A stretch of 64,000 bases of DNA, from NCBI GenBank assembly GCA_025617745.1, contig CM046873.1, positions 27,913,410 to 27,977,409 on the forward strand, in the 5' to 3' direction. Under the pieces are notes generated by a model. It was not told where the DNA came from. It ran no database searches and worked only from the letters and a program-made list of their open reading frames with translations. The DNA is from Heliocidaris erythrogramma. Its lineage: Eukaryota > Echinodermata > Echinoidea > Camarodonta > Echinometridae. Position numbers and translations under genes: made by a program. This document shows positions 1 to 64,000 of the stretch, one piece after another. Numbering within the stretch: position 1 is the stretch's first letter; the number at the start of each line of letters is the position of its first letter.

Positions 1-1
1 T

Positions 2-328
2 ACTCCAATTTTGGAACAACTTCACTGCCTCCCTGTAAAACAACGAATTCACTATAAAATAATGACATGGAAAATTGTACATAACCTGTCTCCTGTCTAT
101 CTGAAAGAGTTATTGAATGCGTATACCCCTCAGCGATCTTTGATATCATCTGGTCAAAATTTATTGGACGTTCCAAGTACCAGGGTTCAATATGGGGACT
201 GATCTTTTTCAGTTGCAGCACCAGTTCTGTGGAATGATTTGCCTCTTAAACTAAAATCTATTGATTCATTGGAATCTTTTAAAAAGCAACTTAAAACATA
301 CTTATTTTCTCAAGCTTTTGGCAATTAA
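2..328 (+). pseudogene. 3' end of a CR1/L2-like non-LTR retrotransposon ORF
   Basis: The frame reads the typical C-terminal tail of deuterostome CR1/L2-type LINE ORF2: a LPVKQRIHYKI segment, SPVYLKELL, the YGD then SFSVAAPVLWNDLP block, and a final LESFKKQLKTYLF before a TAA at 326-328. One in-frame TGA at 200-202 replaces what is usually an arginine codon between YGD and SFSVAAP, so the copy is dead. The upstream part of the element lies outside the window. Family assignment rests on the recognisable tail alone; the exact clade (CR1, L2 or relative) is uncertain. Confidence 0.75.
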
Positions 329-456
329 TGATTATTTTGACTTTCTTTTGTTGCCTTTTTCTCTTTTTTTCTCGTATCTCACAGCGCCTCGGAATAGTTT
401 ACTAGATTGATGGCGCTTTAAAAATGCTTGTTTTTTATTATTATTATTATTATACG
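329..456 (+). mobile_element. LINE 3' UTR and ATT-repeat tail
   Basis: The pyrimidine-rich stretch after the LINE stop codon ends in a short ATT microsatellite (about 437-453). CR1/L2-like elements commonly terminate in short tandem repeats instead of poly(A), so this is read as the 3' boundary of the insertion. Confidence 0.6.
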
Positions 457-927
457 CATGGCTTCGCTCCTTCGCATGTAAAATGTTGCGTCCAAATAAT
501 TGAAAAGCGGTCCGGGCGTCGAACTATAACTTTCCGGACTCGGGTAAACCTACAAAATTGTTTTCTACAAGCCGTTATCTTTCTCTCAAATGCTAAAACG
601 TCAGAGCTTTCGCTCTTCGTGCTGGAAAGGGGAAACTCCCTTTCCCTTCACCCACCCCGGTACATACAGTGCAGTTTTGCATCCAAAATAACTGAAAAGC
701 AGCCAGGGCGTCGAACTAACTATCCGCCTGAAAAAAACAGTGCTACGAGCCGTTATATTTCTTTCAGATTTGCTGTAAAATGTAAGAGCTCCCCCTCCCT
801 GCACCCATCCCTTGGGGAGCACGCTTTGCGTGCTCATCACCAATTACCCTAAATTGAAATCCTGGCTATGCGGTTGGATCCTTCACGTCTGGCCCCCTCT
901 ATTGAAAAATCCTGGCTACGCCTGTGG
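456..927. mobile_element. Decayed DNA-transposon fragment with an internal two-fold repeat
   Basis: Two diverged copies of a ~180-bp block occur in tandem; both contain a CCAAATAA/CCAAAATAA motif, a GGGCGTCGAACTA motif and a CTACAAGCCGTTAT/CTACGAGCCGTTAT motif. The segment ends in AAATCCTGGCTACGCCTGTG (907-926), resembling the outer end of hAT-like elements whose termini read CA...TG. A similar phrase also occurs at 860-871. No left terminus or target duplication was found. Confidence 0.4.
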
Positions 928-1890
928 CTTTATATTTTAATAGTTATTGAATTGATGCATAATGACGTGGATGACAATGGTAATGATGATAACGATGAGA
1001 ATGACGATGGGAATGTATTATTCATGTCGCTTTTAATACAATACAGGTTTCGTCAGGGTTTAAATGCTAATATTATCTGTGAACGCGTGTGCTTTGTATC
1101 TATAAAACTATATTGCATCTTTGTGTTGTGGCGATTTTTGAGAAAAAAATATGTACATTTAGGCCTTTCCATGTTGGTGCTCCAGTCAGAGAACATTTCT
1201 AAATTTTGGTAATGTAGAAATAGAGAAGTATATAATTCCAATAAGTGTATAAAATACTGGAAAAAAAATGAATGGGCTGAGACTCAGATATCAGCCAAAT
1301 AGGACGTAATGCCAAGGCTAACGTAATAATGAAATTTGAAAATATTTTAATTTTTGGTAATGGAGGAAATTTGCAGGGGAGGGGCTGCTAACTGGGATTA
1401 TTTTTTAATCAAAGCATATTTCCCCCACATGTAGATATTACATATTCTTGAAATACACACCTGTTTGAGATGGAGCTTTGATTTTGTTCGTACACTGTAT
1501 ATACAAATGATATGTCATTAAATTATGTATCAATGTCGATCTGTGCCTTGCATCTATTATTGCATGCTCTGTTAAATTATGAGTCATATTTATTCATATA
1601 TAAATTATGAGATTCATCAGTTATCGTATGGATCATTGCTTGTGGGTTTTTCAGACATTTTCTTTTCTTTTATGCGCACAAAACTGTCAAACCATGACAT
1701 GTTAAATTTCTTTTTAAATCATGCAATTTGAATACCCCCTACCCCCACCCCCTTGCATGACAATGACAGACATCAATGTTTTATTGCCTACTCACTGCAA
1801 TTCTTGATGTGGCTGTAGCTACATGTATGTTGTTTTGATTATTTAGGAAAGAATAATTTTACCCTCAATTTTCCTTGTGCTTACTTATGT
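928..1890. other. Non-coding; duplicated upstream segment of T1
   Basis: No convincing gene. From about 1050 onward this matches 48160-49140, upstream of T5 (shared GTTTAAATGCT, GGCGATTTTTGA and TTGGTGCTCCAGTCAGAG). It is therefore the far upstream part of the duplicated T1/T5 unit, and it provides the empty sites for the insertions at 48264-48708 and 49146-50037. Confidence 0.6.
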
Positions 1891-2050
1891 AGAGATGTTG
1901 TGGTCTAGTGGACAAGTCACCAGACTGAGCCACAAGGTCTAGGGTTCTAATCCCTGCTGCAGCACTAAAGTACTTTGGTGAGACATTAATCTACATTTGC
2001 TGGGGAAAGACATGTGCGCTATAAAAGAACCCACTATTTTTATCATTTTT
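1891..2050 (+). mobile_element. tRNA-derived SINE
   Basis: A polymerase III A-box-like TGGTCTAGTGG at 1901-1911 is followed by a B-box-like GGTTCTAATCC at 1943-1953, the spacing of a tRNA gene. The following body (GCACTAAAGTACTTTGGTGAG, then TGTGCGCTATAAAAG) is unlike tRNA. That is the architecture of a tRNA-derived SINE. The segment is absent from the paralogous T5 upstream region, where the sequence jumps from about 50213 to the equivalent of about 3055. The 3' limit is approximate. Confidence 0.6.
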
Positions 2051-2870
2051 AATGCGGATACACCAACATTTATCTGATTTTTTGTTATCAGCTTCTTCAA
2101 TATGTTTGAATTTAAGTGGATATGAGGGCAATCTATACTAAAAGGATCTTTTACAGTTCATGCTTTAGACATAGTCTTTGCCTTGTAATCCAAATTTTGA
2201 ATATAATTTTTTGTCTTAATAAGGTAGAGTTTCTTATTCGCCAGTATCATCAATTTTTATCTGGAAAAAGTTGTGCAATGAAGTTGTATATTATTGTTGT
2301 ATAAATATACCAGAAAGCTTATGATATGTTGATCATGATTACATAAAAGTGTTCATTTTAACATAAGTTATAAATGGTCTGTATGGTATGCTATGTTGTA
2401 GTGTTATATGTTACATGCATAATGTCACGGTTCGCTGTTGAAAACATGAATGCAATGTTCGTATTAGAATATATTACACTTGCTCATTGTATCAGGTTTA
2501 TTCATTTTTGTACTGAAAAGAGAATTTCCAGTACATGTATTATTTGTGTAAAAGTTATATTTGCAGGTCAAAGTATTTCATGTATATGTCTCTCATTAAA
2601 ATAACGCAGGAATTTCTCCAAATCATTTCTGTTAGTAAACCCAACTGTATATGTCAGGTGTACACAGCAACGTATTGACTTTATTTGGTCATACAAACAG
2701 TGACCCATTTTTATATAGGGAACAGTACATGAAAATAATCATTATGTTTATATTGTGCCTAATCATGTGATGTTATATAAATATGACACTGCACAAAAAT
2801 TTATATTACCTTGTCTTGCATCTTTCTTTTGAGAAATAGATAAGCGTTTGTTGAAGGGAAGGAAGATATA
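2051..2870. other. AT-rich non-coding stretch
   Basis: AT-rich sequence with short open frames only. None has domain-like composition and no RNA gene is recognisable. It lies in the part of the T1 upstream region that is missing upstream of T5. Confidence 0.5.
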
Positions 2871-3030
2871 TATTGAGAGAGAGAGAGAGAGAGAGATAAG
2901 GAGAGATTTGGAGTTGACAGAGAGAAAGAAAGAGAGTGAAAGGGAGAAAGTGGGGGGAGGGAGTGGAAGAGAATGGGGAAGAGAGAGAGAGAGAGAAATA
3001 TGTTAAAGGGGAAAGGGGAGGAGAGAGATT
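2871..3030. repeat. GA-rich microsatellite
   Basis: Imperfect (GA)n tract with GAGAGAGA runs interrupted by GGGGA blocks. Related GA-rich tracts recur at 21590-21720 and 50390-50460 before T3 and T5, marking this as part of the type A upstream region. Confidence 0.85.
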
Positions 3031-4014
3031 AGTTTGCAGGCAAAAACCCTGGTCAGTGGTAAAAGAGTGTCTGTACTGTAAGACTACCATCATCCCTGTA
3101 CTACATAGCTGCTCCTGACCAATATTGACACGAGCAGTAGGTAGCTGGGTTAGGCTTCTCTCAAGACAATGCTTTTCTGATAAAGTGTCAAAAGAGGGTC
3201 TGTGCTTGCAGACTAGAGAGAGACGGGAAGACAGACAGATAGCAATTGAGAGCAGGGGCCACAGATAGAGGGGGGCTGCAGAGAAAGGTATTGGAATGTG
3301 TATAAGCTGAGAAAAAAAGACATGCAATAAATAAACAGAGTGCGAATTCGACTCAATATTAAAAAAACACACAAAAACATTGTAGCCTATGCTAGCCTGT
3401 TTACCAGTTCACATTAACTTTAGTATGGCCTAAAGTATTTTTTGTTGTGCTTTCTATTCATCCGTTATGCCCTTGCTTGTCGGGAACATGGTCAATAGTG
3501 GTAGAATAATAATATAAAAGTTAAACTGCAATCTATTTCTATAGGATAATGATGATATCAATATATCTCACAACCGCCAATAAACTTTTCCAATTTATAA
3601 AAAATATCATTTGTGTTGAAAAGCGCCTATACCGTGCAAATTAATTTCATGACTGGATATGAGAACGAGGTCCAAAGTTCGTCAGCGATTTGTGGAGCGA
3701 AAGCCCCAAAATGTAATTCACAATACACTATGCAATAACAGATTTATGATTGTGATTGACTATGACGAATTCTCACTATTGATTTTTTTTTTATCAAACT
3801 CTAATCTCGTACACAGTTTTATCATTTTATCATTTGAGAATGAACCAGGAAGCAATAGACACAAAATAATCTAATGGAGTGGGCTCTACGGCGATAAATC
3901 AACTTGGTATAGCCAGTTTCATTGCAGTGACTGTGGATTTATGATCGACATGTGATACTCACCTAGTAGGATTATTAACCATTCGTGTATACTAACTGTT
4001 TTCTTTCATTTGCT
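3031..4014 (+). promoter_or_regulatory. Type A upstream region of TRIM copy T1
   Basis: Shared with T3 (about 21590-22316) and T5 (about 50220-51469) and distinct from the region before T2 and T4. It ends in a strong candidate 3' splice site: a perfect TACTAAC branch-point-like motif at 3990-3996, a pyrimidine tract, then TTTGCTAG with AG at 4015-4016, 19 nt before the ATG. A non-coding first exon further upstream is therefore likely, although its donor and the transcription start could not be placed. No clear TATA box was assigned. Confidence 0.5.
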
Positions 4015-4035
4015 AGAATTTCAAAAATTGCATCC

Positions 4036-4671
4036 ATGGCCGAGAAGCAGGAAAAAGAGGAAGTTCCGAGCTCTTTAGAAGGCTTGACTTGTCCACTATG
4101 TCTTGATATCTTCGACGATGCAACCCTCCTGACCTCTTGCGGACACACCTTTTGTCGGAAATGTCTCAAGAAATACGACCTATCCCATCAGGATCTTGAC
4201 CACATGGTCTGCCCTCTCTGTAGGGAAGTCACGAAGTTGTCAGCAAACCGCGTCGATGATCTCCTATCTAATGTGACGGTCAATGGGCTTGTAGACAACT
4301 ACCACGAAAAATGTGGAGGAGCCAATGCCATTCTGGAGATGCGACAGAAATGTAATGTCTGCACAGTGCAGGGGGAAGCTGTCTCTTATTGCAGTACCTG
4401 TGACGCATTTTTGTGTGGAGAATGCTTACTTTCTCATAAACGGCAAACGTTATTCTTTGCAGGTCATGAGATCAATTCCATACAGGATATTACGGAAGGG
4501 AAGGTCAGCATCGGTCATTCTTCAGAGAAGTGCTCGATCCATAAGCAGGAGAACAAAGATATGTTCTGCGATGATTGTAAGGTGCACGTCTGTTTCAAGT
4601 GCGTGATCATCGGCCATCGTGATCACAAGATAAAGTCACATGAGGACTTTGAGAAGGAATTACAGGTTAAG
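4036..4671 (+). CDS. TRIM copy T1, exon 1: RING, B-box 1, B-box 2
   Basis: Predicted N-terminal half of a TRIM-type E3 ubiquitin ligase. The ATG at 4036 is chosen because MAEKQ is conserved in every copy while upstream codons are not. The RING is C3HC4 with ligands C19, C22, C35, H37, C40, C43, C59 and C62. B-box 1 has C106, C109, C119, C122, C127, C130 and nearby histidines. B-box 2 has C166, H169, C178, C181, C186, C189, H194 and H197. The exon ends ...ELQVK at a GTTAGT donor (4672) in phase 0 and joins exon 2 at 6493, giving a 632-residue product. Family knowledge: the RING recruits E2 enzymes and the B-boxes help self-association. Substrate and role are unknown. Confidence 0.9.
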
Positions 4672-5385
4672 GTTAGTCGCCAACATAACATATTGTTTTA
4701 GTTTTACCATACGTCATTCAAGTATGTTACTCGTAAACAAACAGCAGATTTGCATATTATATGTTTTCATATGAGATGTGATAACTAAAAATATTTCACA
4801 CACTCTTTACTATTAACGTTTTTACTGTTTAAAAATAGTAGGGTGAATAATAAACGGTGTAAAGAAATGTGTGAAGAAAGTGATAAATTGAATTCTTGTG
4901 ATACTAATGATTACTACCTAAGCATTATCATCAATGTCGTTATCTTCGCAGGATTTAAACCACAAATAACCAGAATTCCTTTGATATTTGTAAGAGTGTA
5001 GCTTTTGTGATAAATGCATAAAAAAGGAGAAGAAGAAGAAGAAGAGTTGCTTTATCGAGTTAGAATCCTTTGTGGACATAATATTACATATTAAATTATT
5101 GGAACACTAATGCCGGAAGACGAAATACAGCACTGGAACTTTTATTAACTATTAATAATTCTTACACGCTGGTACACTTCAAGCAAGACGAGTTTCACTC
5201 TAAAAAATTTTTCGTTTATAGTTTGTTCTTTGTCGTAATGTACACAACTGATGAAGAAAATAATCAGCATAGTAGTTTAAATTGATTTAATCTAGATTAC
5301 AGCTATGAGTTAGTAAACCCTCCTCTTCCTTTTCTATGACACACTCAGGGCGCTGTTTCACACAGTTCTATGCTGTACTTAAAAG

Positions 5386-5728
5386 CATTGGCGGATCCAG
5401 GGGGGGGGGGGCACAGCCGGCCCGTGCCCCCCCCCCCTTTTGGAAGAGAAGTATGAATTTTTACCATAGGCGATCTGCCATTTTCTCGATTGTGCCCCCC
5501 CCCCCCCTTTTAGAGTGAAGACCTTTTTTTTTTTTTTTTTGCAGGGAATTATGGAGGGAAACTGGACCCCATGACCCCTTACTAAGCGATTTTTGAAGGT
5601 TTGGCGAAAAAAAAAATTTTCTGAGCGACTTTTCGAGAAGCTGGCGAGACCAAAAAAATACGGGTCTACCTTTTCACAAACTTTCATTTTTGTGCCCCCT
5701 CTTTTACTAAATCCTGGATCCGCCCCTG
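5386..5728. mobile_element. hAT-like MITE with 8-bp target duplication
   Basis: Termini are CATTGGCGGATCCAGG and, inverted, CAGGGGCGGATCCAGG. The flanking direct repeat CTTAAAAG at 5378-5385 and 5729-5736 is an 8-bp target duplication. T2 shows the unoccupied site near 14305 (TACTTAAAAAAATATTT) and T4 near 34020. CA...TG ends with 8-bp duplications are diagnostic of the hAT superfamily. It encodes nothing, carries long poly-C/G tracts, and has a truncated relative at 43304-43571. Confidence 0.85.
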
Positions 5729-5780
5729 CTTAAAAGAAATATGTACTGTAACATGTCTCAGTGTTTCATCATGACTGTAG

Positions 5781-6492
5781 CCAGTGGCGTATCTAGGGAT
5801 TATGGCGCCCAGGGCAAACTATAAAATTGCCTCCCCCCCCCCCCCCCCCAACTCAAACCGATCAGCTCAAGAAACAAACAAGGGCCCTGTTTCATAAACT
5901 TTTCTTATAAAAAATAACTGCCCATTTCTATGCCAAATTCGCTCTCAGCCAATCAGATTCAATGATTTCAGTAGCTTACAATAATTAATGTAACTGGTTA
6001 TTGATAACACGTTCTTAAACGGGGCCCCAGATGGAAGTAGTAGTACTTCGAGATAAACACAATTTGATAAGTAACAACAGTAGAAGCATGAAAGCGAGTA
6101 AGCAAATCCATCGTGAGTGACTTTCAGATTTCAACCCTAAAAACACGATTTATGATGTATTTTATCTCTTAGAAAAATCGACAAGGGAGCACAGCAACCG
6201 AGTGTTAGAGTTTCATTCAAAATTTTAACATTAAAAAAGGTAATCTTATACCTTTACTCGGGGCGCAAGATTAAGGATCTGAAAAAATAATTTTTTCGAG
6301 GAATGATGAGTGAGGTGACTGAACATTTTGAATGTTGAATTTTTGAAAATGCTATTTGGGGTTCCAAATCCAAGAAGAACCTGAAACTTATTATGCTAGG
6401 AAACATAGGAACGAGTGTTAGAATTTTTCGAATTTGGTAACCATTTAATGCCATATAACCATTTAACCATCTATGCACTATCTTTTAATTAG
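5781..6492. mobile_element. Left part of an older hAT-like element in the T1 intron
   Basis: Starts with CAGTGGCGTATCTAGG. The same start occurs at 14363 (T2) and 34078 (T4); the matching inverted end is best preserved in T2 at 15271. In T1 the right part is deleted, so the element runs directly into exon 2. The insertion predates duplication of the genes because its traces sit in the same intron position of several copies. Confidence 0.7.
5882..6028. mobile_element. Small MITE nested in the intronic element
   Basis: Bounded by GGGCCCTGTTTCATAAA and an inverted TTAAACGGGGCCC. The core CCAATCAGATTCAATGATTT also appears in the T2 and T4 introns (about 14526 and 34240). A related core is found in an unrelated place at 59020-59050, so this is a dispersed family. 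Confidence 0.6.
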
Positions 6493-7755
6493 GTAAATGA
6501 TCTTGTCCAACGTTGTACAGCCAAGAAATCAGAACTGGAAAAGAACATACAGAATGTGGAGTCACAGCGTAGTGAAGTACACACTGCCATACAGAAACTA
6601 CGGGGAGATGTCAGCCAAGCATATCATACCAAGGCCAAGCAACTAGACGAAAATCAACGTATACTCGTTGAGCAAATGGATGCTCTAGAGCGTAGTTTCG
6701 ATGACGATCTCAACGCTCTGAAATTTAACGACCGCCAGAAGATCAAAAGCATTTGTAGTTCAATGGATTTGGTGGCCAATGACAGACTGGGTGGTCTTGA
6801 GACAGACAGCCTGTCTGCTCACAAGTTGATCTGTGAGGAGCTGGAGGGCATGCTAAAGGAGGTTACCGATGGCACTTCTGCAGCAGCCATAGCAGAGAAA
6901 GCACAGAAGAAGAAATTCCAGTCTGCAGATGATACTTGTCTTGATCTCGGGAACATCATAGAACCAGATCCCGAGTTGAAAGTAATTCAATGTGTAGATC
7001 TACGTGGATACATGATTGGGATGACCAACTACTCTCATGACAGTGTGGCTATTGGATATGGCAATGCATATGGTATAGGTATCATTGATTCAAATGGTAA
7101 ACATCAGCAGTATGCAAACATACCAAGCGGTGTCGAATGTTATGATCTTGTGTTTCAAAGGGATAAGACGCTATGCATATCGACGGGTAATATTGAAGCA
7201 CGCATCTATTCTCCAAATGGATCCAGGAAATCAACCATCATGCATGTGAGCAGTGATAGATCTTATATTCGATTAAGCAGAAGTCCATTAGATGAAATCC
7301 TCGTTACAAACGATGCAAACCACGTCTACATCTATGACCCGACTGGAAGCACACTCAAACACACAGTCCCAACAAAACACAACATCACAAGCCAGGCATA
7401 TGCAACCAAGGCGGGTTTGATCGTCACAAGTTCATGTTACAGCAATCCAAGCATAGTGACTGTCTATGACAGGAATGGGAATGCTGGGAAGCCTCTTCGA
7501 GCTCCACGTGATGTCTACCTGTATGCTACCGTGGACGAGCAGGACAGGGTGTATGTAGCGAGTGTTGATCGTATGAACAGTAACGTGGTGATCAGGCTCT
7601 ATGACCTTGATGGTTTGAACCTGAAGGAGAGATTTCAGTTCAATGCACTGAACCTGAACCCGGATTATATCCCGTATTACCTGGTTTCCCTCTCTCCAGA
7701 ATTACTAGCTTTTGCTTCTGGGTATAAAGTATATTTCATTAAAGTGGTGACGTAA
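6493..7755 (+). CDS. TRIM copy T1, exon 2: coiled coil and propeller-like domain
   Basis: 420 codons, spliced in phase 0 from 4671 and ending at TAA 7753-7755. The first ~140 residues, from VNDLVQRC, are charged and heptad-like (a predicted coiled coil for dimerisation). A short KAQKK linker follows, then about 250 residues with recurring turn motifs IYSPNG, IYDPTG, VYDRNG and LYDLDG, typical of blades of an NHL/WD-like beta-propeller. Such an architecture resembles TRIM56/TRIM2/3/71-type proteins, but no blade count could be verified. Relative to other copies it has one extra codon near STIMHVSS. An ATTAAA at 7875-7880 is a candidate polyadenylation signal. Confidence 0.88.
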   Translation, partial: VNDLVQRCTAKKSELEKNIQNVESQRSEVHTAIQKLRGDVSQAYHTKAKQLDENQRILVEQMDALERSFDDDLNALKFNDRQKIKSICSSMDLVANDRLGGLETDSLSAHKLICEELEGMLKEVTDGTSAAAIAEKAQKKKFQSADDTCLDLGNIIEPDPELKVIQCVDLRGYMIGMTNYSHDSVAIGYGNAYGIGIIDSNGKHQQYANIPSGVECYDLVFQRDKTLCISTGNIEARIYSPNGSRKSTIMHVSSDRSYIRLSRSPLDEILVTNDANHVYIYDPTGSTLKHTVPTKHNITSQAYATKAGLIVTSSCYSNPSIVTVYDRNGNAGKPLRAPRDVYLYATVDEQDRVYVASVDRMNSNVVIRLYDLDGLNLKERFQFNALNLNPDYIPYYLVSLSPELLAFASGYKVYFIKVVT

Positions 7756-8230
7756 ATCCCGATATTTCGGAACTCTCTAGCAATATTATTTTTACGATTC
7801 GTATCGCAATTTATATATATTTTTTTTTAAACTCTAAATGAGAACACGAAAGATGAGCATTGAACATCATAGAAATTAAACTAGCTGGTCCTTTGATAAT
7901 TATTTGTATACTGTATACCGTATACTGTTTTACTGATTCAAACTACATTGAACTATGAATGACATTATGTCACTTAGTGTTAAAGCTTTGCAAATGACTA
8001 TATTCATGAACATTTCCATTTGCATATTCGTTGTAACTCATAATATTGTTGCTAGGTTTAATATGCGGCAAATGCTAACGTGATACAAGGTATTCTGATT
8101 GTCATTATTGTTGTCATTTATTGTTAATTCCAATGGTAATTTGGTTACCTTTACTTTTGCTAATATTGGAGTAATTTGAAGAAACAGATGCCTCTAAAAA
8201 TGAATTGACCTCTTTGAGAATGACTTATTA
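7756..8230. other. T1 3' UTR and proximal flank
   Basis: No gene. This follows the stop codon and is conserved after T2, T4 and T5 but not T3. It contains a candidate polyadenylation signal ATTAAA at 7875-7880 and a short repeated GTATACTGTATACC palindromic patch near 7907-7928. Confidence 0.6.
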
Positions 8231-8235
8231 AAAAT

Positions 8236-8450
8236 CAAAATATGAAGAGAAAGAGAGGGGAGAGAGGGGGCATTAAAAGAGAGATATAGAAAGAGAAGAG
8301 AGGGAATCAAAGAAGGGAATGATAAGAGAGAAAAAGGGTAAATAAAGAAAGAGATTGATAGGAAAGGCGGGGGAATGAGAGAGATGGATGGGGAGAGTGA
8401 GAGTGAGAGAGAATGAGAGAAAGAGAGAGAGAGAGAGAGAAGAAAAGTGT
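8236..8450. repeat. GA-rich microsatellite of the 3' flank
   Basis: Purine-rich (GA)n-like tract. Paralogous tracts occur downstream of T2 (17100-17300), T4 (36640-36850) and T5 (56290-56520), at the same distance from the stop codon. It gives spurious long Ser/Leu-rich frames on the opposite strand. Confidence 0.9.
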
Positions 8451-10194
8451 TTTAGACTCCGTGATAATATGCTGTAGAAAGAATGTATTAACCCTGCAAG
8501 TATAATTCAATGACTGATCTTGAAAGACGTGGGTAGCTTTACAAGAAATTATTATATACAGAAGAGAGATAATCATTTCCAAGACGGATTCGAAAAGTAC
8601 TTATCGCATTATTAATCTAAATAGACATTTTTAAAAAATCTTCATCATTTCTTTGTGAGATGATGATGAAGATGTCATGTATGTAAACCACTGACTTTTA
8701 TCAACGACTTCTGATTCCTCCAGACTATGATATTTACGAATGAAACAAGCGAACATGACACATTTGGTAGAAAAAATATTTGCAAACATAAGAGGATATG
8801 ATGATAATGTCTTATTTTCAACATTGTTTACCGCCACTAAAAAGCGCATCCTGGATGAATGGAACGAATAAATAAATAAATAAAGGGGATATTTTCAGGC
8901 TAAAGTTCATTGATCATGCAACAAAAAGGTGCGATATTAAATACAGTTATTCGTATATTAAATCATTATTATCAGGATTGCACTGTACAGTTACATTATC
9001 GATGTTTTTCATACAGAATGTCTTATTGTGTTAATGAAAGTTCTTAACATTAATTTACTTTTCTACGATATTTAAAACCATGGAAATTCATATGAATGAC
9101 ATGTGTGTTGTTCTTTCCTGTGCATGGCGTGTATTAGCAGCATGGTCTTAACCAGATAATGTTTACTGATACAGTTCATCTGTTCATTTTCTGAGATTTT
9201 GCTTCATATTCAGTCGCCTGGTTTATGCTATGTAGTAAATTATTGTATATATATAGAATGACTGGAAAATTATATACGTCTTTAGGTTTATATTTCGAAT
9301 GAAAACATGATGATAAAAGTATGAACGTGGTATTTTGTAGATGGAAATAAGTATTATACAAGGAACCCTACTTGTACAAATTAGATAAGTTGGTTTTGAA
9401 TGACTTGGGCAGTCTTACGAGAAATGTCCTTACTTATATGAAAACAAATATGATGGTTATTTGCAAGGCGAATAAGGAAATAATTGTATAAAAAGAAAGT
9501 GCATAATCCATGGAAATAACAATCGCATATCATTTAATTGTGTGAGATGCTAATGTGATGCCAATGACCATAATTTGTGTATGGAATATGATCTTGACTT
9601 TTATCCACGAATAGTGATCTATGCGGATTAACATGTTAGTGAATAAAACACAAGTTAAATATTTTGTTTGACAAAAAAGTCAAATGGAGAAAGATAGCTA
9701 TGAAAATGGCCATCGTGTTCAACCTCGTTTTATCAATGAAAGAGCCTGGATAAAATAGATTAATAAAGAATAAAACTTTGAGGCTTAGGGGCTTTGATTA
9801 GTATACAAGATAGGCGCTATAAATAACCAAATATTTTTAATATTATTATCACCATGGTTGCAATTTACAGTTACATTATCGATGTTTGTATATTGTTTTA
9901 TATGTTTTTCATTGTGTTGACGAATGTACGAAATCTTCAATTTCTTTTCTATGATATTTAGAACCGTGGAAAGTCATGATAATGGCATGTGTTGTTCTCT
10001 GCTATGGTGCGTACAAGCAGCAAAGTCTGATGCAGATAGTATTTGCTGGTACAGTTTATTTTCTAAGATTTCACTTCGTATACTGAGTTGTATCATAATG
10101 TAATATAACATGCATAATTATATACATGTTGATTTACCTGATCGTTTAGCCACTATAAAGCTCTGTAGTAAACTTCTTTTTCTCTAAAGAAATC
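8451..10194. repeat. Unit 3' flank with an internal ancient duplication
   Basis: No gene. Two diverged copies of one block follow each other: about 8880-9470 and 9770-10140. Each runs through a TTACATTATCGATGTTT motif, a TATTTA(A/G)AACC(A/G)TGGAAA(T/G)TCAT motif, a TACTGATAC/GCTGGTAC AGTT(C/T)AT motif and a TCACTTCGTATACTGAG-like motif. The whole stretch is repeated after T2 (17460-18990), T4 (41320-42600, after the LINE) and T5 (56630-58240). Confidence 0.6.
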
Positions 10195-10402
10195 TACTAC
10201 TACTACTACTACTACTACTACTATACTACTACTACTACTACTACTACTATACTACTACTACTACTACTACTACTACTGCTACTAATAATAATAATACTAT
10301 ACTAATACTACTACTACTACTATACTACTACTACTGCTGCTGCTGCTGCTACTACTACTACTATTACTTCTACTACTACTATTGCTGCCACTACTACTAC
10401 TA

Positions 10403-10440
<38 letters not shown>

Positions 10441-10540
10441 TTGCTGCCACTACTACTACTGCTACTACTACTATACTACTACTACTACTACTATAATACT
10501 ACTACTACTGCTGCTACTACTACTACTGCTACTACTAGGG
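10195..10540. repeat. CTA trinucleotide microsatellite, left part
   Basis: Long (CTA)n tract with CTG and TAATAA interruptions. It continues at 10747-11010; the two parts are separated by an inserted element. Paralogous positions in other units hold much shorter tracts (19045-19140, 42655-42705, 58268-58322). Confidence 0.9.
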
Positions 10541-10746
10541 TACATGGAGGGAATACCGGACACTTAAGCCTATTTACCTAATTTACATATGAAAACAAAC
10601 AAATCAAAAAACATTTGGGTCAGCATTACTAAGCTATATCAGTTTACTTTCATTTTCACAAAAAGTTAATTACATCATACATGTGATGTGGCTGTAGTAT
10701 GCAAAATAATGACGTCATCATAAATTGTCCGGTATTCCCTCCAGTG
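10541..10746. mobile_element. MITE inserted inside the CTA microsatellite
   Basis: Inverted ends GGAGGGAATACCGGACA (from about 10547) and TGTCCGGTATTCCCTCC (to about 10743) bound ~200 bp of AT-rich non-coding sequence that interrupts an otherwise continuous CTA repeat. Flanks are simple sequence, so a target duplication cannot be fixed; superfamily is undetermined. Confidence 0.7.
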
Positions 10747-11012
10747 GAGTACTACTACTACTACTGCTACTACTACTATACTGCTGCTACTACTACTACT
10801 GCTATTTCTATACTGCTACTACTACTACTACTGCTACTACTGCTGCTGCTGCTGCTACCACTACTATACTGCTGCCGCTACTACTACTACTGCTGCTACT
10901 TCTACTGCTGCTACTATTATTACTACTACTATTACTGCTGCTACTACTGCTACTACTACTACTACTGCTATTAATACTGCCACTACTACTACTACTACTA
11001 CTGCTACTATAT
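10747..11012. repeat. CTA trinucleotide microsatellite, right part
   Basis: Continuation of the (CTA)n tract with frequent CTG interruptions. It produces long Tyr- or Leu-rich and Val-rich reading frames on both strands, which have no coding support. Confidence 0.9.
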
Positions 11013-11013
11013 T

Positions 11014-11384
11014 CATGGGCGTCGCCGGGGGGGGGGGGGTGTCTTTTGAAAAGGGCGACATGTCCTTAGTATCAGTGTTGTTATATTCATATCTACCTTA
11101 GATTACATACTAGCAGTCTACCAGTACATCAACTCCGTTCACATTTACCGAAGCAAAATAGAATAAATAAAGAAAAGCGCCTCGTACTCTTTAATAATTT
11201 GACCTTCAGATCACAAATAAGACGCGCTCGTGCCGGCCACGCGCGCCTGCATTTCTCAATCTCAACATGCGAGGCATTTTGGGGCTATTTTGTTTACTTA
11301 GACCCTAAGTGGAGTTCGTAACTTTTTTTTTTTTAAATGCACCCCCCCCCCCCCCCCCCCATGAAAAAGCTGGTGACGGCACTG
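11014..11384. mobile_element. Possible hAT-like element with poly-G/poly-C ends
   Basis: The left edge CATGGGCGTCGCC followed by a G run and the right edge, inverted, CAGTGCCGTCACC preceded by a C run are imperfect inverted repeats of the CA...TG type. No clear target duplication is visible, so this is tentative. Confidence 0.35.
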
Positions 11385-12690
11385 ATGCTAATAATACTAC
11401 CATATTTCATTATTATGTACATATCCATTAATAATGATGCATGATGATATAGACCAATGTCATATACACTCGTTTCGGAGATGATTTTTTTTCCTTCTTC
11501 ATTTTGCTTTTTTTTTTGGTTATGCGAACAAGAAGCAGAGTATGTTAGCAGAGATACTTGAATAATCATTGTCATATACTATGTAATATGCTGTTATCAG
11601 AGTGTTTTCTTCGTTCATTCAAAATCACGTTTGCGATCTTGACATCTCACATTTACTAGCTATTGAACTTTTAAGGTTAGTCCCTCTATATTTTAAAGCT
11701 ATGCTGCCATTTCAAATCTAATATCCATCTATTTTATAATGGTTACTGACGATGATAATGACAAGATTAACAATGATCACAATGAAGATGATAATAATGA
11801 GGATGAGGAGGAGAAAGAGGATGAGGAAAGCAGAAGAAAGAATTAATGGTAATGTAGACTGTAATAATGATAAATATCAATATTAAAATCTGTTCATAAT
11901 GATATTATCATTCATCTCAAGAATGACATAATGATATTTGCATTTAATATTAAACACTTTTCTAGCTATACCTCAATGGAAGACGACATTGATTACGCTA
12001 ATAAATCTTAGCGGTATATTCTCATGCATGTGTCTTCATGTATTATTCTTTGAATAGTTATTGAAAATGATGACGTGGATGATGATGATAACGAGACTGA
12101 TGTTGGGAATGTATTATTCAGGTCGCTCTTAAGACACCAGTCAGGTTCCTATTCCTTCGCGGCACATATCGACAGTTGCCTCTCTTGACCCAGGTGTAGT
12201 GTTTGAGTACCTGATGATGTGCATTATTTCTTAAAATGTGTCGTGTGTTGGTCATGACTGCAGGAGCTACAGCAATGATTACAATTTAGAGTGTATTTTG
12301 TTTTAGATGAGATAGTGAGTGGGTACCTGATGGGAATTATTTTTCAAGTGTGCCAGGTGTTGGTGATGGCTGCAGAAACTAAAGCCTAGGTTATAATTTG
12401 GGATGGAAATTGTGTAAAATCAGGGCTGTCTAACACAGCATTGCAGTTTATCTGAATTAACATGAACTTCATTCAACTTTGATGACCATTGCAAATACAT
12501 GAATAAGATGTATTTAAGCGATTGTAACTATACCATTATTTGCGATCGATTTGGAATAATCGCAAATCATTTTAAGGCACAGCTCGGATGTTCTAATCCT
12601 AATCCTAATCCTAAGACTTGTGTATTCATGACAAATATGAGTAGTGCTGGCTTTCTTGGGGTATGTGCATGGGCTACCATGGCGTGTTAA
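11385..12690. other. Intergenic repeat block, non-coding
   Basis: No gene. ATG/GAT-rich low-complexity DNA (11745-11850, 12060-12110) is followed by a block (about 12150-12480) that recurs at 27000-27240, 30850-31150, 43570-43880, 59110-59350 and 63380-63850. The block starts at TATCGACAGTTGCCTCTC and includes GTTTGAGTACCTGAT. A few CTAATC repeats occur at 12593-12613. Confidence 0.6.
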
Positions 12691-13185
12691 TTTCTGCCCA
12701 CTGATGTTTAAATTTCGATACACCAAGTCTGAACTTCGAATATACAAAATTCTGGTGCAATATCAAATAAATGCTGAACACGAGAGCGCCAACTCACTGA
12801 AACTTTCCACAACATAGAGGTCGAAGGCACATTAGGTGATCTATGGGAAAACCCACTTCTGTTTAGGGCATTAGTTCATGTACAAAACAGGAAATGACAG
12901 GCAGATTTGTTAACGTCGTCGGTGGGTTGTCACCATTACTGCGGTATCGCGGTATATTGAGGGATAAATCTTTACAGATGAGTAGAGAACTCTTGCAGTT
13001 TGACGTTTTCAAAGGTTTATATTAATGCAGACTTAGTTCAACAGAATCAAACTATCACATATTTGTACCAGCATTCTATAATTATTCTTCTCGTACACAA
13101 CAAACTTCACATCAAAGCGGAATGTAATATTCCAAAAGTTGATTTTCTAGAAGATTCAGTGCAGGGCTGTTTTCTTTACGTGGCT
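12691..13185 (+). promoter_or_regulatory. Type B upstream region of TRIM copy T2
   Basis: Matches the regions before T4 (about 32130-32613) and in the two gene remnants (44371-44931, 59890-60395). Shared motifs include GATACACCA, GCGCCAACTCAC and CAGAATC. It is unlike type A. A candidate UTR acceptor GGCTAG ends at 13187, 19 nt before the ATG, at the same offset as in T1. Confidence 0.5.
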
Positions 13186-13206
13186 AGAAATTTGCACATT
13201 GCATCC

Positions 13207-13842
13207 ATGGCTGAGAAGCAGGAAGAAGAGGAAGCTCAAAACTCTTTACAAGGCTTGACGTGTCCACTATGTCTTGATATCTTCGACGATGCAACCCTCC
13301 TGACCTCATGCCGACACACATTTTGTCGGAAATGTCTCAAGAAATACGACCTATCCCATCAGGATCTTGACCACATGGCCTGCCCTCTCTGTAGGAAAGT
13401 CACGAAGTTGTCAGCAAACCGCGTCGATGATCTCCTATCTAATGTGACGGTCAATGGACTCGTAGACAACTACCACGAAAAATGTGGAGGAGCCAATGCC
13501 ATTCTGGAGATGCGACAGAAATGCAATGTTTGCACAGTGCAGGGGGAAGCTGTCTCTTATTGCAGTACCTGTAACGCATTTTTGTGTGGAGAATGCTTAC
13601 TTTCTCATAAACGGCAAACGTTATTTTTTGCAGGTCATGAGATCAATTCCATACAGGATATTACGGAAGGGAAGATCAGCATCGGTCATTCCTCGGATAA
13701 ATGCTCGATCCATAAACAGGAGAACAAAGATATGTTCTGCGAGGATTGTAAGGTGCACGTCTGTTTCAAGTGCGTGATCATCGGTCATCGTGATCACAAG
13801 ATAAAGTCACATGAGGACTTTGAGAAGGAATTACTTGTTAAG
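13207..13842 (+). CDS. TRIM copy T2, exon 1: RING, B-box 1, B-box 2
   Basis: Same 212-codon structure as T1, donor GTTAGT at 13843 in phase 0. All RING and B-box zinc ligands are present. The residue between RING ligands C35 and H37 is Arg where T1 and T4 have Gly; this is not a ligand. An open frame extends upstream to 13000, but the MAEKQ start at 13207 is the conserved one and the upstream codons are not shared by type A copies. Joined to 15342 the product would be 632 residues, a predicted RING E3 ubiquitin ligase of unknown substrate. Confidence 0.9.
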
Positions 13843-15015
13843 GTTAGTCGCCCATAAAACATATTGTTTTAGTCTTACCATACGTCATTCAAGTATGTTA
13901 CTCCTAAACAAACAGCAGATTTGCATATTATATGTTTTCATATGAGATGCGATAGCAAAAAATATTTCACACACACTTTATTATTTTTTTTTTACTGTTT
14001 AAAAAATAGTAGGGTGAATAAACAATGGTGTGAAGAAATGGGTGAAGACGAAATACAGCACTGGAACTTTTATTAACTATTAATAATTCTTATACGCTGG
14101 TACACTTCAAGCAAGACGAGTTTCACTCTAAAAAATTCTTCATTTATAGTTTGTTCTTTTCCGTAATGTACACAACTGATGAAAAAAATAATCAGCATAG
14201 TAGTTTAAATTGATTTAATCTAGATTACAATTATAAGTAAGTAAACCCTCCTCTTCCTTTTCTATGACACACCCAGGGCGCTGTTTCACACAGTTCTACG
14301 CTCTACTTAAAAAAATATTTAATGTAACATGTCTCAATATGATGTTTCATCATGACTGTAACCAGTGGCGTATCTAGGGATTATGGCGCCCAGAGCAAAC
14401 TATAAAATTGCCCCCCCCCCCCCCAACTCAAACCGATCAGCTCAAGAAACAAACAAGAACCCTGTTTCATAAAACTTTTCTTATCAATAATAACTGCCCA
14501 TTTCTATGCCAAATTCGCTCTCTGCCAATCAGATTCAATGATTTCAGTAGCTTACAACAATTATTGCAACTTGCACTCATAGCACTTCGAGAAAAACACT
14601 GTCCATCGTGAGTGACTTTTAGATTTCAACACTAAAAAACACTATTTCTAATGTATTTTACCTCTTAGAAAAATCGACAAGGAAGCACAGCAACAGAGTG
14701 TTAGAGTTTCATTCAAAATTTTAACATCAAAAAAAGGTATACAATCTTACCTTTACTCGGGGCGCAAGATTAAGGAAAAACCTGAAATAATTTTTTCGAG
14801 GAATTGATGAGTGAGGTGACTGAAAGTAAGGATATTTTTTGAATGTTGAATCTTTGAAAATGCTATTTGGGGCTCCAAATTCAACAAAAACCTGAAACTT
14901 ATTATGCTAGGAAACATAGGAACGAGTATTAGAATTTTTCGAATTTTTGAACCATTTAAAAACGCTAATAGATGCACTATATCTTTTAATTAGGGCGCGA
15001 AATTTTGAAATCCTG

Positions 15016-15046
<31 letters not shown>

Positions 15047-15341
15047 CGCAATTCGACGGCGCTTCAGAAAATGTTTGCATTTCAAATCCTTTAAACATGT
15101 TAGACACACTATTTCTTATGCACTTTTCCCAGGATTGGGGCGCATAATAATCCTTGCATTCCATTTCCCCCTTCCTTTTCTCACCTTTTCCTTTCTCTCC
15201 TTTTCGTTTTTGCACCCTCCTCAAGTGCAGCCTGAGGCCTATGCCCCCTCTGCTCCTTAGATACGCCACTGAATGCTGAATGTAACATTCAAGAATGAAT
15301 CATTCATTTTGCACTTGAAAAACAATAAATCTATTTTTCAG
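13843..15341 (+). other. T2 intron with the best-preserved copy of the ancestral hAT-like element
   Basis: Donor GTTAGT, acceptor CTATTTTTCAG ending at 15341. Most of the intron is the element at 14363-15271. The remaining sequence matches the other introns. Confidence 0.85.
14363..15271. mobile_element. hAT-like non-autonomous element (T2 intron)
   Basis: Left terminus CAGTGGCGTATCTAGG; right terminus inverted AGATACGCCACTG ending at 15271. The 8 bp before the element (ACTGTAAC) and the 8 bp following the right end in T3 and T5 (AATGTAAC) match at 7 of 8 positions, consistent with an old hAT duplication. It carries the nested GGGCCC MITE, a (GA)n patch at 15018-15046 and C-rich tracts. No transposase is visible. 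Confidence 0.75.
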
Positions 15342-16604
15342 GTAAATGATCTTGTCCAACGTTGTTCATCCAAGAAATCAGAACTGGAGAAGAACATACA
15401 GAAGGTGGAGTCACAGCGTAATGAAGTACACACTGCCATACAGAAACTACGGGAAGATGTCAGCCAAGCCTATCGTACCAAGGCCAATCAACTAGACGAA
15501 AATCAACGTATACTCGTTGAGCAAATGGATGCTCTAGAGCGTAGTTTCGATGACGATCTCAACGCTCTGAAATCAAACGACCGCCAGAAGATCAAAAGCA
15601 TTTGCAGTTCGATGGATTTGGTGGCCAATGACAGATTGGGTGGTCTTGAGACAGACAGCCTGTCTGCCCACAAGTTGCTCTGTGAAGAGCTGGAGAGCAT
15701 GCTAAAGGAGGTTACCGATAACACTTCTGCAGCCGCCATAACAAAGAAAGCACAGAAGAAGAGATTCCAGCCTGCAGATTATACTTGTCTTGATCTCGGG
15801 AACATCATAGAACCAGATCCCGAGTTGAAAGTAATTAAATGTGTAGATCTACGTGATCGCATGAGTGTGATGACCAAATACTCTGATGACAGTGTGGCTA
15901 TTGGATATGACAATACATGTGGTATAGATATCATTGATTCAAATGGCAAACAGCAGCAGAATGCAAACATACCACCAAGCGGTACCTCATGTTATAGTCT
16001 TGCGTTTCAAAGAGATAAGACGTTATGCATATCGACGAGTACCACTGAAGCACACATCTATTCTCCAAATGGATCCAGGAAATCAACCATCCATGTGAGC
16101 GGTAATGGATATTTTATTACATTAAGCAGAAGCCCATCAGATGAAATCATCGTTACAAACTCTGCAAAACACGTCTACATCTATGACCCGACGGGACGCA
16201 CACTCAAACACACAGTCCCAACAAAACACCACATCACGAGCCAGGCATATGCAACTAAGGCGGGTTTGATCGTCACAAGTTCATGTTACAGCAATCCAAG
16301 CATAGTGACGGTCTATGACAGGAATGGGAATGCTGGGAAGCCTCTTCAAGCTCCACGCGATGTCTGCCTGTATGCTACCGTGGACGAGCAGGACAGGGTG
16401 TATGTAGCGAGTGTTGATCAGAAGAAACAGAACGTGGTGATCAGGCTCTATGACCTTGATGGTTTGAACCTGAAGGAGATAGTTCACTTCAATGCATTCA
16501 ACCTGGAACTGAATAGTAGTTGGTGTTACCTGGTTTCCCTCTCTCCAAAATTACTAGCTTTTGCATGTGATAAGAAGCTATATTTCATTAAAGTGGTGAT
16601 GTAA
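15342..16604 (+). CDS. TRIM copy T2, exon 2: coiled coil and propeller-like domain
   Basis: 420 codons from acceptor CAG at 15339-15341 to TAA 16602-16604. The coiled-coil part is nearly identical to that of T1 and T4, whereas residues in the first part of the C-terminal domain (for example DRMSVMTKYSDDSVAIGYDNTCG) differ between copies. The block HVYIYDPTG...SQAYATKAG is almost invariant. One codon is added at NIPPSG. A candidate polyadenylation signal ATTAAA is at 16768-16773. The function is inferred from architecture only: target-binding propeller of an E3 ligase. Confidence 0.88.
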   Translation, partial: VNDLVQRCSSKKSELEKNIQKVESQRNEVHTAIQKLREDVSQAYRTKANQLDENQRILVEQMDALERSFDDDLNALKSNDRQKIKSICSSMDLVANDRLGGLETDSLSAHKLLCEELESMLKEVTDNTSAAAITKKAQKKRFQPADYTCLDLGNIIEPDPELKVIKCVDLRDRMSVMTKYSDDSVAIGYDNTCGIDIIDSNGKQQQNANIPPSGTSCYSLAFQRDKTLCISTSTTEAHIYSPNGSRKSTIHVSGNGYFITLSRSPSDEIIVTNSAKHVYIYDPTGRTLKHTVPTKHHITSQAYATKAGLIVTSSCYSNPSIVTVYDRNGNAGKPLQAPRDVCLYATVDEQDRVYVASVDQKKQNVVIRLYDLDGLNLKEIVHFNAFNLELNSSWCYLVSLSPKLLAFACDKKLYFIKVVM

Positions 16605-19600
16605 ATCCCGATATTTCGGAACTTTCTAACATATATCCTTTATATTTACGATTCGTATTTTATATAGAAGCGAATTATTTTTGTAACTCTAAATATTTCT
16701 TGGGTAAAATTATAGAATTCTAATCAAAATAACAACACGAAAGATGAGCATGAACATCCGTATAGAAATTAAACTTTACCTCGTCCTTTGATGAAATGTT
16801 GTATACCGTATACCGTTTTACTGATTTAAACTATGAATGACACGTTGTCACTCAGTGTAAAAGCTTTGCAAATCGCTCTATTCATGAACAATTTTGTATG
16901 CATATTTTCTTAATTCATAATATTGATGCTTGATTTATTATGCGGCGAATGCTAACGTGATACGATGTATTCCGATTGTCGTCATTGTTGTAATTTTAAT
17001 CCCACTGTCTTTGGTTCGTTTTACCATTGTTAAGCTTGGAGTAATTTGAAGAATCAGATGCCTTTAGAAATAGCTTGACCTTTTTAAAAAATGAGAATAT
17101 GAAGAGAAAGAGAGGGAGAGAGAGGAGGGGTGTGAAAAAAGAGAGATAGAAAGAGGAGAGAGGGAAAAGAAGGAAAGAAACATAGAGAAACGGCCGGGGG
17201 TAAACAAAGAAAAAGGATACGAAAGCCTGGTGGTGTAAGATAGAGATAGAGAGAGAGAGAGAGAGAGTGAGAGAGAAAGAGAGAGAGAGAGAGCAAAGAA
17301 AGGTGTTTAGACTCCGTGATTTACTGTAGAAAGAACATATTAACCCTGCAAGTATCATGGAATGACTGCTTTTGAAAGACATTGATAGTTTTAGAAGAAA
17401 AATATTGTATAGAAAAGAGAGATAATCATCCCAAGACGGATTAGAAAAATACATATCGCATTATGAATCTAAATTGATTTCTCTTAGAAATCTTCATCAT
17501 TTCTTTGTGAGATGATGTCATGTATGTAAATCACTAACTTTTATCAACAATTTCTGATTCCTCTATGACTATGATGTGTATGAATGAAACAAATGAATAA
17601 GAAATATGTGTACTAAAAATATTTGATGATAGTGCTTTTTATTTTCAACATTGTTTACCTCCACAATAAAGGGCATCCTGGATAAATAGAACGAATAAAC
17701 AAATGAATAAAGAGGATATTTTCAGGCTAAAGTTCATTGATCATGCAACAAAAAGGCGTATATTCGTATATTAAATCATTATTATCATGATTACAGTGTA
17801 CCGCTACATTATAGATGTTTTTTTTTGTACAGAATGTCCTTTATTGTTTCAATGAAATTTCGAAACATTCGGTTACTTTTCTACGATATTTAAAACCATG
17901 GAAATTCATATGAATGGCATGTGTGTTGTTCTCTCCTATATGGTGTGTTGTAGCAGCATGGTATAAACTGATATATTTCATTTTCTGAGATTTTACTTCA
18001 TACTGAGTCGCCTTGTTTCTGCTATGCAGTAAATATTATACATATAGAATGACTAGAAAAAAGTAATACTTCTTTATATTAATATTTCGAATGAAAACAT
18101 GACAAAAAATGAGGGAGAGAAGAGGTCAGAGGAGAGAGAGAAATGAGATAATAAAAGTGTTAACGTGATATTCTGCAAATGGAAATAATTATTATACAAG
18201 GAACCCCACTTAATTGTACAAATAAGAAAAAAAATGGTATTGAAGGACTTGGGCAGTCTCACGAGAAATGCCCTTTTTACTAATATGGAAATAATAGGCG
18301 AATAAGGAAATATATAAAAATTGCATAATCGATATAAATAACAATCGTTATCATTTATTTAGAGATGCTAATGTGGTGCTAATGACCATTATTTATGTAA
18401 ACAGTATGATCTTCAATTTTATCCACGAATATTAATCTATGCGGATTAACACGTTAGTGAATAAAACACACATCAAATATTTTGTTTGAAAAAAGAGAGA
18501 TATAATGGAGAAAGATAGCTATGATAATGGCTCTCATGTTCACCCTTGTTTTATCAATTAAAGGGCGTCCCTGGATGAAGAAAAAGATAAATAGATGAAT
18601 AAAGAATATAACTTTGAGGCCAAAGGGCTTTGATTAGTACATGTAACAAGACAGGCACTATGTAAAACAGTTATTCTAATAGCATTACTATCATGATTGC
18701 AGTTTAGAGTTACATAATCGATGTTTGTCATCATGATACAGAATGTTTTATATTGTGTTGATGGAAGTACGAAATATTTAATTACTTCTCTGTGATATTT
18801 AGAACCGCCGTGGAAATTCATACGAATTGCATGCGTGTAGTTCTCTGCAATAGGTTGTAGTATAGAAGCAAAGTATGATCCATATAATGTTTACTGGTAC
18901 AGTTCATTTCCTAACATTTCAATTTATATACTGAGCCGTATTATATGTAATATAAAATGCATATGAACATGTACTGCATTAATGATTTAGCTAATCATTT
19001 AGCCACAATAAAGCTGTGTGGTTTTTTTCTCTCATGAAATTTGCTACTACTACTAGAGTATTTAAATATCGTTGTAGTAGTTGTAGTTGTTGCAGTAGTA
19101 ATAATATAATACTACTACTACTGCAACAACTACAACGATATTTCAATATTATGTACACATGTAAATCATGTTTGTCAATATTATATAGAACTGTGTCATA
19201 CATACTCGTTTCAGAGATGATTTTTTTTTCTAATTTTTTCCCTTATTTTTTCATAGAAAGTTGTGCGATTGACATTAGCTGATAGACTTGAATAATCATT
19301 GTTTTGAGATACTATGCAATATGCTATTATAAAAGCGTTTTCCTAGTTCATTGTAAATCACGTTTGCGATCTTGATATTTAATATTAATTAGCTATACCG
19401 AACTTTTAAGGTTAATCCCTCTGTAATTGAAAGCTATACTGTGATTTCAAATGTAATGTCCATCTGTTTTATGATGGCTACTGATGATGAGAATGATAAG
19501 ATAAAATGATGACAAGAAGGTGATAAGGATGATTAGGAGGAGGAGGAAAGCTGCAGAAGAGGGGATGAATGGTAATGTAGACGGTAATGATGATAGATAT

Positions 19601-19990
19601 CGATATCAAAATCTGCTGATAGCTTAACATCATTATTATTTATCTCGCGAATGACATCGTAATAGTATTTGCACTAATTTAAACATTTCACTATTATGAC
19701 TGACGACGAAAGACGACGCTGATAACGCTATTAAATCAAAGCGGTATATTCTCATGTGTCTTCGAGTCTTATCCTTGGAATTAAGTTGATGTACATTGAT
19801 GAAATGGATGACTATAAATATGATTATAGTGATATCGAGAATAATGACGGCAATGTTTATTTATTTTTCTTGTAATACACTATTCAGGTTTCGAATTCCT
19901 CGGCGGCGCATATCAACCGATGATACGTAATATTAACAATTATGAGTTGAAAAGGGATGAATGATTGTCTCATGTTGTCCCGCCTTCTTC
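16605..19990. repeat. 3' flank of T2, paralogous to the T1 flank
   Basis: No gene. The order is the same as after T1: 3' UTR with ATTAAA, GA-rich tract at 17095-17300, the duplicated AT-rich block (17460-18990), a short CTA patch containing a perfect hairpin (19063-19146), then GAT-rich DNA at 19480-19600. A second GA-rich patch is at 18108-18150. Confidence 0.6.
19063..19146. repeat. Inverted repeat formed from CTA/GTA microsatellite
   Basis: AAATATCGTTGTAGTAGTTG on the left is mirrored by the inverted CAACTACAACGATATTT on the right around a TAATATAATA centre, giving an almost uninterrupted ~40-bp stem. It sits where T1's flank has the long CTA array. Confidence 0.8.
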
Positions 19991-20054
19991 TATATTATAC
20001 ATATTATAAGCTGTGACGTATCCAACTGAGAGCAGAGCCAGTATACTATTATAC

Positions 20055-20724
20055 GGAAGCTTATAAGTGCCAACTAGACGACGAGATAAGAAGACGAGAA
20101 GACAAGATAAAAGACGATAAGACGAGTTGTTGGAGCTCGGCAAGTTGACTTATTCTGGACAAGAAAACAAGAAGACAAGTTGTTGGAAGTTGGTAAGTCG
20201 ACTTGTTTAGGACAAGAAGACGACATGACGAGTTTCTCTTCGCTACTTCGTGAGCTGTGGAAAAATCTGTGGCATGCCAAAATATTGCCCGAAGACCTTG
20301 CGAAGGTTCATTTCGTGTTGAATTCGTGTGTCGTGAGGGCAACTCGTTAACTCGTCTTCTTGTCCCAAACAAGTCGGCTTGCCCAGTTCCATCAACTCGT
20401 CATGTTGTATTTTTATCCCAAATAAGTCGACTTGGAGAGTTTCAACAACTCTTCATCTTGTCTTCTTGTCGCAAACAAGTCGACTTGCCGAGTTCCATCA
20501 ACTAGTCATTTTGCATTTTTGTCCCAAACAAGTCGACTTGCCGAGTTTCAACAACTTGTCATCTTTCTTCTCATCATAAACCAGTCGACTTGCCGAGTTC
20601 CAACAGCTCGTTTTCTTGTCTTCTTGTCCAGAATAAGTCGACTTGCCGAGTTCCAACAACTCGTCTTCTCGTCATTTTTAACTGTCTTCTCGTCTTCTTA
20701 TTTCGTTGGCACTTATAAGCTTCC
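20055..20724. mobile_element. Foldback-type element built on 53-bp repeats
   Basis: Outer ends GGAAGCTTATAAGTGCCAAC and its exact inverse at 20705-20724 delimit 670 bp. The right arm holds six tandem units of about 53 bp (starts near 20371, 20424, 20477, 20530, 20583 and 20635), most centred on the palindrome AAGTCGACTTG; the left arm has about two inverted units. The central spacer is about 20235-20345. Terminal inverted repeats with internal subrepeats are the hallmark of foldback elements. No target duplication was found. Confidence 0.7.
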
Positions 20725-21540
20725 ATAAGTATCCGATCAGCAATTGAATTTCCAACACCTACGGTCGGCCGAAGATTTTACATCTTCGGGAGGTCACGTG
20801 ACGACTTCATGACCTAGTTCGAACGCATCGTACTATCAACACGACGTCGTGTAGCCATCGTGTGGCATTCGTGTGTCCTTCGGGTAAACTTGCTAATAAA
20901 AAAAATTATATCTTCGTGTAGCCTTCGAGTGTGGTTCGGATGCCATCGTGTGCCCTTCTGAAGGCATCGTTCTTGCTTCGGCTGTTGATTGGCTGTTGAC
21001 CAAGTTCGGGGACAAATTCGGGTGAAATTGAAAATTCCATATTCGTATAGCTATCTTGTTTTAATTTGGGGAGAGTGTAACGCGAGCTTGATTATTGAAC
21101 TAATGCGCGATTCCCATACCATGTGTTTACTATGTATTGAACATTTTGATTGGATAGTAATTCTCTATCCAAAACGTGAGTCGGAACTAACTGATCAATG
21201 ACAACGAGTGATCAGAGAAATCTGCAAGATTTCAGCTTTCAGAAACTACACACCACATGCGATGCGATCAGTAGTCCCCGAGATGTGCTTCGCCAAAGAT
21301 TTGAAAGACGGCAATAACCGGGAAAATACCAACAATTTTGACGACTCGCCATAGGCAAATGGAGCAACATAGCTCAATTCTTTTCAAAATATATGATGAT
21401 TTATGCATAAAAGTAATTCCCCTAAAATGTACTTTTCAAATCCGCGCACCAGAATTCAACTGATTCAATGGTGTAAACGTTATGACGCGTTTAAGTGATA
21501 AAAAAATGCCTGTTTTAGAGCTAATTTCACTTGGTGTACC
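20725..21540. other. Unique-looking non-coding stretch
   Basis: No gene recognised. Between 20760 and 20990 the sequence is unusually rich in TTCG and TCGTGT motifs, more GC-rich than its surroundings and not seen in other units, so it may be another mobile-element fragment. A 70-codon frame at 20989-21201 has no recognisable domain. Confidence 0.4.
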
Positions 21541-22316
21541 GTCTGCGCGTAACCCCGGTTTCACAGATGCCTGTAGGTTTTCTATGTGTGAAGGAGGGAG
21601 TGAAAGAGAATTAGGAAGAGAGAGGTAGAAAGAGAGGGAGTGGTGAGAAGAGACGGGAATAGAGATAAATGTGAGCAACTGAGAGCAGGAGCGAGAAAGA
21701 GAACCGGAGGGGGGGGGGGGGGGCGGGGGGTCTCAAAGCAGGATATATCAATAGAAAATATTAGACAGAGTGCAAAGTCGACACAATATGGAAAGCACAC
21801 AAAATCATTGTTGACTACGGTAACTATAGCCTATAAACTTTTGCAATTTATATATCATTTGTGTTAAAAAGCGGCTATTCTGCAAATGTCATGCCTTGAG
21901 ATCGTGATCCAAAGTTCGTTTAGCGATTAGTGGCAAGAATTCCATAAAATATCTAATATTTACAATACCATATGAGCAGTAGATAATATACTCTGAAACA
22001 ATAAATTTATCACGATTTTGTTTGACTATGACGAGTTTTCGCCATTTTGTATCCACTCTTTGCTCGTACACAATTGGACACATATAACAAGCAGTGTTTA
22101 TATTGTCACTGCAAATCATCTGAGGAAGCACATGAGGAAATTCAATGAACTGGCCTTTGCGACGATATCAAATTGGTATAGCCAACACAGGTGTAATAAT
22201 TGGGGATTTGTTTGTACTGCATTCCCTGACTTGTCTCTGATCGAAATGTAATATTCACCTAGTAGGTTTATGAAGCATTCGTGTGTGGATTTACCTGCAA
22301 ATTTCTTTAATTTGCT
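21541..22316 (+). promoter_or_regulatory. Type A upstream region of TRIM copy T3
   Basis: Shares the GA-rich tract, the GTGAGCAA(T/C)TGAGAGCA motif and the following sequence with the T1 and T5 upstream regions. It ends in TTTAATTTGCTAG, AG at 22317-22318, a candidate acceptor for a 5' UTR intron. The TACTAAC-like branch site seen in T1 is not preserved here. Confidence 0.45.
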
Positions 22317-22337
22317 AGAATTTCAAATATAGCATAC

Positions 22338-22973
22338 ATGGCCGAGAAGTACGAAGAAGGGGACGTTCCGAACGCCTTGGAATGTTTGACGTGTCCACTT
22401 TGTCTTGATATCTTCGACGATGTAACCCTTCTAACCTCTTGCGGACACATGTTCTGTCGGAAATGTCTCAAGAAATATGACATATCCCACCAGGATCTTG
22501 ATCACATGGTCTGCCCTTGCTGTAGGAAAGTCACGAAGATGTCAACAAACCGCGTCGATGATTTCCTATCCAATGTGTCCATCAACGGACTCGTCGACGA
22601 CTACCACGAAAAATGCGGAGGAGCCAATGCCATCCTGGAGTTGCGACAAAAATGCAATGTTTGCTCAGTGCAGGAGGAAGCTGTCTCTTATTGCAGTACC
22701 TGCAATGCATTTTTGTGTGGAGAATGCGTACTTTCTCATAAACGGCAAACGCTATTCTTTGCAGGTCATGAGATCATATCCATACAGGACATCACCGAAG
22801 GGATTGTTAGCATTGGTCATCCCTCAGAGAAGTGCATGATTCCAAAACAGGAGAACAAAGACATGTTCTGCGAGGATTGTAAGGTGCATGTCTGTTTGAA
22901 ATGCTTGATCATCGGTCACCGTGATCACAAGATGAAGTCACTTGAGGACTTCGAGAAGGAATTGCAGGTTAAG
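22338..22973 (+). CDS. TRIM copy T3, exon 1: RING, B-box 1, altered B-box 2
   Basis: 212 codons, donor GTTAGT at 22974. The RING ligands are intact. It is the most diverged first exon (MAEKYEEGDVP..., CPCCRKVTKMST). In B-box 2 the second ligand, His169 in T1, is Pro here (KCMIPKQE, about 22842-22844), while the remaining ligands are present, so that zinc site is probably weakened or lost. The frame is otherwise open, so the change may be functional divergence and not simple decay. Confidence 0.88.
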
Positions 22974-23636
22974 GTTAGTCTCCCTCAAAACGTATTTTTT
23001 TTAGTCTAAACATATGACCATATGTCATTGTAGATGATGTTAATGCTAAATAAACAGCATCTTTGCATTTTATTTTCATATCATATGAGATGTGATAACT
23101 AAAAGATATATTTCTCGCATTTGGGGTTATTGACATCTATGTCCTTCTTCTTTTTTCAAAGATTAGACCAGAGATCCTCTTAACGCCACCCTTTCTAGCT
23201 AGTCGACGGATGGCAGGCTTGCTGATGCCTTGGATTTTGTCTCGTAGAACCTTGCTAGAAAGAATAGGAATGAGCGTTATAATTTTTTAACCAATTAAAA
23301 GCGCTGAAATTTGGAAATCCTGGAGAAACGTGTGCCAAAGAGAGAGAGATCTAAGAGCAATTTGCAACAGAGCTTGAGAGAATTTTCGCATTTCAAACCC
23401 TTTAAACATGTTTATATTTCTTAAGCACTTTTTCCTGGATTAGGGGCGAGTAATAATCCTTGAATTCCACATTTCTTTCTTCCATTTCTCATCCTTTTCT
23501 TTTTCTCTTTTGCGTTTTTGCGTCCCCTATAGTGCAGCCCGGGGCCTATGACCCCTCTGCCCTAATAGATACACCATTGAATGTAACATTCAAGGATGAA
23601 TCTGTCATTTTGCTATCTAAAAATTCTATTTCTTAG
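22974..23636 (+). other. T3 intron
   Basis: The shortest intron of the array (663 bp), donor GTTAGT, acceptor TTTCTTAG. Its right part (about 23440-23580) is a remnant of the ancestral hAT-like element ending near CACCATTG at 23579. The middle holds the H4-like fragment described separately. Confidence 0.85.
23155..23253 (-). pseudogene. Histone H4-like coding fragment
   Basis: On the minus strand 33 uninterrupted codons, from [11 protein letters not shown] through [15 protein letters not shown], match the central helical region of histone H4 (canonical [31 protein letters not shown]). Differences are conservative (T to S, R to K, Y to F) apart from N to K. Homology stops sharply at both ends with no start, no N-terminal tail and no C-terminal half, so this is a fragment, not a working gene. 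It may have been captured by a mobile element, or be left from gene-cluster debris. Confidence 0.8.
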
Positions 23637-24899
23637 GTGAATGATCTTGTTCAACGTTGTACAGCCAAGAAATCAGAACTGGAGAAGAATATACAGAATG
23701 TGGAGTCACAGCGTAGTGAAGTACACACTGCCATACAGAAACTACGGGAAGATGTCAGCCAAGCCTATCATACCAAGGCCAAGCAACTAGAAGAAAATCA
23801 ACGTATACTCGTCGAGCAAATGGATGCTCTAGAGCGTAGTTTCGATGACGATCTCAACGCTCTGAAATCAAACGACCGACAGACCATCAAAAGCATTTGT
23901 AGTTCCGTGGATCTGGTGGCTAATGACCTACTAGGTCGTCTTGAGAGGGATAGTCTATCTGCTCACTCGTTGCTTTGTGAAGAGCTGGAAGGCATGTTGA
24001 AGAAGGTTACTGATCAAACTTCTGCACCCGACATAACAAAGAAAGCACAGAAGAAGAGATTACAGCATGCAGATAATACAATTCTTGATCTCGGAAACAT
24101 CTCAGAATCAGATCCCGGGTTGAAAGTCAATCATTGTGTTGATCTACGTGGAGAAATGTGGGGGATGACCTACTACTCTGATGACAGTGTGGCTGTTGGA
24201 TATGGCAATGCACATGGTATAGATATCTTTGATACAAATGGTAAACAGCAGCAGTATACAAACATACCAAGCGGTACCATATGTTATGGTCTTGCGTTTC
24301 AGAGAGATAGGACACTATGCATATCGACGGGTAAAACTGAAGCATACATCTATTCTCCAAATGGGTACAGGAAATCAACTATCCACGTGGCATACAATGG
24401 ATTCAATATCAAATTAAACAAAGATCCATCCGATGAAATCCTCGTTACAAACTTTGCAAAACACGTCTACATCTATGACCCGACAGGAAGCACACTCAAA
24501 CACACAGTCCCAACAAAACACAACATCACAAGCCAGGCATATGCAACCAAGGCGGGTTGGATCGTCACAAGTTCTTGTCGTAACAGCAATCCAAGCATTG
24601 TGACGGTCTATGACAGGGATGGGAATGCTGGGAAGCCTGTACGAGCTCCACGCGATGTCTGCCTGTATGCTACCGTTGACAAGCAGGACAGGGTCTATGT
24701 AGCGAGTGTTGATCGTAAGAACAGAAACGTGGTGTTCAGGCTCTATGACCTTGATGGTCTGAACCTGAAGGAGAGACTTCAGTTCAATGCATTGAACCTG
24801 AAGCTGAATAGTACTTGGTGTTACCTGGTTTCGCTGTCTCCAACCATGCTTGCTTTTGCTTGTAATAAGAAACTGTATTTCATCAAAGTAGTAATTTAA
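23637..24899 (+). CDS. TRIM copy T3, exon 2: coiled coil and propeller-like domain
   Basis: 420 codons from AG 23635-23636 to TAA 24897-24899. The initial codon is GTG (Val) in splice frame; it is not a start. The coiled coil is nearly identical to that of the other copies, with group-specific changes shared with T5 (RQTIKSICSS, RLERDSLSAH). The C-terminal domain has the same four turn motifs. The downstream flank differs from the other copies: AATAAA at 24993-24998 is the nearest polyadenylation signal and lies at the edge of the satellite array. Confidence 0.88.
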   Translation: MNDLVQRCTAKKSELEKNIQNVESQRSEVHTAIQKLREDVSQAYHTKAKQLEENQRILVEQMDALERSFDDDLNALKSNDRQTIKSICSSVDLVANDLLGRLERDSLSAHSLLCEELEGMLKKVTDQTSAPDITKKAQKKRLQHADNTILDLGNISESDPGLKVNHCVDLRGEMWGMTYYSDDSVAVGYGNAHGIDIFDTNGKQQQYTNIPSGTICYGLAFQRDRTLCISTGKTEAYIYSPNGYRKSTIHVAYNGFNIKLNKDPSDEILVTNFAKHVYIYDPTGSTLKHTVPTKHNITSQAYATKAGWIVTSSCRNSNPSIVTVYDRDGNAGKPVRAPRDVCLYATVDKQDRVYVASVDRKNRNVVFRLYDLDGLNLKERLQFNALNLKLNSTWCYLVSLSPTMLAFACNKKLYFIKVVI

Positions 24900-24984
24900 A
24901 TCCAATTTTTCGAACTCTCTATAACTCAGTTCCCTGAACGGAAGATTCGCATTCTAAGTGATTTAACATGAATTATTTTCTTGA

Positions 24985-26600
24985 ACATTCCTAATAAACG
25001 AAGAAGCTTGACTGGGGAGGAATTTTTAATTTGTAAACAAATCTTTCGGCATATTACTCCCAGTGTTAAAGATCGTATGCTCGATCTGTAATGAAAAACA
25101 CAAGTCAGAAAAAATTGGAACCAGCGGGATTCGAACCTGTCATCTACTGCTTGCCGGGCAGCGACTTAACCACCAGGCTATTCCGGTTCACGGCCAAGTC
25201 ACGATGAACTAGAATCAAATACCCAAGATCCTCTTCTTTCTGACTCATTAATATTCAAACGGTCCGCCGTAGACAATGGTTAGTAAACGAAGAAGCTTGA
25301 CTGGGGAGGAATTTTTTAATTTGTAAACAAATCTTTCGGCATATTACTCCCAGTGTTAAAGATCGTATGCTCGATCTGTAATGAAAACACAAGTCCGAAA
25401 AAATTGGAACCAGCGGGATTCGAACCTGTCATCTACTGCTTGCCGGGCAGCGACTTAACCACCAGGCTATTCCGGTTCACGGCCAAGTCACGATGAACTA
25501 GAATCAAATACCCAAGATCCTCTTCTTTCTGACTCATTAATATTCAAACGGTCCGCCGTAGACAATGGTTAGTAAACGAAGAAGCTTGACTGGGGAGGAA
25601 TTTTTTAATTTGTAAACAAATCTTTCGGCATATTACTCCCAGTGTTAAAGATCGTATGCTCGATCTGTAATGAAAACACAAGTCCGAAAAAATTGGAACC
25701 AGCGGGATTCGAACCTGTCATCTACTGCTTGCCGGGCAGCGACTTAACCACCAGGCTATTCTGGTTCACGGCCAAGTTACGATGAACTAGAATCAAATAC
25801 CCAAGATCCTCTTCTTTCTGACTCATTAATATTCAAACGGTCCGCCGTAGACAATGGTTAGTAAACGAAGAAGCTTGACTGGGGAGGAATTTTTTTTTAT
25901 TTGTAAACAAATCTTTCGGCATATTACTCCCAGTGTTAAAGATCGTATGCTCGATCTGTAATGAAAAACACAAGTCAGAAAAAATTGGAACCAGCGGGAT
26001 TCGAACCTGTCATCTACTGCTTGCCGGGCAGCGACTTAACCACCAGGCTGTTCTGGTTCACGGCCAAGTCACGACGAACTAGAATCAAATACCCAAGATC
26101 CTCTTCTTTCTGACTCATTAATATTCAAACGGTCCGCCGTAGACAATGGTTAGTAAACGAAGAAGCTTGACTGGGGAGGAATTTTTTAATTTGTAAACAA
26201 ATCTTTCGGCATATTACTCCCAGTGTTAAAGATCGTATGCTCGATCTGTAATGAAAAACACAAGTCAGAAAAAATTGGAACCAGCGGGATTCGAACCTGT
26301 CATCTACTGCTTGCCGGGCAGCGACTTAACCACCAGGCTATTCTGGTTCACGGCCAAGTCACGATGAACTAGAATCAAATACCCAAGATCCTCTTCTTTC
26401 TGACTCATTAATATTCAAACGGTCCGCCGTAGACAATGGTTAGTAAACGAAGAAGCTTGACTGGGGAGGAATTTTTAATTTGTAAACAAATCTTTCGGCA
26501 TATTACTCCCAGTGTTAAAGATCGTATGCTCGATCTGTAATGAAAAACACAAGTCAGAAAAAATTGGAACTAGAATCAAATACCCAAGATCCTCTTCTTT
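24985..26600. repeat. Satellite: about six tandem units of ~289 bp
   Basis: Unit starts (AAGAAGCTTG) occur at 25001, 25290, 25579, 25868, 26160 and 26450, spacing 289, 289, 289, 292 and 290 bp. Units are nearly identical, so amplification is recent. Each full unit contains a tRNA-like element on the minus strand. The sixth unit lacks the tRNA-like part: it jumps from AAAATTGGAAC to TAGAATCAAATACCC near 26570. Confidence 0.95.
25117..25184 (-). repeat. tRNA-like element in satellite unit 1 (representative)
   Basis: Reading the minus strand gives an A-box-like TAGCCTGGTGG, a 5-bp stem with loop CCGGCAA, and a perfect B-box GGTTCGAATCC, then GCTGGTTCC that can pair with upstream GAACCGG. It is only about 68 nt, has mismatches in the T stem and lacks the usual U33, so it is probably not a functional tRNA but could still bind polymerase III factors. 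Repeats follow at about 25405, 25694, 25986 and 26278. Confidence 0.6.
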
Positions 26601-26601
26601 T

Positions 26602-26690
26602 CCTCCCCAGTCAAGCTTCTGCGTTTACTAACCATTGTCCACGATGGACCGTTTGAATTTTAATGAGTCAGAAAGAAGAGGATCTTGGGT
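26602..26690. repeat. Inverted partial satellite unit closing the array
   Basis: CCTCCCCAGTCAAGCTTCT at 26604 onward and the following ~80 bp are the reverse complement of the satellite junction (AAGCTTGACTGGGGAGG and GAAAGAAGAGGATCTTGGG). The array therefore ends in an inverted unit, right at the start of a foldback-family fragment. Confidence 0.8.
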
Positions 26691-26976
26691 CACCGCACCA
26701 CCTCCGTGACGCCTCGCCGCGGGAGCCGTGCGGGCTCCGTCCGATTTCCTCATGGAGGTTGTGGAGACTGTACGGCAACTGCATTGACATCGCACAACGC
26801 CCCTACGGAATTTAGACGGGTTGCCCCCGAAGCCCCGAAGGACAAAGTGCACGATGCCCGTAGACAATGTGAACACAAATGCCGTAGGCCTTAGCGAAGT
26901 ACGATGCCCGCAAAATCGCACGGAAAATCGTAGACACTTTTATCGCACGGCGTCCGCCGCAAATGTGAACTAGGCA
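26691..26976. mobile_element. Foldback-family fragment 1 (right end)
   Basis: Begins inside the family (CACCGCACCACCTCCGTGA) and ends in AAATGTGAACTAGGCAT, the same terminus as the complete element at 28021-29060. Nearly identical to fragment 2 at 27578-27828 over ~250 bp. Its GC content is well above that of the surroundings. Frames crossing it have no recognisable domain. Confidence 0.7.
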
Positions 26977-27577
26977 TTAGAAGCATGGAAGTTCATGGCT
27001 ACCCAAGTGTAGTGTATGAGTACCTGATAATGAGCATTATTTCTTAAAATGTGCTGTGTGTTGGTCACGCCGGCTACCAGAGTGACAGCAGTGATTACAA
27101 TGTGGAGTGTATTTTGCCTACGTGATGTGAATTATTTTTTTCAGTGTGATGGTGACGGCTGTATTAGCTAAAGCCAGGCTATAATTTTGGGTGGAAATTG
27201 TTTAAATTAGGGCCGTCTCACAGGGCATTGTAATAGACTGCTTCTGTAATATATACAAATTTATGCACATATATCCTCTGAGCACCTACTGACGAGCTAT
27301 TCCATGAACCTGCTTTTTATAAATGAGCCTTAATGCTTGGAATCCAGTTTGCATACATTATTTGTAGCTATGTCCGGCAAGATTCCAGGTTGTCAAAAAA
27401 AACCTTTGTTTGAAAGGTATGCATGACATTTGCATTACCGAAGCGGTCTATTGATCTGAATTAACACCAACAGCATACAATGACAAATATATGCATAGGA
27501 AGTATTCAAGAGATTGTAACTATACCATTATTTGCGATCGATTTGGAATAATCGCAACTCATTTTAAGACACAGCTC
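26977..27577. other. Intergenic repeat block, non-coding
   Basis: No gene. This is the common intergenic block with GAGTACCTGATAATGAGC, GTGTTGGTCACGCCGGCTAC and TTTGCGATCGATTTGGAATA motifs; the same order recurs at 30890-31360 and 63610-64000. Confidence 0.6.
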
Positions 27578-27828
27578 AGTGCGGGCTCCGTCCGATTTCC
27601 TCATGGAGGTTGTGGAGACTGTACGGCAACTGCATTGACATCGCACAACGCCCCTACGGAATTTAGACGGGTTGCCCCCGAGGCCCCGAAGGACAAATTG
27701 CACGATGCCCGTAGACGATGTGAACACAAATTCCGTAGGCCTTCGCGAAGTACGATGCCCGCAAAATCGCACGGAAAATCGTAGAGACTTTTATCGCACG
27801 GCGTCTGCCGCAAATGTGAACTAGGCAT
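27578..27828. mobile_element. Foldback-family fragment 2 (right end)
   Basis: Starts abruptly at GTGCGGGCTCCGTCC and ends at CTAGGCAT (27828), followed by TAGAAG as in fragment 1. The shared right flank (AGAAGYATGGAAGTTCAT) shows that fragments 1 and 2 derive from one insertion that was duplicated. Confidence 0.7.
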
Positions 27829-28020
27829 TAGAAGTATGGAAGTTCATAAGAATGGCATGCGCGTTGTTCTTTCCAGTGGGTTGTATCAGCAGCAAAGTCT
27901 GATATGATCCAGATAATGGTTACTGGTACAATTCATTTTATGAGATTTCACTTCATATGCTGAGTCGTATAATACCCACTATGCAATAAAAAAATATATA
28001 TGTACTACATTAATGATTTA

Positions 28021-29060
28021 ATGCCTAGTTCACATTTGGCTTGCGATGTGTCTACGGAGCCCGTAAACTGCCCGTATCCCCCTTTCCGCGCGGCCTCCGC
28101 GTGGCCTCGGTGCGGAGGCTGTAAGATTTTCGTTCGGATTCACGGGCCCCGCAGCCTCTACGATTTGTTATCAAGAGGAGTTGACAAATTTTTAAAAATC
28201 GTAAGACCGTAGCCCGTAAACATGTCGTAGGTGACATCGCACAATCCTCGCACGGGCACCGTGCAATGGCCAAGCGTGATCGTGCAGCAAACGCACGATT
28301 TTCGGTGGAAATGGGTGCAAAAAAAAATCGTAAGGAGATTGTACATTCGCACGGCCCTCGCACAGCTATCGCAAGGTTGCCGCTCGCTGCCCGTGCAATA
28401 CCCGTAAAATATGAAATATGTACACATAATCCCTATTGCTGGGGATTGGGATTCTCAAACGGCACGGCCACTGCACAGTCACCGCACCACCTCCGTGAAG
28501 CCTCGCCACGGGAGCCGTGCGGGCTCCGTACGATTTCCTCATGGTCTCCACACCCTCAATAAGGAATTCGTACGGAGCCCGCACGGCTCCTGTGGCGAGG
28601 CTTCACGGAGGTGGTGCAGTCGCCGTGCCGTTTGAGGATCCCAATCCCCAGCAATAGGGATTATGTGTACATATTTCATATTTTACGGGTACTGCACGGG
28701 CAGCGAGCGGCAACCTTGCAATAGCTGTGCGAGGGTCGTGCGAATGTACAATCTCCTTACGATTTTCTTTTTGCCGCCATGTCCACCAAAATCGTGCGTT
28801 TGCTGCACGATCACGCTTGGCCATTGCACGGTGCCCGTGCAAGGATTGTGTGATGTCACTTACGAAATGTCTACGGGCTACGGCCTTACGATTTTTAAAA
28901 ATTTGTCAAACTCCTCTCGATAACAAATCGTAGAGGCTGCAGAGCCCGTGAATCCGCACGAAAATCTTACAGCCCCCTGCACGGAGGCCGCGCGGAAAGG
29001 GGGATACGGGCAGTTTACGGGCTCCGTAGACACATCGCAAGCCATATGTGAACTAGGCAT
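28021..29060. mobile_element. Complete 1.04-kb foldback element
   Basis: Starts ATGCCTAGTTCACAT and ends with the inverted ATGTGAACTAGGCAT. Nearly the whole element is one inverted repeat: arms of about 500 bp meet around a ~20-nt centre near 28545 (GCGGGCTCCGTACGA on the left against TCGTACGGAGCCCGC on the right). The arms are GC-rich and carry long but meaningless mirrored frames. The unoccupied paralogous region at 62509-62540 (AATGATTTAACTAATCATTTAGCG) brackets the insertion. Flanks suggest a TTA-type target, but a clean duplication is not visible. Confidence 0.85.
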
Positions 29061-29692
29061 TAGCGTTTGCCCAATAAAGCTCTTTGGCAAATGTAATTTT
29101 TTTCTAATTAAATCTACTACTACAATGTTTAATAATCATGTACACATCTAAATCATATTTGTCAGTAATAATGCATATTGATGTAGAACAATGCCATATT
29201 ATTGTTTCAGAGATTATGTTTACATTTATTAGATATATCCGAACTTAAGGTTAATCCCTCTTTCCTAGAAAGTTATGCTGTTATTCAGTCGTAGTATCCA
29301 TCTAGTTTATGATTGTTACCATGGTTAATAATAATAATAATATTCCACTTTTGTATGCGCCTAATACATCGGTGATGTCTCTAAGCGTTTTACAGATATA
29401 TTATTACCCCGGTCATCGGATTCTGGCATGCCCGCACACAATGTATGCACATTCCCCGCTCCGTGGGGATGATAATAATAACACTGAATGAAAAATAATT
29501 ATAACACTGCAGATGATAGGGATAATTTAAAGGAGGAGGAGGAAGAAGAAGAATGATATAATAGTAAATCAGAGTTGTATATAATAGACGGTGATGATAA
29601 CAATGATCAATACTAAAATCTGCTGGTAATGATATAATTATCATTTATGTCGAAAATGACAATGACATTGGCATAATTGAACACTGTTATAC
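29061..29692. repeat. Intergenic repeat with LINE/SINE-like 3' tail motifs
   Basis: No gene. At 29328-29485 a TATGCGCCTAATACATCGGTG...AAGCGTTTTACAGA block, flanked by TAATAATAATAA on both sides, looks like a dispersed short retroelement tail; its paralogue is at 62800-62950. A GGAGGAGGAGGAAGAAGAAG tract follows at 29532-29553. Confidence 0.5.
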
Positions 29693-29696
29693 TTAA

Positions 29697-30639
29697 AGAT
29701 CACATTGCAAGAAAATTTCATCAAAATAAATATTGGCTTAATACTTATTATTGCATAGATGGCATAAATTACACAAGGTTATCCAAATTCAACGCTTGGA
29801 AACATTTGAATTAATGATTATTATCAATTATAAAACGGTAAAATACAGCCCCCAATATAGCAGCTGAAGAGCTCCTTGAACGCTGCTGAGATGTGTGACG
29901 ACACACGAAGGACCAGTCCTATCTAAGCAGACGATGTCCCATAACATCTTACACACTTTTCAGTGGCTGTTTTGTCATCTCCTCTTCACTTATTTCTCTT
30001 ACTTGACTAGCGTCAGTCTTAATGTTAGTCTGTTGCCTCACTCTTAACTTCGTGTATGGTATTATTTTGATGAAAAATGCAGTGTTAAAAAAATAAAGGA
30101 ATCAGTCACTTGTAAACAAAATAAGACGCCATTGTATTTTCAGCTGCTTGCACCGGGGCATGCTCGGCGTTTCAAGAGGGAACGAATACAATCTGTGATA
30201 TCATCGGAGGGCTTTTCAATTTGAAAGTGGGGTTTATTTCATTGATCATTGGCCCTTCTCCTGTGTATTTACTATCAAACGGTTTTAGTTATCAGAATCA
30301 GTTCACTTTCCCTTTTAGAATGGTGTGAAATAAGGTCATGTTTAAATATACCAAACTCTTTATAATTTGATAAATAATTGCATTGCAATTACGTTCATTC
30401 ATTATAGGACGTCGTCTGCTTAAGCAGGATCGATCCCTAGTGTGATGACATCAAAACATCGCTATATTTCTGGCGAATCCTCGGATATTGCAGATGCTTA
30501 GAAGAGCTTTCATTTATGTTGTTTTTATAATCATCAGATACGCAGTTGACATAAAACTTATACGACTGCCATCTGTAAGCTTCCCAGTTTCTCGTGATAC
30601 ATTAATTGCCATATTTGTGATTTTCTTGTAATGTGATCT
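29697..30639. mobile_element. TTAA-targeting non-autonomous DNA transposon
   Basis: Inverted ends AGATCACATTGCAAGAAAA and TTTTCTTGTAATGTGATCT are flanked by TTAA at 29693-29696 and 30640-30643. The paralogous locus is empty: a single TTAA at 63162-63165 between the same flanks (GTTATAC...TGGAAGACG). TTAA targeting with exact insertion is typical of piggyBac and Kolobok elements; the long ends may favour Kolobok. A subterminal inverted motif (AGCAGACGATGTCCC against GGACGTCGTCTGCT) is also present. No transposase frame is seen. Confidence 0.88.
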
Positions 30640-30643
30640 TTAA

Positions 30644-31620
30644 TGGAAGACGACACTGAAGGCTATTAAATCTAAGCGGTATATTTCTCATAAACGTGTC
30701 TTCATGTCTTATTCTTTGATTAGTTAATGAATTGAGGCATATTGATAATGATGACGTGGATGACAATGATAATGATGATAACGATGATAATGATGACGGG
30801 AATGAATTATTCACGCCGCTTTTAATACACTATTCAGGTTTTGAATTCCTTCCGGACACATATCGACAGTTGCCTCTCCTGACCCAAGTGTAGTGTTTGA
30901 GGACCTGATAATGAACATTATTTCTTAAAATGTGTTGTGTGTTGGTCACGCCGGCTACCAGAGCGACAGCAGTGATTACAATGTGGAGTGCATTTTGTTT
31001 TTAATGAGATAGTGCCTACGTGATGTGAACTAATTTTTTTCAGTGTGATGGTGACGGCTGTATAAGCTAAAGCCAGGCTATAATTTGGGGTGGAAATTGT
31101 TTAAATCAGGGCCGTCTCACAGAGCATTGTAATATACCGCTTCTGTAATGTATACAAATTTATGCACATATATCCAGGTTGTCAAGAACAACCTTTGATT
31201 GAAAGGTATGCATAAAATTTGCATGCACTACCGTAGCGGTCTATTGATCTGAATTAACACCAACTGCATACAATGACAAATATATGCATAGGAGGTATTC
31301 AGGAGATTGTAATTATACCATTATTTCCGATCGATTTGAAATAATCGCGACTCATTTTCAGACACAGCTCGGATCTTCTAAGTTTCTAATCCTATTTAAT
31401 CCCCTAACCAATGATACATCATGACTTGTGTATTCATGGCAAATATGAGTTTAGAATTCGAATTGATATTGTATCATGCTGCGCCACCTTATATCAACAG
31501 TGACATATCCAGTATAGAGCAGCGCCAAACTACTACGACCCTTGACCTGCCCATGAAAAAAAAAATCAATAAAAAATCAACCAATAGTTTAATACTCGTG
31601 GATCTTTTGCTTGCCCAAAA
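30644..31620. other. Intergenic repeat block, non-coding
   Basis: No gene. GAT-rich DNA at 30740-30810, then the common TATCGACAGTTGCCTCTC block and its continuation to about 31500. Closely similar to 63166-64000 and 26990-27577. Confidence 0.6.
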
Positions 31621-32030
31621 ATGAACTTTTAAAACTGTAATTTTCTTTCAGATATTTTCATTCTAATATTCAATTATTTATCCATATATTTAATTGCATC
31701 ATTGTTTACGTTGCATTTCATTCATTATTCCTCTTACATTCTATTTTGTATTTCTATTTTATTTGTTTATTTATTTATTTATTTAATTCATTCATTTATT
31801 TATTATTCATATATTTTCAGTTTGTATACTTTATTTTTTATATTTCTTATCTAAATTTGTATTAATTAATTAATTTATTTATTTATTTTATTAATTTATT
31901 ATTTTTTTATTATCTTTATTTCATTTTATTTCATTTCACTTTATTTATATATTCATTTATTTATCTATTATTATTATTTATATTTTTTTTATTTACTTGT
32001 TTATTTATTATTATTATTATTGGGGGGGGG
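31621..32030. repeat. AT-rich (TTTA)n low-complexity tract
   Basis: Long run of ATTTATTTATTT-type sequence ending in TTATTATTATT and a G run at about 32023-32032. The homologous places at 44230-44285 and 59690-59790 have much shorter tracts, so this one expanded locally. Confidence 0.85.
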
Positions 32031-32099
32031 GGAGTGAACGGGCGCATCGTTCTCCTGCAGTCCAGCTCACCGTAGTGTTTGCTTTCTTGGGGCATGTGG

Positions 32100-32613
32100 G
32101 GCTACCTGCCTCATAGCATTTTAATTTTGCCCACTGCTATTTTAATTTGGATACACCACTTTTGAAGCTCAAGATTGAACTTGGAATATACATGTACAAT
32201 TTTTTTTTGTGCAACGTCAACGATTCGCTGAACATAAATAGCGCCAACTCACTGAAATTTTCCACAGTGAGATCGAGGTCAAAGGTATAATCAGGCGAGC
32301 TCTGGGAAAACCCATTACTATTCAGGGCGCATATTAGTTCATGTAGAATGCAGAAAATGATACGCAGCTTTGTTAACACGGCTAGGTACATTATTGCCTC
32401 ACGTTGTAAGTTGTATGTATGAGCTTACATTTTGGTAATGAATGATTAATATCAATGCTGACTTGGGTAAACAGAATCAAACCACCACAAGCCAAATCCC
32501 GTGACATTGGGAGACTAGGAATATACTTGCAAGATAATTCTAGACTCAGTAGTCTAGAGATATTCTTCTTACACACAACAAACTTCACAGAAGGCTGGTT
32601 TATTCTATTTGCT
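32100..32613 (+). promoter_or_regulatory. Type B upstream region of TRIM copy T4
   Basis: Equivalent to the T2 upstream region and to both gene remnants. The candidate UTR acceptor TTCTATTTGCTAG has AG at 32614-32615, 19 nt before the ATG at 32635. Confidence 0.5.
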
Positions 32614-32634
32614 AGGAGTTCGCACATTGCATCC

Positions 32635-33270
32635 ATGGCCGAGAAGCAGGAAAAAGAGGAAGTTCCGAACTCCGTGCAAGGTTTGACGTGTCCACTGTGT
32701 CTTGATATCTTTGCCGATGCAACCATTCTAACTTCTTGCGGACACTCCTTCTGTCGGAAATGTCTCAAGAAATACGACCTATCCCACCAGGACCTTGATC
32801 ACATGGTCTGCCCTCTCTGCAGGAAAGACACGAAGTTGTCAGCAACCCGCGTCGATGATCTTCTATCCAATGTGTCCATCAACGGACTCGTAGACAACTA
32901 CCACGAAAAATGTGGGGGAGCCAACGCCATCCTGGAGATGCGACAAAAATGCACTGTCTGCAATCTCCCGGAACATGCTGTGTCTTTCTGTACAACATGC
33001 AATACATACATGTGTGATAAATGCCTTGGTGGCCACAAACAACTAAAGTTGTTCTTCGAAGGTCATGATATCATATCCATACAGGATATCACCGAAGGGA
33101 AGGTCAGCATCGGTCATTCCTCAGAGAAGTGCTCGATCCATAAACAGGAGAACAAAGATATGTTCTGCGAGGATTGTAAGGTGCACGTCTGTTTCAAGTG
33201 CGTGATCATCGGTCATCGTGATCACAAGATAACGTCACATGAGGACTTCGAGAAGGAATTACTGGTTAAG
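32635..33270 (+). CDS. TRIM copy T4, exon 1: RING, divergent B-box 1, B-box 2
   Basis: 212 codons, donor GTTAGT at 33271. All RING and B-box ligands are present. An upstream-extended frame to 32455 is not conserved, so MAEKQ is the start. B-box 1 (about 32952-33076) differs strongly from T1, T2, T3 and T5: NLPEHAVSFCTTCNTYMCDKCLGGHKQ replaces TVQGEAVSYCSTCxAFLCGECLLSHKR. Sequence on both sides is nearly identical between copies. Such a sharp block suggests gene conversion from another paralogue. Confidence 0.9.
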
Positions 33271-34869
33271 GTTAGTCACCAACATAACATATTGTTTTAG
33301 TCTTACCATACGTCATGCAAGTATGTTAATCCTAAACAAACAGCAGATTTGCATATTATATGTTTTCATATGAGATGTGATAACTAAAAATATTCACACA
33401 CACTTAATCATTAACGTTTTTACTGTTTAAAATGGTAGGGCGAATAATCACCGGTGTAATATGAAATGGGTGAAGAAAGTGATATGAATTCTTGTGATAC
33501 TAATGATTATTTAAGTTACGACCTAAGCAGTATCATCAATGTCGTTATCTCCGTATGATTTAAACCACAAATAACTAGAATTCCTTTGATATTCATAAGA
33601 GGAAAATAATGATAGTGTAGTTTTCGTGATAAATGTATAAAAGAAGAAGAAGAAGAAGAAGAAGGAGGAGGAGGAGAAAAGTTGCTTTATCGAGTTAGTC
33701 AGTGTAGAATCCTTTGTGGACATAATATTACATATTAAATTATTGGAACACTAATGCCGGAAGACGAAATACAGCACTGGAACTTTTATTATCTATTAAT
33801 AATTCTTACACGCTGGTACACTTCAAGCAAGACGAGTTTCACTATAAAAATTTCTTCGTTTATAGTTTGTTCTTTTTCGTAATGTACACAACTGATGAAG
33901 AAAATAATCAGCATAGTAGTTTACATTGATTTAATCTAGATTACAGCTATGAGTAAGTAAACCCTCCTCTTCCTTTTCTATGACACACTCAGGGCGCTGT
34001 TTCACACAGTTCTATGCTGTACTTCAAAAATATTTACTTTAACATGTCTCAATATGATGTTTCATCATGACTGTAACCAGTGGCGTATCTAGGGATTATG
34101 GCGCCCAGAGCAAACTATAAAATTGCCCCCCCCCCCGAACTCAAACCGATCAGCTCAAGAAACAAGCAAGGGCCGGTTTCATAAAACTTTTCTTATCAAT
34201 AATATCTCCCCATTTCTATGCCAAATTCGCTCTCTGCCAATCAGATTCAATGATTTCAGTAGCTTACAATAATTATTGTAACTTGTTGATAACGGTTTTT
34301 TTTTTTAAACGGGGCCCCAGATGGAACTCATAGCACTTCAAGAAAAACATAGTTTGTAATTAACTACAGCTGAAGCATGAAAGCGAGTAAGCAAGTCCAT
34401 CGTGAGTGACCTTTAGATATCGACCCTAAAAAACACGATTTATAATGTATTTTACCTCTCATAAAAATCGACAAGTGAGCACAGCTAGCGAGTATTAGGG
34501 GATGTTGCAAGAAAGTTGCAATCAATTGCAAATCCCCCATATTAGTCGCAAATCTTGCAATTGATTGCAAGTTCCATTTAAAATACATGTATTTTTTTTT
34601 TTGAAGAATCTTTTATTACTTCCTTTTTCAAAATAACATTTTTCACAGTAATCAAGGTAAAATACACAAACAAATATATTCACATGCAGTATCATTGTGC
34701 CAAATTACATAATAATAACAATAAGTAACCATATGTATCATATTTGCAATCGATTGCAAATGTTGGATTTGCAATTGACTGCAACTTTCTTGCAACACCC
34801 CATTAGAGTTTCATTCAAACTTTGAACATTAAAAATTTTGTTTTTGAAAAAAAAAAATCTATTTTTCAG
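33271..34869 (+). other. T4 intron
   Basis: Donor GTTAGT, acceptor ATTTTTCAG. Contains a (GAA)n/(GGA)n tract at 33643-33676, the left part of the ancestral hAT-like element from 34078, the nested GGGCCC MITE (about 34172-34318), and a separate MITE at 34498-34801. The right end of the hAT-like element is deleted. Confidence 0.85.
34498..34801. mobile_element. Harbinger-like MITE in the T4 intron
   Basis: Ends GGGGATGTTGCAAGAAAG and inverted GGGGTGTTGCAAGAAAG bound 304 bp, flanked by ATTA on both sides (34494-34497, 34802-34805). The paralogous T1 and T2 introns have GTGTTAGAGTTTC without the insert. A short TTA-type duplication fits the PIF/Harbinger group. Internal TTGCAATCAATTGCAA motifs are repeated and partly palindromic. 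Confidence 0.75.
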
Positions 34870-36132
34870 GTAAATGATCTTGTCCAACGTTGTACAGCCA
34901 AGAAATCAGAACTGGAGAAAAACATACAGAATGTGGAGTCACAGCGTAGTGAAGTACACACTGCCATACAGAAACTACGCGAAGATGTCAGCCAAGCCTA
35001 TCGTACCAAGTCCAAGCAACTAGACGAAAATCAACGTATACTCGTTGAGCAAATGGATGCTCTAGAGCGTAGTTTCGATGACGATCTCAACGCTCTGAAA
35101 TCAAACGACCGCCAGAAGATCAAAAGCATTTGTAGTTCAATGGATTTGGTGGCCAATGACAGACTGGGTGGTCTTGAGACAGACAGCCTGTCTGCTCACA
35201 AGTTGCTCTGTGAGGAGCTGGAGGGCATGCTAAAGGAGGTTACCGATGGCACTTCTGCAGCAGCCATAGCAGAGAAAGCACAGAAGAAGAGATTCCAGCC
35301 TGCAGATGATACTTGTCTTGATCTCGGGAACATCATAGAACCAGATCCCGAGTTGAAAGTCATTCATTGTGTGGACCTACGTGGAGGAATGTGGGGGATG
35401 ACCAACTACTCTCATGATAGTGTGGCTATTGGATATAGCAATGCATATGGTATTGATATCATTGATTCAAATGGTAAACATCAGCAGTATGCAAACATAC
35501 CAAGCGGTGTCGAATATTATGGTCTTGTGTTTCAAAGAGATAAGACGCTATGTGTATCGACGGGTATAACTGGAGCACACATCTATTCTCCAAATGGATC
35601 CAGGAAATCAACCATCCATGTGAGCAGTGATGGATCTTTTATTCGATTAAGCAGAAGTCCATTAGATGAAATCCTCCTTACAAACTTTGCAAGCCACGTC
35701 TACATCTATGACCCGATGGGAAGCACACTCAAACACACAGTCCCAACAAAACACAACATCACAAGCCAGGCATATGCAACCAAGGCGGGTTTGATCGTCA
35801 CAAGTTCATGTCATAGCAGCAATCCAAGCATGGTGACGGTTTATGACAGGGATGGGAATGCTGGGAAGCCTCTTCAAGCTCCAAGCGATGTCTACCTGTA
35901 TGATACCGTGGACGAGCAGGACAGGGTGTATGTAGCTAGTGTTGATCAGAAGAAAAAGAATGTGGTGATCAGGCTCTATGACCTTGATGGTTTGAACCTG
36001 AAGGAGATAGTTCACTTCAATGCATTCAACCTGGAACTGAATAGTACTTGGTGTTACCTGGTTTCCCTCTCTCCAAAATTACTAGCTTTTGCTTGTGATA
36101 AGAAACTATATTTCATTAAAGTGGTGATTTAA
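34870..36132 (+). CDS. TRIM copy T4, exon 2: coiled coil and propeller-like domain
   Basis: 420 codons from AG 34868-34869 to TAA 36130-36132. The N-terminal part and linker are closest to T1 (VTDGTSAAAIAEKAQKK), while the last ~100 residues are closest to T2 and T5 (VDQKKKNVVIRLYDLDGLNLKEIVHFNAFNLELN), a mosaic that suggests exchange between copies. Candidate polyadenylation signal ATTAAA at 36296-36301. Predicted role as for the other copies. Confidence 0.88.
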   Translation, partial: VNDLVQRCTAKKSELEKNIQNVESQRSEVHTAIQKLREDVSQAYRTKSKQLDENQRILVEQMDALERSFDDDLNALKSNDRQKIKSICSSMDLVANDRLGGLETDSLSAHKLLCEELEGMLKEVTDGTSAAAIAEKAQKKRFQPADDTCLDLGNIIEPDPELKVIHCVDLRGGMWGMTNYSHDSVAIGYSNAYGIDIIDSNGKHQQYANIPSGVEYYGLVFQRDKTLCVSTGITGAHIYSPNGSRKSTIHVSSDGSFIRLSRSPLDEILLTNFASHVYIYDPMGSTLKHTVPTKHNITSQAYATKAGLIVTSSCHSSNPSMVTVYDRDGNAGKPLQAPSDVYLYDTVDEQDRVYVASVDQKKKNVVIRLYDLDGLNLKEIVHFNAFNLELNSTWCYLVSLSPKLLAFACDKKLYFIKVVI

Positions 36133-36807
36133 ATCCCGATATTTTGGAACTTTCTAGCATATATCTTTTACCTTTACGATTCATATTTTATATAGAAGTG
36201 CATTATGTTTGTAACTCTAAATATTTCTTGGGTAAAATTGAAGAATTCTAATCAAAATAACAGAACGAAAGATGAGCATGAATATCCGTATAGAAATTAA
36301 ACTTTACCTCGTCCTTTGATAAAATGTTGTATACCGTATATTGTATACCGTTTTACTGATTTAAACTATGAATGACACGTTGTCACTCAGTGTAAAAGCT
36401 TTGCAAATCGCTCTATTCATGAACAATTTTGTATGCATATTCGTTTTAATTTAAAATATTGATGCTAGATTTATTATGCGGCGAATGCTAACGTGATACG
36501 ATGGATTCCGATTTTCATTATTGTTGTCATTTTAATCCCACTGCTTTTGGTTAGTTTTACCATTGCTAAGCTTGGAGTAATTTGAAGAATAAGATGCCTT
36601 TAAAAATAGATTGACCTTTTTTAAAATTGACTTTAAAAAATGAAAATATGAAAAGAAAGAGAAGGAAAGAGAGGAGGGGCATAAAAAAGTGAGATAGAAA
36701 GAGGAGAGGGGGAAGAAGGAAAGAAATAGGGAGAAACGGGGTAAAGAAATAAAGAGGATATGAAAGCCTGGTGGGGTAAGAGAGAGATAGAAAGAGAGAG
36801 AGAGAGT

Positions 36808-36842
<35 letters not shown>

Positions 36843-37049
36843 CAAAGAAAAGTGTTTAGACTCCGTGGTGTACCGTAGAAAGAACATATTAACCCTGCAA
36901 GTATCAGGCAATGACACTCACTGATTTTGAATGACATTGGTAGTTTTACAAGAAATATATTATATAAAAAGAGAGATAATCATTTCTAAGACGGATTAGA
37001 AAAATACATGTCGCATTAATAATCTAAATTGATTTCTTTAAGAAATCTT
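36133..37049. other. T4 3' UTR and GA-rich flank
   Basis: No gene. Same order as after T2 and T5: ATTAAA, a GTATACCGTATA patch (36329-36350), GA-rich tract at 36640-36850, then the LINE insertion site. The 37040-37049 segment AAGAAATCTT is the left target duplication of that LINE. Confidence 0.7.
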
Positions 37050-37100
37050 AAAAGAGAGGTATTTTTAAAAAGAATTTATAAAAAGAATTTAAAAAGAGAG

Positions 37101-38034
37101 GTATTTTTCAAAGATGTTCATAATGCAGTAAAACAAAAGTTCTGTGCAAAAGATGTGCAATCACATTTGATTATGGGCGGAGACTTCAACTGCGTGTTAA
37201 ATTCAAGTGTTGATACATTTAATGTAAGAAGCAAATACGAAACCCCTCGTTCCTTAAAACAGCTTATCAAAAAACAACATATTGTTGATATTTGGAGAAA
37301 ATTTCATGTTGACAAAAGACAATTTACATGGCGTAATAAATATTTGCACATAGCATCAAGAATTGATATGGTATTAATCAGAAAAGAACTAAAAAATAAA
37401 ATTCTTAAAACTGATATAAGACCATCAGTTAATAGTGATCATAACGCTGTTACCATGACAATCAAGAGGGAAGGGACTAAAAGAGGTCCTGGCGTTTGGA
37501 AATTGAATTCAGATTTACTGACAAATGATGATTATTGTGAAGAGATAAGAAAGATTATAGCTGATAAAGTTCAAGAAAAGAAAAAAATTTTCATGTCCTG
37601 GCGGGAAACGTGGGAATTATGCAAAATTAGAATACGAGAATACTCAATTAGATATGCTCAAAATAAGAAAAAGAGTATGAAGGATACCAGTGTTTTAGAA
37701 GAAATACTATTCAAGATAAACGAAAGAATGTGGAACACAAAAGATAAGATTATGGAAGAAATTGTAAATGATTATGAAAAAACCATTGAACAATTAGAAC
37801 AAATATATAAACAAAAATGTATGGGTTCAATTATTAGGTCTAGAGTGAATTGGTTTGAGGAAGGTGAAAGAAACTCAATATATTTTATGTCATTAGAAAA
37901 GAGAAATATTGATAATAATTCTATTTTGTTATTACGTAATGATAAGAGTAGAAATATAACAAATCAGCAACACATACGAAAATATGTGCATAGTTATTAT
38001 TCAGGGCTATACAGCTCCGAAATCTGTAAGCAAG
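37101..38034 (+). pseudogene. LINE endonuclease and linker region (ORF2 fragment 1)
   Basis: Reads the last part of an apurinic-like endonuclease: GGDFNCVLN, then FTWRN, IDMVLI and SDHNAV, in the order and spacing of L1/Tx1 ORF2. A charged ~200-residue linker with GERNSIYFMSLEKRN follows. The frame is open to the insertion at 38044, and frame continuity resumes after it at 39631. The N-terminal half of the endonuclease is missing, so the copy is inactive. Confidence 0.85.
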
Positions 38035-38348
38035 ACTTAGCAGGGCTTGTCTCGAATGGGTGGGGTGCGGGAGCGGGATGGGAGCGGGATGGGAGCGGGA
38101 TGGGAGCGGGAACGGGCACACCCTTTCGAGACAAGCCCCCCCCCCCCCCCCCGGTTATCTCGAATGGACGCGTTCCCAGCGAGAAGTTCAATGAACGCGC
38201 CACTTCGAGACAACCGGGGGGGGGGCTTTCCTCGAATGAGTGTGTTGAGTAGACCTTTGTAATAGACGTTTTAGAATTTTTTTTGAAAAGTGTACTCTTG
38301 CTGGTTTTTTCGTTTTTCTTTTGTCTAAGATGTAGAAAATATAACCGG

Positions 38349-38556
38349 CAGTGGCGGCACCAAGATTTTTAAAGTGGGGTGGGGGGGGGGGGGGCAAATG
38401 GGGGGGCAAAAGAAATTGTTGGGGGCAAGGGCGGACAAACAAAATTTTCCACCCTTTTATTTTTTTCACTCCGAAAATTATTGGGGGCAACTGGGGGGCA
38501 AAGCTTCTGACTGGGGGGCAAATGCCCCCCCCCCATGCCCCCCGGTGCCGTCACTG
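38349..38556. mobile_element. hAT-like MITE nested in the long-TIR element
   Basis: Begins CAGTGGCGGCACCAAG and ends GGTGCCGTCACTG, flanked by a perfect 8-bp duplication ATAACCGG (38341-38348, 38557-38564). 208 bp, mostly G-rich. It is the third level of nesting at this locus. Its sister copy lies inverted at 40505-40686. Confidence 0.88.
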
Positions 38557-38564
38557 ATAACCGG

Positions 38565-39340
38565 GGGTTGTCAAATGAATGTATGAGGTTGCATGAATTC
38601 ATAATGGAATGTTCATTTAAAATTCAAAGGTCTGGTCGGGCAGACAGTCCAGAATAGAATGTTAATTCACTGCGGCGTATTTTTTTACGGGGGGGGGGGG
38701 GGGGGGGGAGGCACAAGATGGCCATGCCCCACCCCTTATTGGTGGGTGAGTAAGAAAATAAGAAGATGAATGAGGAAGATGAAAAAATATTCCCGGGAAA
38801 ATGTAAATAGGGGTCAATTTTCGCAGACTCTGGTGGTTTCCTCCCCGGGGATAGGTGGGGGGGGGGGGGGGTTAATTTCCTAAATTGCCTGGATAGGGGG
38901 TCCAATATCTCAGAAAATTTCCCGGGATAGGGGGTAAAACAAATTCCAACTTCTCCGGAATAGGGGGTCACTTTTGAAAAGGAGTTACGAGCATAGGCCT
39001 ACCCCTGGTATGGGGAGTTGGGGGCCGGGTACAAACGACCTTTTGATATGAGTTTTGACTTTTGATAGTGGGTATTGATAGAATGATAGTGGCATTAAAG
39101 GTGTTTCTAACTTTGGAAAGATGATAAACACACCTTGGCTTATGTCAGCACATGTCTGTAACACAATTTCACAATATTTAACAGGTCACGCCAAAAAACT
39201 AAAAATAAATTAACAATCCTAGCTACGCCACTTGCCCTTTCTTCCCCGTGTGTTTTAATGCATAATTATTCAATTCTCCGATTTATTTTGCACAAATAAT
39301 GATTTCCTTGTCAAAAGCATTTTTAGATACCGTTTTTTTA
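38565..39340. other. Interior of the long-TIR element
   Basis: No gene. G-rich runs at 38690-38710 and 38859-38871 and repeated CCCGGGATAGGGGGT-like motifs (38883-38968). It has no transposase-like frame; the best minus-strand frame is proline-rich because of the G runs. Confidence 0.6.
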
Positions 39341-39630
39341 TATTTTCTACATCTTAGACAAAAGAAAAACGAAAAAACCAGCAAGAGTACATTTTTCAAA
39401 AAACATTCTAAAACGTCTGTTACAAAAGTCTACTCAACACACTCATTCGAGGAAAGCCCCCCCCGGTTGTCTCGAAGTGGCGCGTTCATTGAACTTCTCG
39501 CTGGGAACGCGTCCATTCGAGATAACCGGGGGGGGGGGGGCTTGTCTCGAAAGGGTGTGCCCGTTCCCGCTCCCATCCCGCTCCCATCCCGCTCCCGCAC
39601 CCCACCCATTCGATACAAGCCACTTAGCAG

Positions 39631-40504
39631 GATATTTTTCTGACTTACAACTTCCACAATTATCTGACGATCAAGCAGATTTGTGTGAGGGACCATTAAC
39701 TGAACCAGAGTGTAAAAAAGTTATTTTTGATTTCAATAAAAATAAATCACCGGGAAGCGATGGCTTGAGTATAGAATTTTATCAAACATTTTGGCCAGAA
39801 ATTAAGGTTATACTTGTATCTGCATTAAATGAGGGTTTTGACTGTAATCAATTAGCAAACTCTCAAAGACAAGCCATAATAAAATTGTTGCATAAAAAAG
39901 GTGACAAGTCCAGAATGGATAACTTGAGAGCAATATCTCTCCTAAACTATGATTATAAAATCCCTGCTTCAGTTATAGCTCAAAGATTACAAAAAGTAAT
40001 ACTTACATTAATCTCTGATGACCAAGTAGGATATGTAAAATGGAGAAGTATAGCTGAAAATGTAAGACTGATTGAAGATATATTTTATTACGTTAAAAAT
40101 CACTCTAAAAGAGGGATCGCACTGTTGACTGATTTTAGAAAAGCCTTTGATTGTCTTAGATGGGATTTTTTTATTTCAGTGTCTACAAAGATATGGATTT
40201 AAAGATGATTTTTGCAGATGGGTCACAACTCTTTATAATGATGCTAAAAGTTGTGTCAATATAAACGGATGGCTAACAGAAGAAATTAGGATTTTAAGAG
40301 GTGTGCGCCAAGGGTGCCCACTCTCGGCATTGTTATTTATCCTTGCTGCAGAGGTATTTAGAAGGTGGTTTGATGCAGGAATTTTGAATATAAAAGATAT
40401 ATGTTTTGATTTGAAAGTTAAATCTCTTAGAGAAATATATCATTCATTTGACAAGAAACATACAACTCTATTTCAGGAGTACAGCATTTTGATGAATGCT
40501 ATAC
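39631..40504 (+). pseudogene. LINE reverse transcriptase (ORF2 fragment 2), frameshifted
   Basis: Contains NKSPGSDGLSIEFYQTFW, then a KKGDKSRMDNLRAISLLNYDYKI block, TDFRKAFDCLRWD and RGVRQGCPLSALLF, in the order of L1/Tx1 reverse transcriptase. A 1-nt shift in a T run near 40162-40171 moves the frame after RWD. The catalytic (F/Y)ADD motif and the region after it are missing: the sequence breaks off after LFILAAEVF. The copy cannot be active. Confidence 0.85.
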
Positions 40505-40686
40505 AATGGCGGCACCAAGGGGGGGGGGGGGGGCATGGGGGGCATTTGCCCCCCCCCCCAGTCAGAATAAAAGGGTGGAAATTTTTTTTGTCCGCCCTTG
40601 CCCCCCCAACATTTTCTTTTGCCCCCCATTTGGCCCCCCCCCCCCCCCCCCCCCCCCCACTTTAAAAAATCCTGGTGCCGCCACTG
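40505..40686. mobile_element. Second copy of the GGCGGCACCA hAT-like MITE, in the LINE
   Basis: Left end CAATGGCGGCACCAAG, right end TGGTGCCGCCACTG. Internal sequence (CTTGCCCCCCCAACA) is the reverse complement of the copy at 38349-38556. Flanks ATGCTATA and ATCTATAC are similar but not identical, so the duplication is diverged. Carries long G and C runs. Confidence 0.75.
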
Positions 40687-41190
40687 ATCTATACCGAACG
40701 TTTGGCAAAAGAGCAAATCCGAATTTAAAGGTGAAATCCTTCAACCAAAATAAGAAGATTTTTCAACGTTTATTTCAACAAGTTATTACATAATTTAATA
40801 CCTCACCGGTATAACTTATACAAATGGAAGTTGGGCAATAGTCCTCTATTTTTAATTGACGGTGAAATACATGACACTGTTCACCTATTTGTAACGTGTG
40901 AGAAAACACAATTGTTTTGGGAAAAATTTAAATATATTGTTTATCAACTTTTCAATATTGAGATTAACTGCAACGTTTCAACTTTGATAAAAGGATATGA
41001 GTTGAAAAACAAAAAGTACGAAATTCTCAATCTTTTGATAATCTATGCAAGATATGAACTTTATTCAATTTTTATTCGAACAGAAAACCGAAATGGCATA
41101 TTTCATGAGTTAGGTATACTCAGTTTATTTAAAAGATTGATTCGTAATCGTTTGGAACTGGAGAAACATTGCAAAAATAAGAATTTTTGA
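40687..41190 (+). pseudogene. LINE C-terminal region (ORF2 fragment 3)
   Basis: Frame 40831-41190 contains HDTVHLFVTCEKTQLFWEKF, the usual histidine/cysteine motif near the C-terminus of L1/Tx1 ORF2, and ends at TGA 41188-41190. It is out of continuity with the reverse transcriptase part because of deletion and the inserted MITE. Confidence 0.75.
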
Positions 41191-41321
41191 AAACAGCATT
41201 GTTGAAGACAACATCTCATGTTTTGTATGACATTGTTTTGTACCATCTGTTATGACATTGACATGTGATTATTTATTAATAAATGTTTTTAAAAAAGAAG
41301 GAGAAAAAAAAAAGAAATCTT

Positions 41322-43300
41322 CATCATTTCTTTGTGAGATGATGATGATGTCATGTATGTAAATCACAAACTTTTATCAATTTTTTTTAATTCCTCTATA
41401 ACTATGATGTTTATGAATGAAACAAATGAATACGAAATATGTGTTATAAACATATTTGATGATAGTGGTTTTTATTTTCAACATTGTTTACCGCCATTAT
41501 AAAGGGCATCCTGCATGGATAAATAGAACGAATAAATAAATGAATAAAGAGGATTTTCAGGCTGAAGTTCATTGATCATGCAACAAAAAGGCGTTCTATA
41601 AAAAAAAAGTTATTCGTATATTAAATCATTATTATCATGATTACAGTGTACGGTTACATTATACATGTTTCATACATAATATTTCGAATAAAACATGACG
41701 AAAAGAAAGAGGGAGAGAAGAAGTCAGAGGAGAGAGAGAGAGAGAGATGAGATGATAAAAGTGTGAACGTGATATTCTGTAAATGGAAATAATTATTATA
41801 CATTACAAGGAACCCCACTTAATTTTACAAATTAGAAAAACTATGGTATTGAATGACTTGGGCAGTCTCACGAGAAATGCCCTTTTTACTTAAATGAAAA
41901 TAAAAATGGTCATTTACATGGCGAATAAGGAAAATTTGCATAATCGCGATAAATAACAATCGTTATCATTTATTTTTGAGATGCTAATGTGATGCTAATG
42001 ACCATTATTTATGTAAACAATATGATCTTAAATTTTATCCACGAATATTAATCTATGCGGATTAACACGTTAGTGAATAAAACACACATCAAATATTTTG
42101 TTTGAAAAAAGAGAGATATAATGGAGAAAGATAGCTATGATAATGGCTCTCATGTTCAACCTTGTTTTATCAATTAAAGGGCGTCCCTGGATGAAGAAAA
42201 AGATAAATAGATGAATAAAGAATATAACTTTGAGGCCAAAGGGCTTTGATTAGTACATGTAACAAGAAAGGCACTATGTAAAACAGTTATACTAATATCA
42301 TTACTATCATGATTGCAGTTTAGATTTGTCATCATGATACATAATGTTTTATATTGTGTTGATGGAAGTACGAAATATTTAATTACTTCTCTGTGATATT
42401 TAGAACCGCCGTGGAAATTCATAAGAATGGCATGCGTGTTGTTTTCCGCAATAGAATGTAGTATAGAAGCAAATTCTGATCCAGATAATGTTTACTGGTA
42501 CAGTTCATTTCCTAAAATATAAATTCATATACTGAGCCGTATCATATGTAATATAAAATGCATCTAAGCATGTAATGCATTAATGATTTAGCTGATTATC
42601 TAGCCACAATAAAGCTCTGTGGTCATGGTTTTGTTTTTAATAATAAAATCTACTGCAGCTATACTGCTACTGCTACTACTACTAACGCTACTAAATACTA
42701 CTACAATATTTCATTACTATGTACACATCTACATGGTCTAAATCATGTTTGTCAATAATAATTTATGATGTTATAGAGCAATGTCATATACACTTATTTC
42801 AGAGATGATTATTTTTCTCTTTTTTTTCCCCTTTTTTTAGAAGGTTGTTCGAAACGCAAGCACAGTATGTTACGTTATGCTATACTATGCTGTCATTTCA
42901 AATCTAATATCCATCTGTTTTATGATGGTTACTGACATTGATAATGTTAAGATTAAGAATGATGACAATGGAGATGATACTGAGCAGAAGGAGGAGGAGG
43001 AGGAGGAGGAGGAAGAAGAAGAATGAATATAGATGGTAATTGGTAATGATGATGATATTATCCATATCAAAATCTGCTGATAATGATATTATTATTATTT
43101 TTTGTTAATATTATTCATCTTGCAAATGATGATATGGGCATAATCGGACACTTTTATAATACTTAACGACATGGCACGCTATTAAATCTAAGCGGTGTAT
43201 TCTCATAAATGTGTCTTCAGTCTTATCCTTTGAAAAGATATTGAATTGATGCATATTGATAATGATGACGTGGATGATAAGAATGATGAGGACGATGAGA
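41322..43300. repeat. Continuation of the T4 3' flank
   Basis: No gene. Matches 17500-19020 and 56630-58880: the AT-rich block, a GA patch at 41700-41750, a short CTA patch at 42655-42705, a GGAGGAGGAGGAGGAGG tract at 42988-43020, and GAT-rich DNA. Confidence 0.6.
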
Positions 43301-43303
43301 ATG

Positions 43304-43571
43304 GTGCCCCCCCCCCTTCGAAGAAAAATATGCATTTTGACCTAGACGATCCGCCATTTTCTCGATTGTGCCCCCCCCCCTTTTAGATTGAAGACCTTTT
43401 TTTTTTCCTATCAGGGAATTATGGAGGGAAACTGAACCCCCATAACCCCCTCACTCAGCGACATTTCGAGAAGCTGGCGAGACAAAAAATATATGGGTCT
43501 ACCTTTTCCAAAAGTTGACAAACCTTCATTTGCGTGCCCCTTATTTTACTCAATCCTGGATCCGCCCCTGC
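43304..43571. mobile_element. Truncated hAT-like MITE (family of 5386-5728)
   Basis: Ends TCCTGGATCCGCCCCTG like the T1 intron MITE and shares GATCCGCCATTTTCTCGATTG, but its left terminus is missing; it begins in the C-rich interior. No target duplication. Confidence 0.75.
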
Positions 43572-44370
43572 TTCAGGGCACGTATCGAAAGTTGCCTCTC
43601 TTGACCCAGGTGCAGTGTTTGAGTACCTGATGATGAGCATTATTTCTTAAAATGTGCTGTGTGTTGGTCATGACTGCATGAGCTACAGCCATGATTACCA
43701 TGTAGAGTGCATTTTTGTTTTAAATGAGATAGTTTGTGGGTACCTGATGAGAATTACTTTTCAAGTATACCGGTTGTTGGTGACGGCTGTAGAAGCTAAA
43801 GCCTAGGTTTGGGATGGTAATTGTGTAAAATCGGGGTCGTCTCATAGAAGCATTGCAATTGATCTGAATAAGCAACAACTTCATTTGATTACAAATTTGA
43901 TTACAATGGCAAGCATGTGCATAGGGGGTATTCAAATGATCATAACTATACTATCGATCGAATTGTTTGCGATCGATTTAGATTAATGGCAACTCTTTTT
44001 AAGTTCCTTATCCGATTTCATCTCCTGACTAATGATACATTATGAGCTGTGCATTCATGACAAATATGAGTAAGAGTTCGGACGAATAGTGTGCCATACC
44101 GAGCCTAGTGCAGAGCCAGTCTGCTATGACCCTTTGCCGCCCCAGAAAAAAGCAATAAAGCTAACCAATCAATCTAGTACTAACGGTTCTTCTGCTTGCA
44201 TGAAAATGGAAGTTCTAAAATTTCACTTTTCTTTCATATATTATCAGTTATTAAATTAATTATCCATTTATTATAGGGGAACGGGGGTAATCGTTCTCCC
44301 GCAGTTCAGCTTACCGTAGTGTTGGCTTTCTTGGGGGCATGTGGGGGCCTCATTGCATTTAATTTTGCTC
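43572..44370. other. Intergenic repeat block, non-coding
   Basis: No gene. The common block (GTTGCCTCTCTTGACCCAGG, GAGTACCTGATGATGAGC and onward), close to 12150-12700 and 59110-59890. Confidence 0.6.
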
Positions 44371-44931
44371 ACTGCTGTTTAAATTTGGATACACCACTTT
44401 TGGAATGCTACACATAATAGCGCCAACTCACTGAAAATATCCACATTGAGAACGAGGTCAAATGTACATCAGGCGTGCTGATTTGGGGAAACCCACTTCT
44501 ATTCAAGGCGCATAATTATTTCATGTACAATGCAGAAAATAGCACGCAGCTTTGCATAACGCGGCTGGTACTGTAGTCACCATTATTGCATCATATACAT
44601 GATGCAGAGATGCCAACCGTTCCGGAATATGCATGAGGTCAAAATTAAAATGTGAATTACGCAACGGTTGAATGCTTGTGAGAGAAAACATGACAACAAT
44701 AACCATGCTCTCCGCTATTCACTTGTCATGAAAGCCTTGAAATCCACCTCATACATATTCCGGAACAGTTGGCAACTCTGCATGATGTATTGAGTAAACA
44801 TTTGCGTAAAGAACTCGTTATGGCGTATTCAATGATCAATATCAACGTGGACTTGGGTAAACAGAATCAGACACCACAAGTTTAATCTCGCTAAATACGG
44901 AGACTAGGAATATATATTTGTGGTAGGATAA
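44371..44931 (+). pseudogene. Remnant TRIM unit: type B upstream region only
   Basis: From TTTAAATTTGGATACACCAC to GGAGACTAGGAATAT this is the T2/T4-type upstream region, interrupted by a MITE at 44604-44781. It then runs directly into 3'-flank sequence (AACAGTGACGACCACAGTAATGA, also at 60812), so both exons have been deleted. The spacing of the array would put a gene here. Confidence 0.7.
44604..44781. mobile_element. 178-bp MITE in the type B remnant
   Basis: Ends GCAGAGATGCCAACCGTTCC and inverted GCAGAGTTGCCAACTGTTCC. Flanked by ATGAT (44599-44603, 44782-44786). The empty site ACATGATGTATTGAG is at about 60113-60127. Superfamily unassigned. Confidence 0.8.
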
Positions 44932-45426
44932 CAGTGACGACCACAGTAATGATAATAATTATCAATATCAAAATCTGCTGACTGGAGTTATTGTTATCAT
45001 TCATCTCGCGAATGACAATAATACTGGTATAACTGAGAACTGTTATAAAATGTAATGAATGGCGACATTGCACGCTATTAAATTTTAGTGGCGTATTCTC
45101 ATGAATGTGTCTTCATGCTTTATCCTTTTAATAGTTAATGAATTGATGCATATTGATAGTGATGACGTGGTGACAATGGTAATGCTGATAACGATGAGAA
45201 TGACGATGGGAATGTATTATTCATGTCGCTTTTAATACACTATTCAGGTTTCGCATATCGTCAGTTGCCTCTCTTGACCAGGTGTAGTGTTTGCGTGTTG
45301 TGTGTTGGTCATGCATGCCTGCAGATACTACAGCAAGGATTACAGTGTAGAGTGTAATTTGTTTCAAATGAGATACATATATCCTGAATAGTTGATTGTG
45401 TGTGTCCCCTATTTCAACAGATAATA
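44932..45426. repeat. 3'-flank repeat, paralogous to 60805-61300
   Basis: No gene. GAT-rich and common-block sequence. The order matches 60812-61300 closely. Confidence 0.6.
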
Positions 45427-45430
45427 CATA

Positions 45431-45572
45431 ATACCACAGTCACACCAACAACACCCACGCCAGACCGACATAGGACCGAACAAAAAATTACATTGCCACC
45501 AATGGCCAAGAATGGGTCGTTCTGGAGTCGGTGTGGGGTCGGTTTGAAGGTGTGACGGTGGTATTATGTATA
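45431..45572. mobile_element. MITE with TAATACCACAGTCACACC ends
   Basis: TAATACCACAGTCACACC on the left and the near-inverse GGTGTGACGGTGGTATTA on the right. The copy at 61311-61370 has lost most of its interior. Target duplication unclear. Confidence 0.65.
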
Positions 45573-47511
45573 ATTACGAGTTGGAATGCGTTGAATGAAT
45601 ATTGTCTCATCTATGCAAGGCGTACAAAACAAGAACACACATTGAATATATCAACCTACCAACTCTCCCTATCACTCACAACATTGCAGTTTATGTCTTT
45701 TCTGCACACAATTCCATGTTTTGTCTCGAGTATGTCGAAATGATGCAATGCAGTACAGGAAGATTTATATAAAATGTTCAGTTCACAAGAAGAGAGAAAG
45801 AAGGGTAATGCTGGGAGGTTGTGGTGGGTGATGAAATTGTGAGTTGCATGTGTGGTATAAATTTGTATTGTATGAGAACAAAATGTTTTAGTTGTAAAGG
45901 TATTTTTAATTTTTAAAGTTTTTTTTTTTTTTTGATAACTTCTAAGAATTTGATAAAACTTTGCGCAGAGTTTATAAATGATCAGTGTAATTTAATTTTC
46001 TTTTATAATGTAAGGTTTGGTGCAAATAGCCCTAGCAGCTGAGGCACCATTAATCAAATAAAAGTTCAAAGAGAGAAAGAAACTCTGTTTTTGAACAGTC
46101 AGTCTGGTTCCCTACTTTTCCTCCGTCTCTTCCACCCAGTCATGCCAGTGGCAGGATGCGTTACTGTCTGGAGCATGTAATGCACTTTGATATCTTTCCC
46201 AAGTAAACTGGTAAAGGTTTGATTGAACCTTTAAAATCACTTTTTAAAATCCTTCGACCTGTGGGAAGCGATTTCATTTTTTATAAAGATGCATTTCTAT
46301 TGAGTGTCATCCTGTGTTTTCTCATAATATGTTGTAGTAAACAGGTTACGGTGATACATAGTTGTTGCAGCAAGTTACATGTAGAGTTGTATTGACTGTT
46401 ATAAGATTATCTTATTTGCCTTGATATAGAATTTGATATAGAATTTGACAGACGAGGCAAGCAGTATATCATTTAATTATTTGCTAGTCCTCCCTTGGGC
46501 CTTTATTTATGTTGTTAAAGAGAAGATTGAGTTCTGGGAAAGGTGAAAAATAATTTGTGAACTTTTTCATTCTTTTTACATCAATTCCGAAGAACATCTT
46601 AGTAGAGATGTCCCCTGAAAAGGATTGCTCTTCAAATGCCCTTTTAATCGAAATATGACCAGAAATATTTGAAGTGTTCGGGCCGAACATTCATGCCACA
46701 TGAGTGTACAGTCCCATTTACCCATTTCTGTGTGCCATGCTTTTGCTTTTCAGTGAGATGGTGTCAATTTGTTATCACTGTGATGATTCCAAAACCTCAC
46801 ATTATACACCAATTCTTATGTAAACATGATCAACCTTTCCCAATTGCTTTGAGACAGTTTCTTTCATTAAGTAATCTTTAAGGGGACTGGTATAAAGCAG
46901 TTCAATGCATTGTCTGTTGAAAGCAAAAAGAGCATTGTCTCTTTGCAAAGTGACATAAGTAAATGACCTTCTGGAACTCACATGACATGATGGGATGGAG
47001 AAGCGATGTGATAATGTGAGCGCCTACATGTTCAGTGTATGCGTGAATCACAGTCAGTGTCATGCTACATGCACATCATGTTACTTCTCTATTCTGTATG
47101 TATGTAGAATATGATGGACATTTTGACGTATAAAGAAAAAAATTGAACAAGGCTATCGTGAAAAAGCGATTGAAAGTCCTGGTTTTATAAAAATTTAGAA
47201 TCAAGGTGGTGCTATGTATGTGTATATATACTCAGTGAGGAGTGTTGCCTTGATAGAGCTTTATTTTTGCGTTTAATTACAAAGGAATATATTACACTGT
47301 ATTATGTAATCTTTAGGATAGTCTATTTCCTCTGGTGTTGTTTTGAAAGTCATGTTCATATGTCATTGAAAATATTTTTGAAAGCGAATTTCTTTCAGAA
47401 TTCTTTCCAATTATCAAAACTGAGGTTTTAGCATTCAGACTTTCTTCTTAAATTTTTTAAAGCATTTTTTGCTATTTAGAGAGTCAGGACTGGACAACTG
47501 TCAAAATTACA
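45573..47511. other. Non-coding stretch without paralogue in the window
   Basis: No recognisable gene or repeat family. Short frames only (for example 45531-45743 and 46669-46881). An A-rich end at 46060-46081 after AAATAAAAGTTCAAAG could be a retroelement 3' end, but no coding part precedes it. Confidence 0.4.
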
Positions 47512-47515
47512 TTAA

Positions 47516-47880
47516 CCCTTTCAGGACAGGAATTATTTAAGGGCTAAATTGATCACATTTTGTTCTTCAAACTGGCAACAATGGATCTAATAAGGTGTAA
47601 TGTCTTTGAAAACAATATACATGGTTATCGATTTTGTCGCCACTTTTAATAAAAAAACCCCCAAGATTTTGAACCTCTCAATGTGTTGCCAATTTAGGGA
47701 TTTTGAAGCTTATTCTCTTTTTTTAAATTCCTGACATCAAACGCAATATGGGCATGCAACAAAAAAGTGTGTGCAGAATTTTTTTTCTCTTTCTACTGAT
47801 GCTTCTGGCATATTTTTTAGAGTTCTGAATCAAAACTCATTGGGCCAAACCACAAAAAGTGGTCAACTGTCTCAAAAGGG
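47516..47880. mobile_element. piggyBac-like MITE
   Basis: TTAA at 47512-47515 and 47881-47884 flanks a 365-bp segment with ends CCCTTTCAGGACAG and inverted CCCTTTTGAGACAG. CCCTTT-type ends with TTAA duplications are typical of piggyBac. Non-coding. Confidence 0.75.
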
Positions 47881-47884
47881 TTAA

Positions 47885-48259
47885 GTTTCTTACTTACCAT
47901 TGAACTCAGCTACATATAAGTAGTTGCAGGGATAGACCATTCTTGTTCTACATGTGTGTATATAACATTACATAGCTGCCAATCGTTCATATTCAGGAGG
48001 AATGATTCCTGCTCTATGGTGTATTCAACGTAATGCTATGAACCCAAGATTTCTCTCTCTTTTAAGAAAAAGCCTATTCTGTCTCCCATCTGCCAGTGTG
48101 CTAAAGCCATTCCTTTTGGCACACAACGATATCTTCTTTAGGCTTATATTGTTAGGCAGGGTTTAAATGCTGATATTATCTGTGAATGCGTGTGCTTTGT
48201 ATGTATAAAACTATATTACATCTTTGTGTTGTGGCGATTTTTGAAAAAAAAATGTACAT
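47885..48259. other. Upstream segment paralogous to 1040-1170
   Basis: No gene. From about 48160 it matches the far upstream region of T1. Confidence 0.5.
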
Positions 48260-48263
48260 TTAA

Positions 48264-48708
48264 AGACCTCAGCCTGACCGAATTTTGAAATATACCCTTT
48301 ATTCATCCACGGGGAGCTATATATTTTCTGAACAAATTGAAACCAACTTCATGAGATTCCGTTTCCTGTGGAATGAGTAACAGCGTCCCGAATGTTGAGC
48401 CCCGGTGGTTTTTCTGACGAGGGCCCCGTCTCTGAGGAACGCTACTTTGCGGGGGGTGAAAATTTGATGACGACATATCGTGTAGACGCACTCGGAGCTG
48501 TATACATGACATGTCGTCACACGTCTAGCGACCCCCTGCAGTTTCCTCTGTTGTTACGCCATAGGGAGGGGGCGGACCAAAAAAAAATATCTTTTTTATT
48601 TTTTATGGATAAACGGAGACGAAAATTTATGAATACCCAGGGTAATTATATTCTTTGTTTACTAAGCTTTACGTCAATATATGGTTGTTTTGGGTCAGGC
48701 TGAGGTCT
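48264..48708. mobile_element. 445-bp TTAA-flanked MITE
   Basis: Inverted ends AGACCTCAGCCTGACC and GGTCAGGCTGAGGTCT, flanked by TTAA (48260-48263, 48709-48712). The T1 upstream region has the site without insertion near 1155-1165 (TACATTTAGGCCTTTCC). A piggyBac or Kolobok-type element by target; no transposase. Confidence 0.85.
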
Positions 48709-48712
48709 TTAA

Positions 48713-49136
48713 GCTTTCCCTTGTTGGTGCTCCAGTCAGAGGACATTTCAAAATTTTGGTAATGTAGAAATAGAGAAATATGTTATTCAATACATGTTTA
48801 AAATGCTGAAGAAAAAAAAATTAATGGGTTGAGACTCGGTTATCAGCCAATTAGCATGAAATGCCAAGGTTAACGCAATAATGAAATTTGAAAGTATTTT
48901 CATTATAAAATTTTAAATAATGCCATAAAAGTATTCATTTGTTGTCGTGGTAATGAAGGCAATGTGCAGGGGGGGGGGGGGTGCTAACTGGGATGTATTT
49001 TTTAATCAAAACATATTTTCCCCCTCATGTAGATATTACATATTCTTGAAATACACACCTGTATGCGATGCATTTTGAATTTTGTTCGTACACTCTATAT
49101 GCAAGTGACATGTCATATAATTATGTATCAATGTCG
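48713..49136. other. Upstream segment paralogous to 1165-1540
   Basis: No gene. Shared CAGCCAA, GCTAACTGGGAT and TAGATATTACATATTC motifs with the T1 upstream region. Poly-G at 48970-48981. Confidence 0.6.
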
Positions 49137-49145
49137 ATCTGTGCC

Positions 49146-50037
49146 TAGCCTCTTGACACCCGTCCTGAATTATATATTCATGAGGCACGATTTCTTACTG
49201 AATTATGCATGAAAACGTGAATAGTTAGATAACCGCGGCGATCGCCCAGCAAATTGGCCAATGAAATCTCAAGGATTTCTTACTTCAGTTCTGGACTAGT
49301 CTATTATTTTTGGGGGGATTACGTAAATCTCTTGCTCAAAATACATTCACAGACAAGCACATTATGAAGAATTCGATCTCTAGCTTACAAACCATGGTAA
49401 TTTGAAATAAGACAAATGTACATATTTCTCAAGAGATCATCATATATTTACAAATAATGAAGAATGGCAAGAATCCCCCGGCAAGGCCCCGGGGATCCGT
49501 CTGGCCCTCGCGAAGCAGCAGTCTCACTCTCCATCCCTGGCCCACGGAGGTAATCAGCACAGAGCGGTAGCGCGTGAAAAATAACACTTTTTCCATATCC
49601 AGTAGGCAGATTCACAAAAACATCTTGTCCTTTAAGTGCAGATTTGATTGCATCAACTTGCAAATCTTTGAATCTGTCAATCTTCAACATTCTAGCGACA
49701 TATTCTAAGCTCTTACAAATATCGTCATCACTCGTCGTGGAAGAAACGTTGAACGCCATTTTGGGCTGCGATTAATTAATATGTAAGAAATAGCGTGCAG
49801 TCGAGTCATGAATATTTAACATTACGTCATGGTAGCTCGCGCTTATTGGATGATTTTCACTGACCAAAATTTGGTCGGAATATTCGTAAAAACAATGAAA
49901 TACAAAAGAAATTCAGATCGGGTGTCAAGAGGCCCCGGCGCAAGCGCCTCGGTTTTTCTGGCTCACTTCGCTCACCAGAAATTTTGCCTCCATATCCTCA
50001 AGGATTTCAACAGCGCCAGGGCCTCGACAAGAGGCTA
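49146..50037. mobile_element. 892-bp element with 9-bp duplication carrying a helicase fragment
   Basis: Ends TAGCCTCTTG and inverted CAAGAGGCTA; flanked by ATCTGTGCC (49137-49145, 50038-50046). The empty site is at about 1540-1550 (CGATCTGTGCCTTGC). An inner inverted copy GCCTCTTGACACCCG / CGGGTGTCAAGAGGC joins 49148 to about 49918-49934. The 9-bp duplication suggests a Mutator-like or similar element. It contains the start of a RecQ-like gene on the minus strand. Confidence 0.82.
49448..49759 (-). pseudogene. RecQ-like helicase N-terminal fragment inside a mobile element
   Basis: Starting MAFNVSSTTSDDD, the minus-strand frame reads a RecQ-type motif 0 (IDRFKDLQVDAIKSALKGQD) and Walker A LPTGYGKS, then PLCADYLRG. 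After that the sequence turns Gly/Pro/Arg-rich and no motif Ia, DEAH box or later motif follows. Either the downstream exons are missing or this is a captured first exon. The intact start and open frame to Walker A are notable, but no complete helicase is present. Confidence 0.75.
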
Positions 50038-50046
50038 ATCTGTGCC

Positions 50047-50739
50047 TTGCATCTAATTCATTACATGCTCTGTTAAACTATGAGACTTCACACAGATACA
50101 TCAGTTATCGTATGGATCATTGCCTGTGGGTTTTCAGACATTTTCTTTTCTTTTATGCGCACAAAACTGTCAAACCATAACATGTTAGATTTATTTTTAA
50201 ACCATGCAATTCACCAGTGGTAAAATAGTGTCTGCACTGTAAGACTACCATCATCCCTGTACCACATAGCTGCTCCTCACCAATATTGACACGAGTAGTA
50301 GGTAGCTGGGTTAGGCTTCTGTCAAGACAATGCTTTTCTGATAAAGCGTCAAAAGAAGGTCTGTGCTTGCAGACTAGAGAGAGACGGGAAGACAGACAGA
50401 TGTGAGCAATTGAGAGCAAGGGCCACAGATAGAGAGAGAAAGGGGGGGGGGTGCAGAGAAAGGTATCAAAGAATGATATATCAGCAGGAATGTGTATAAG
50501 CCAAGAAAGAAGACATACAATAAATAAACAGAGTGCGAATTCGACTCGGTATCAAACACACACAAAAATATTGTAGCCTATGCTAGCCTGTTTACCAGTT
50601 CACATTAACTTTAGTAGATAGCCTAAAGTAATTTTGTTGTTCTTTCTATTCATCCGTTATGCCCATGCTTGTTGGAAACATGGTCAATTATTGGTAGAAT
50701 AATAATATTAAAGTTAAACTGCAATCTATTTCCATAATG
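50047..50739 (+). promoter_or_regulatory. Type A upstream region of T5, distal part
   Basis: Matches 1545-1725 and then, from about 50213, 3055-3550; the intervening ~1.3 kb present before T1, including the SINE, is absent. No gene. Confidence 0.5.
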
Positions 50740-51015
50740 AAGCTATCAGTGTATGTGTTGGCTCAGTCAGTAGAGCGTCCGCCTCACAATCGGAGGTCGT
50801 GGGTTCGAAACTCGGCCGCGTCATACCAAAAGACGTTAAAAAATGGGAGTTGCTGCTACCTTGTTTTGCATTCAACAATTGAAGGGATAGAGCAACGTCG
50901 ATTTGGCGCTGCACAGTAGCTGCCGGGCCCACGATCAATTGGGCAAAAAGAAATTCCATTTTTCGGTTAATAACATTTGGAGTGGATTTTAAATTGGATT
51001 ATTATTATTATCTCA
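50740..51015 (+). mobile_element. tRNA-derived SINE with ATT tail
   Basis: The head is tRNA-like: A-box TGGCTCAGTCAGTAGAG (50759-50775), a CCGCCTCACAATCGGAGG anticodon arm and B-box GGTTCGAAACTC (50812-50823). A body of ~180 bp follows and the tail is ATTATTATTATT. Paralogous sites at 3551-3572 (T1) and about 53090-53112 lack it and continue ATGATATCAATATATCTCACAA, so it inserted after the duplications. Confidence 0.85.
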
Positions 51016-51469
51016 CAATCGCCAATAAACTTTTGCATTTTATAAAAAATATCATTTGTGTTGAAAAGCGCCTATACTGTGCAAATTAATTTCATGACTG
51101 GATGAGATCGAGGTCCAAAGTTCGTCAGCGATTAGTGGAGCGAAGGACCCAAAATGTAATTCACGATACACTATGCAATAATATAGTTATGATTGTGATC
51201 GACTATGACGAGTTTTCACCATTTTTTTTTTATCAAACTCTATTTTCGTACACAGTTGGACAGATATAACAGGCCGTGTATTTTGTCATTTGAGATTGAA
51301 CCAGGAAGCAACAGACACAAAATAATCTAATGAAGTGGACTCTACGGCGATACATCAACTTGGTTGAGCCAGTTTCATTGCAGTGACTGTGGATTTATGA
51401 TCGACATGTGATATTCACCTAGCAGGATTATGACCATTCGTGTATGCTAACTGTTTTCTTTCATTTGCT
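51016..51469 (+). promoter_or_regulatory. Type A upstream region of T5, proximal part
   Basis: Close match to 3576-4014. Contains GTATGCTAACTG, a pyrimidine tract and TTTGCTAG (AG 51470-51471), the same candidate UTR acceptor as in T1. Confidence 0.5.
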
Positions 51470-51490
51470 AGAATTTCAAAAATTGCATCC

Positions 51491-52124
51491 ATGGCCGAGA
51501 AGCAGGAAGAAGAGGAAGTTCCGAGCTCTTTACAAGGCTTGACGTGTCCACTATGTCTTGATATCTTCGACGATGCAACCCTCCTGACCTGTTGCGGACA
51601 CCCTTTTGTCGGAAATGTCTCAAGAAATACGACCTATCCCATCAGGATATTGACCACATGTCTGCCCTCTCTGTAGGAAAGTCACGAAGTTGTCAGCAAA
51701 CCGCGTCGATGATCTCCTATCTAATGTGACGGTCAATGGACTCGTAGACAACTACCACGAAAAATGTGGAGGAGCCAATGCCATTCTGGAGATGCGACAG
51801 AAATGCAATGTCTGCACAGTGCAGGGGGAAGCTGTCTCTTATTGCAGTACCTGCAACGCATTTTTGTGTGGAGAATGCTTACTTTCTCATAAACGGCAAA
51901 CGTTATTCTTTGCAGGTCATGAGATCATGTCCATACAGGACATCACGGAAGGGAAGGTCAGCATCGGTCATTCCTCGGAGAAGTGCTCGATCCATAAACA
52001 GGAGAACAAAGATATGTTCTGCGAGGATTGTAAGGTGCACGTCTGTTTCAAGTGCGTGATCATCGGTCATCGTGATCACAAGATAAAGTCACATGAGGAC
52101 TTCGAGAAGGAATTACAGGTTAAG
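51491..52124 (+). pseudogene. TRIM copy T5, exon 1, with two 1-nt deletions
   Basis: Homologous to the 636-nt exon but 634 nt long. One base is missing in GGACACCCTTTTGTCGG (about 51598-51606; T1 has GGACACACC) and another at CCACATGTCTGCCC (about 51657; T1 has ATGGTCTG). The first deletion shifts the frame in the middle of the RING, after H37, so C40, C43, C59 and C62 are not read; the second does not restore the frame. B-box coding from 51690 is intact in another frame and the donor GTTAGT (52125) is kept. Either a recent pseudogene or two sequencing/assembly errors. Confidence 0.85.
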
Positions 52125-52573
52125 GTTAGTTTCCCTCATAACATATTTTTTAGTCTTATCATATATAATTAGAGTATGCCAATCCTAAACACATAGTAGA
52201 TTTAAATATAATATTTTCATATAAGATGTGATTAAAAATATTTTATACTTATTTCATCATTGACGGTGGTTTTTTTTTCACTTTTTCAAATGGTAGTTTG
52301 GGTAATCAACTATGCAATTAAATGCGTGAAGAAAGTGATATCAATTCTTGTGGTACCAATTATTATTTAGGTTGCGACCTAATTATTACCAATATCGTTA
52401 TCGTCGCAATTTAAACCCAAATAAAAGAATCCTTTGATATTTGTAAGAGGAAATGATAGAGTATAGCTTAAGTGATAAATATAAAAATAAATACGAAGAT
52501 GAAAAGTTGATTATCGAGTTAGTCCGTGTAGAAACCTTTGTGGACATAATGCTACATATTAGATTACTGGAAC

Positions 52574-54010
52574 CATAGGTGTCGATCCCAGGAGATGGGG
52601 GTATATATCCCCAAAAGATTTTGAGGTGGGGGTGGCCTGTATTATAATCCCCAAAAATCTTTGGATAAAACAAATAAGAATTATGATACATTTACTTAAA
52701 GCTAATAATTATCCCAACTCATTATGCTATGATCTTGATATACCATCACAACCATTCTTTAATGATTAGAAGTAAAGAAATAAGAAATGCCATTATTTTA
52801 ATGCGAACATATCAAAGAAAATTCGTTCGCTCGTATTGTTATTCTCAATTAAGGGGTTCCGTCCATTGGCGTAGAACCGTGCATCCCTTCCTTTTATTAA
52901 AAATCATTTTGGGATGCTCTAAAATGCAAGATTTATAGACAGAGTTTTGCAAAAGTCACTTCACTTTAACTGTAGAATTAAGATAGCCTAAAGTAATTTT
53001 GTTGTGCTTTCTATTCATCCGTTATGCCCATGGTCAATATTGGTAGAATAATAATATTAAAGTTAAACTGCAATATATTTCATAGGATAATGATGATATC
53101 AATATATCTCACAATCGCCAATAAACTTTTGTAATTTTATAAAAAAACATCATTTGTGTTGAGAACATGTGTGTCGATCCCAGGAGATGGGGGTGTATAT
53201 CCCCAAAAGATTTTGAGGTGGGGGTGGCCTGTATTATCATCCCCAAATATCTTTGGATAAAACAATTAAGAATTATGATACATTTACAAGGGGGCAAGGG
53301 GGCACGTGCCCCAGGCGGCACTTGGAAGGGGGCACCAAAAAATCGCAAGGAAGAGAAAGAAAAAAAAAGGAGAAATGAAATAGCATAAACCTTATGGATT
53401 ATGCGCCCCCAAATCCGCAGGGTAAATGCACTAGAAATCTAGTTTTTGAAGGTTTGACATGCGAAAATTTCCAAAGCTCGGTCGCTTTGCTCCCTCGCAT
53501 AATCATTTTCTTTCAGGATTTCGTAATTTCGCGCCCCCAGTATATAGTTCTTAAATTCAAATGGTTCAAAATTTGAAAAAAATAAAGATGTTTTACTAAT
53601 TGCTTTGCTCGCTATATCATGTACCGTAAGTTTCATAATTATGACACTGCTAAATATTACGCCACCAATACAGGATAAAGTTTATAAAACAACATTTGCA
53701 AAGTATCAACTTCTGAAGAAATCTCAACTTTAGGTAGCCTAGCTGAATTTCCCGACTCTTTGTCAAGCCTTTAAGGTTTTCGTTAGTTTTGCTCCCGATT
53801 GTAGAAATTAGTGAATAGAAAACCGATTATCAATGTATAAAATTGCGGTTTGGGCACTCGGGGTGAGTGGGGGAGGGGGGGGGGATGCGTAACTTCATTC
53901 AATCCATAGATATGCCACTGGCTTCGCTCCCTCGTCGGTTATCAACCCCCTACCCCCCCCCCCCCCCCCAAAAAAAATAAAAAAATCATGAACACAGATC
54001 GACACCCCTG
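52574..54010. mobile_element. Composite 1.44-kb insertion in the T5 intron
   Basis: Ends CATAGGTGTCGATC and inverted CAGGGGTGTCGATC, flanked by ACTGGAAC (52566-52573) and ATTGGAAC (54011-54018); the T4 intron has the empty site ATTATTGGAACACTAA near 33735-33750. This fits a hAT-like insertion. Inside, a GTGTCGATCCCAGGAGATGG segment of ~120 bp occurs twice (52580-52695, 53170-53285). Between these lies a copy of type A upstream DNA (about 52981-53165). Confidence 0.75.
52981..53165. repeat. Copy of type A upstream DNA inside the T5 intron element
   Basis: AGCCTAAAGTAATTTTGTTG through CATTTGTGTTGA matches 3430-3620 and 50615-51062, kilobases upstream of the T1 and T5 genes. It lacks the SINE found at 50740-51015, so it was copied before that insertion or from another unit. 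Confidence 0.75.
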
Positions 54011-54400
54011 ATTGGAACACTAATGCTGGAAGTCGAAATACAGCACAGGAACTGTAAAATTTATAAACTACTAAAAATCTTATGGGTACCATGGGTTACA
54101 CTTCAAGCAAGACAGGTTAATCGGTTTATAGTTTGTTCTGTCACATAATGATGAACACCATCGTTTAAAAAAAAATCACTGTAGAAGATTAAAATGATTT
54201 CATCTAGATTACAACTATAACAGACGCGTAGCCATTAGGGCAGTGTGGGCAATTGCCACCCCCCCCCCCCCCCAGTTTGTTTTTGCGCCCCTCAAGTGCA
54301 GACCGTGGCCTATGCCCCATCTGCCCGCTTAGATACGCCACTGAATGTAACATTCGAGGTTGAATCAATCATTTTGTTCTTTAAAAATTCTGTTTCTCAG

Positions 54401-55822
54401 GTGAATGATCTTGTCCAACGTTGTACAGCCAAGAAATCAAAACTGGAGAAGAACATTCATAATGTGGAGTCGCAGCGTAATGAAGTACACACTGCCATAC
54501 AGAAACTACGGGAAGATGTCAGCCAAGCCTATCGTACCAAGGCCAAGCAACTAGACGAAAATCAACGTATACTCGTTGAGCAAATGGATGCTCTAGAGCG
54601 TAGTTTCGATGACGATCTCAACGCTCTGAAATCAAACGACCGACAGACTATCAAAAGCATTTGTAGTTCGATTGATTTGGTGGCTAATGACAGAGTAGGT
54701 CGTCTTGAGAGGGATAGTCTATCTGCTCACACGTTGCTCTGTGAGGAGCTGGAAGGCATGTTGAAGAAGATTACGGATCAAACTTCTGCAGCCGCCATAA
54801 CAGAGAAAGCACAGAGGAAGAGATTCCAGCCTGCAGATAATACAATCCTTGAGCTCGGAAACATCTTAGAATCAGAAACCGAGCCTCCAAGAAGTGGCAT
54901 GCTGAAGGGAAGTACCGACATGACTGATGATACTTCCGCAACAGCCATAACAGAGAATAAAGCACAGAAGAAGAGAATCCAGCCTGCAGGTGATACTTTT
55001 CTTGATCTTGGGAACATCTCACGACCAGATCCCGAGTTGAAAGTCATTAAATGTGTAGATCTACGTGGGGGAATGAGTGGGATGACCAAATACTCTGATG
55101 AGAGTGTGGCTATTGGATATGCAAGTATATTTCAACAAGGCATAGGTATCATTGATTCATATGGTAATCAGCAGCAGTATACAAACATACCAAGCGGTAC
55201 CGCATGTCATGATCTTGCGTTTCAAAGAGTTGGGACGCTATGCATATCGACGGGTACCACTGAACCACATATCTATTCTCCAAATGGATCCAGGAAATCA
55301 ACCATCCACGTAAGCAGTAATGGATATGATATTAAATTAAGCAGAAGTCCATCAGATGAAATTCTCGTTGCAAACTCTGCAAAACACGTCTACATCTATG
55401 ACCCGACGGGAAGCACACTCAAACACACAGTCCCAACAAAACACAACATCACAGGCCAGGCATATGCAACCAAGGCGGGTTTGATCGTCACAAGTTCATG
55501 TCATCTCAGCAATCCAAGCATGGTGACGGTCTATGACAGGAATGGGAATGCTGGGAAGCCTCTTCAAGCTCCACGTGATGTCTACCTGTATGCTACCGTG
55601 GGCGAGCAGGACAGGGTGTATGTAGCGAGTGTTGATTGTAAGAACAGTAACGTGGTGATCAGGCTCTATGACCTTGATGGTTTGAACCTGAAGGAGATAG
55701 TTCACTTCAATGCATTGAACCTGGAACTGAATTATAGTTGGTGTTACCTGGTTTCCCTCTCTCCAAAATTACTAGCTTTTGCTTGTTATAAGAAACTATA
55801 TTTCATTAAAGTGGTGATGTAA
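54401..55822 (+). CDS. TRIM copy T5, exon 2: coiled coil, duplicated linker, propeller-like domain
   Basis: 473 codons from AG 54399-54400 to TAA 55820-55822, 53 longer than the other copies. The extra part is an in-frame duplication of the linker: a ~47-codon unit starting GML at 54755 is repeated from 54896, giving TSAAAITEKAQRKRFQPADNT and then a diverged TSATAITENKAQKKRIQPAGD. The coiled coil and turn motifs IYSPNG, IYDPTG, VYDRNG and LYDLDG are intact. Because exon 1 is frameshifted, this exon is probably expressed only if exon 1's indels are errors or an alternative start is used. ATTAAA at 55966-55971. Confidence 0.85.
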   Translation: MNDLVQRCTAKKSKLEKNIHNVESQRNEVHTAIQKLREDVSQAYRTKAKQLDENQRILVEQMDALERSFDDDLNALKSNDRQTIKSICSSIDLVANDRVGRLERDSLSAHTLLCEELEGMLKKITDQTSAAAITEKAQRKRFQPADNTILELGNILESETEPPRSGMLKGSTDMTDDTSATAITENKAQKKRIQPAGDTFLDLGNISRPDPELKVIKCVDLRGGMSGMTKYSDESVAIGYASIFQQGIGIIDSYGNQQQYTNIPSGTACHDLAFQRVGTLCISTGTTEPHIYSPNGSRKSTIHVSSNGYDIKLSRSPSDEILVANSAKHVYIYDPTGSTLKHTVPTKHNITGQAYATKAGLIVTSSCHLSNPSMVTVYDRNGNAGKPLQAPRDVYLYATVGEQDRVYVASVDCKNSNVVIRLYDLDGLNLKEIVHFNALNLELNYSWCYLVSLSPKLLAFACYKKLYFIKVVM

Positions 55823-58800
55823 ATCCCGATATTTCGGAACTTTCTAGCATATATCCTTTATATTTACGATAAGTGAATTATTTTTGTATAAATATTTCTT
55901 GGGTAAATTATATAATTCTAATCAAAATAACAACACGAAAGATGAACATGAACATCAGTATAGAAATTAAATGTTGTATACCGTATACTGTATACCGTTT
56001 TACTGATTTAAACTATGAATGACACGTTGTCACTCAGTGTAAAAGCTTTGCAAATCGCTCTATTCATGAACAATTTTGTATGCATATTCGTTTTAATTCA
56101 TAATATTGATGCTAGATTTATTATGCGGCGAATGCTAACGTGATACGATGTATTCCGATTTTCATTATTGTTGTCATTTTAATCCCACTGCTTTTGGTTA
56201 GTTTTACCATTGCTAAGCTTGGAGTAATTTGAAGAATCAGATGCCTTTAGAAATAGATTGACCTTTTTAAAATTGACTTTTAAAAAAATAAAATATGAAG
56301 AGAAAGAGAGGGAGAGAGAGGAGGGGCATGAAAAAAGAGAGATAGAAAGAGAAGAGAGGGAAAAGAAGGAAAGAAACAGAGAGAAACGGGGTAAAGAAAG
56401 AAAGAGGATAGGAAGGTCTGGGTGGGATAAGAGAGAGATAGAGATAGAGAGAGAGAGATAGAGATAGAGAGAGAGAGAAAGAGAGAGAGAGATAGAGAGA
56501 GAAAGAGAGAGAAGAAGAAAAAAAGAAAAGTGTTTTTAATAGATGTACTGTAGAAAGAACCCTGCAAGTATGATGCAATAACGGATTAGAAAAATACATA
56601 TTGCATTATTAACCTAAATTGATTTCTTTAAGAAATCTTCATCATTTCTCTGTGAAGATGATGATGATGATGATGTCATGTATGCAAATCACTGACTTTT
56701 ATCAACAATTTCGGATTCCTCTATGGCTATGATGTTTATGAATGAAACAAATGAATACGAAATATGTGTTATAAAAATATTTGCAGACATATCAGAGGAT
56801 ATCGATGATGATAATGGTTTTTATTTTGAACATTGTTTACCTCCACTATCAAGGGCATCCTGGATAAATTGAACGAATAAATAAATGATTAAAGAGGATA
56901 ATTTTCAGGCTGAAGTCTATTGATCATGCCATAAAAAGGCGTTCTCTATAAAACAGTTATTCGTATATTAAATCATTGTCATCATGATTACAGTGTACGG
57001 TTACATTATAGATGTTTTTTGTACAGAATGTCTTAAAAAGTTTCAGTGAAATTTTGAAACATTTAGTTACTTTTCTACCATATTTAAAACAAGGGAACTT
57101 CATGTGAATGGCATGCGTTTTGTTCTCAGCGGTGTATTAGCAGCAAGGTCTGAACCAAATAATGTTTATTGATACCGTTCATTTTCTTAAATTTTACTTC
57201 ACACTGAGTTGCCTTGTTTCTGCTATGCCGTAAATATTGTACATATAAAATGACTAGAAAAAAGTAATACTTCTTTAGGTTAATATTTCGAATAAAAACA
57301 AGACGAAAAGAAAGAGGGAGAGAAGAAGTCAGAGGAGAGAGAGAGAGAGAGAGAGATGAGATGATAAAAGTGTGAACGTGATATTCTCTAAATGGAAATA
57401 ATTATTATACAAGGAACCCCACTTAATTGTACAAATTAGAAAAAAAATGGTATTGAATGACTTGGGCAGTCTCACGAGAAATGCCCTTTTTACTTATATG
57501 AAAATAAAAATGATGGTCATTTACAAGGCGAATAAGGAAATATATAAAAATTGCATAATCGATATAAATAACAATCGTTATCATTTATTTTTGAGATGCT
57601 AATGTGATGCTAATGACCATTATTTATGTAAACAGTATGATCTTAAATTTTATCCACGAATATTAATCTATGCGGATTAACACGTTAGTGAATAAAACAC
57701 ACATCAAATATTTTGTTTGAAGAAAGAGAGATAATGTCAAACGGAGAAAGATAGCTATGATAATGTCTCTTATGTTCAACCTTGTTTTTATCAATGAAAG
57801 AGCCTCCCTGGATAAACAGAAAGATGAATAGATGAATAAGAAGATAACTTTGAGGCTACAGGGCTTTGATCAGTACATGTAACAAGAAAGGCACTATGTA
57901 AAAACAGTTATTCTAATATCATTACTATCATGATTGCAGTTTAGAGTTACATAATCGATGTTTGTCATCATGATACAGAATGTTTTATATTGTGTTGATG
58001 GAAGTACGAAATATTTAATTACTTTTCTGTGATATTTAGAACCGCCGTGGAAATTCATAAGAATGGCATGCGTGTTGTTCTCCGCAACAGGTTATAGAAG
58101 CAAAGTCTGATCCAGATAATGTTTACTGGTACAGTTCATTTCCTAAAATTTCAATTCATATACTGAGCCGTATAAAATGTATCTATGCATGTACTGCATT
58201 AATGATTTAGCTGATTATCTAGCCACAGTAAAGCTCTGTGGTAAAGGTTTTTTTTAATAATAAAATCTACTACAGCTATACTACTACTACTACTACTACT
58301 ACTACTGCTACGAAATACTACTACAATATTTCATTAGTATGTACACATCTACATGATCTAAATCATGTTTGTCAATAATAATTTATGATGTTATAGAGCA
58401 ATGTCATATACACTTATTTCAGAGATGATTATTTTTCTTTTTTCTTTTCTTTTTCTTTTAGAAAGTTGTGCGAAAAGCAAGCACAGTATGTTATGTTATG
58501 CTATACTATGCTGCCATTTCAAATCTAATATCCATCTGTTTTATGATGGTTACTTATACTGAGCAGAAGGAGGAGGAGGAGGAAAAAGAAGATCTGCTGA
58601 TAACGATACTATTATTACTTTTGTTAATACACTGTATTATTCATCTTGCAAATAATAATGATATGGGCATAATCGGACACTTTTATAATATTTAACGACA
58701 CACTATTAAATCTTAAGCGGTGTATTCTCATAAATGTGTCTTCAGGCTTATCCTTTGAAAAGATATTGAATTGATGCATATTGATAACGATGACGTGGAT

Positions 58801-58880
58801 GGTAAGAATGATAAGAACGATGGGAATGATGACGGGAATGTCATTCAGGTTTCTAATTCCTTCAGGGCACATAATTATCG
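55823..58880. repeat. 3' flank of T5
   Basis: No gene. Same order as after T2 and T4: ATTAAA, GTATACCGTATACTG patch, GA-rich tract (56290-56520), AT-rich duplicated block (56630-58240), GA patch (57310-57358), CTA patch (58268-58312), GGAGGAGGAGGA tract (58568-58582), GAT-rich DNA. Confidence 0.65.
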
Positions 58881-58921
58881 ACAAGTTTCTCTCTCGACCA
58901 GGTGCAGGGTTTGAATACCTG

Positions 58922-59106
58922 GGAAGCGTCCCTCTTTTTGCAACCCAGCTGAGGTGTGGGTTCTCCTCACAGAAGAAGATCTGGGGAGCGTTTTGTCAGT
59001 GATTTTTACTGACAAATTTGCTCTCAACCAATCAGATGCAAGGGTTTCAGTAGCTTATAACAGTTCTCGGTAAAAATCACTGACAAAACACTTGATGAAA
59101 CATTCC
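58922..59106. mobile_element. MITE with the CAATCAGAT core
   Basis: Interrupts the common block between GAATACCTG and CCTGATGACGG. Contains GGGGAGCGTTTTGTCAGTGA and inverted TCACTGACAAAACACTTGATG, and the CCAATCAGAT...GTTTCAGTAGCTTA core shared with the intronic GGGCCC MITE. CCTG occurs at both borders (58918-58921, 59107-59110), a possible short duplication. Limits approximate. Confidence 0.6.
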
Positions 59107-59889
59107 CCTGATGACGGACATTATTTGTTAAATGTGTTGTGTGATGTTCATGGCGGCAGGAGCTACAGCCATGATTACAATTTAGAGTGTATTTTATTTT
59201 AAATGAGATAGTGAGTTGATACCTAAGGGGAATTATTTATTCAAGTGTACCGGTTGTTGGTGATGGTTGTAGAAGCTAAAGCTTAGGTTATAATTTGGGA
59301 TGGAAAATTGTGTAAAATCAGGGCTGTCTCATAGAGCATTGCAATTGATCTGAATTAACAACAACTTCATTCACATTTGATCGCAATGGCAAATACATGG
59401 ATGTGCATAGGGGGTGTCCTAACTAAACTATCGATCGAATTATTTGCGATCGATTTAGATTAATGGCAACTCATTTTAAGTTCCCAACCTTATTTCACCC
59501 CCTTACTAATGATACATATTATAATATGTATATTCATGACAAATACGAGTTTAGAGTTCGGACGAATAGTCTACTATGAGCCTTTGCCGCCCCAGAAAAA
59601 AGCAATAAAGCTAACCAATCAATTTAGTACTAGCGGTTCTTCTGTTTGCATGAAAATTGAAGTTCCAAAACTTCACTTTTCTTTCACCTATTATTTGCAT
59701 CATTGTTTACGTTGCATTTCATGTATTATTCTATTTACTTTCTTCTTCTTCTTCTTTTTTTTTTTTGGGGGGGGGGGGGGGGGGCAGGGGAACGGGGGCA
59801 TCGTTCTCCTGCAGTTCAGCTCACCGTAGTGTTGGCTTTCTTGGGGGCATGTGGGGCTACCTGCCTCATGGCATTTTAATTTTGCTCAC
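59107..59889. other. Intergenic repeat block, non-coding
   Basis: No gene. Close to 43620-44370. CTTCTTCTTCTT and G-run tract at 59743-59784. Confidence 0.6.
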
Positions 59890-60413
59890 TGCTGTTTAAA
59901 TTTGGATACACCACTTTTGAAATACTAAACATAATAGCGCCAACTCACAAAAATGTCCACATTGAGAACGAGGTCAAATGTACATCAGGCGAGCTCTGGG
60001 GAAAACCACCTCTATTCAAAGCGCATATTATTAGTTCATGCACAATGCAGAAAATAGCATGCAGATTTGAATAACACAGATGTTACTATAGTCACCATTA
60101 TTGCCTCATGTACATGATGTATTGAGTTAACAGGACTTGTGCGTAAAGAACTCGTTGTGGCGTATTCAATGATCAATATCAATATGGACTCGGGTAAACA
60201 GAATCCGACACCGCAAGTTTAATCTCGCGAAATACGGAGACAAGGTATCTGTGGTAGTGTTCTTCTTGCACGCAACAAACCTCACAGCAAAGCAGAGTCA
60301 GTGTTATATTAGAAAAGTTGAGTTCTATAAGATTCTTTGCAAGGCTGTTTTATTTATTTGCTGGAAATTCGCACACGCACTACCACACTGCATCCATGGC
60401 CGAGAAGCAGGAA
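59890..60413 (+). pseudogene. Remnant TRIM unit: type B upstream region plus first codons
   Basis: Type B upstream sequence runs to an ATG at 60396 and the codons MAEKQED, the start of TRIM exon 1. It then jumps to 3'-flank sequence (TTATTATGTACATCATG). The rest of exon 1, the intron and exon 2 are missing, so this is a gene deletion remnant. Unlike the other copies, the acceptor equivalent TTTGCTGG is mutated (AG lost). Confidence 0.85.
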
Positions 60414-62790
60414 GATTATTATGTACATCATGTTTGTCAATAATAATGTATAATGATATAGAACAATGTCATACTAATTTCAGATATTACCATTTTTCTT
60501 CTTTTTTCCTTTTGCTTTTAGAAAGTTGTGCGAACATCAAGCACAATACGTAAGATGATATACTTGAATAATAATTGTTTCCAGATACTTTCTTGTGTTC
60601 CCCCGTTCATCCAAAATGACTTTGCAATCGACAATAAGCGTTTGTCAGCTATATTGAACTTAATGTTAATGCCCCATTACTGAAAGCTATACTATCATTT
60701 CAAATTAATATTAATCTGTTTTCTGATGGTTACTGACGTTGATATAATGCTAAGATAACAATGAGATGATAAGGATAATCAGGAAGGTAAGAGGAGGGAA
60801 GAGGAATGGAATAACAGTGACGAACACAGTAATGATAGTAATTATCAATGTTAAAATCTGCTGACTGGAGTTATTGTTATCATTCATCTTGCGAATGACA
60901 ATAATACTGGTATAACTGAAAACTGTTATAAAATGTAATGAATGGCGACATTGCACGCTATTAAATCCTAGCGGCGTATGCTCATGAATGTGTCTTCATG
61001 CTTTATCCTTTTAATAGTTAATGAATTATTGATGCATATTGATAGTGATGACGTGGTGACAATGGTAATGATGATAACGATGAAAATGACGATGGGAATG
61101 TAATATTCATGTCGCTTTTAATATGCTATTCAGGTTTCGCATATCCTCAGTTGCCTCTCTTGACGAGTAGTGTTTGCGTGTTGTGTGTTGGTCATGCATG
61201 CCTGCAGATACTTCAGCAAGGATTGCAATGTATAGTGTAATTTGTTTTAAATGAGATACATGTATCCTGAATAGTTGATTGTGTGTGTCCCCTATTTCAA
61301 CAGATGATACATAATACCACAGTCACACCAACAACACCGACACAACAACACAGGTGTGACGGTGGTATAATATTTAAAATTACGAGTTGGAGTGGGTTGA
61401 ACGAATATTGTCTCACCTGTTCACAGTGCGTATCAAAAAATAAGTACACACTTTCTTAATATCGTCCAAAATGATAATTTTACAGTATCGATTTAATTTT
61501 TTCTTCTAAAATTATTGATGGGTATCTCTATAATCGGATGACACTATGAGTATTAACAATATTTCAAACTTGGGTGATCGAGTACTGGCTGTCAGTTTTG
61601 AAAACTCGCGAAAATCGGCCTCGGTCTTAAATTTGATCAAGTGCATATCAGGCAGAGACTGCATAGGCTCTACTTAATATGAATAATTGATTTGAACAAT
61701 CATTTAATCCTTAATAGTAGAGTAGCAACACTATGTCTACATTTTTTGATAACTTCTTGAATTACTCGGGCAGTCTCACGAGAAACGAACTTACTTTCAT
61801 GAAAATAAGAAAGATGGCCAAGGCGAATAAGCAAAATATATATAAAAGTGGACAATTAGTATAACAATCGTCAGTTATTTTGTGAGATGCTAATGACCAT
61901 CATTTACATGTAAATGGGGTCATTCATGTAAGCAATAATGATCTTGACATTTATCCACATATATTATTCTATGAGGATTATCATGTTAGTAAATAAAACG
62001 GAGTTCAATATTTAGTAAAAACCAAACCAAACAAAACAAAACATTAGGAGGTAACGCCATACGTGGAAGGATAGCTATGGTCTTCATGTTCAACCTTGCT
62101 TCATTACTGAAATGGCCTCCCTGAATAAAGAAAATCATAAATATATGAATAAAGAATATATGTTTGAGGCTAAATGGATTTGGCCAGTTACATTATTTAA
62201 CTAGAAAGGCGCTGTATGAAAAGAGTTATTCTAACATCATCACTATCATGATTACAGTTTACTGTTACATAATCGATGTTTGTCATCATGATACAGAATG
62301 TTTTATATTGGATTGATGGAAGTTCAAAACATTCATTTACTTTTCTATCATAAGAATGGCATGCCCGTTGTTCTTTCCAGTGGGTTGTATCAGCGGCAAA
62401 GTCTGATATGATCCAGATAATGCTTACTGGTACAATTCATTTTATGAGATTTCACTTCATATGCTGAGTCATATAATACCCGCTATGTAATAAAAAGTAT
62501 ATATGTACTGCATTAATGATTTAACTAATCATTTAGCGCTTGCCCAATAAAGCTCTTTGGCAAATGTTATTTTTTTTCTAATCAAATCTACTACTACAAT
62601 GTTTCATAATCACATCTAAATCATATTTGTCAGTAATAATGTATATTGATGTAGAACAGTGTCATATAATTGTTTCAGAGATTATGTTTACATTTATTAT
62701 ATGTAGATATATCCGAACTTAAGGTTAATCCCTCTGTCCTAGAAAGTTATTTATTCAGTCGTATTATCCATCTAGTTTATGATGGTTACC
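60414..62790. repeat. 3'-flank repeats of the deleted unit
   Basis: No gene. Matches flanks after T2-T5 in pieces. At 61311-61370 is the shortened TAATACCACAGTCACACC MITE. The stretch 61420-61690, beginning CACAGTGCGTATCAAAAAA, is not found in other units and may be a DNA-transposon end. 62240-62790 is close to 27890-29300 without the foldback element. Confidence 0.55.
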
Positions 62791-63429
62791 ATGGTTAATA
62801 ATAATAATATTCCGCTTTTATATGCGCCTAATACATCGGTGATGTCTCTTTAAGCGCTTTATAGATATATTATTACCCCAGTCATCGGATTCTGGCATGC
62901 CCGCACACAGTGTATGCACATTCTCCGCTCCGTGGGGATGATAATAATAACACTGAATGAAGAATAATTATAACACTGCAGATGATAGGGATAATTAAAA
63001 GGAGGAGGAGGAAGAAGAAGAATGAAATAATAGTAAATCAGAGTTGTATATAATAGACGGTAACGATAACAATGATCAATACTAAAATCTGCTGGTAATG
63101 ATATAATTATCATTTATGTCGAAAATGACAATGACATTGGCATAATTGAACACTGTTATACTTAATGGAAGACGACACTGAACGCTATTAAATCTAAGCG
63201 GTATATTTCTCATAAACGTGTCTTCATGTCTTATTCTTTGATTAGTTACTGTATTGATGCATATTGATAATGATGACGTGGATGACAATGATAATGATGA
63301 TAAAGATGATAATGATGACGGGAATGAATTATTCATGCCGTTTTTAATAAACTATTCAGGTTTTGAATTCCTTCCGGACATATATCGACAGTTGCCTCTC
63401 CTGACCCAAGTGTAGTATTTGAGTACCTG
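62791..63429. repeat. Intergenic repeat, empty-site version of 29300-30900
   Basis: No gene. Contains the TATGCGCCTAATACATCGGTG block and an uninterrupted TTAA (63162-63165) where the other unit carries the 943-bp element. Confidence 0.65.
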
Positions 63430-63609
63430 TTAAACCATTGCTATGACGTCAATCTATTCAATAAAGTGTAGATTATTTTTACGAATGTACGCAATGGTTT
63501 AAATCAGAGAAAAGCATTGGAAGTGTAGATTCGCCACTCCCAATCTACTCGGCTACGCCTCGTAGATTCGGAACTACGAATCTACACTTCCTCAGCTATT
63601 CTCCTTCAT
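63430..63609. mobile_element. 180-bp insertion with two hairpins
   Basis: Interrupts GAGTACCTG / ATAATGAGC, which is continuous at 27008-27030. The left half is bounded by TTAAACCATTGC (63430-63441) and inverted GCAATGGTTTAA (63491-63502). The right half has GAAGTGTAGATTCG and inverted CGAATCTACACTTC. No target duplication could be fixed. Confidence 0.6.
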
Positions 63610-64000
63610 ATAATGAGCATTATTTCTTAAAATGTGTTGTGTGTTGGTCAAGCCGGCTACCAAAGCGACAGCAGTGAGTACAATGTGGAGTGTATTTTGT
63701 TTTTAATGGGATAGTGAGTGCCTACGTGATGTGAATTGAATTATTTTTTTCAGTGTGATGGTGACGGCTTTATAAGCTAAAGCCAGGTTACAATTTGGGG
63801 TGGAAATTGTTAAAAATCAGGGCCTTCTCAAAGAGCATTGTAATAGACCGCTTCTGTAATGTATACAAATTTATGCACATATATTCTCTGAGCACTTAGT
63901 GACGAGCTATTCCATGAACCTGCTTTTTTATAATTGGGCCTCAATGCTTGGAATCCAGTTTGCATACATTATTTGTAGCTATGTCCGGCAAGCCTCCGGC
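63610..64000. other. Intergenic repeat block, non-coding
   Basis: No gene. Nearly identical to 27020-27390 and 30905-31180; the window ends within the block. Confidence 0.6.

Follow-up and report, generated by a model that had tools for sequence, protein, structure and literature searches.

We consider it fairly probable that the tandemly arrayed TRIM genes analysed here encode diversifying, recognition-type ubiquitin ligases, in which one face of an NHL-like propeller changes under positive selection, and that the array was shaped by modular duplication, exchange of coding parts and the retention of two types of upstream DNA. Comparing the window (the whole stretch of DNA that was analysed, 64,000 nt) against itself identified five two-exon TRIM genes, all on the + strand, with ATGs at 4036, 13207, 22338, 32635 and 51491 (T1–T5), which bears out the five gene copies in one orientation reported in the preliminary description. 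Each consists of an exon carrying the RING and B-boxes, a phase-0 intron, and an exon carrying the putative coiled coil and predicted propeller. Four genes are intact, with open reading frames of 632 aa each: T1 (exon 1, with the RING and two B-box stretches, 4036–4671; exon 2, its coiled coil and NHL-like propeller predicted by similarity to T4, 6493–7755), T2 (13207–13842 and 15342–16604), T3 (22338–22973 and 23637–24899) and T4 (32635–33270 and 34870–36132), whose exon 2 product was the input of both structure predictions. T5 is frameshifted: exon 1 (51491–52124) is two bases short in its RING part and out of frame, and exon 2 (54401–55822) is open and 159 nt longer than in the other copies through an internal partial duplication.

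Together with the flanks (120 kb on the upstream and 80 kb on the downstream side), within which exon 1 copies were counted, the array spans ~180 kb and holds 14 gene copies, four of them broken, plus six deleted starts of the upstream type termed B below. The genome holds several tandem arrays of this TRIM family, the present one among them; others lie on C6, on C8 and at 10.5 Mb on C21 (C21:10.5). It also contains a Bindin match (E = 2e−68), and as Bindin is a marker of sea urchins, the source is probably a sea urchin. Rfam and tRNA scans returned no hits.

The DNA preceding these genes fell into two classes. Identity over the last 500 bp before the genes was 0.72–0.89 within class A, 0.73 within class B (T2/T4) and 0.39–0.48 between classes, and a tree of the upstream regions of 12 array copies separated A from B with full support (100/100), confirming the proposed assignment of A to T1, T3 and T5 and of B to T2, T4 and both remnants. 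Class A occupies 3054–4005 before T1 (homology to the T5 upstream DNA starts near 1054), 21649–22310 before T3 (the most divergent A) and 48157–51460 before T5 (with inserts); class B occupies 12190–13166 before T2 and 30884–32606 before T4, and its start reappears at 63610–63992, ahead of T6, the following gene beyond the end of the window (all + strand). The gene bodies did not track these classes. When the phylogeny of the exons was set against that of the upstream regions, an A clade was rejected for exon 1 (AU test, P = 2e−60), the coiled coil (P = 0.009) and the propeller (P = 0.007), and cross-class pairs were seen in the trees of the coding parts, so the suggested independence of upstream class and coding sequence held as well. 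The sequences point clearly to exchange of coding parts between copies. The earlier statement that neighbours encode almost the same protein described the RING/B-box exon better than the propeller, for which dN was 0.119 vs a dS of 0.094 between T1 and T2.

Profiles detected traces of one short element in both classes. They found it as well ahead of relatives located on C6 and C8, whose upstream stretches were placed from B-box positions and sequence matches. Because of this common element A and B are not wholly unrelated cassettes, a view that we rejected although the class A match was weak (its best E-value, from small searches, was 0.0006). The classes differ around the element. It contains a GGGAAAACCC palindrome, which resembles a Rel/NF-kB site, upstream of T2 (12845–12854) and T4 (32304–32313; neither with an assigned strand). 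Class A lacks this palindrome, as in the remainder of the element before T1 (3660–3702, +). The palindrome was also missing from three of the six live B genes (g-70, T6 and T8) and from 6/11 relatives elsewhere, counting a near form as present. Part of class B recurs in arrays elsewhere, and B is probably older than class A. Both A and B copies have a candidate 3′ splice site (a pyrimidine stretch plus AG) ~30 bp before the ATG, and several relatives elsewhere have none at that place.

A and B may be under different control. There is a close to even chance that the two classes are mere by-products of duplication, with the same expression from both promoters and no functional meaning, and the element traces kept in both classes fit such an origin, as does the absence of the palindrome from several B genes and many relatives. 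Such a by-product reading is harder to reconcile with the persistence of two classes beside exchanged coding regions and with a TATAAA motif at −435 to −450 in 5/7 class A copies.

The domains of the predicted proteins were assigned from sequence and from structural models. Exon 1 was scanned with Pfam in T1, T3 and T4, and in all three the RING models and the B-box model PF00643, the latter in two stretches, exceeded their cut-offs. For the putative coiled coil, a helix was predicted at 2–99, with low confidence across much of its length. The C-terminal domain is predicted to form a six-bladed NHL-like propeller: the model of the T4 protein (pLDDT 81.5, pTM 0.84) had 24 strands, and its first eight Foldseek matches were Brat-NHL and TRIM2-NHL (TM 0.70–0.79). 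At an E-value limit of 0.1, the exon 2 sequences of T1, T2, T3 and T5 gave no Pfam NHL match; one Pfam propeller family reached 3e−4 in T2 exon 2, far under its own cut-off. Sequence-profile searches of the PDB recovered neither NHL nor other TRIM propellers, and Pfam B30.2/SPRY and filamin had no match in the scanned exons.

Site models written for the present analysis (not PAML; branch lengths were merely rescaled, and recombination can inflate the signal) indicated positive selection on the propeller in all three sets of arrays, with 2ΔlnL values of 86.4 in the first array, 177 in the C6 array (15 full-length copies) and 235 in C21:10.5 with C8 (12 distinct of 13 copies). The first-array value is based on exon 2 of 11/14 copies (without g-81, T8 and T9), including T5 and T7, which are broken in exon 1. 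Exons from C6, C21:10.5 and C8 were chosen as full-length matches, and fragments with stops also exist. The corresponding value for the coiled coil was about 0 in the first array, 0 in C6 and marginal (7.6) in C21:10.5/C8. Exon 1 likewise gave about 0 in the first array (10/14 copies, without T5, T7, T8 and T9), the only array in which the RING/B-box part was tested. In the first array and C6, each third of the propeller was still positive with its own tree (19–66), as were the columns away from gaps (70 and 127, respectively).

The selected sites lay predominantly in the loops of one face: 17/18 in the first array, 19/28 in C6 and 17/21 in C21:10.5/C8, against a background of 73–74 of 257–259 positions for the loops of that face. 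In C6, eight further selected sites fell within strands and a single one on the other face; in C21:10.5/C8 the corresponding numbers were three and one. Eight selected positions were common to all three sets, and all 12 loops of the face were under selection in the first array. Tree-free pN/pS, calculated for two sets, was 1.23 and 1.71 on the selected face and 0.54 and 0.33 in the other loops. Selected sites were rich in Tyr, Ser, Trp and Asn (two sets), a palette that resembles that of antibody loops. RNA binding by a basic face is not favoured, as selected sites showed no excess of Lys + Arg (0.11, vs 0.10 elsewhere; two sets), although Arg alone was raised at selected sites in the first array (0.086 vs 0.036).

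In the model that we favour, the copies would have arisen through duplication of modular units. The conserved RING and B-boxes would provide ubiquitin ligase activity, the coiled coil would, by analogy, dimerise the protein, and one propeller face would hold the target, possibly of pathogen origin; this face would diversify under positive selection, at the same positions in separate arrays. Two upstream types would persist, namely B, and A with traces of the common element and no Rel/NF-kB-like palindrome, so that through exchange of coding parts a propeller type could come to lie behind either of them. The mode of recognition is most likely similar to that of finTRIMs and TRIM5, executed with a propeller. 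The one-sided diversifying selection adds evidence for the immune role that had been suggested for the array, a role that we still infer from sequence. A more speculative and rather doubtful extension is that sea urchins keep in their germline a whole repertoire of E3 ligases that act inside cells and recognise targets through a propeller face comparable to a paratope; since exchange would put faces behind promoters with an ancestral Rel-type site (inducible) or without one (differently expressed), recognition and regulation would combine freely.

It is unlikely that the face diversifies for a non-immune reason, through conflict or subfunctionalisation involving endogenous gamete, self-recognition or developmental partners. 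Selected sites of this composition, which are not basic overall (two sets), would be as compatible with protein or glycan partners as with pathogens; however, the many lineage-local copies, the exchange between them and the change of the same positions in three sets resemble host–pathogen families. In addition, PMC13043383 describes a rise of TRIM genes in sea urchin immune cells after UVB, with no established link to the present genes. We regard it as very improbable that recombination, relaxed constraint or pseudogenes account for most of the selection signal: copies have clearly exchanged sequence and 4/14 of them are broken, with T5 and T7 among those tested for exon 2, but the coiled coil of the same exon was flat in two of three sets, every propeller third was positive with its own tree in two sets, relaxed constraint predicts ratios close to 1 over every surface whereas 1.2–1.7 was found on one face and 0.3–0.7 elsewhere, and the 15 C6 and 13 C21:10.5/C8 exons are open, though chosen as full-length matches.

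Studies of sea urchin immunity stress the TLR, SRCR, NLR and SpTransformer families. Sea urchin TRIMs have been counted, with 140 annotated in S. purpuratus, and found raised after UVB (PMC13043383). To our knowledge, SpTransformer (Sp185/333) belongs to another protein family and has no TRIM domains. Its arrays share with the present one a clustering of sea urchin genes, with duplicated segments and with GA repeats next to the genes (cited part of PMC8634487). Teleost finTRIMs and primate TRIM5alpha share large duplicated TRIM sets and positive selection (M1a/M2a) that concentrates on loops of their C-terminal domain for recognition, which is B30.2/SPRY there and a predicted NHL-like propeller here, in genes of two coding exons from what is probably a sea urchin; some selected sites of finTRIMs lie beside the RING, whereas none were found in exon 1 of the first array (finTRIM and TRIM5alpha data from the sections cited of PMC2657112). 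The TRIM-NHL (class VII) proteins Brat, TRIM2, TRIM3 and TRIM71 share the predicted fold of the C-terminal domain, and the C-terminal region of TRIM56 resembles NHL but shows no clear repeats, according to the relevant section of PMC2533329. The same section gives non-SPRY (group 1) TRIMs as 1:1 between human and mouse, whereas the present genes have multiplied and are diversifying, and Pfam matched neither NHL nor filamin in them. Fungal NLRs of the NWD/HNWD (HET-E) kind also combine a propeller bearing positively selected interaction-surface positions with exchange among members, but they have WD40 repeats and a NACHT domain and shuffle repeat units, whereas here whole-domain paralogues are concerned (PMC4986451, in the part cited). 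Our literature search found no study of propeller-face selection in sea urchin TRIMs. If the proposed role is correct, an NHL-like propeller has taken the role held by B30.2 in vertebrates, with defined loops testable for binding, and similar RING/B-box exons behind two upstream types offer natural pairs for testing regulation.

The modular make-up of the array was also apparent between the genes. The two deleted copies described previously, R1 (43606–44926, +) and R2 (59107–60414, +), are both B-type remnants as stated, and are better regarded as members of one recurrent module with six copies in the array, five of which lie directly before an A gene. R2 consists of B upstream DNA and 19 nt of exon 1 starting at the ATG (60396–60414), and its breakpoint recurs in four other modules (5/6 in all); R1 is B upstream DNA that stops before the gene, its junction lost, in the same context as the other modules. 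Independent deletions in R1 and R2 were therefore rejected, for R1 by inference only. The 20 units follow the order ABBbAbAbABABbAbBbABA (b, deleted B start), in which no A units are adjacent, an arrangement found in 1.1% of shuffles, or 3.3% without the weakly classed T9 (both post hoc). The absence of A–A adjacency, with deleted B starts counted, agrees in part with the idea of an ancestral A+B pair; a strict A+B repeat was dropped because of the B–B runs, and once the deleted B starts are ignored, live A genes do stand next to one another.

Two further modules recur between the genes. Spacer module S (11386–12180, +) has further copies at 19131–19917, 42694–43268, 44943–45250, 58314–58850, 60415–61136 and 62963–63396, with pieces before T4. 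Downstream module D (16605–19055, +) recurs at 7756–10249, 36133–37049 with 41313–42623, and 55823–58242, and is mostly absent after T3. Between T3 and T4 there is an extra B-upstream fragment (27001–27577, +), with a D tail (27837–28020) after it. Finally, 61352–62597 (+) is a probable leftover of a lost A unit, in which 61352–61454 resembles the far upstream DNA of T5 and 61757–62597 belongs to D.

Self-comparison of the window bore out the earlier claim of five gene copies in one orientation, with five two-exon copies (T1–T5) on the + strand, their introns GT...AG with a phase 0 junction. Exon 1 (636 nt in T1–T4) encodes a RING together with two B-box stretches (Pfam scan of T1, T3 and T4), and exon 2 encodes a putative coiled coil followed by a propeller-like domain. 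T1–T4 are open reading frames of 632 aa. In T5, exon 1 (RING) is 2 bases short and out of frame, reflecting real deletions or assembly errors, and exon 2 is 159 nt longer. The window corresponds to C21:27913410–27977409 in the assembly (1.06 Gb, 26 contigs). A Bindin match in this assembly (E 2e-68) points to a sea urchin, Bindin being a sea urchin family; 14 control genomes, which need not be from animals, had no such match. With flanks of 120 kb (upstream) and 80 kb (downstream) taken in, modules were mapped across 264 kb. The array extends from ~-82 kb to +100 kb (window coordinates) and holds 14 gene copies, 10 with both exons open; g-81, T5, T7 and T8 are broken, and T9 is an outlier (74–75% identical; donor unmatched by the search pattern). 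The first B-box segment has at least three variants in otherwise similar exons, as in T4 exon 1 (32635–33270) versus T1 and T2, and also in g-61 and g-45 (copies outside the window), which suggests exchange of short blocks.

The two upstream classes claimed in the preliminary description, A (before T1, T3 and T5) and B (before T2 and T4), were recovered by an upstream tree of 12/14 array copies (all but T8 and T9) as a split with 100/100 support. Over the last 500 bp, identity was 0.72–0.89 between A copies and 0.73 between T2 and T4, compared with 0.39–0.48 between classes. T8 matched the B profile (E 4e-80). T9 is placed in class A by a profile match, a weak one (E 7e-5), together with a 70% fragment situated 2 kb off. 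The coding trees disagreed with the upstream tree. Forcing the A genes together was rejected in all three segments: AU p was 2e-60 for exon 1 (12 copies) and, with 11 copies in each case, 0.009 for the coiled coil and 0.007 for the propeller. Cross-class pairs were supported both in exon 1 (g-61, B, with g-45, A; 99/98) and in the propeller (g-45 with T2, B; 100/99). Rejection of an A clade and these supported pairs indicate, on the sequences compared, that coding parts were swapped between copies and that upstream DNA remained separate.

Of the deleted-B modules, R2 (in the window) retains B upstream DNA with the first 19 nt of exon 1, starting at the ATG, and passes from there into a spacer module (S). 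Its junction recurs outside the window in d-52 and d-12, and in d-37 and d77, each with an extra deletion on one side; R1, also in the window, lacks it. This common junction is most simply explained by one old deletion, later duplicated. An A gene follows 5/6 deleted modules, its ATG 6.5–17 kb further on; after R2 come probable remains of a lost A unit and, beyond them, T6 (B). With b for a deleted start, the unit order is ABBbAbAbABABbAbBbABA. In tests all devised post hoc, with the order already seen, absence of A–A contact occurred in 1.1% of 20,000 shuffles (3.3% without T9) and b then A in 5/6 cases in 1.8% (0.9% without T9). The A+B pair proposed as the ancestral repeat thus holds in a loose form only, as no A units touch when b units are counted but A genes do adjoin each other once these are removed.

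At the sensitivity used, T1 A upstream DNA had 10 genome matches, all inside this array, and T2 B upstream DNA had 19, of which 18 were in the array and the other was an inverted relative located at C21:27.66 Mb. The A and B upstream profiles of array copies meet weakly at one place (E 0.02–1.4). Among family genes outside this array (relatives), for which E-values refer to these small sets, the B profile matched 6/11 upstreams, with E between 1e-65 (C21:27.66 Mb) and 0.02. The best match of the A profile was to a C6 relative (0.0006); it also matched another (0.05) and, at a different place in the sequence, a third relative (0.13). In B, the core of the shared element resembles TGAGATCGAGGTCAAAG, with a variant of TGGGAAAACCCA after it. 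A palindrome, GGGAAAACCC, which we take to fit the Rel/Dorsal consensus, occurs in g-61, T2, T4, two C6 genes and two C8 genes, and the C21:27.66 Mb relative has GGGAATACCC in its place. Within 900 bp, none of the seven A copies has the palindrome, nor do T9, three B genes (g-70, T6 and T8) or the other 6/11 relatives; among the six deleted modules, R2 alone has a near form. Chance expectation per 900-bp stretch is 0.1% for the exact palindrome and 4% for the looser GGGWWWWCCM. The distribution of element and palindrome in array and relatives suggests that B is probably the older upstream type and A derived. Rel proteins might regulate these genes, and the A and B classes may be under different control.

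A first model, of T4 exon 2 and built on five sequences of the window, had low confidence (pLDDT 60.5); a propeller-only model of T4 reached pLDDT 81.5 and pTM 0.84. Interpreted alongside the first, the latter predicts 24 strands in six blades of four, some of them short. Brat-NHL and TRIM2-NHL filled Foldseek places 1–8 (TM 0.70–0.79, 12–14% identity); neither Pfam (exon 2 of T1, T2, T3 and T5) nor sequence profiles found NHL. In a propeller, the B–C and D–A loops form the top face. According to excerpts of PMC8251876 and PMC9070667, the top surface of NHL domains binds RNA and either face binds proteins.

Pairwise dN/dS was 0.17–0.36 in exon 1 (T1–T4) and 0.49–1.26 in the propeller (T1–T5). 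Site models (M1a versus M2a; GY94 codon models written for this analysis, FastTree topology) gave, for the propeller, 2dlnL 86.4 with omega 4.5 at 13% of sites in this array (11 copies), 177 with omega 6.8 at 14% in the C6 array (15 full-length exons) and 235 with omega 13 at 9% in C21:10.5 Mb with C8 (13 exons, 12 distinct). This array, the only one tested for exon 1, had no M2a gain in exon 1 (10 copies; T5, T7, T8 and T9 omitted) or the coiled coil (11 copies; g-81, T8 and T9 omitted from exon 2). The C6 coiled coil likewise gave no selection signal (15 exons). A marginal 2dlnL of 7.6 for the C21:10.5 Mb and C8 coiled coil counts against a clean contrast. Further checks covered the first two sets: domain thirds with their own trees gave 2dlnL 41.9, 36.7 and 19.3 (this array) and 26.8, 66.2 and 60.3 (C6), and dropping gap-adjacent columns left 70.3 and 127.3, respectively.

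Selected sites (posterior over 0.8) fell largely in the B–C and D–A loops, which in the propeller model would share a single face. This applied to 17/18 sites in this array (12/12 such loops touched; hypergeometric p 2e-9), 19/28 in C6 (10/12 loops; p 6e-6) and 17/21 in C21:10.5 Mb with C8 (p 3e-7), and eight selected positions were common to all three sets. The others comprised eight strand sites and one on the opposite face in C6, where one more has no counterpart in T4, and three strand sites and one on the opposite face in C21:10.5 Mb with C8. Without gap-flanking columns, 12/13 (this array) and 11/18 (C6) sites lay on that face in the better model, and 11/13 (p 3e-7) and 11/18 (p 4e-4) in the first. 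Tree-free pN/pS on the selected face was 1.23 in this array and 1.71 in C6; the corresponding values were 0.54 and 0.33 for the remaining loops and 0.53 and 0.67 for strands. Across these two sets, Tyr, Trp, Ser, Asn and Phe were frequent at selected positions (in C6 also Cys); Lys+Arg was 0.11 at selected versus 0.10 at other positions, and Arg alone in this array 0.086 versus 0.036.

Ligases with a constant catalytic part and a changing target grip would be expected to show the pattern seen here: RING and B-boxes conserved, no clear coiled-coil signal in two of the three sets, and a propeller under recurrent selection that falls mostly on one side. These proteins may accordingly be candidates for ligase activity and pathogen recognition. 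finTRIM and TRIM5alpha are parallels, theirs being B30.2 loops (PMC2657112, in part), and fungal NWD receptors provide one for a propeller (excerpts of PMC4986451). In sea urchin immune cells, UVB increases TRIMs, as stated in part of PMC13043383, though these need not be the present genes. Our literature search, with preprints and most subscription journals outside its scope, found no paper on selection in sea urchin TRIM propellers.

The exon-2 genome search scored 100 of 486 candidates and listed 126 matches from these, so that its counts are lower bounds. Among the matches listed, at least 42 were full length with an identity of 64% or above; they lie in arrays at C21:27.9, C21:10.5–10.9, C8:29.8 and C6:11.9–12.1 Mb and at single places. 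Fragments and stop-containing matches were listed too. A second, distant cluster lies at C2:66.3–68.9 Mb, with open frames of ~490–690 aa that are 24–33% identical to exon 2 here.

Intergenic DNA contains downstream (D) and spacer (S) modules broken up by a LINE fragment, satellites and small elements. Directly after T3 lies a tandem repeat (24995–26573; 289-bp unit, 5.4 copies, 98% alike) whose minus strand resembles part of a tRNA (GGTTCGAATCCC) and which, on this likeness, may be tRNA-derived; ARAGORN called no tRNA. A 1,044-bp palindrome (28019–29062; 90% self-complementary) lies near a 269-bp direct duplication (26728–26996 and 27579–27847; 97%). The D module of T4 contains LINE fragments (37023–41190) with a reverse transcriptase match (8e-13) and an endonuclease match of only 0.004, under the Pfam cut-off; GC-rich 11-bp tandem repeats accompany them. 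GA microsatellites occupy a similar position downstream of T1, T2, T4 and T5 (8393–8440, 17238–17293, 36779–36842 and 56430–56512), resembling the GA repeats at SpTransformer duplication edges described in part of PMC8634487. R1 holds a ~200-bp inverted-repeat insert (44588–44787), MITE-like as read by eye.
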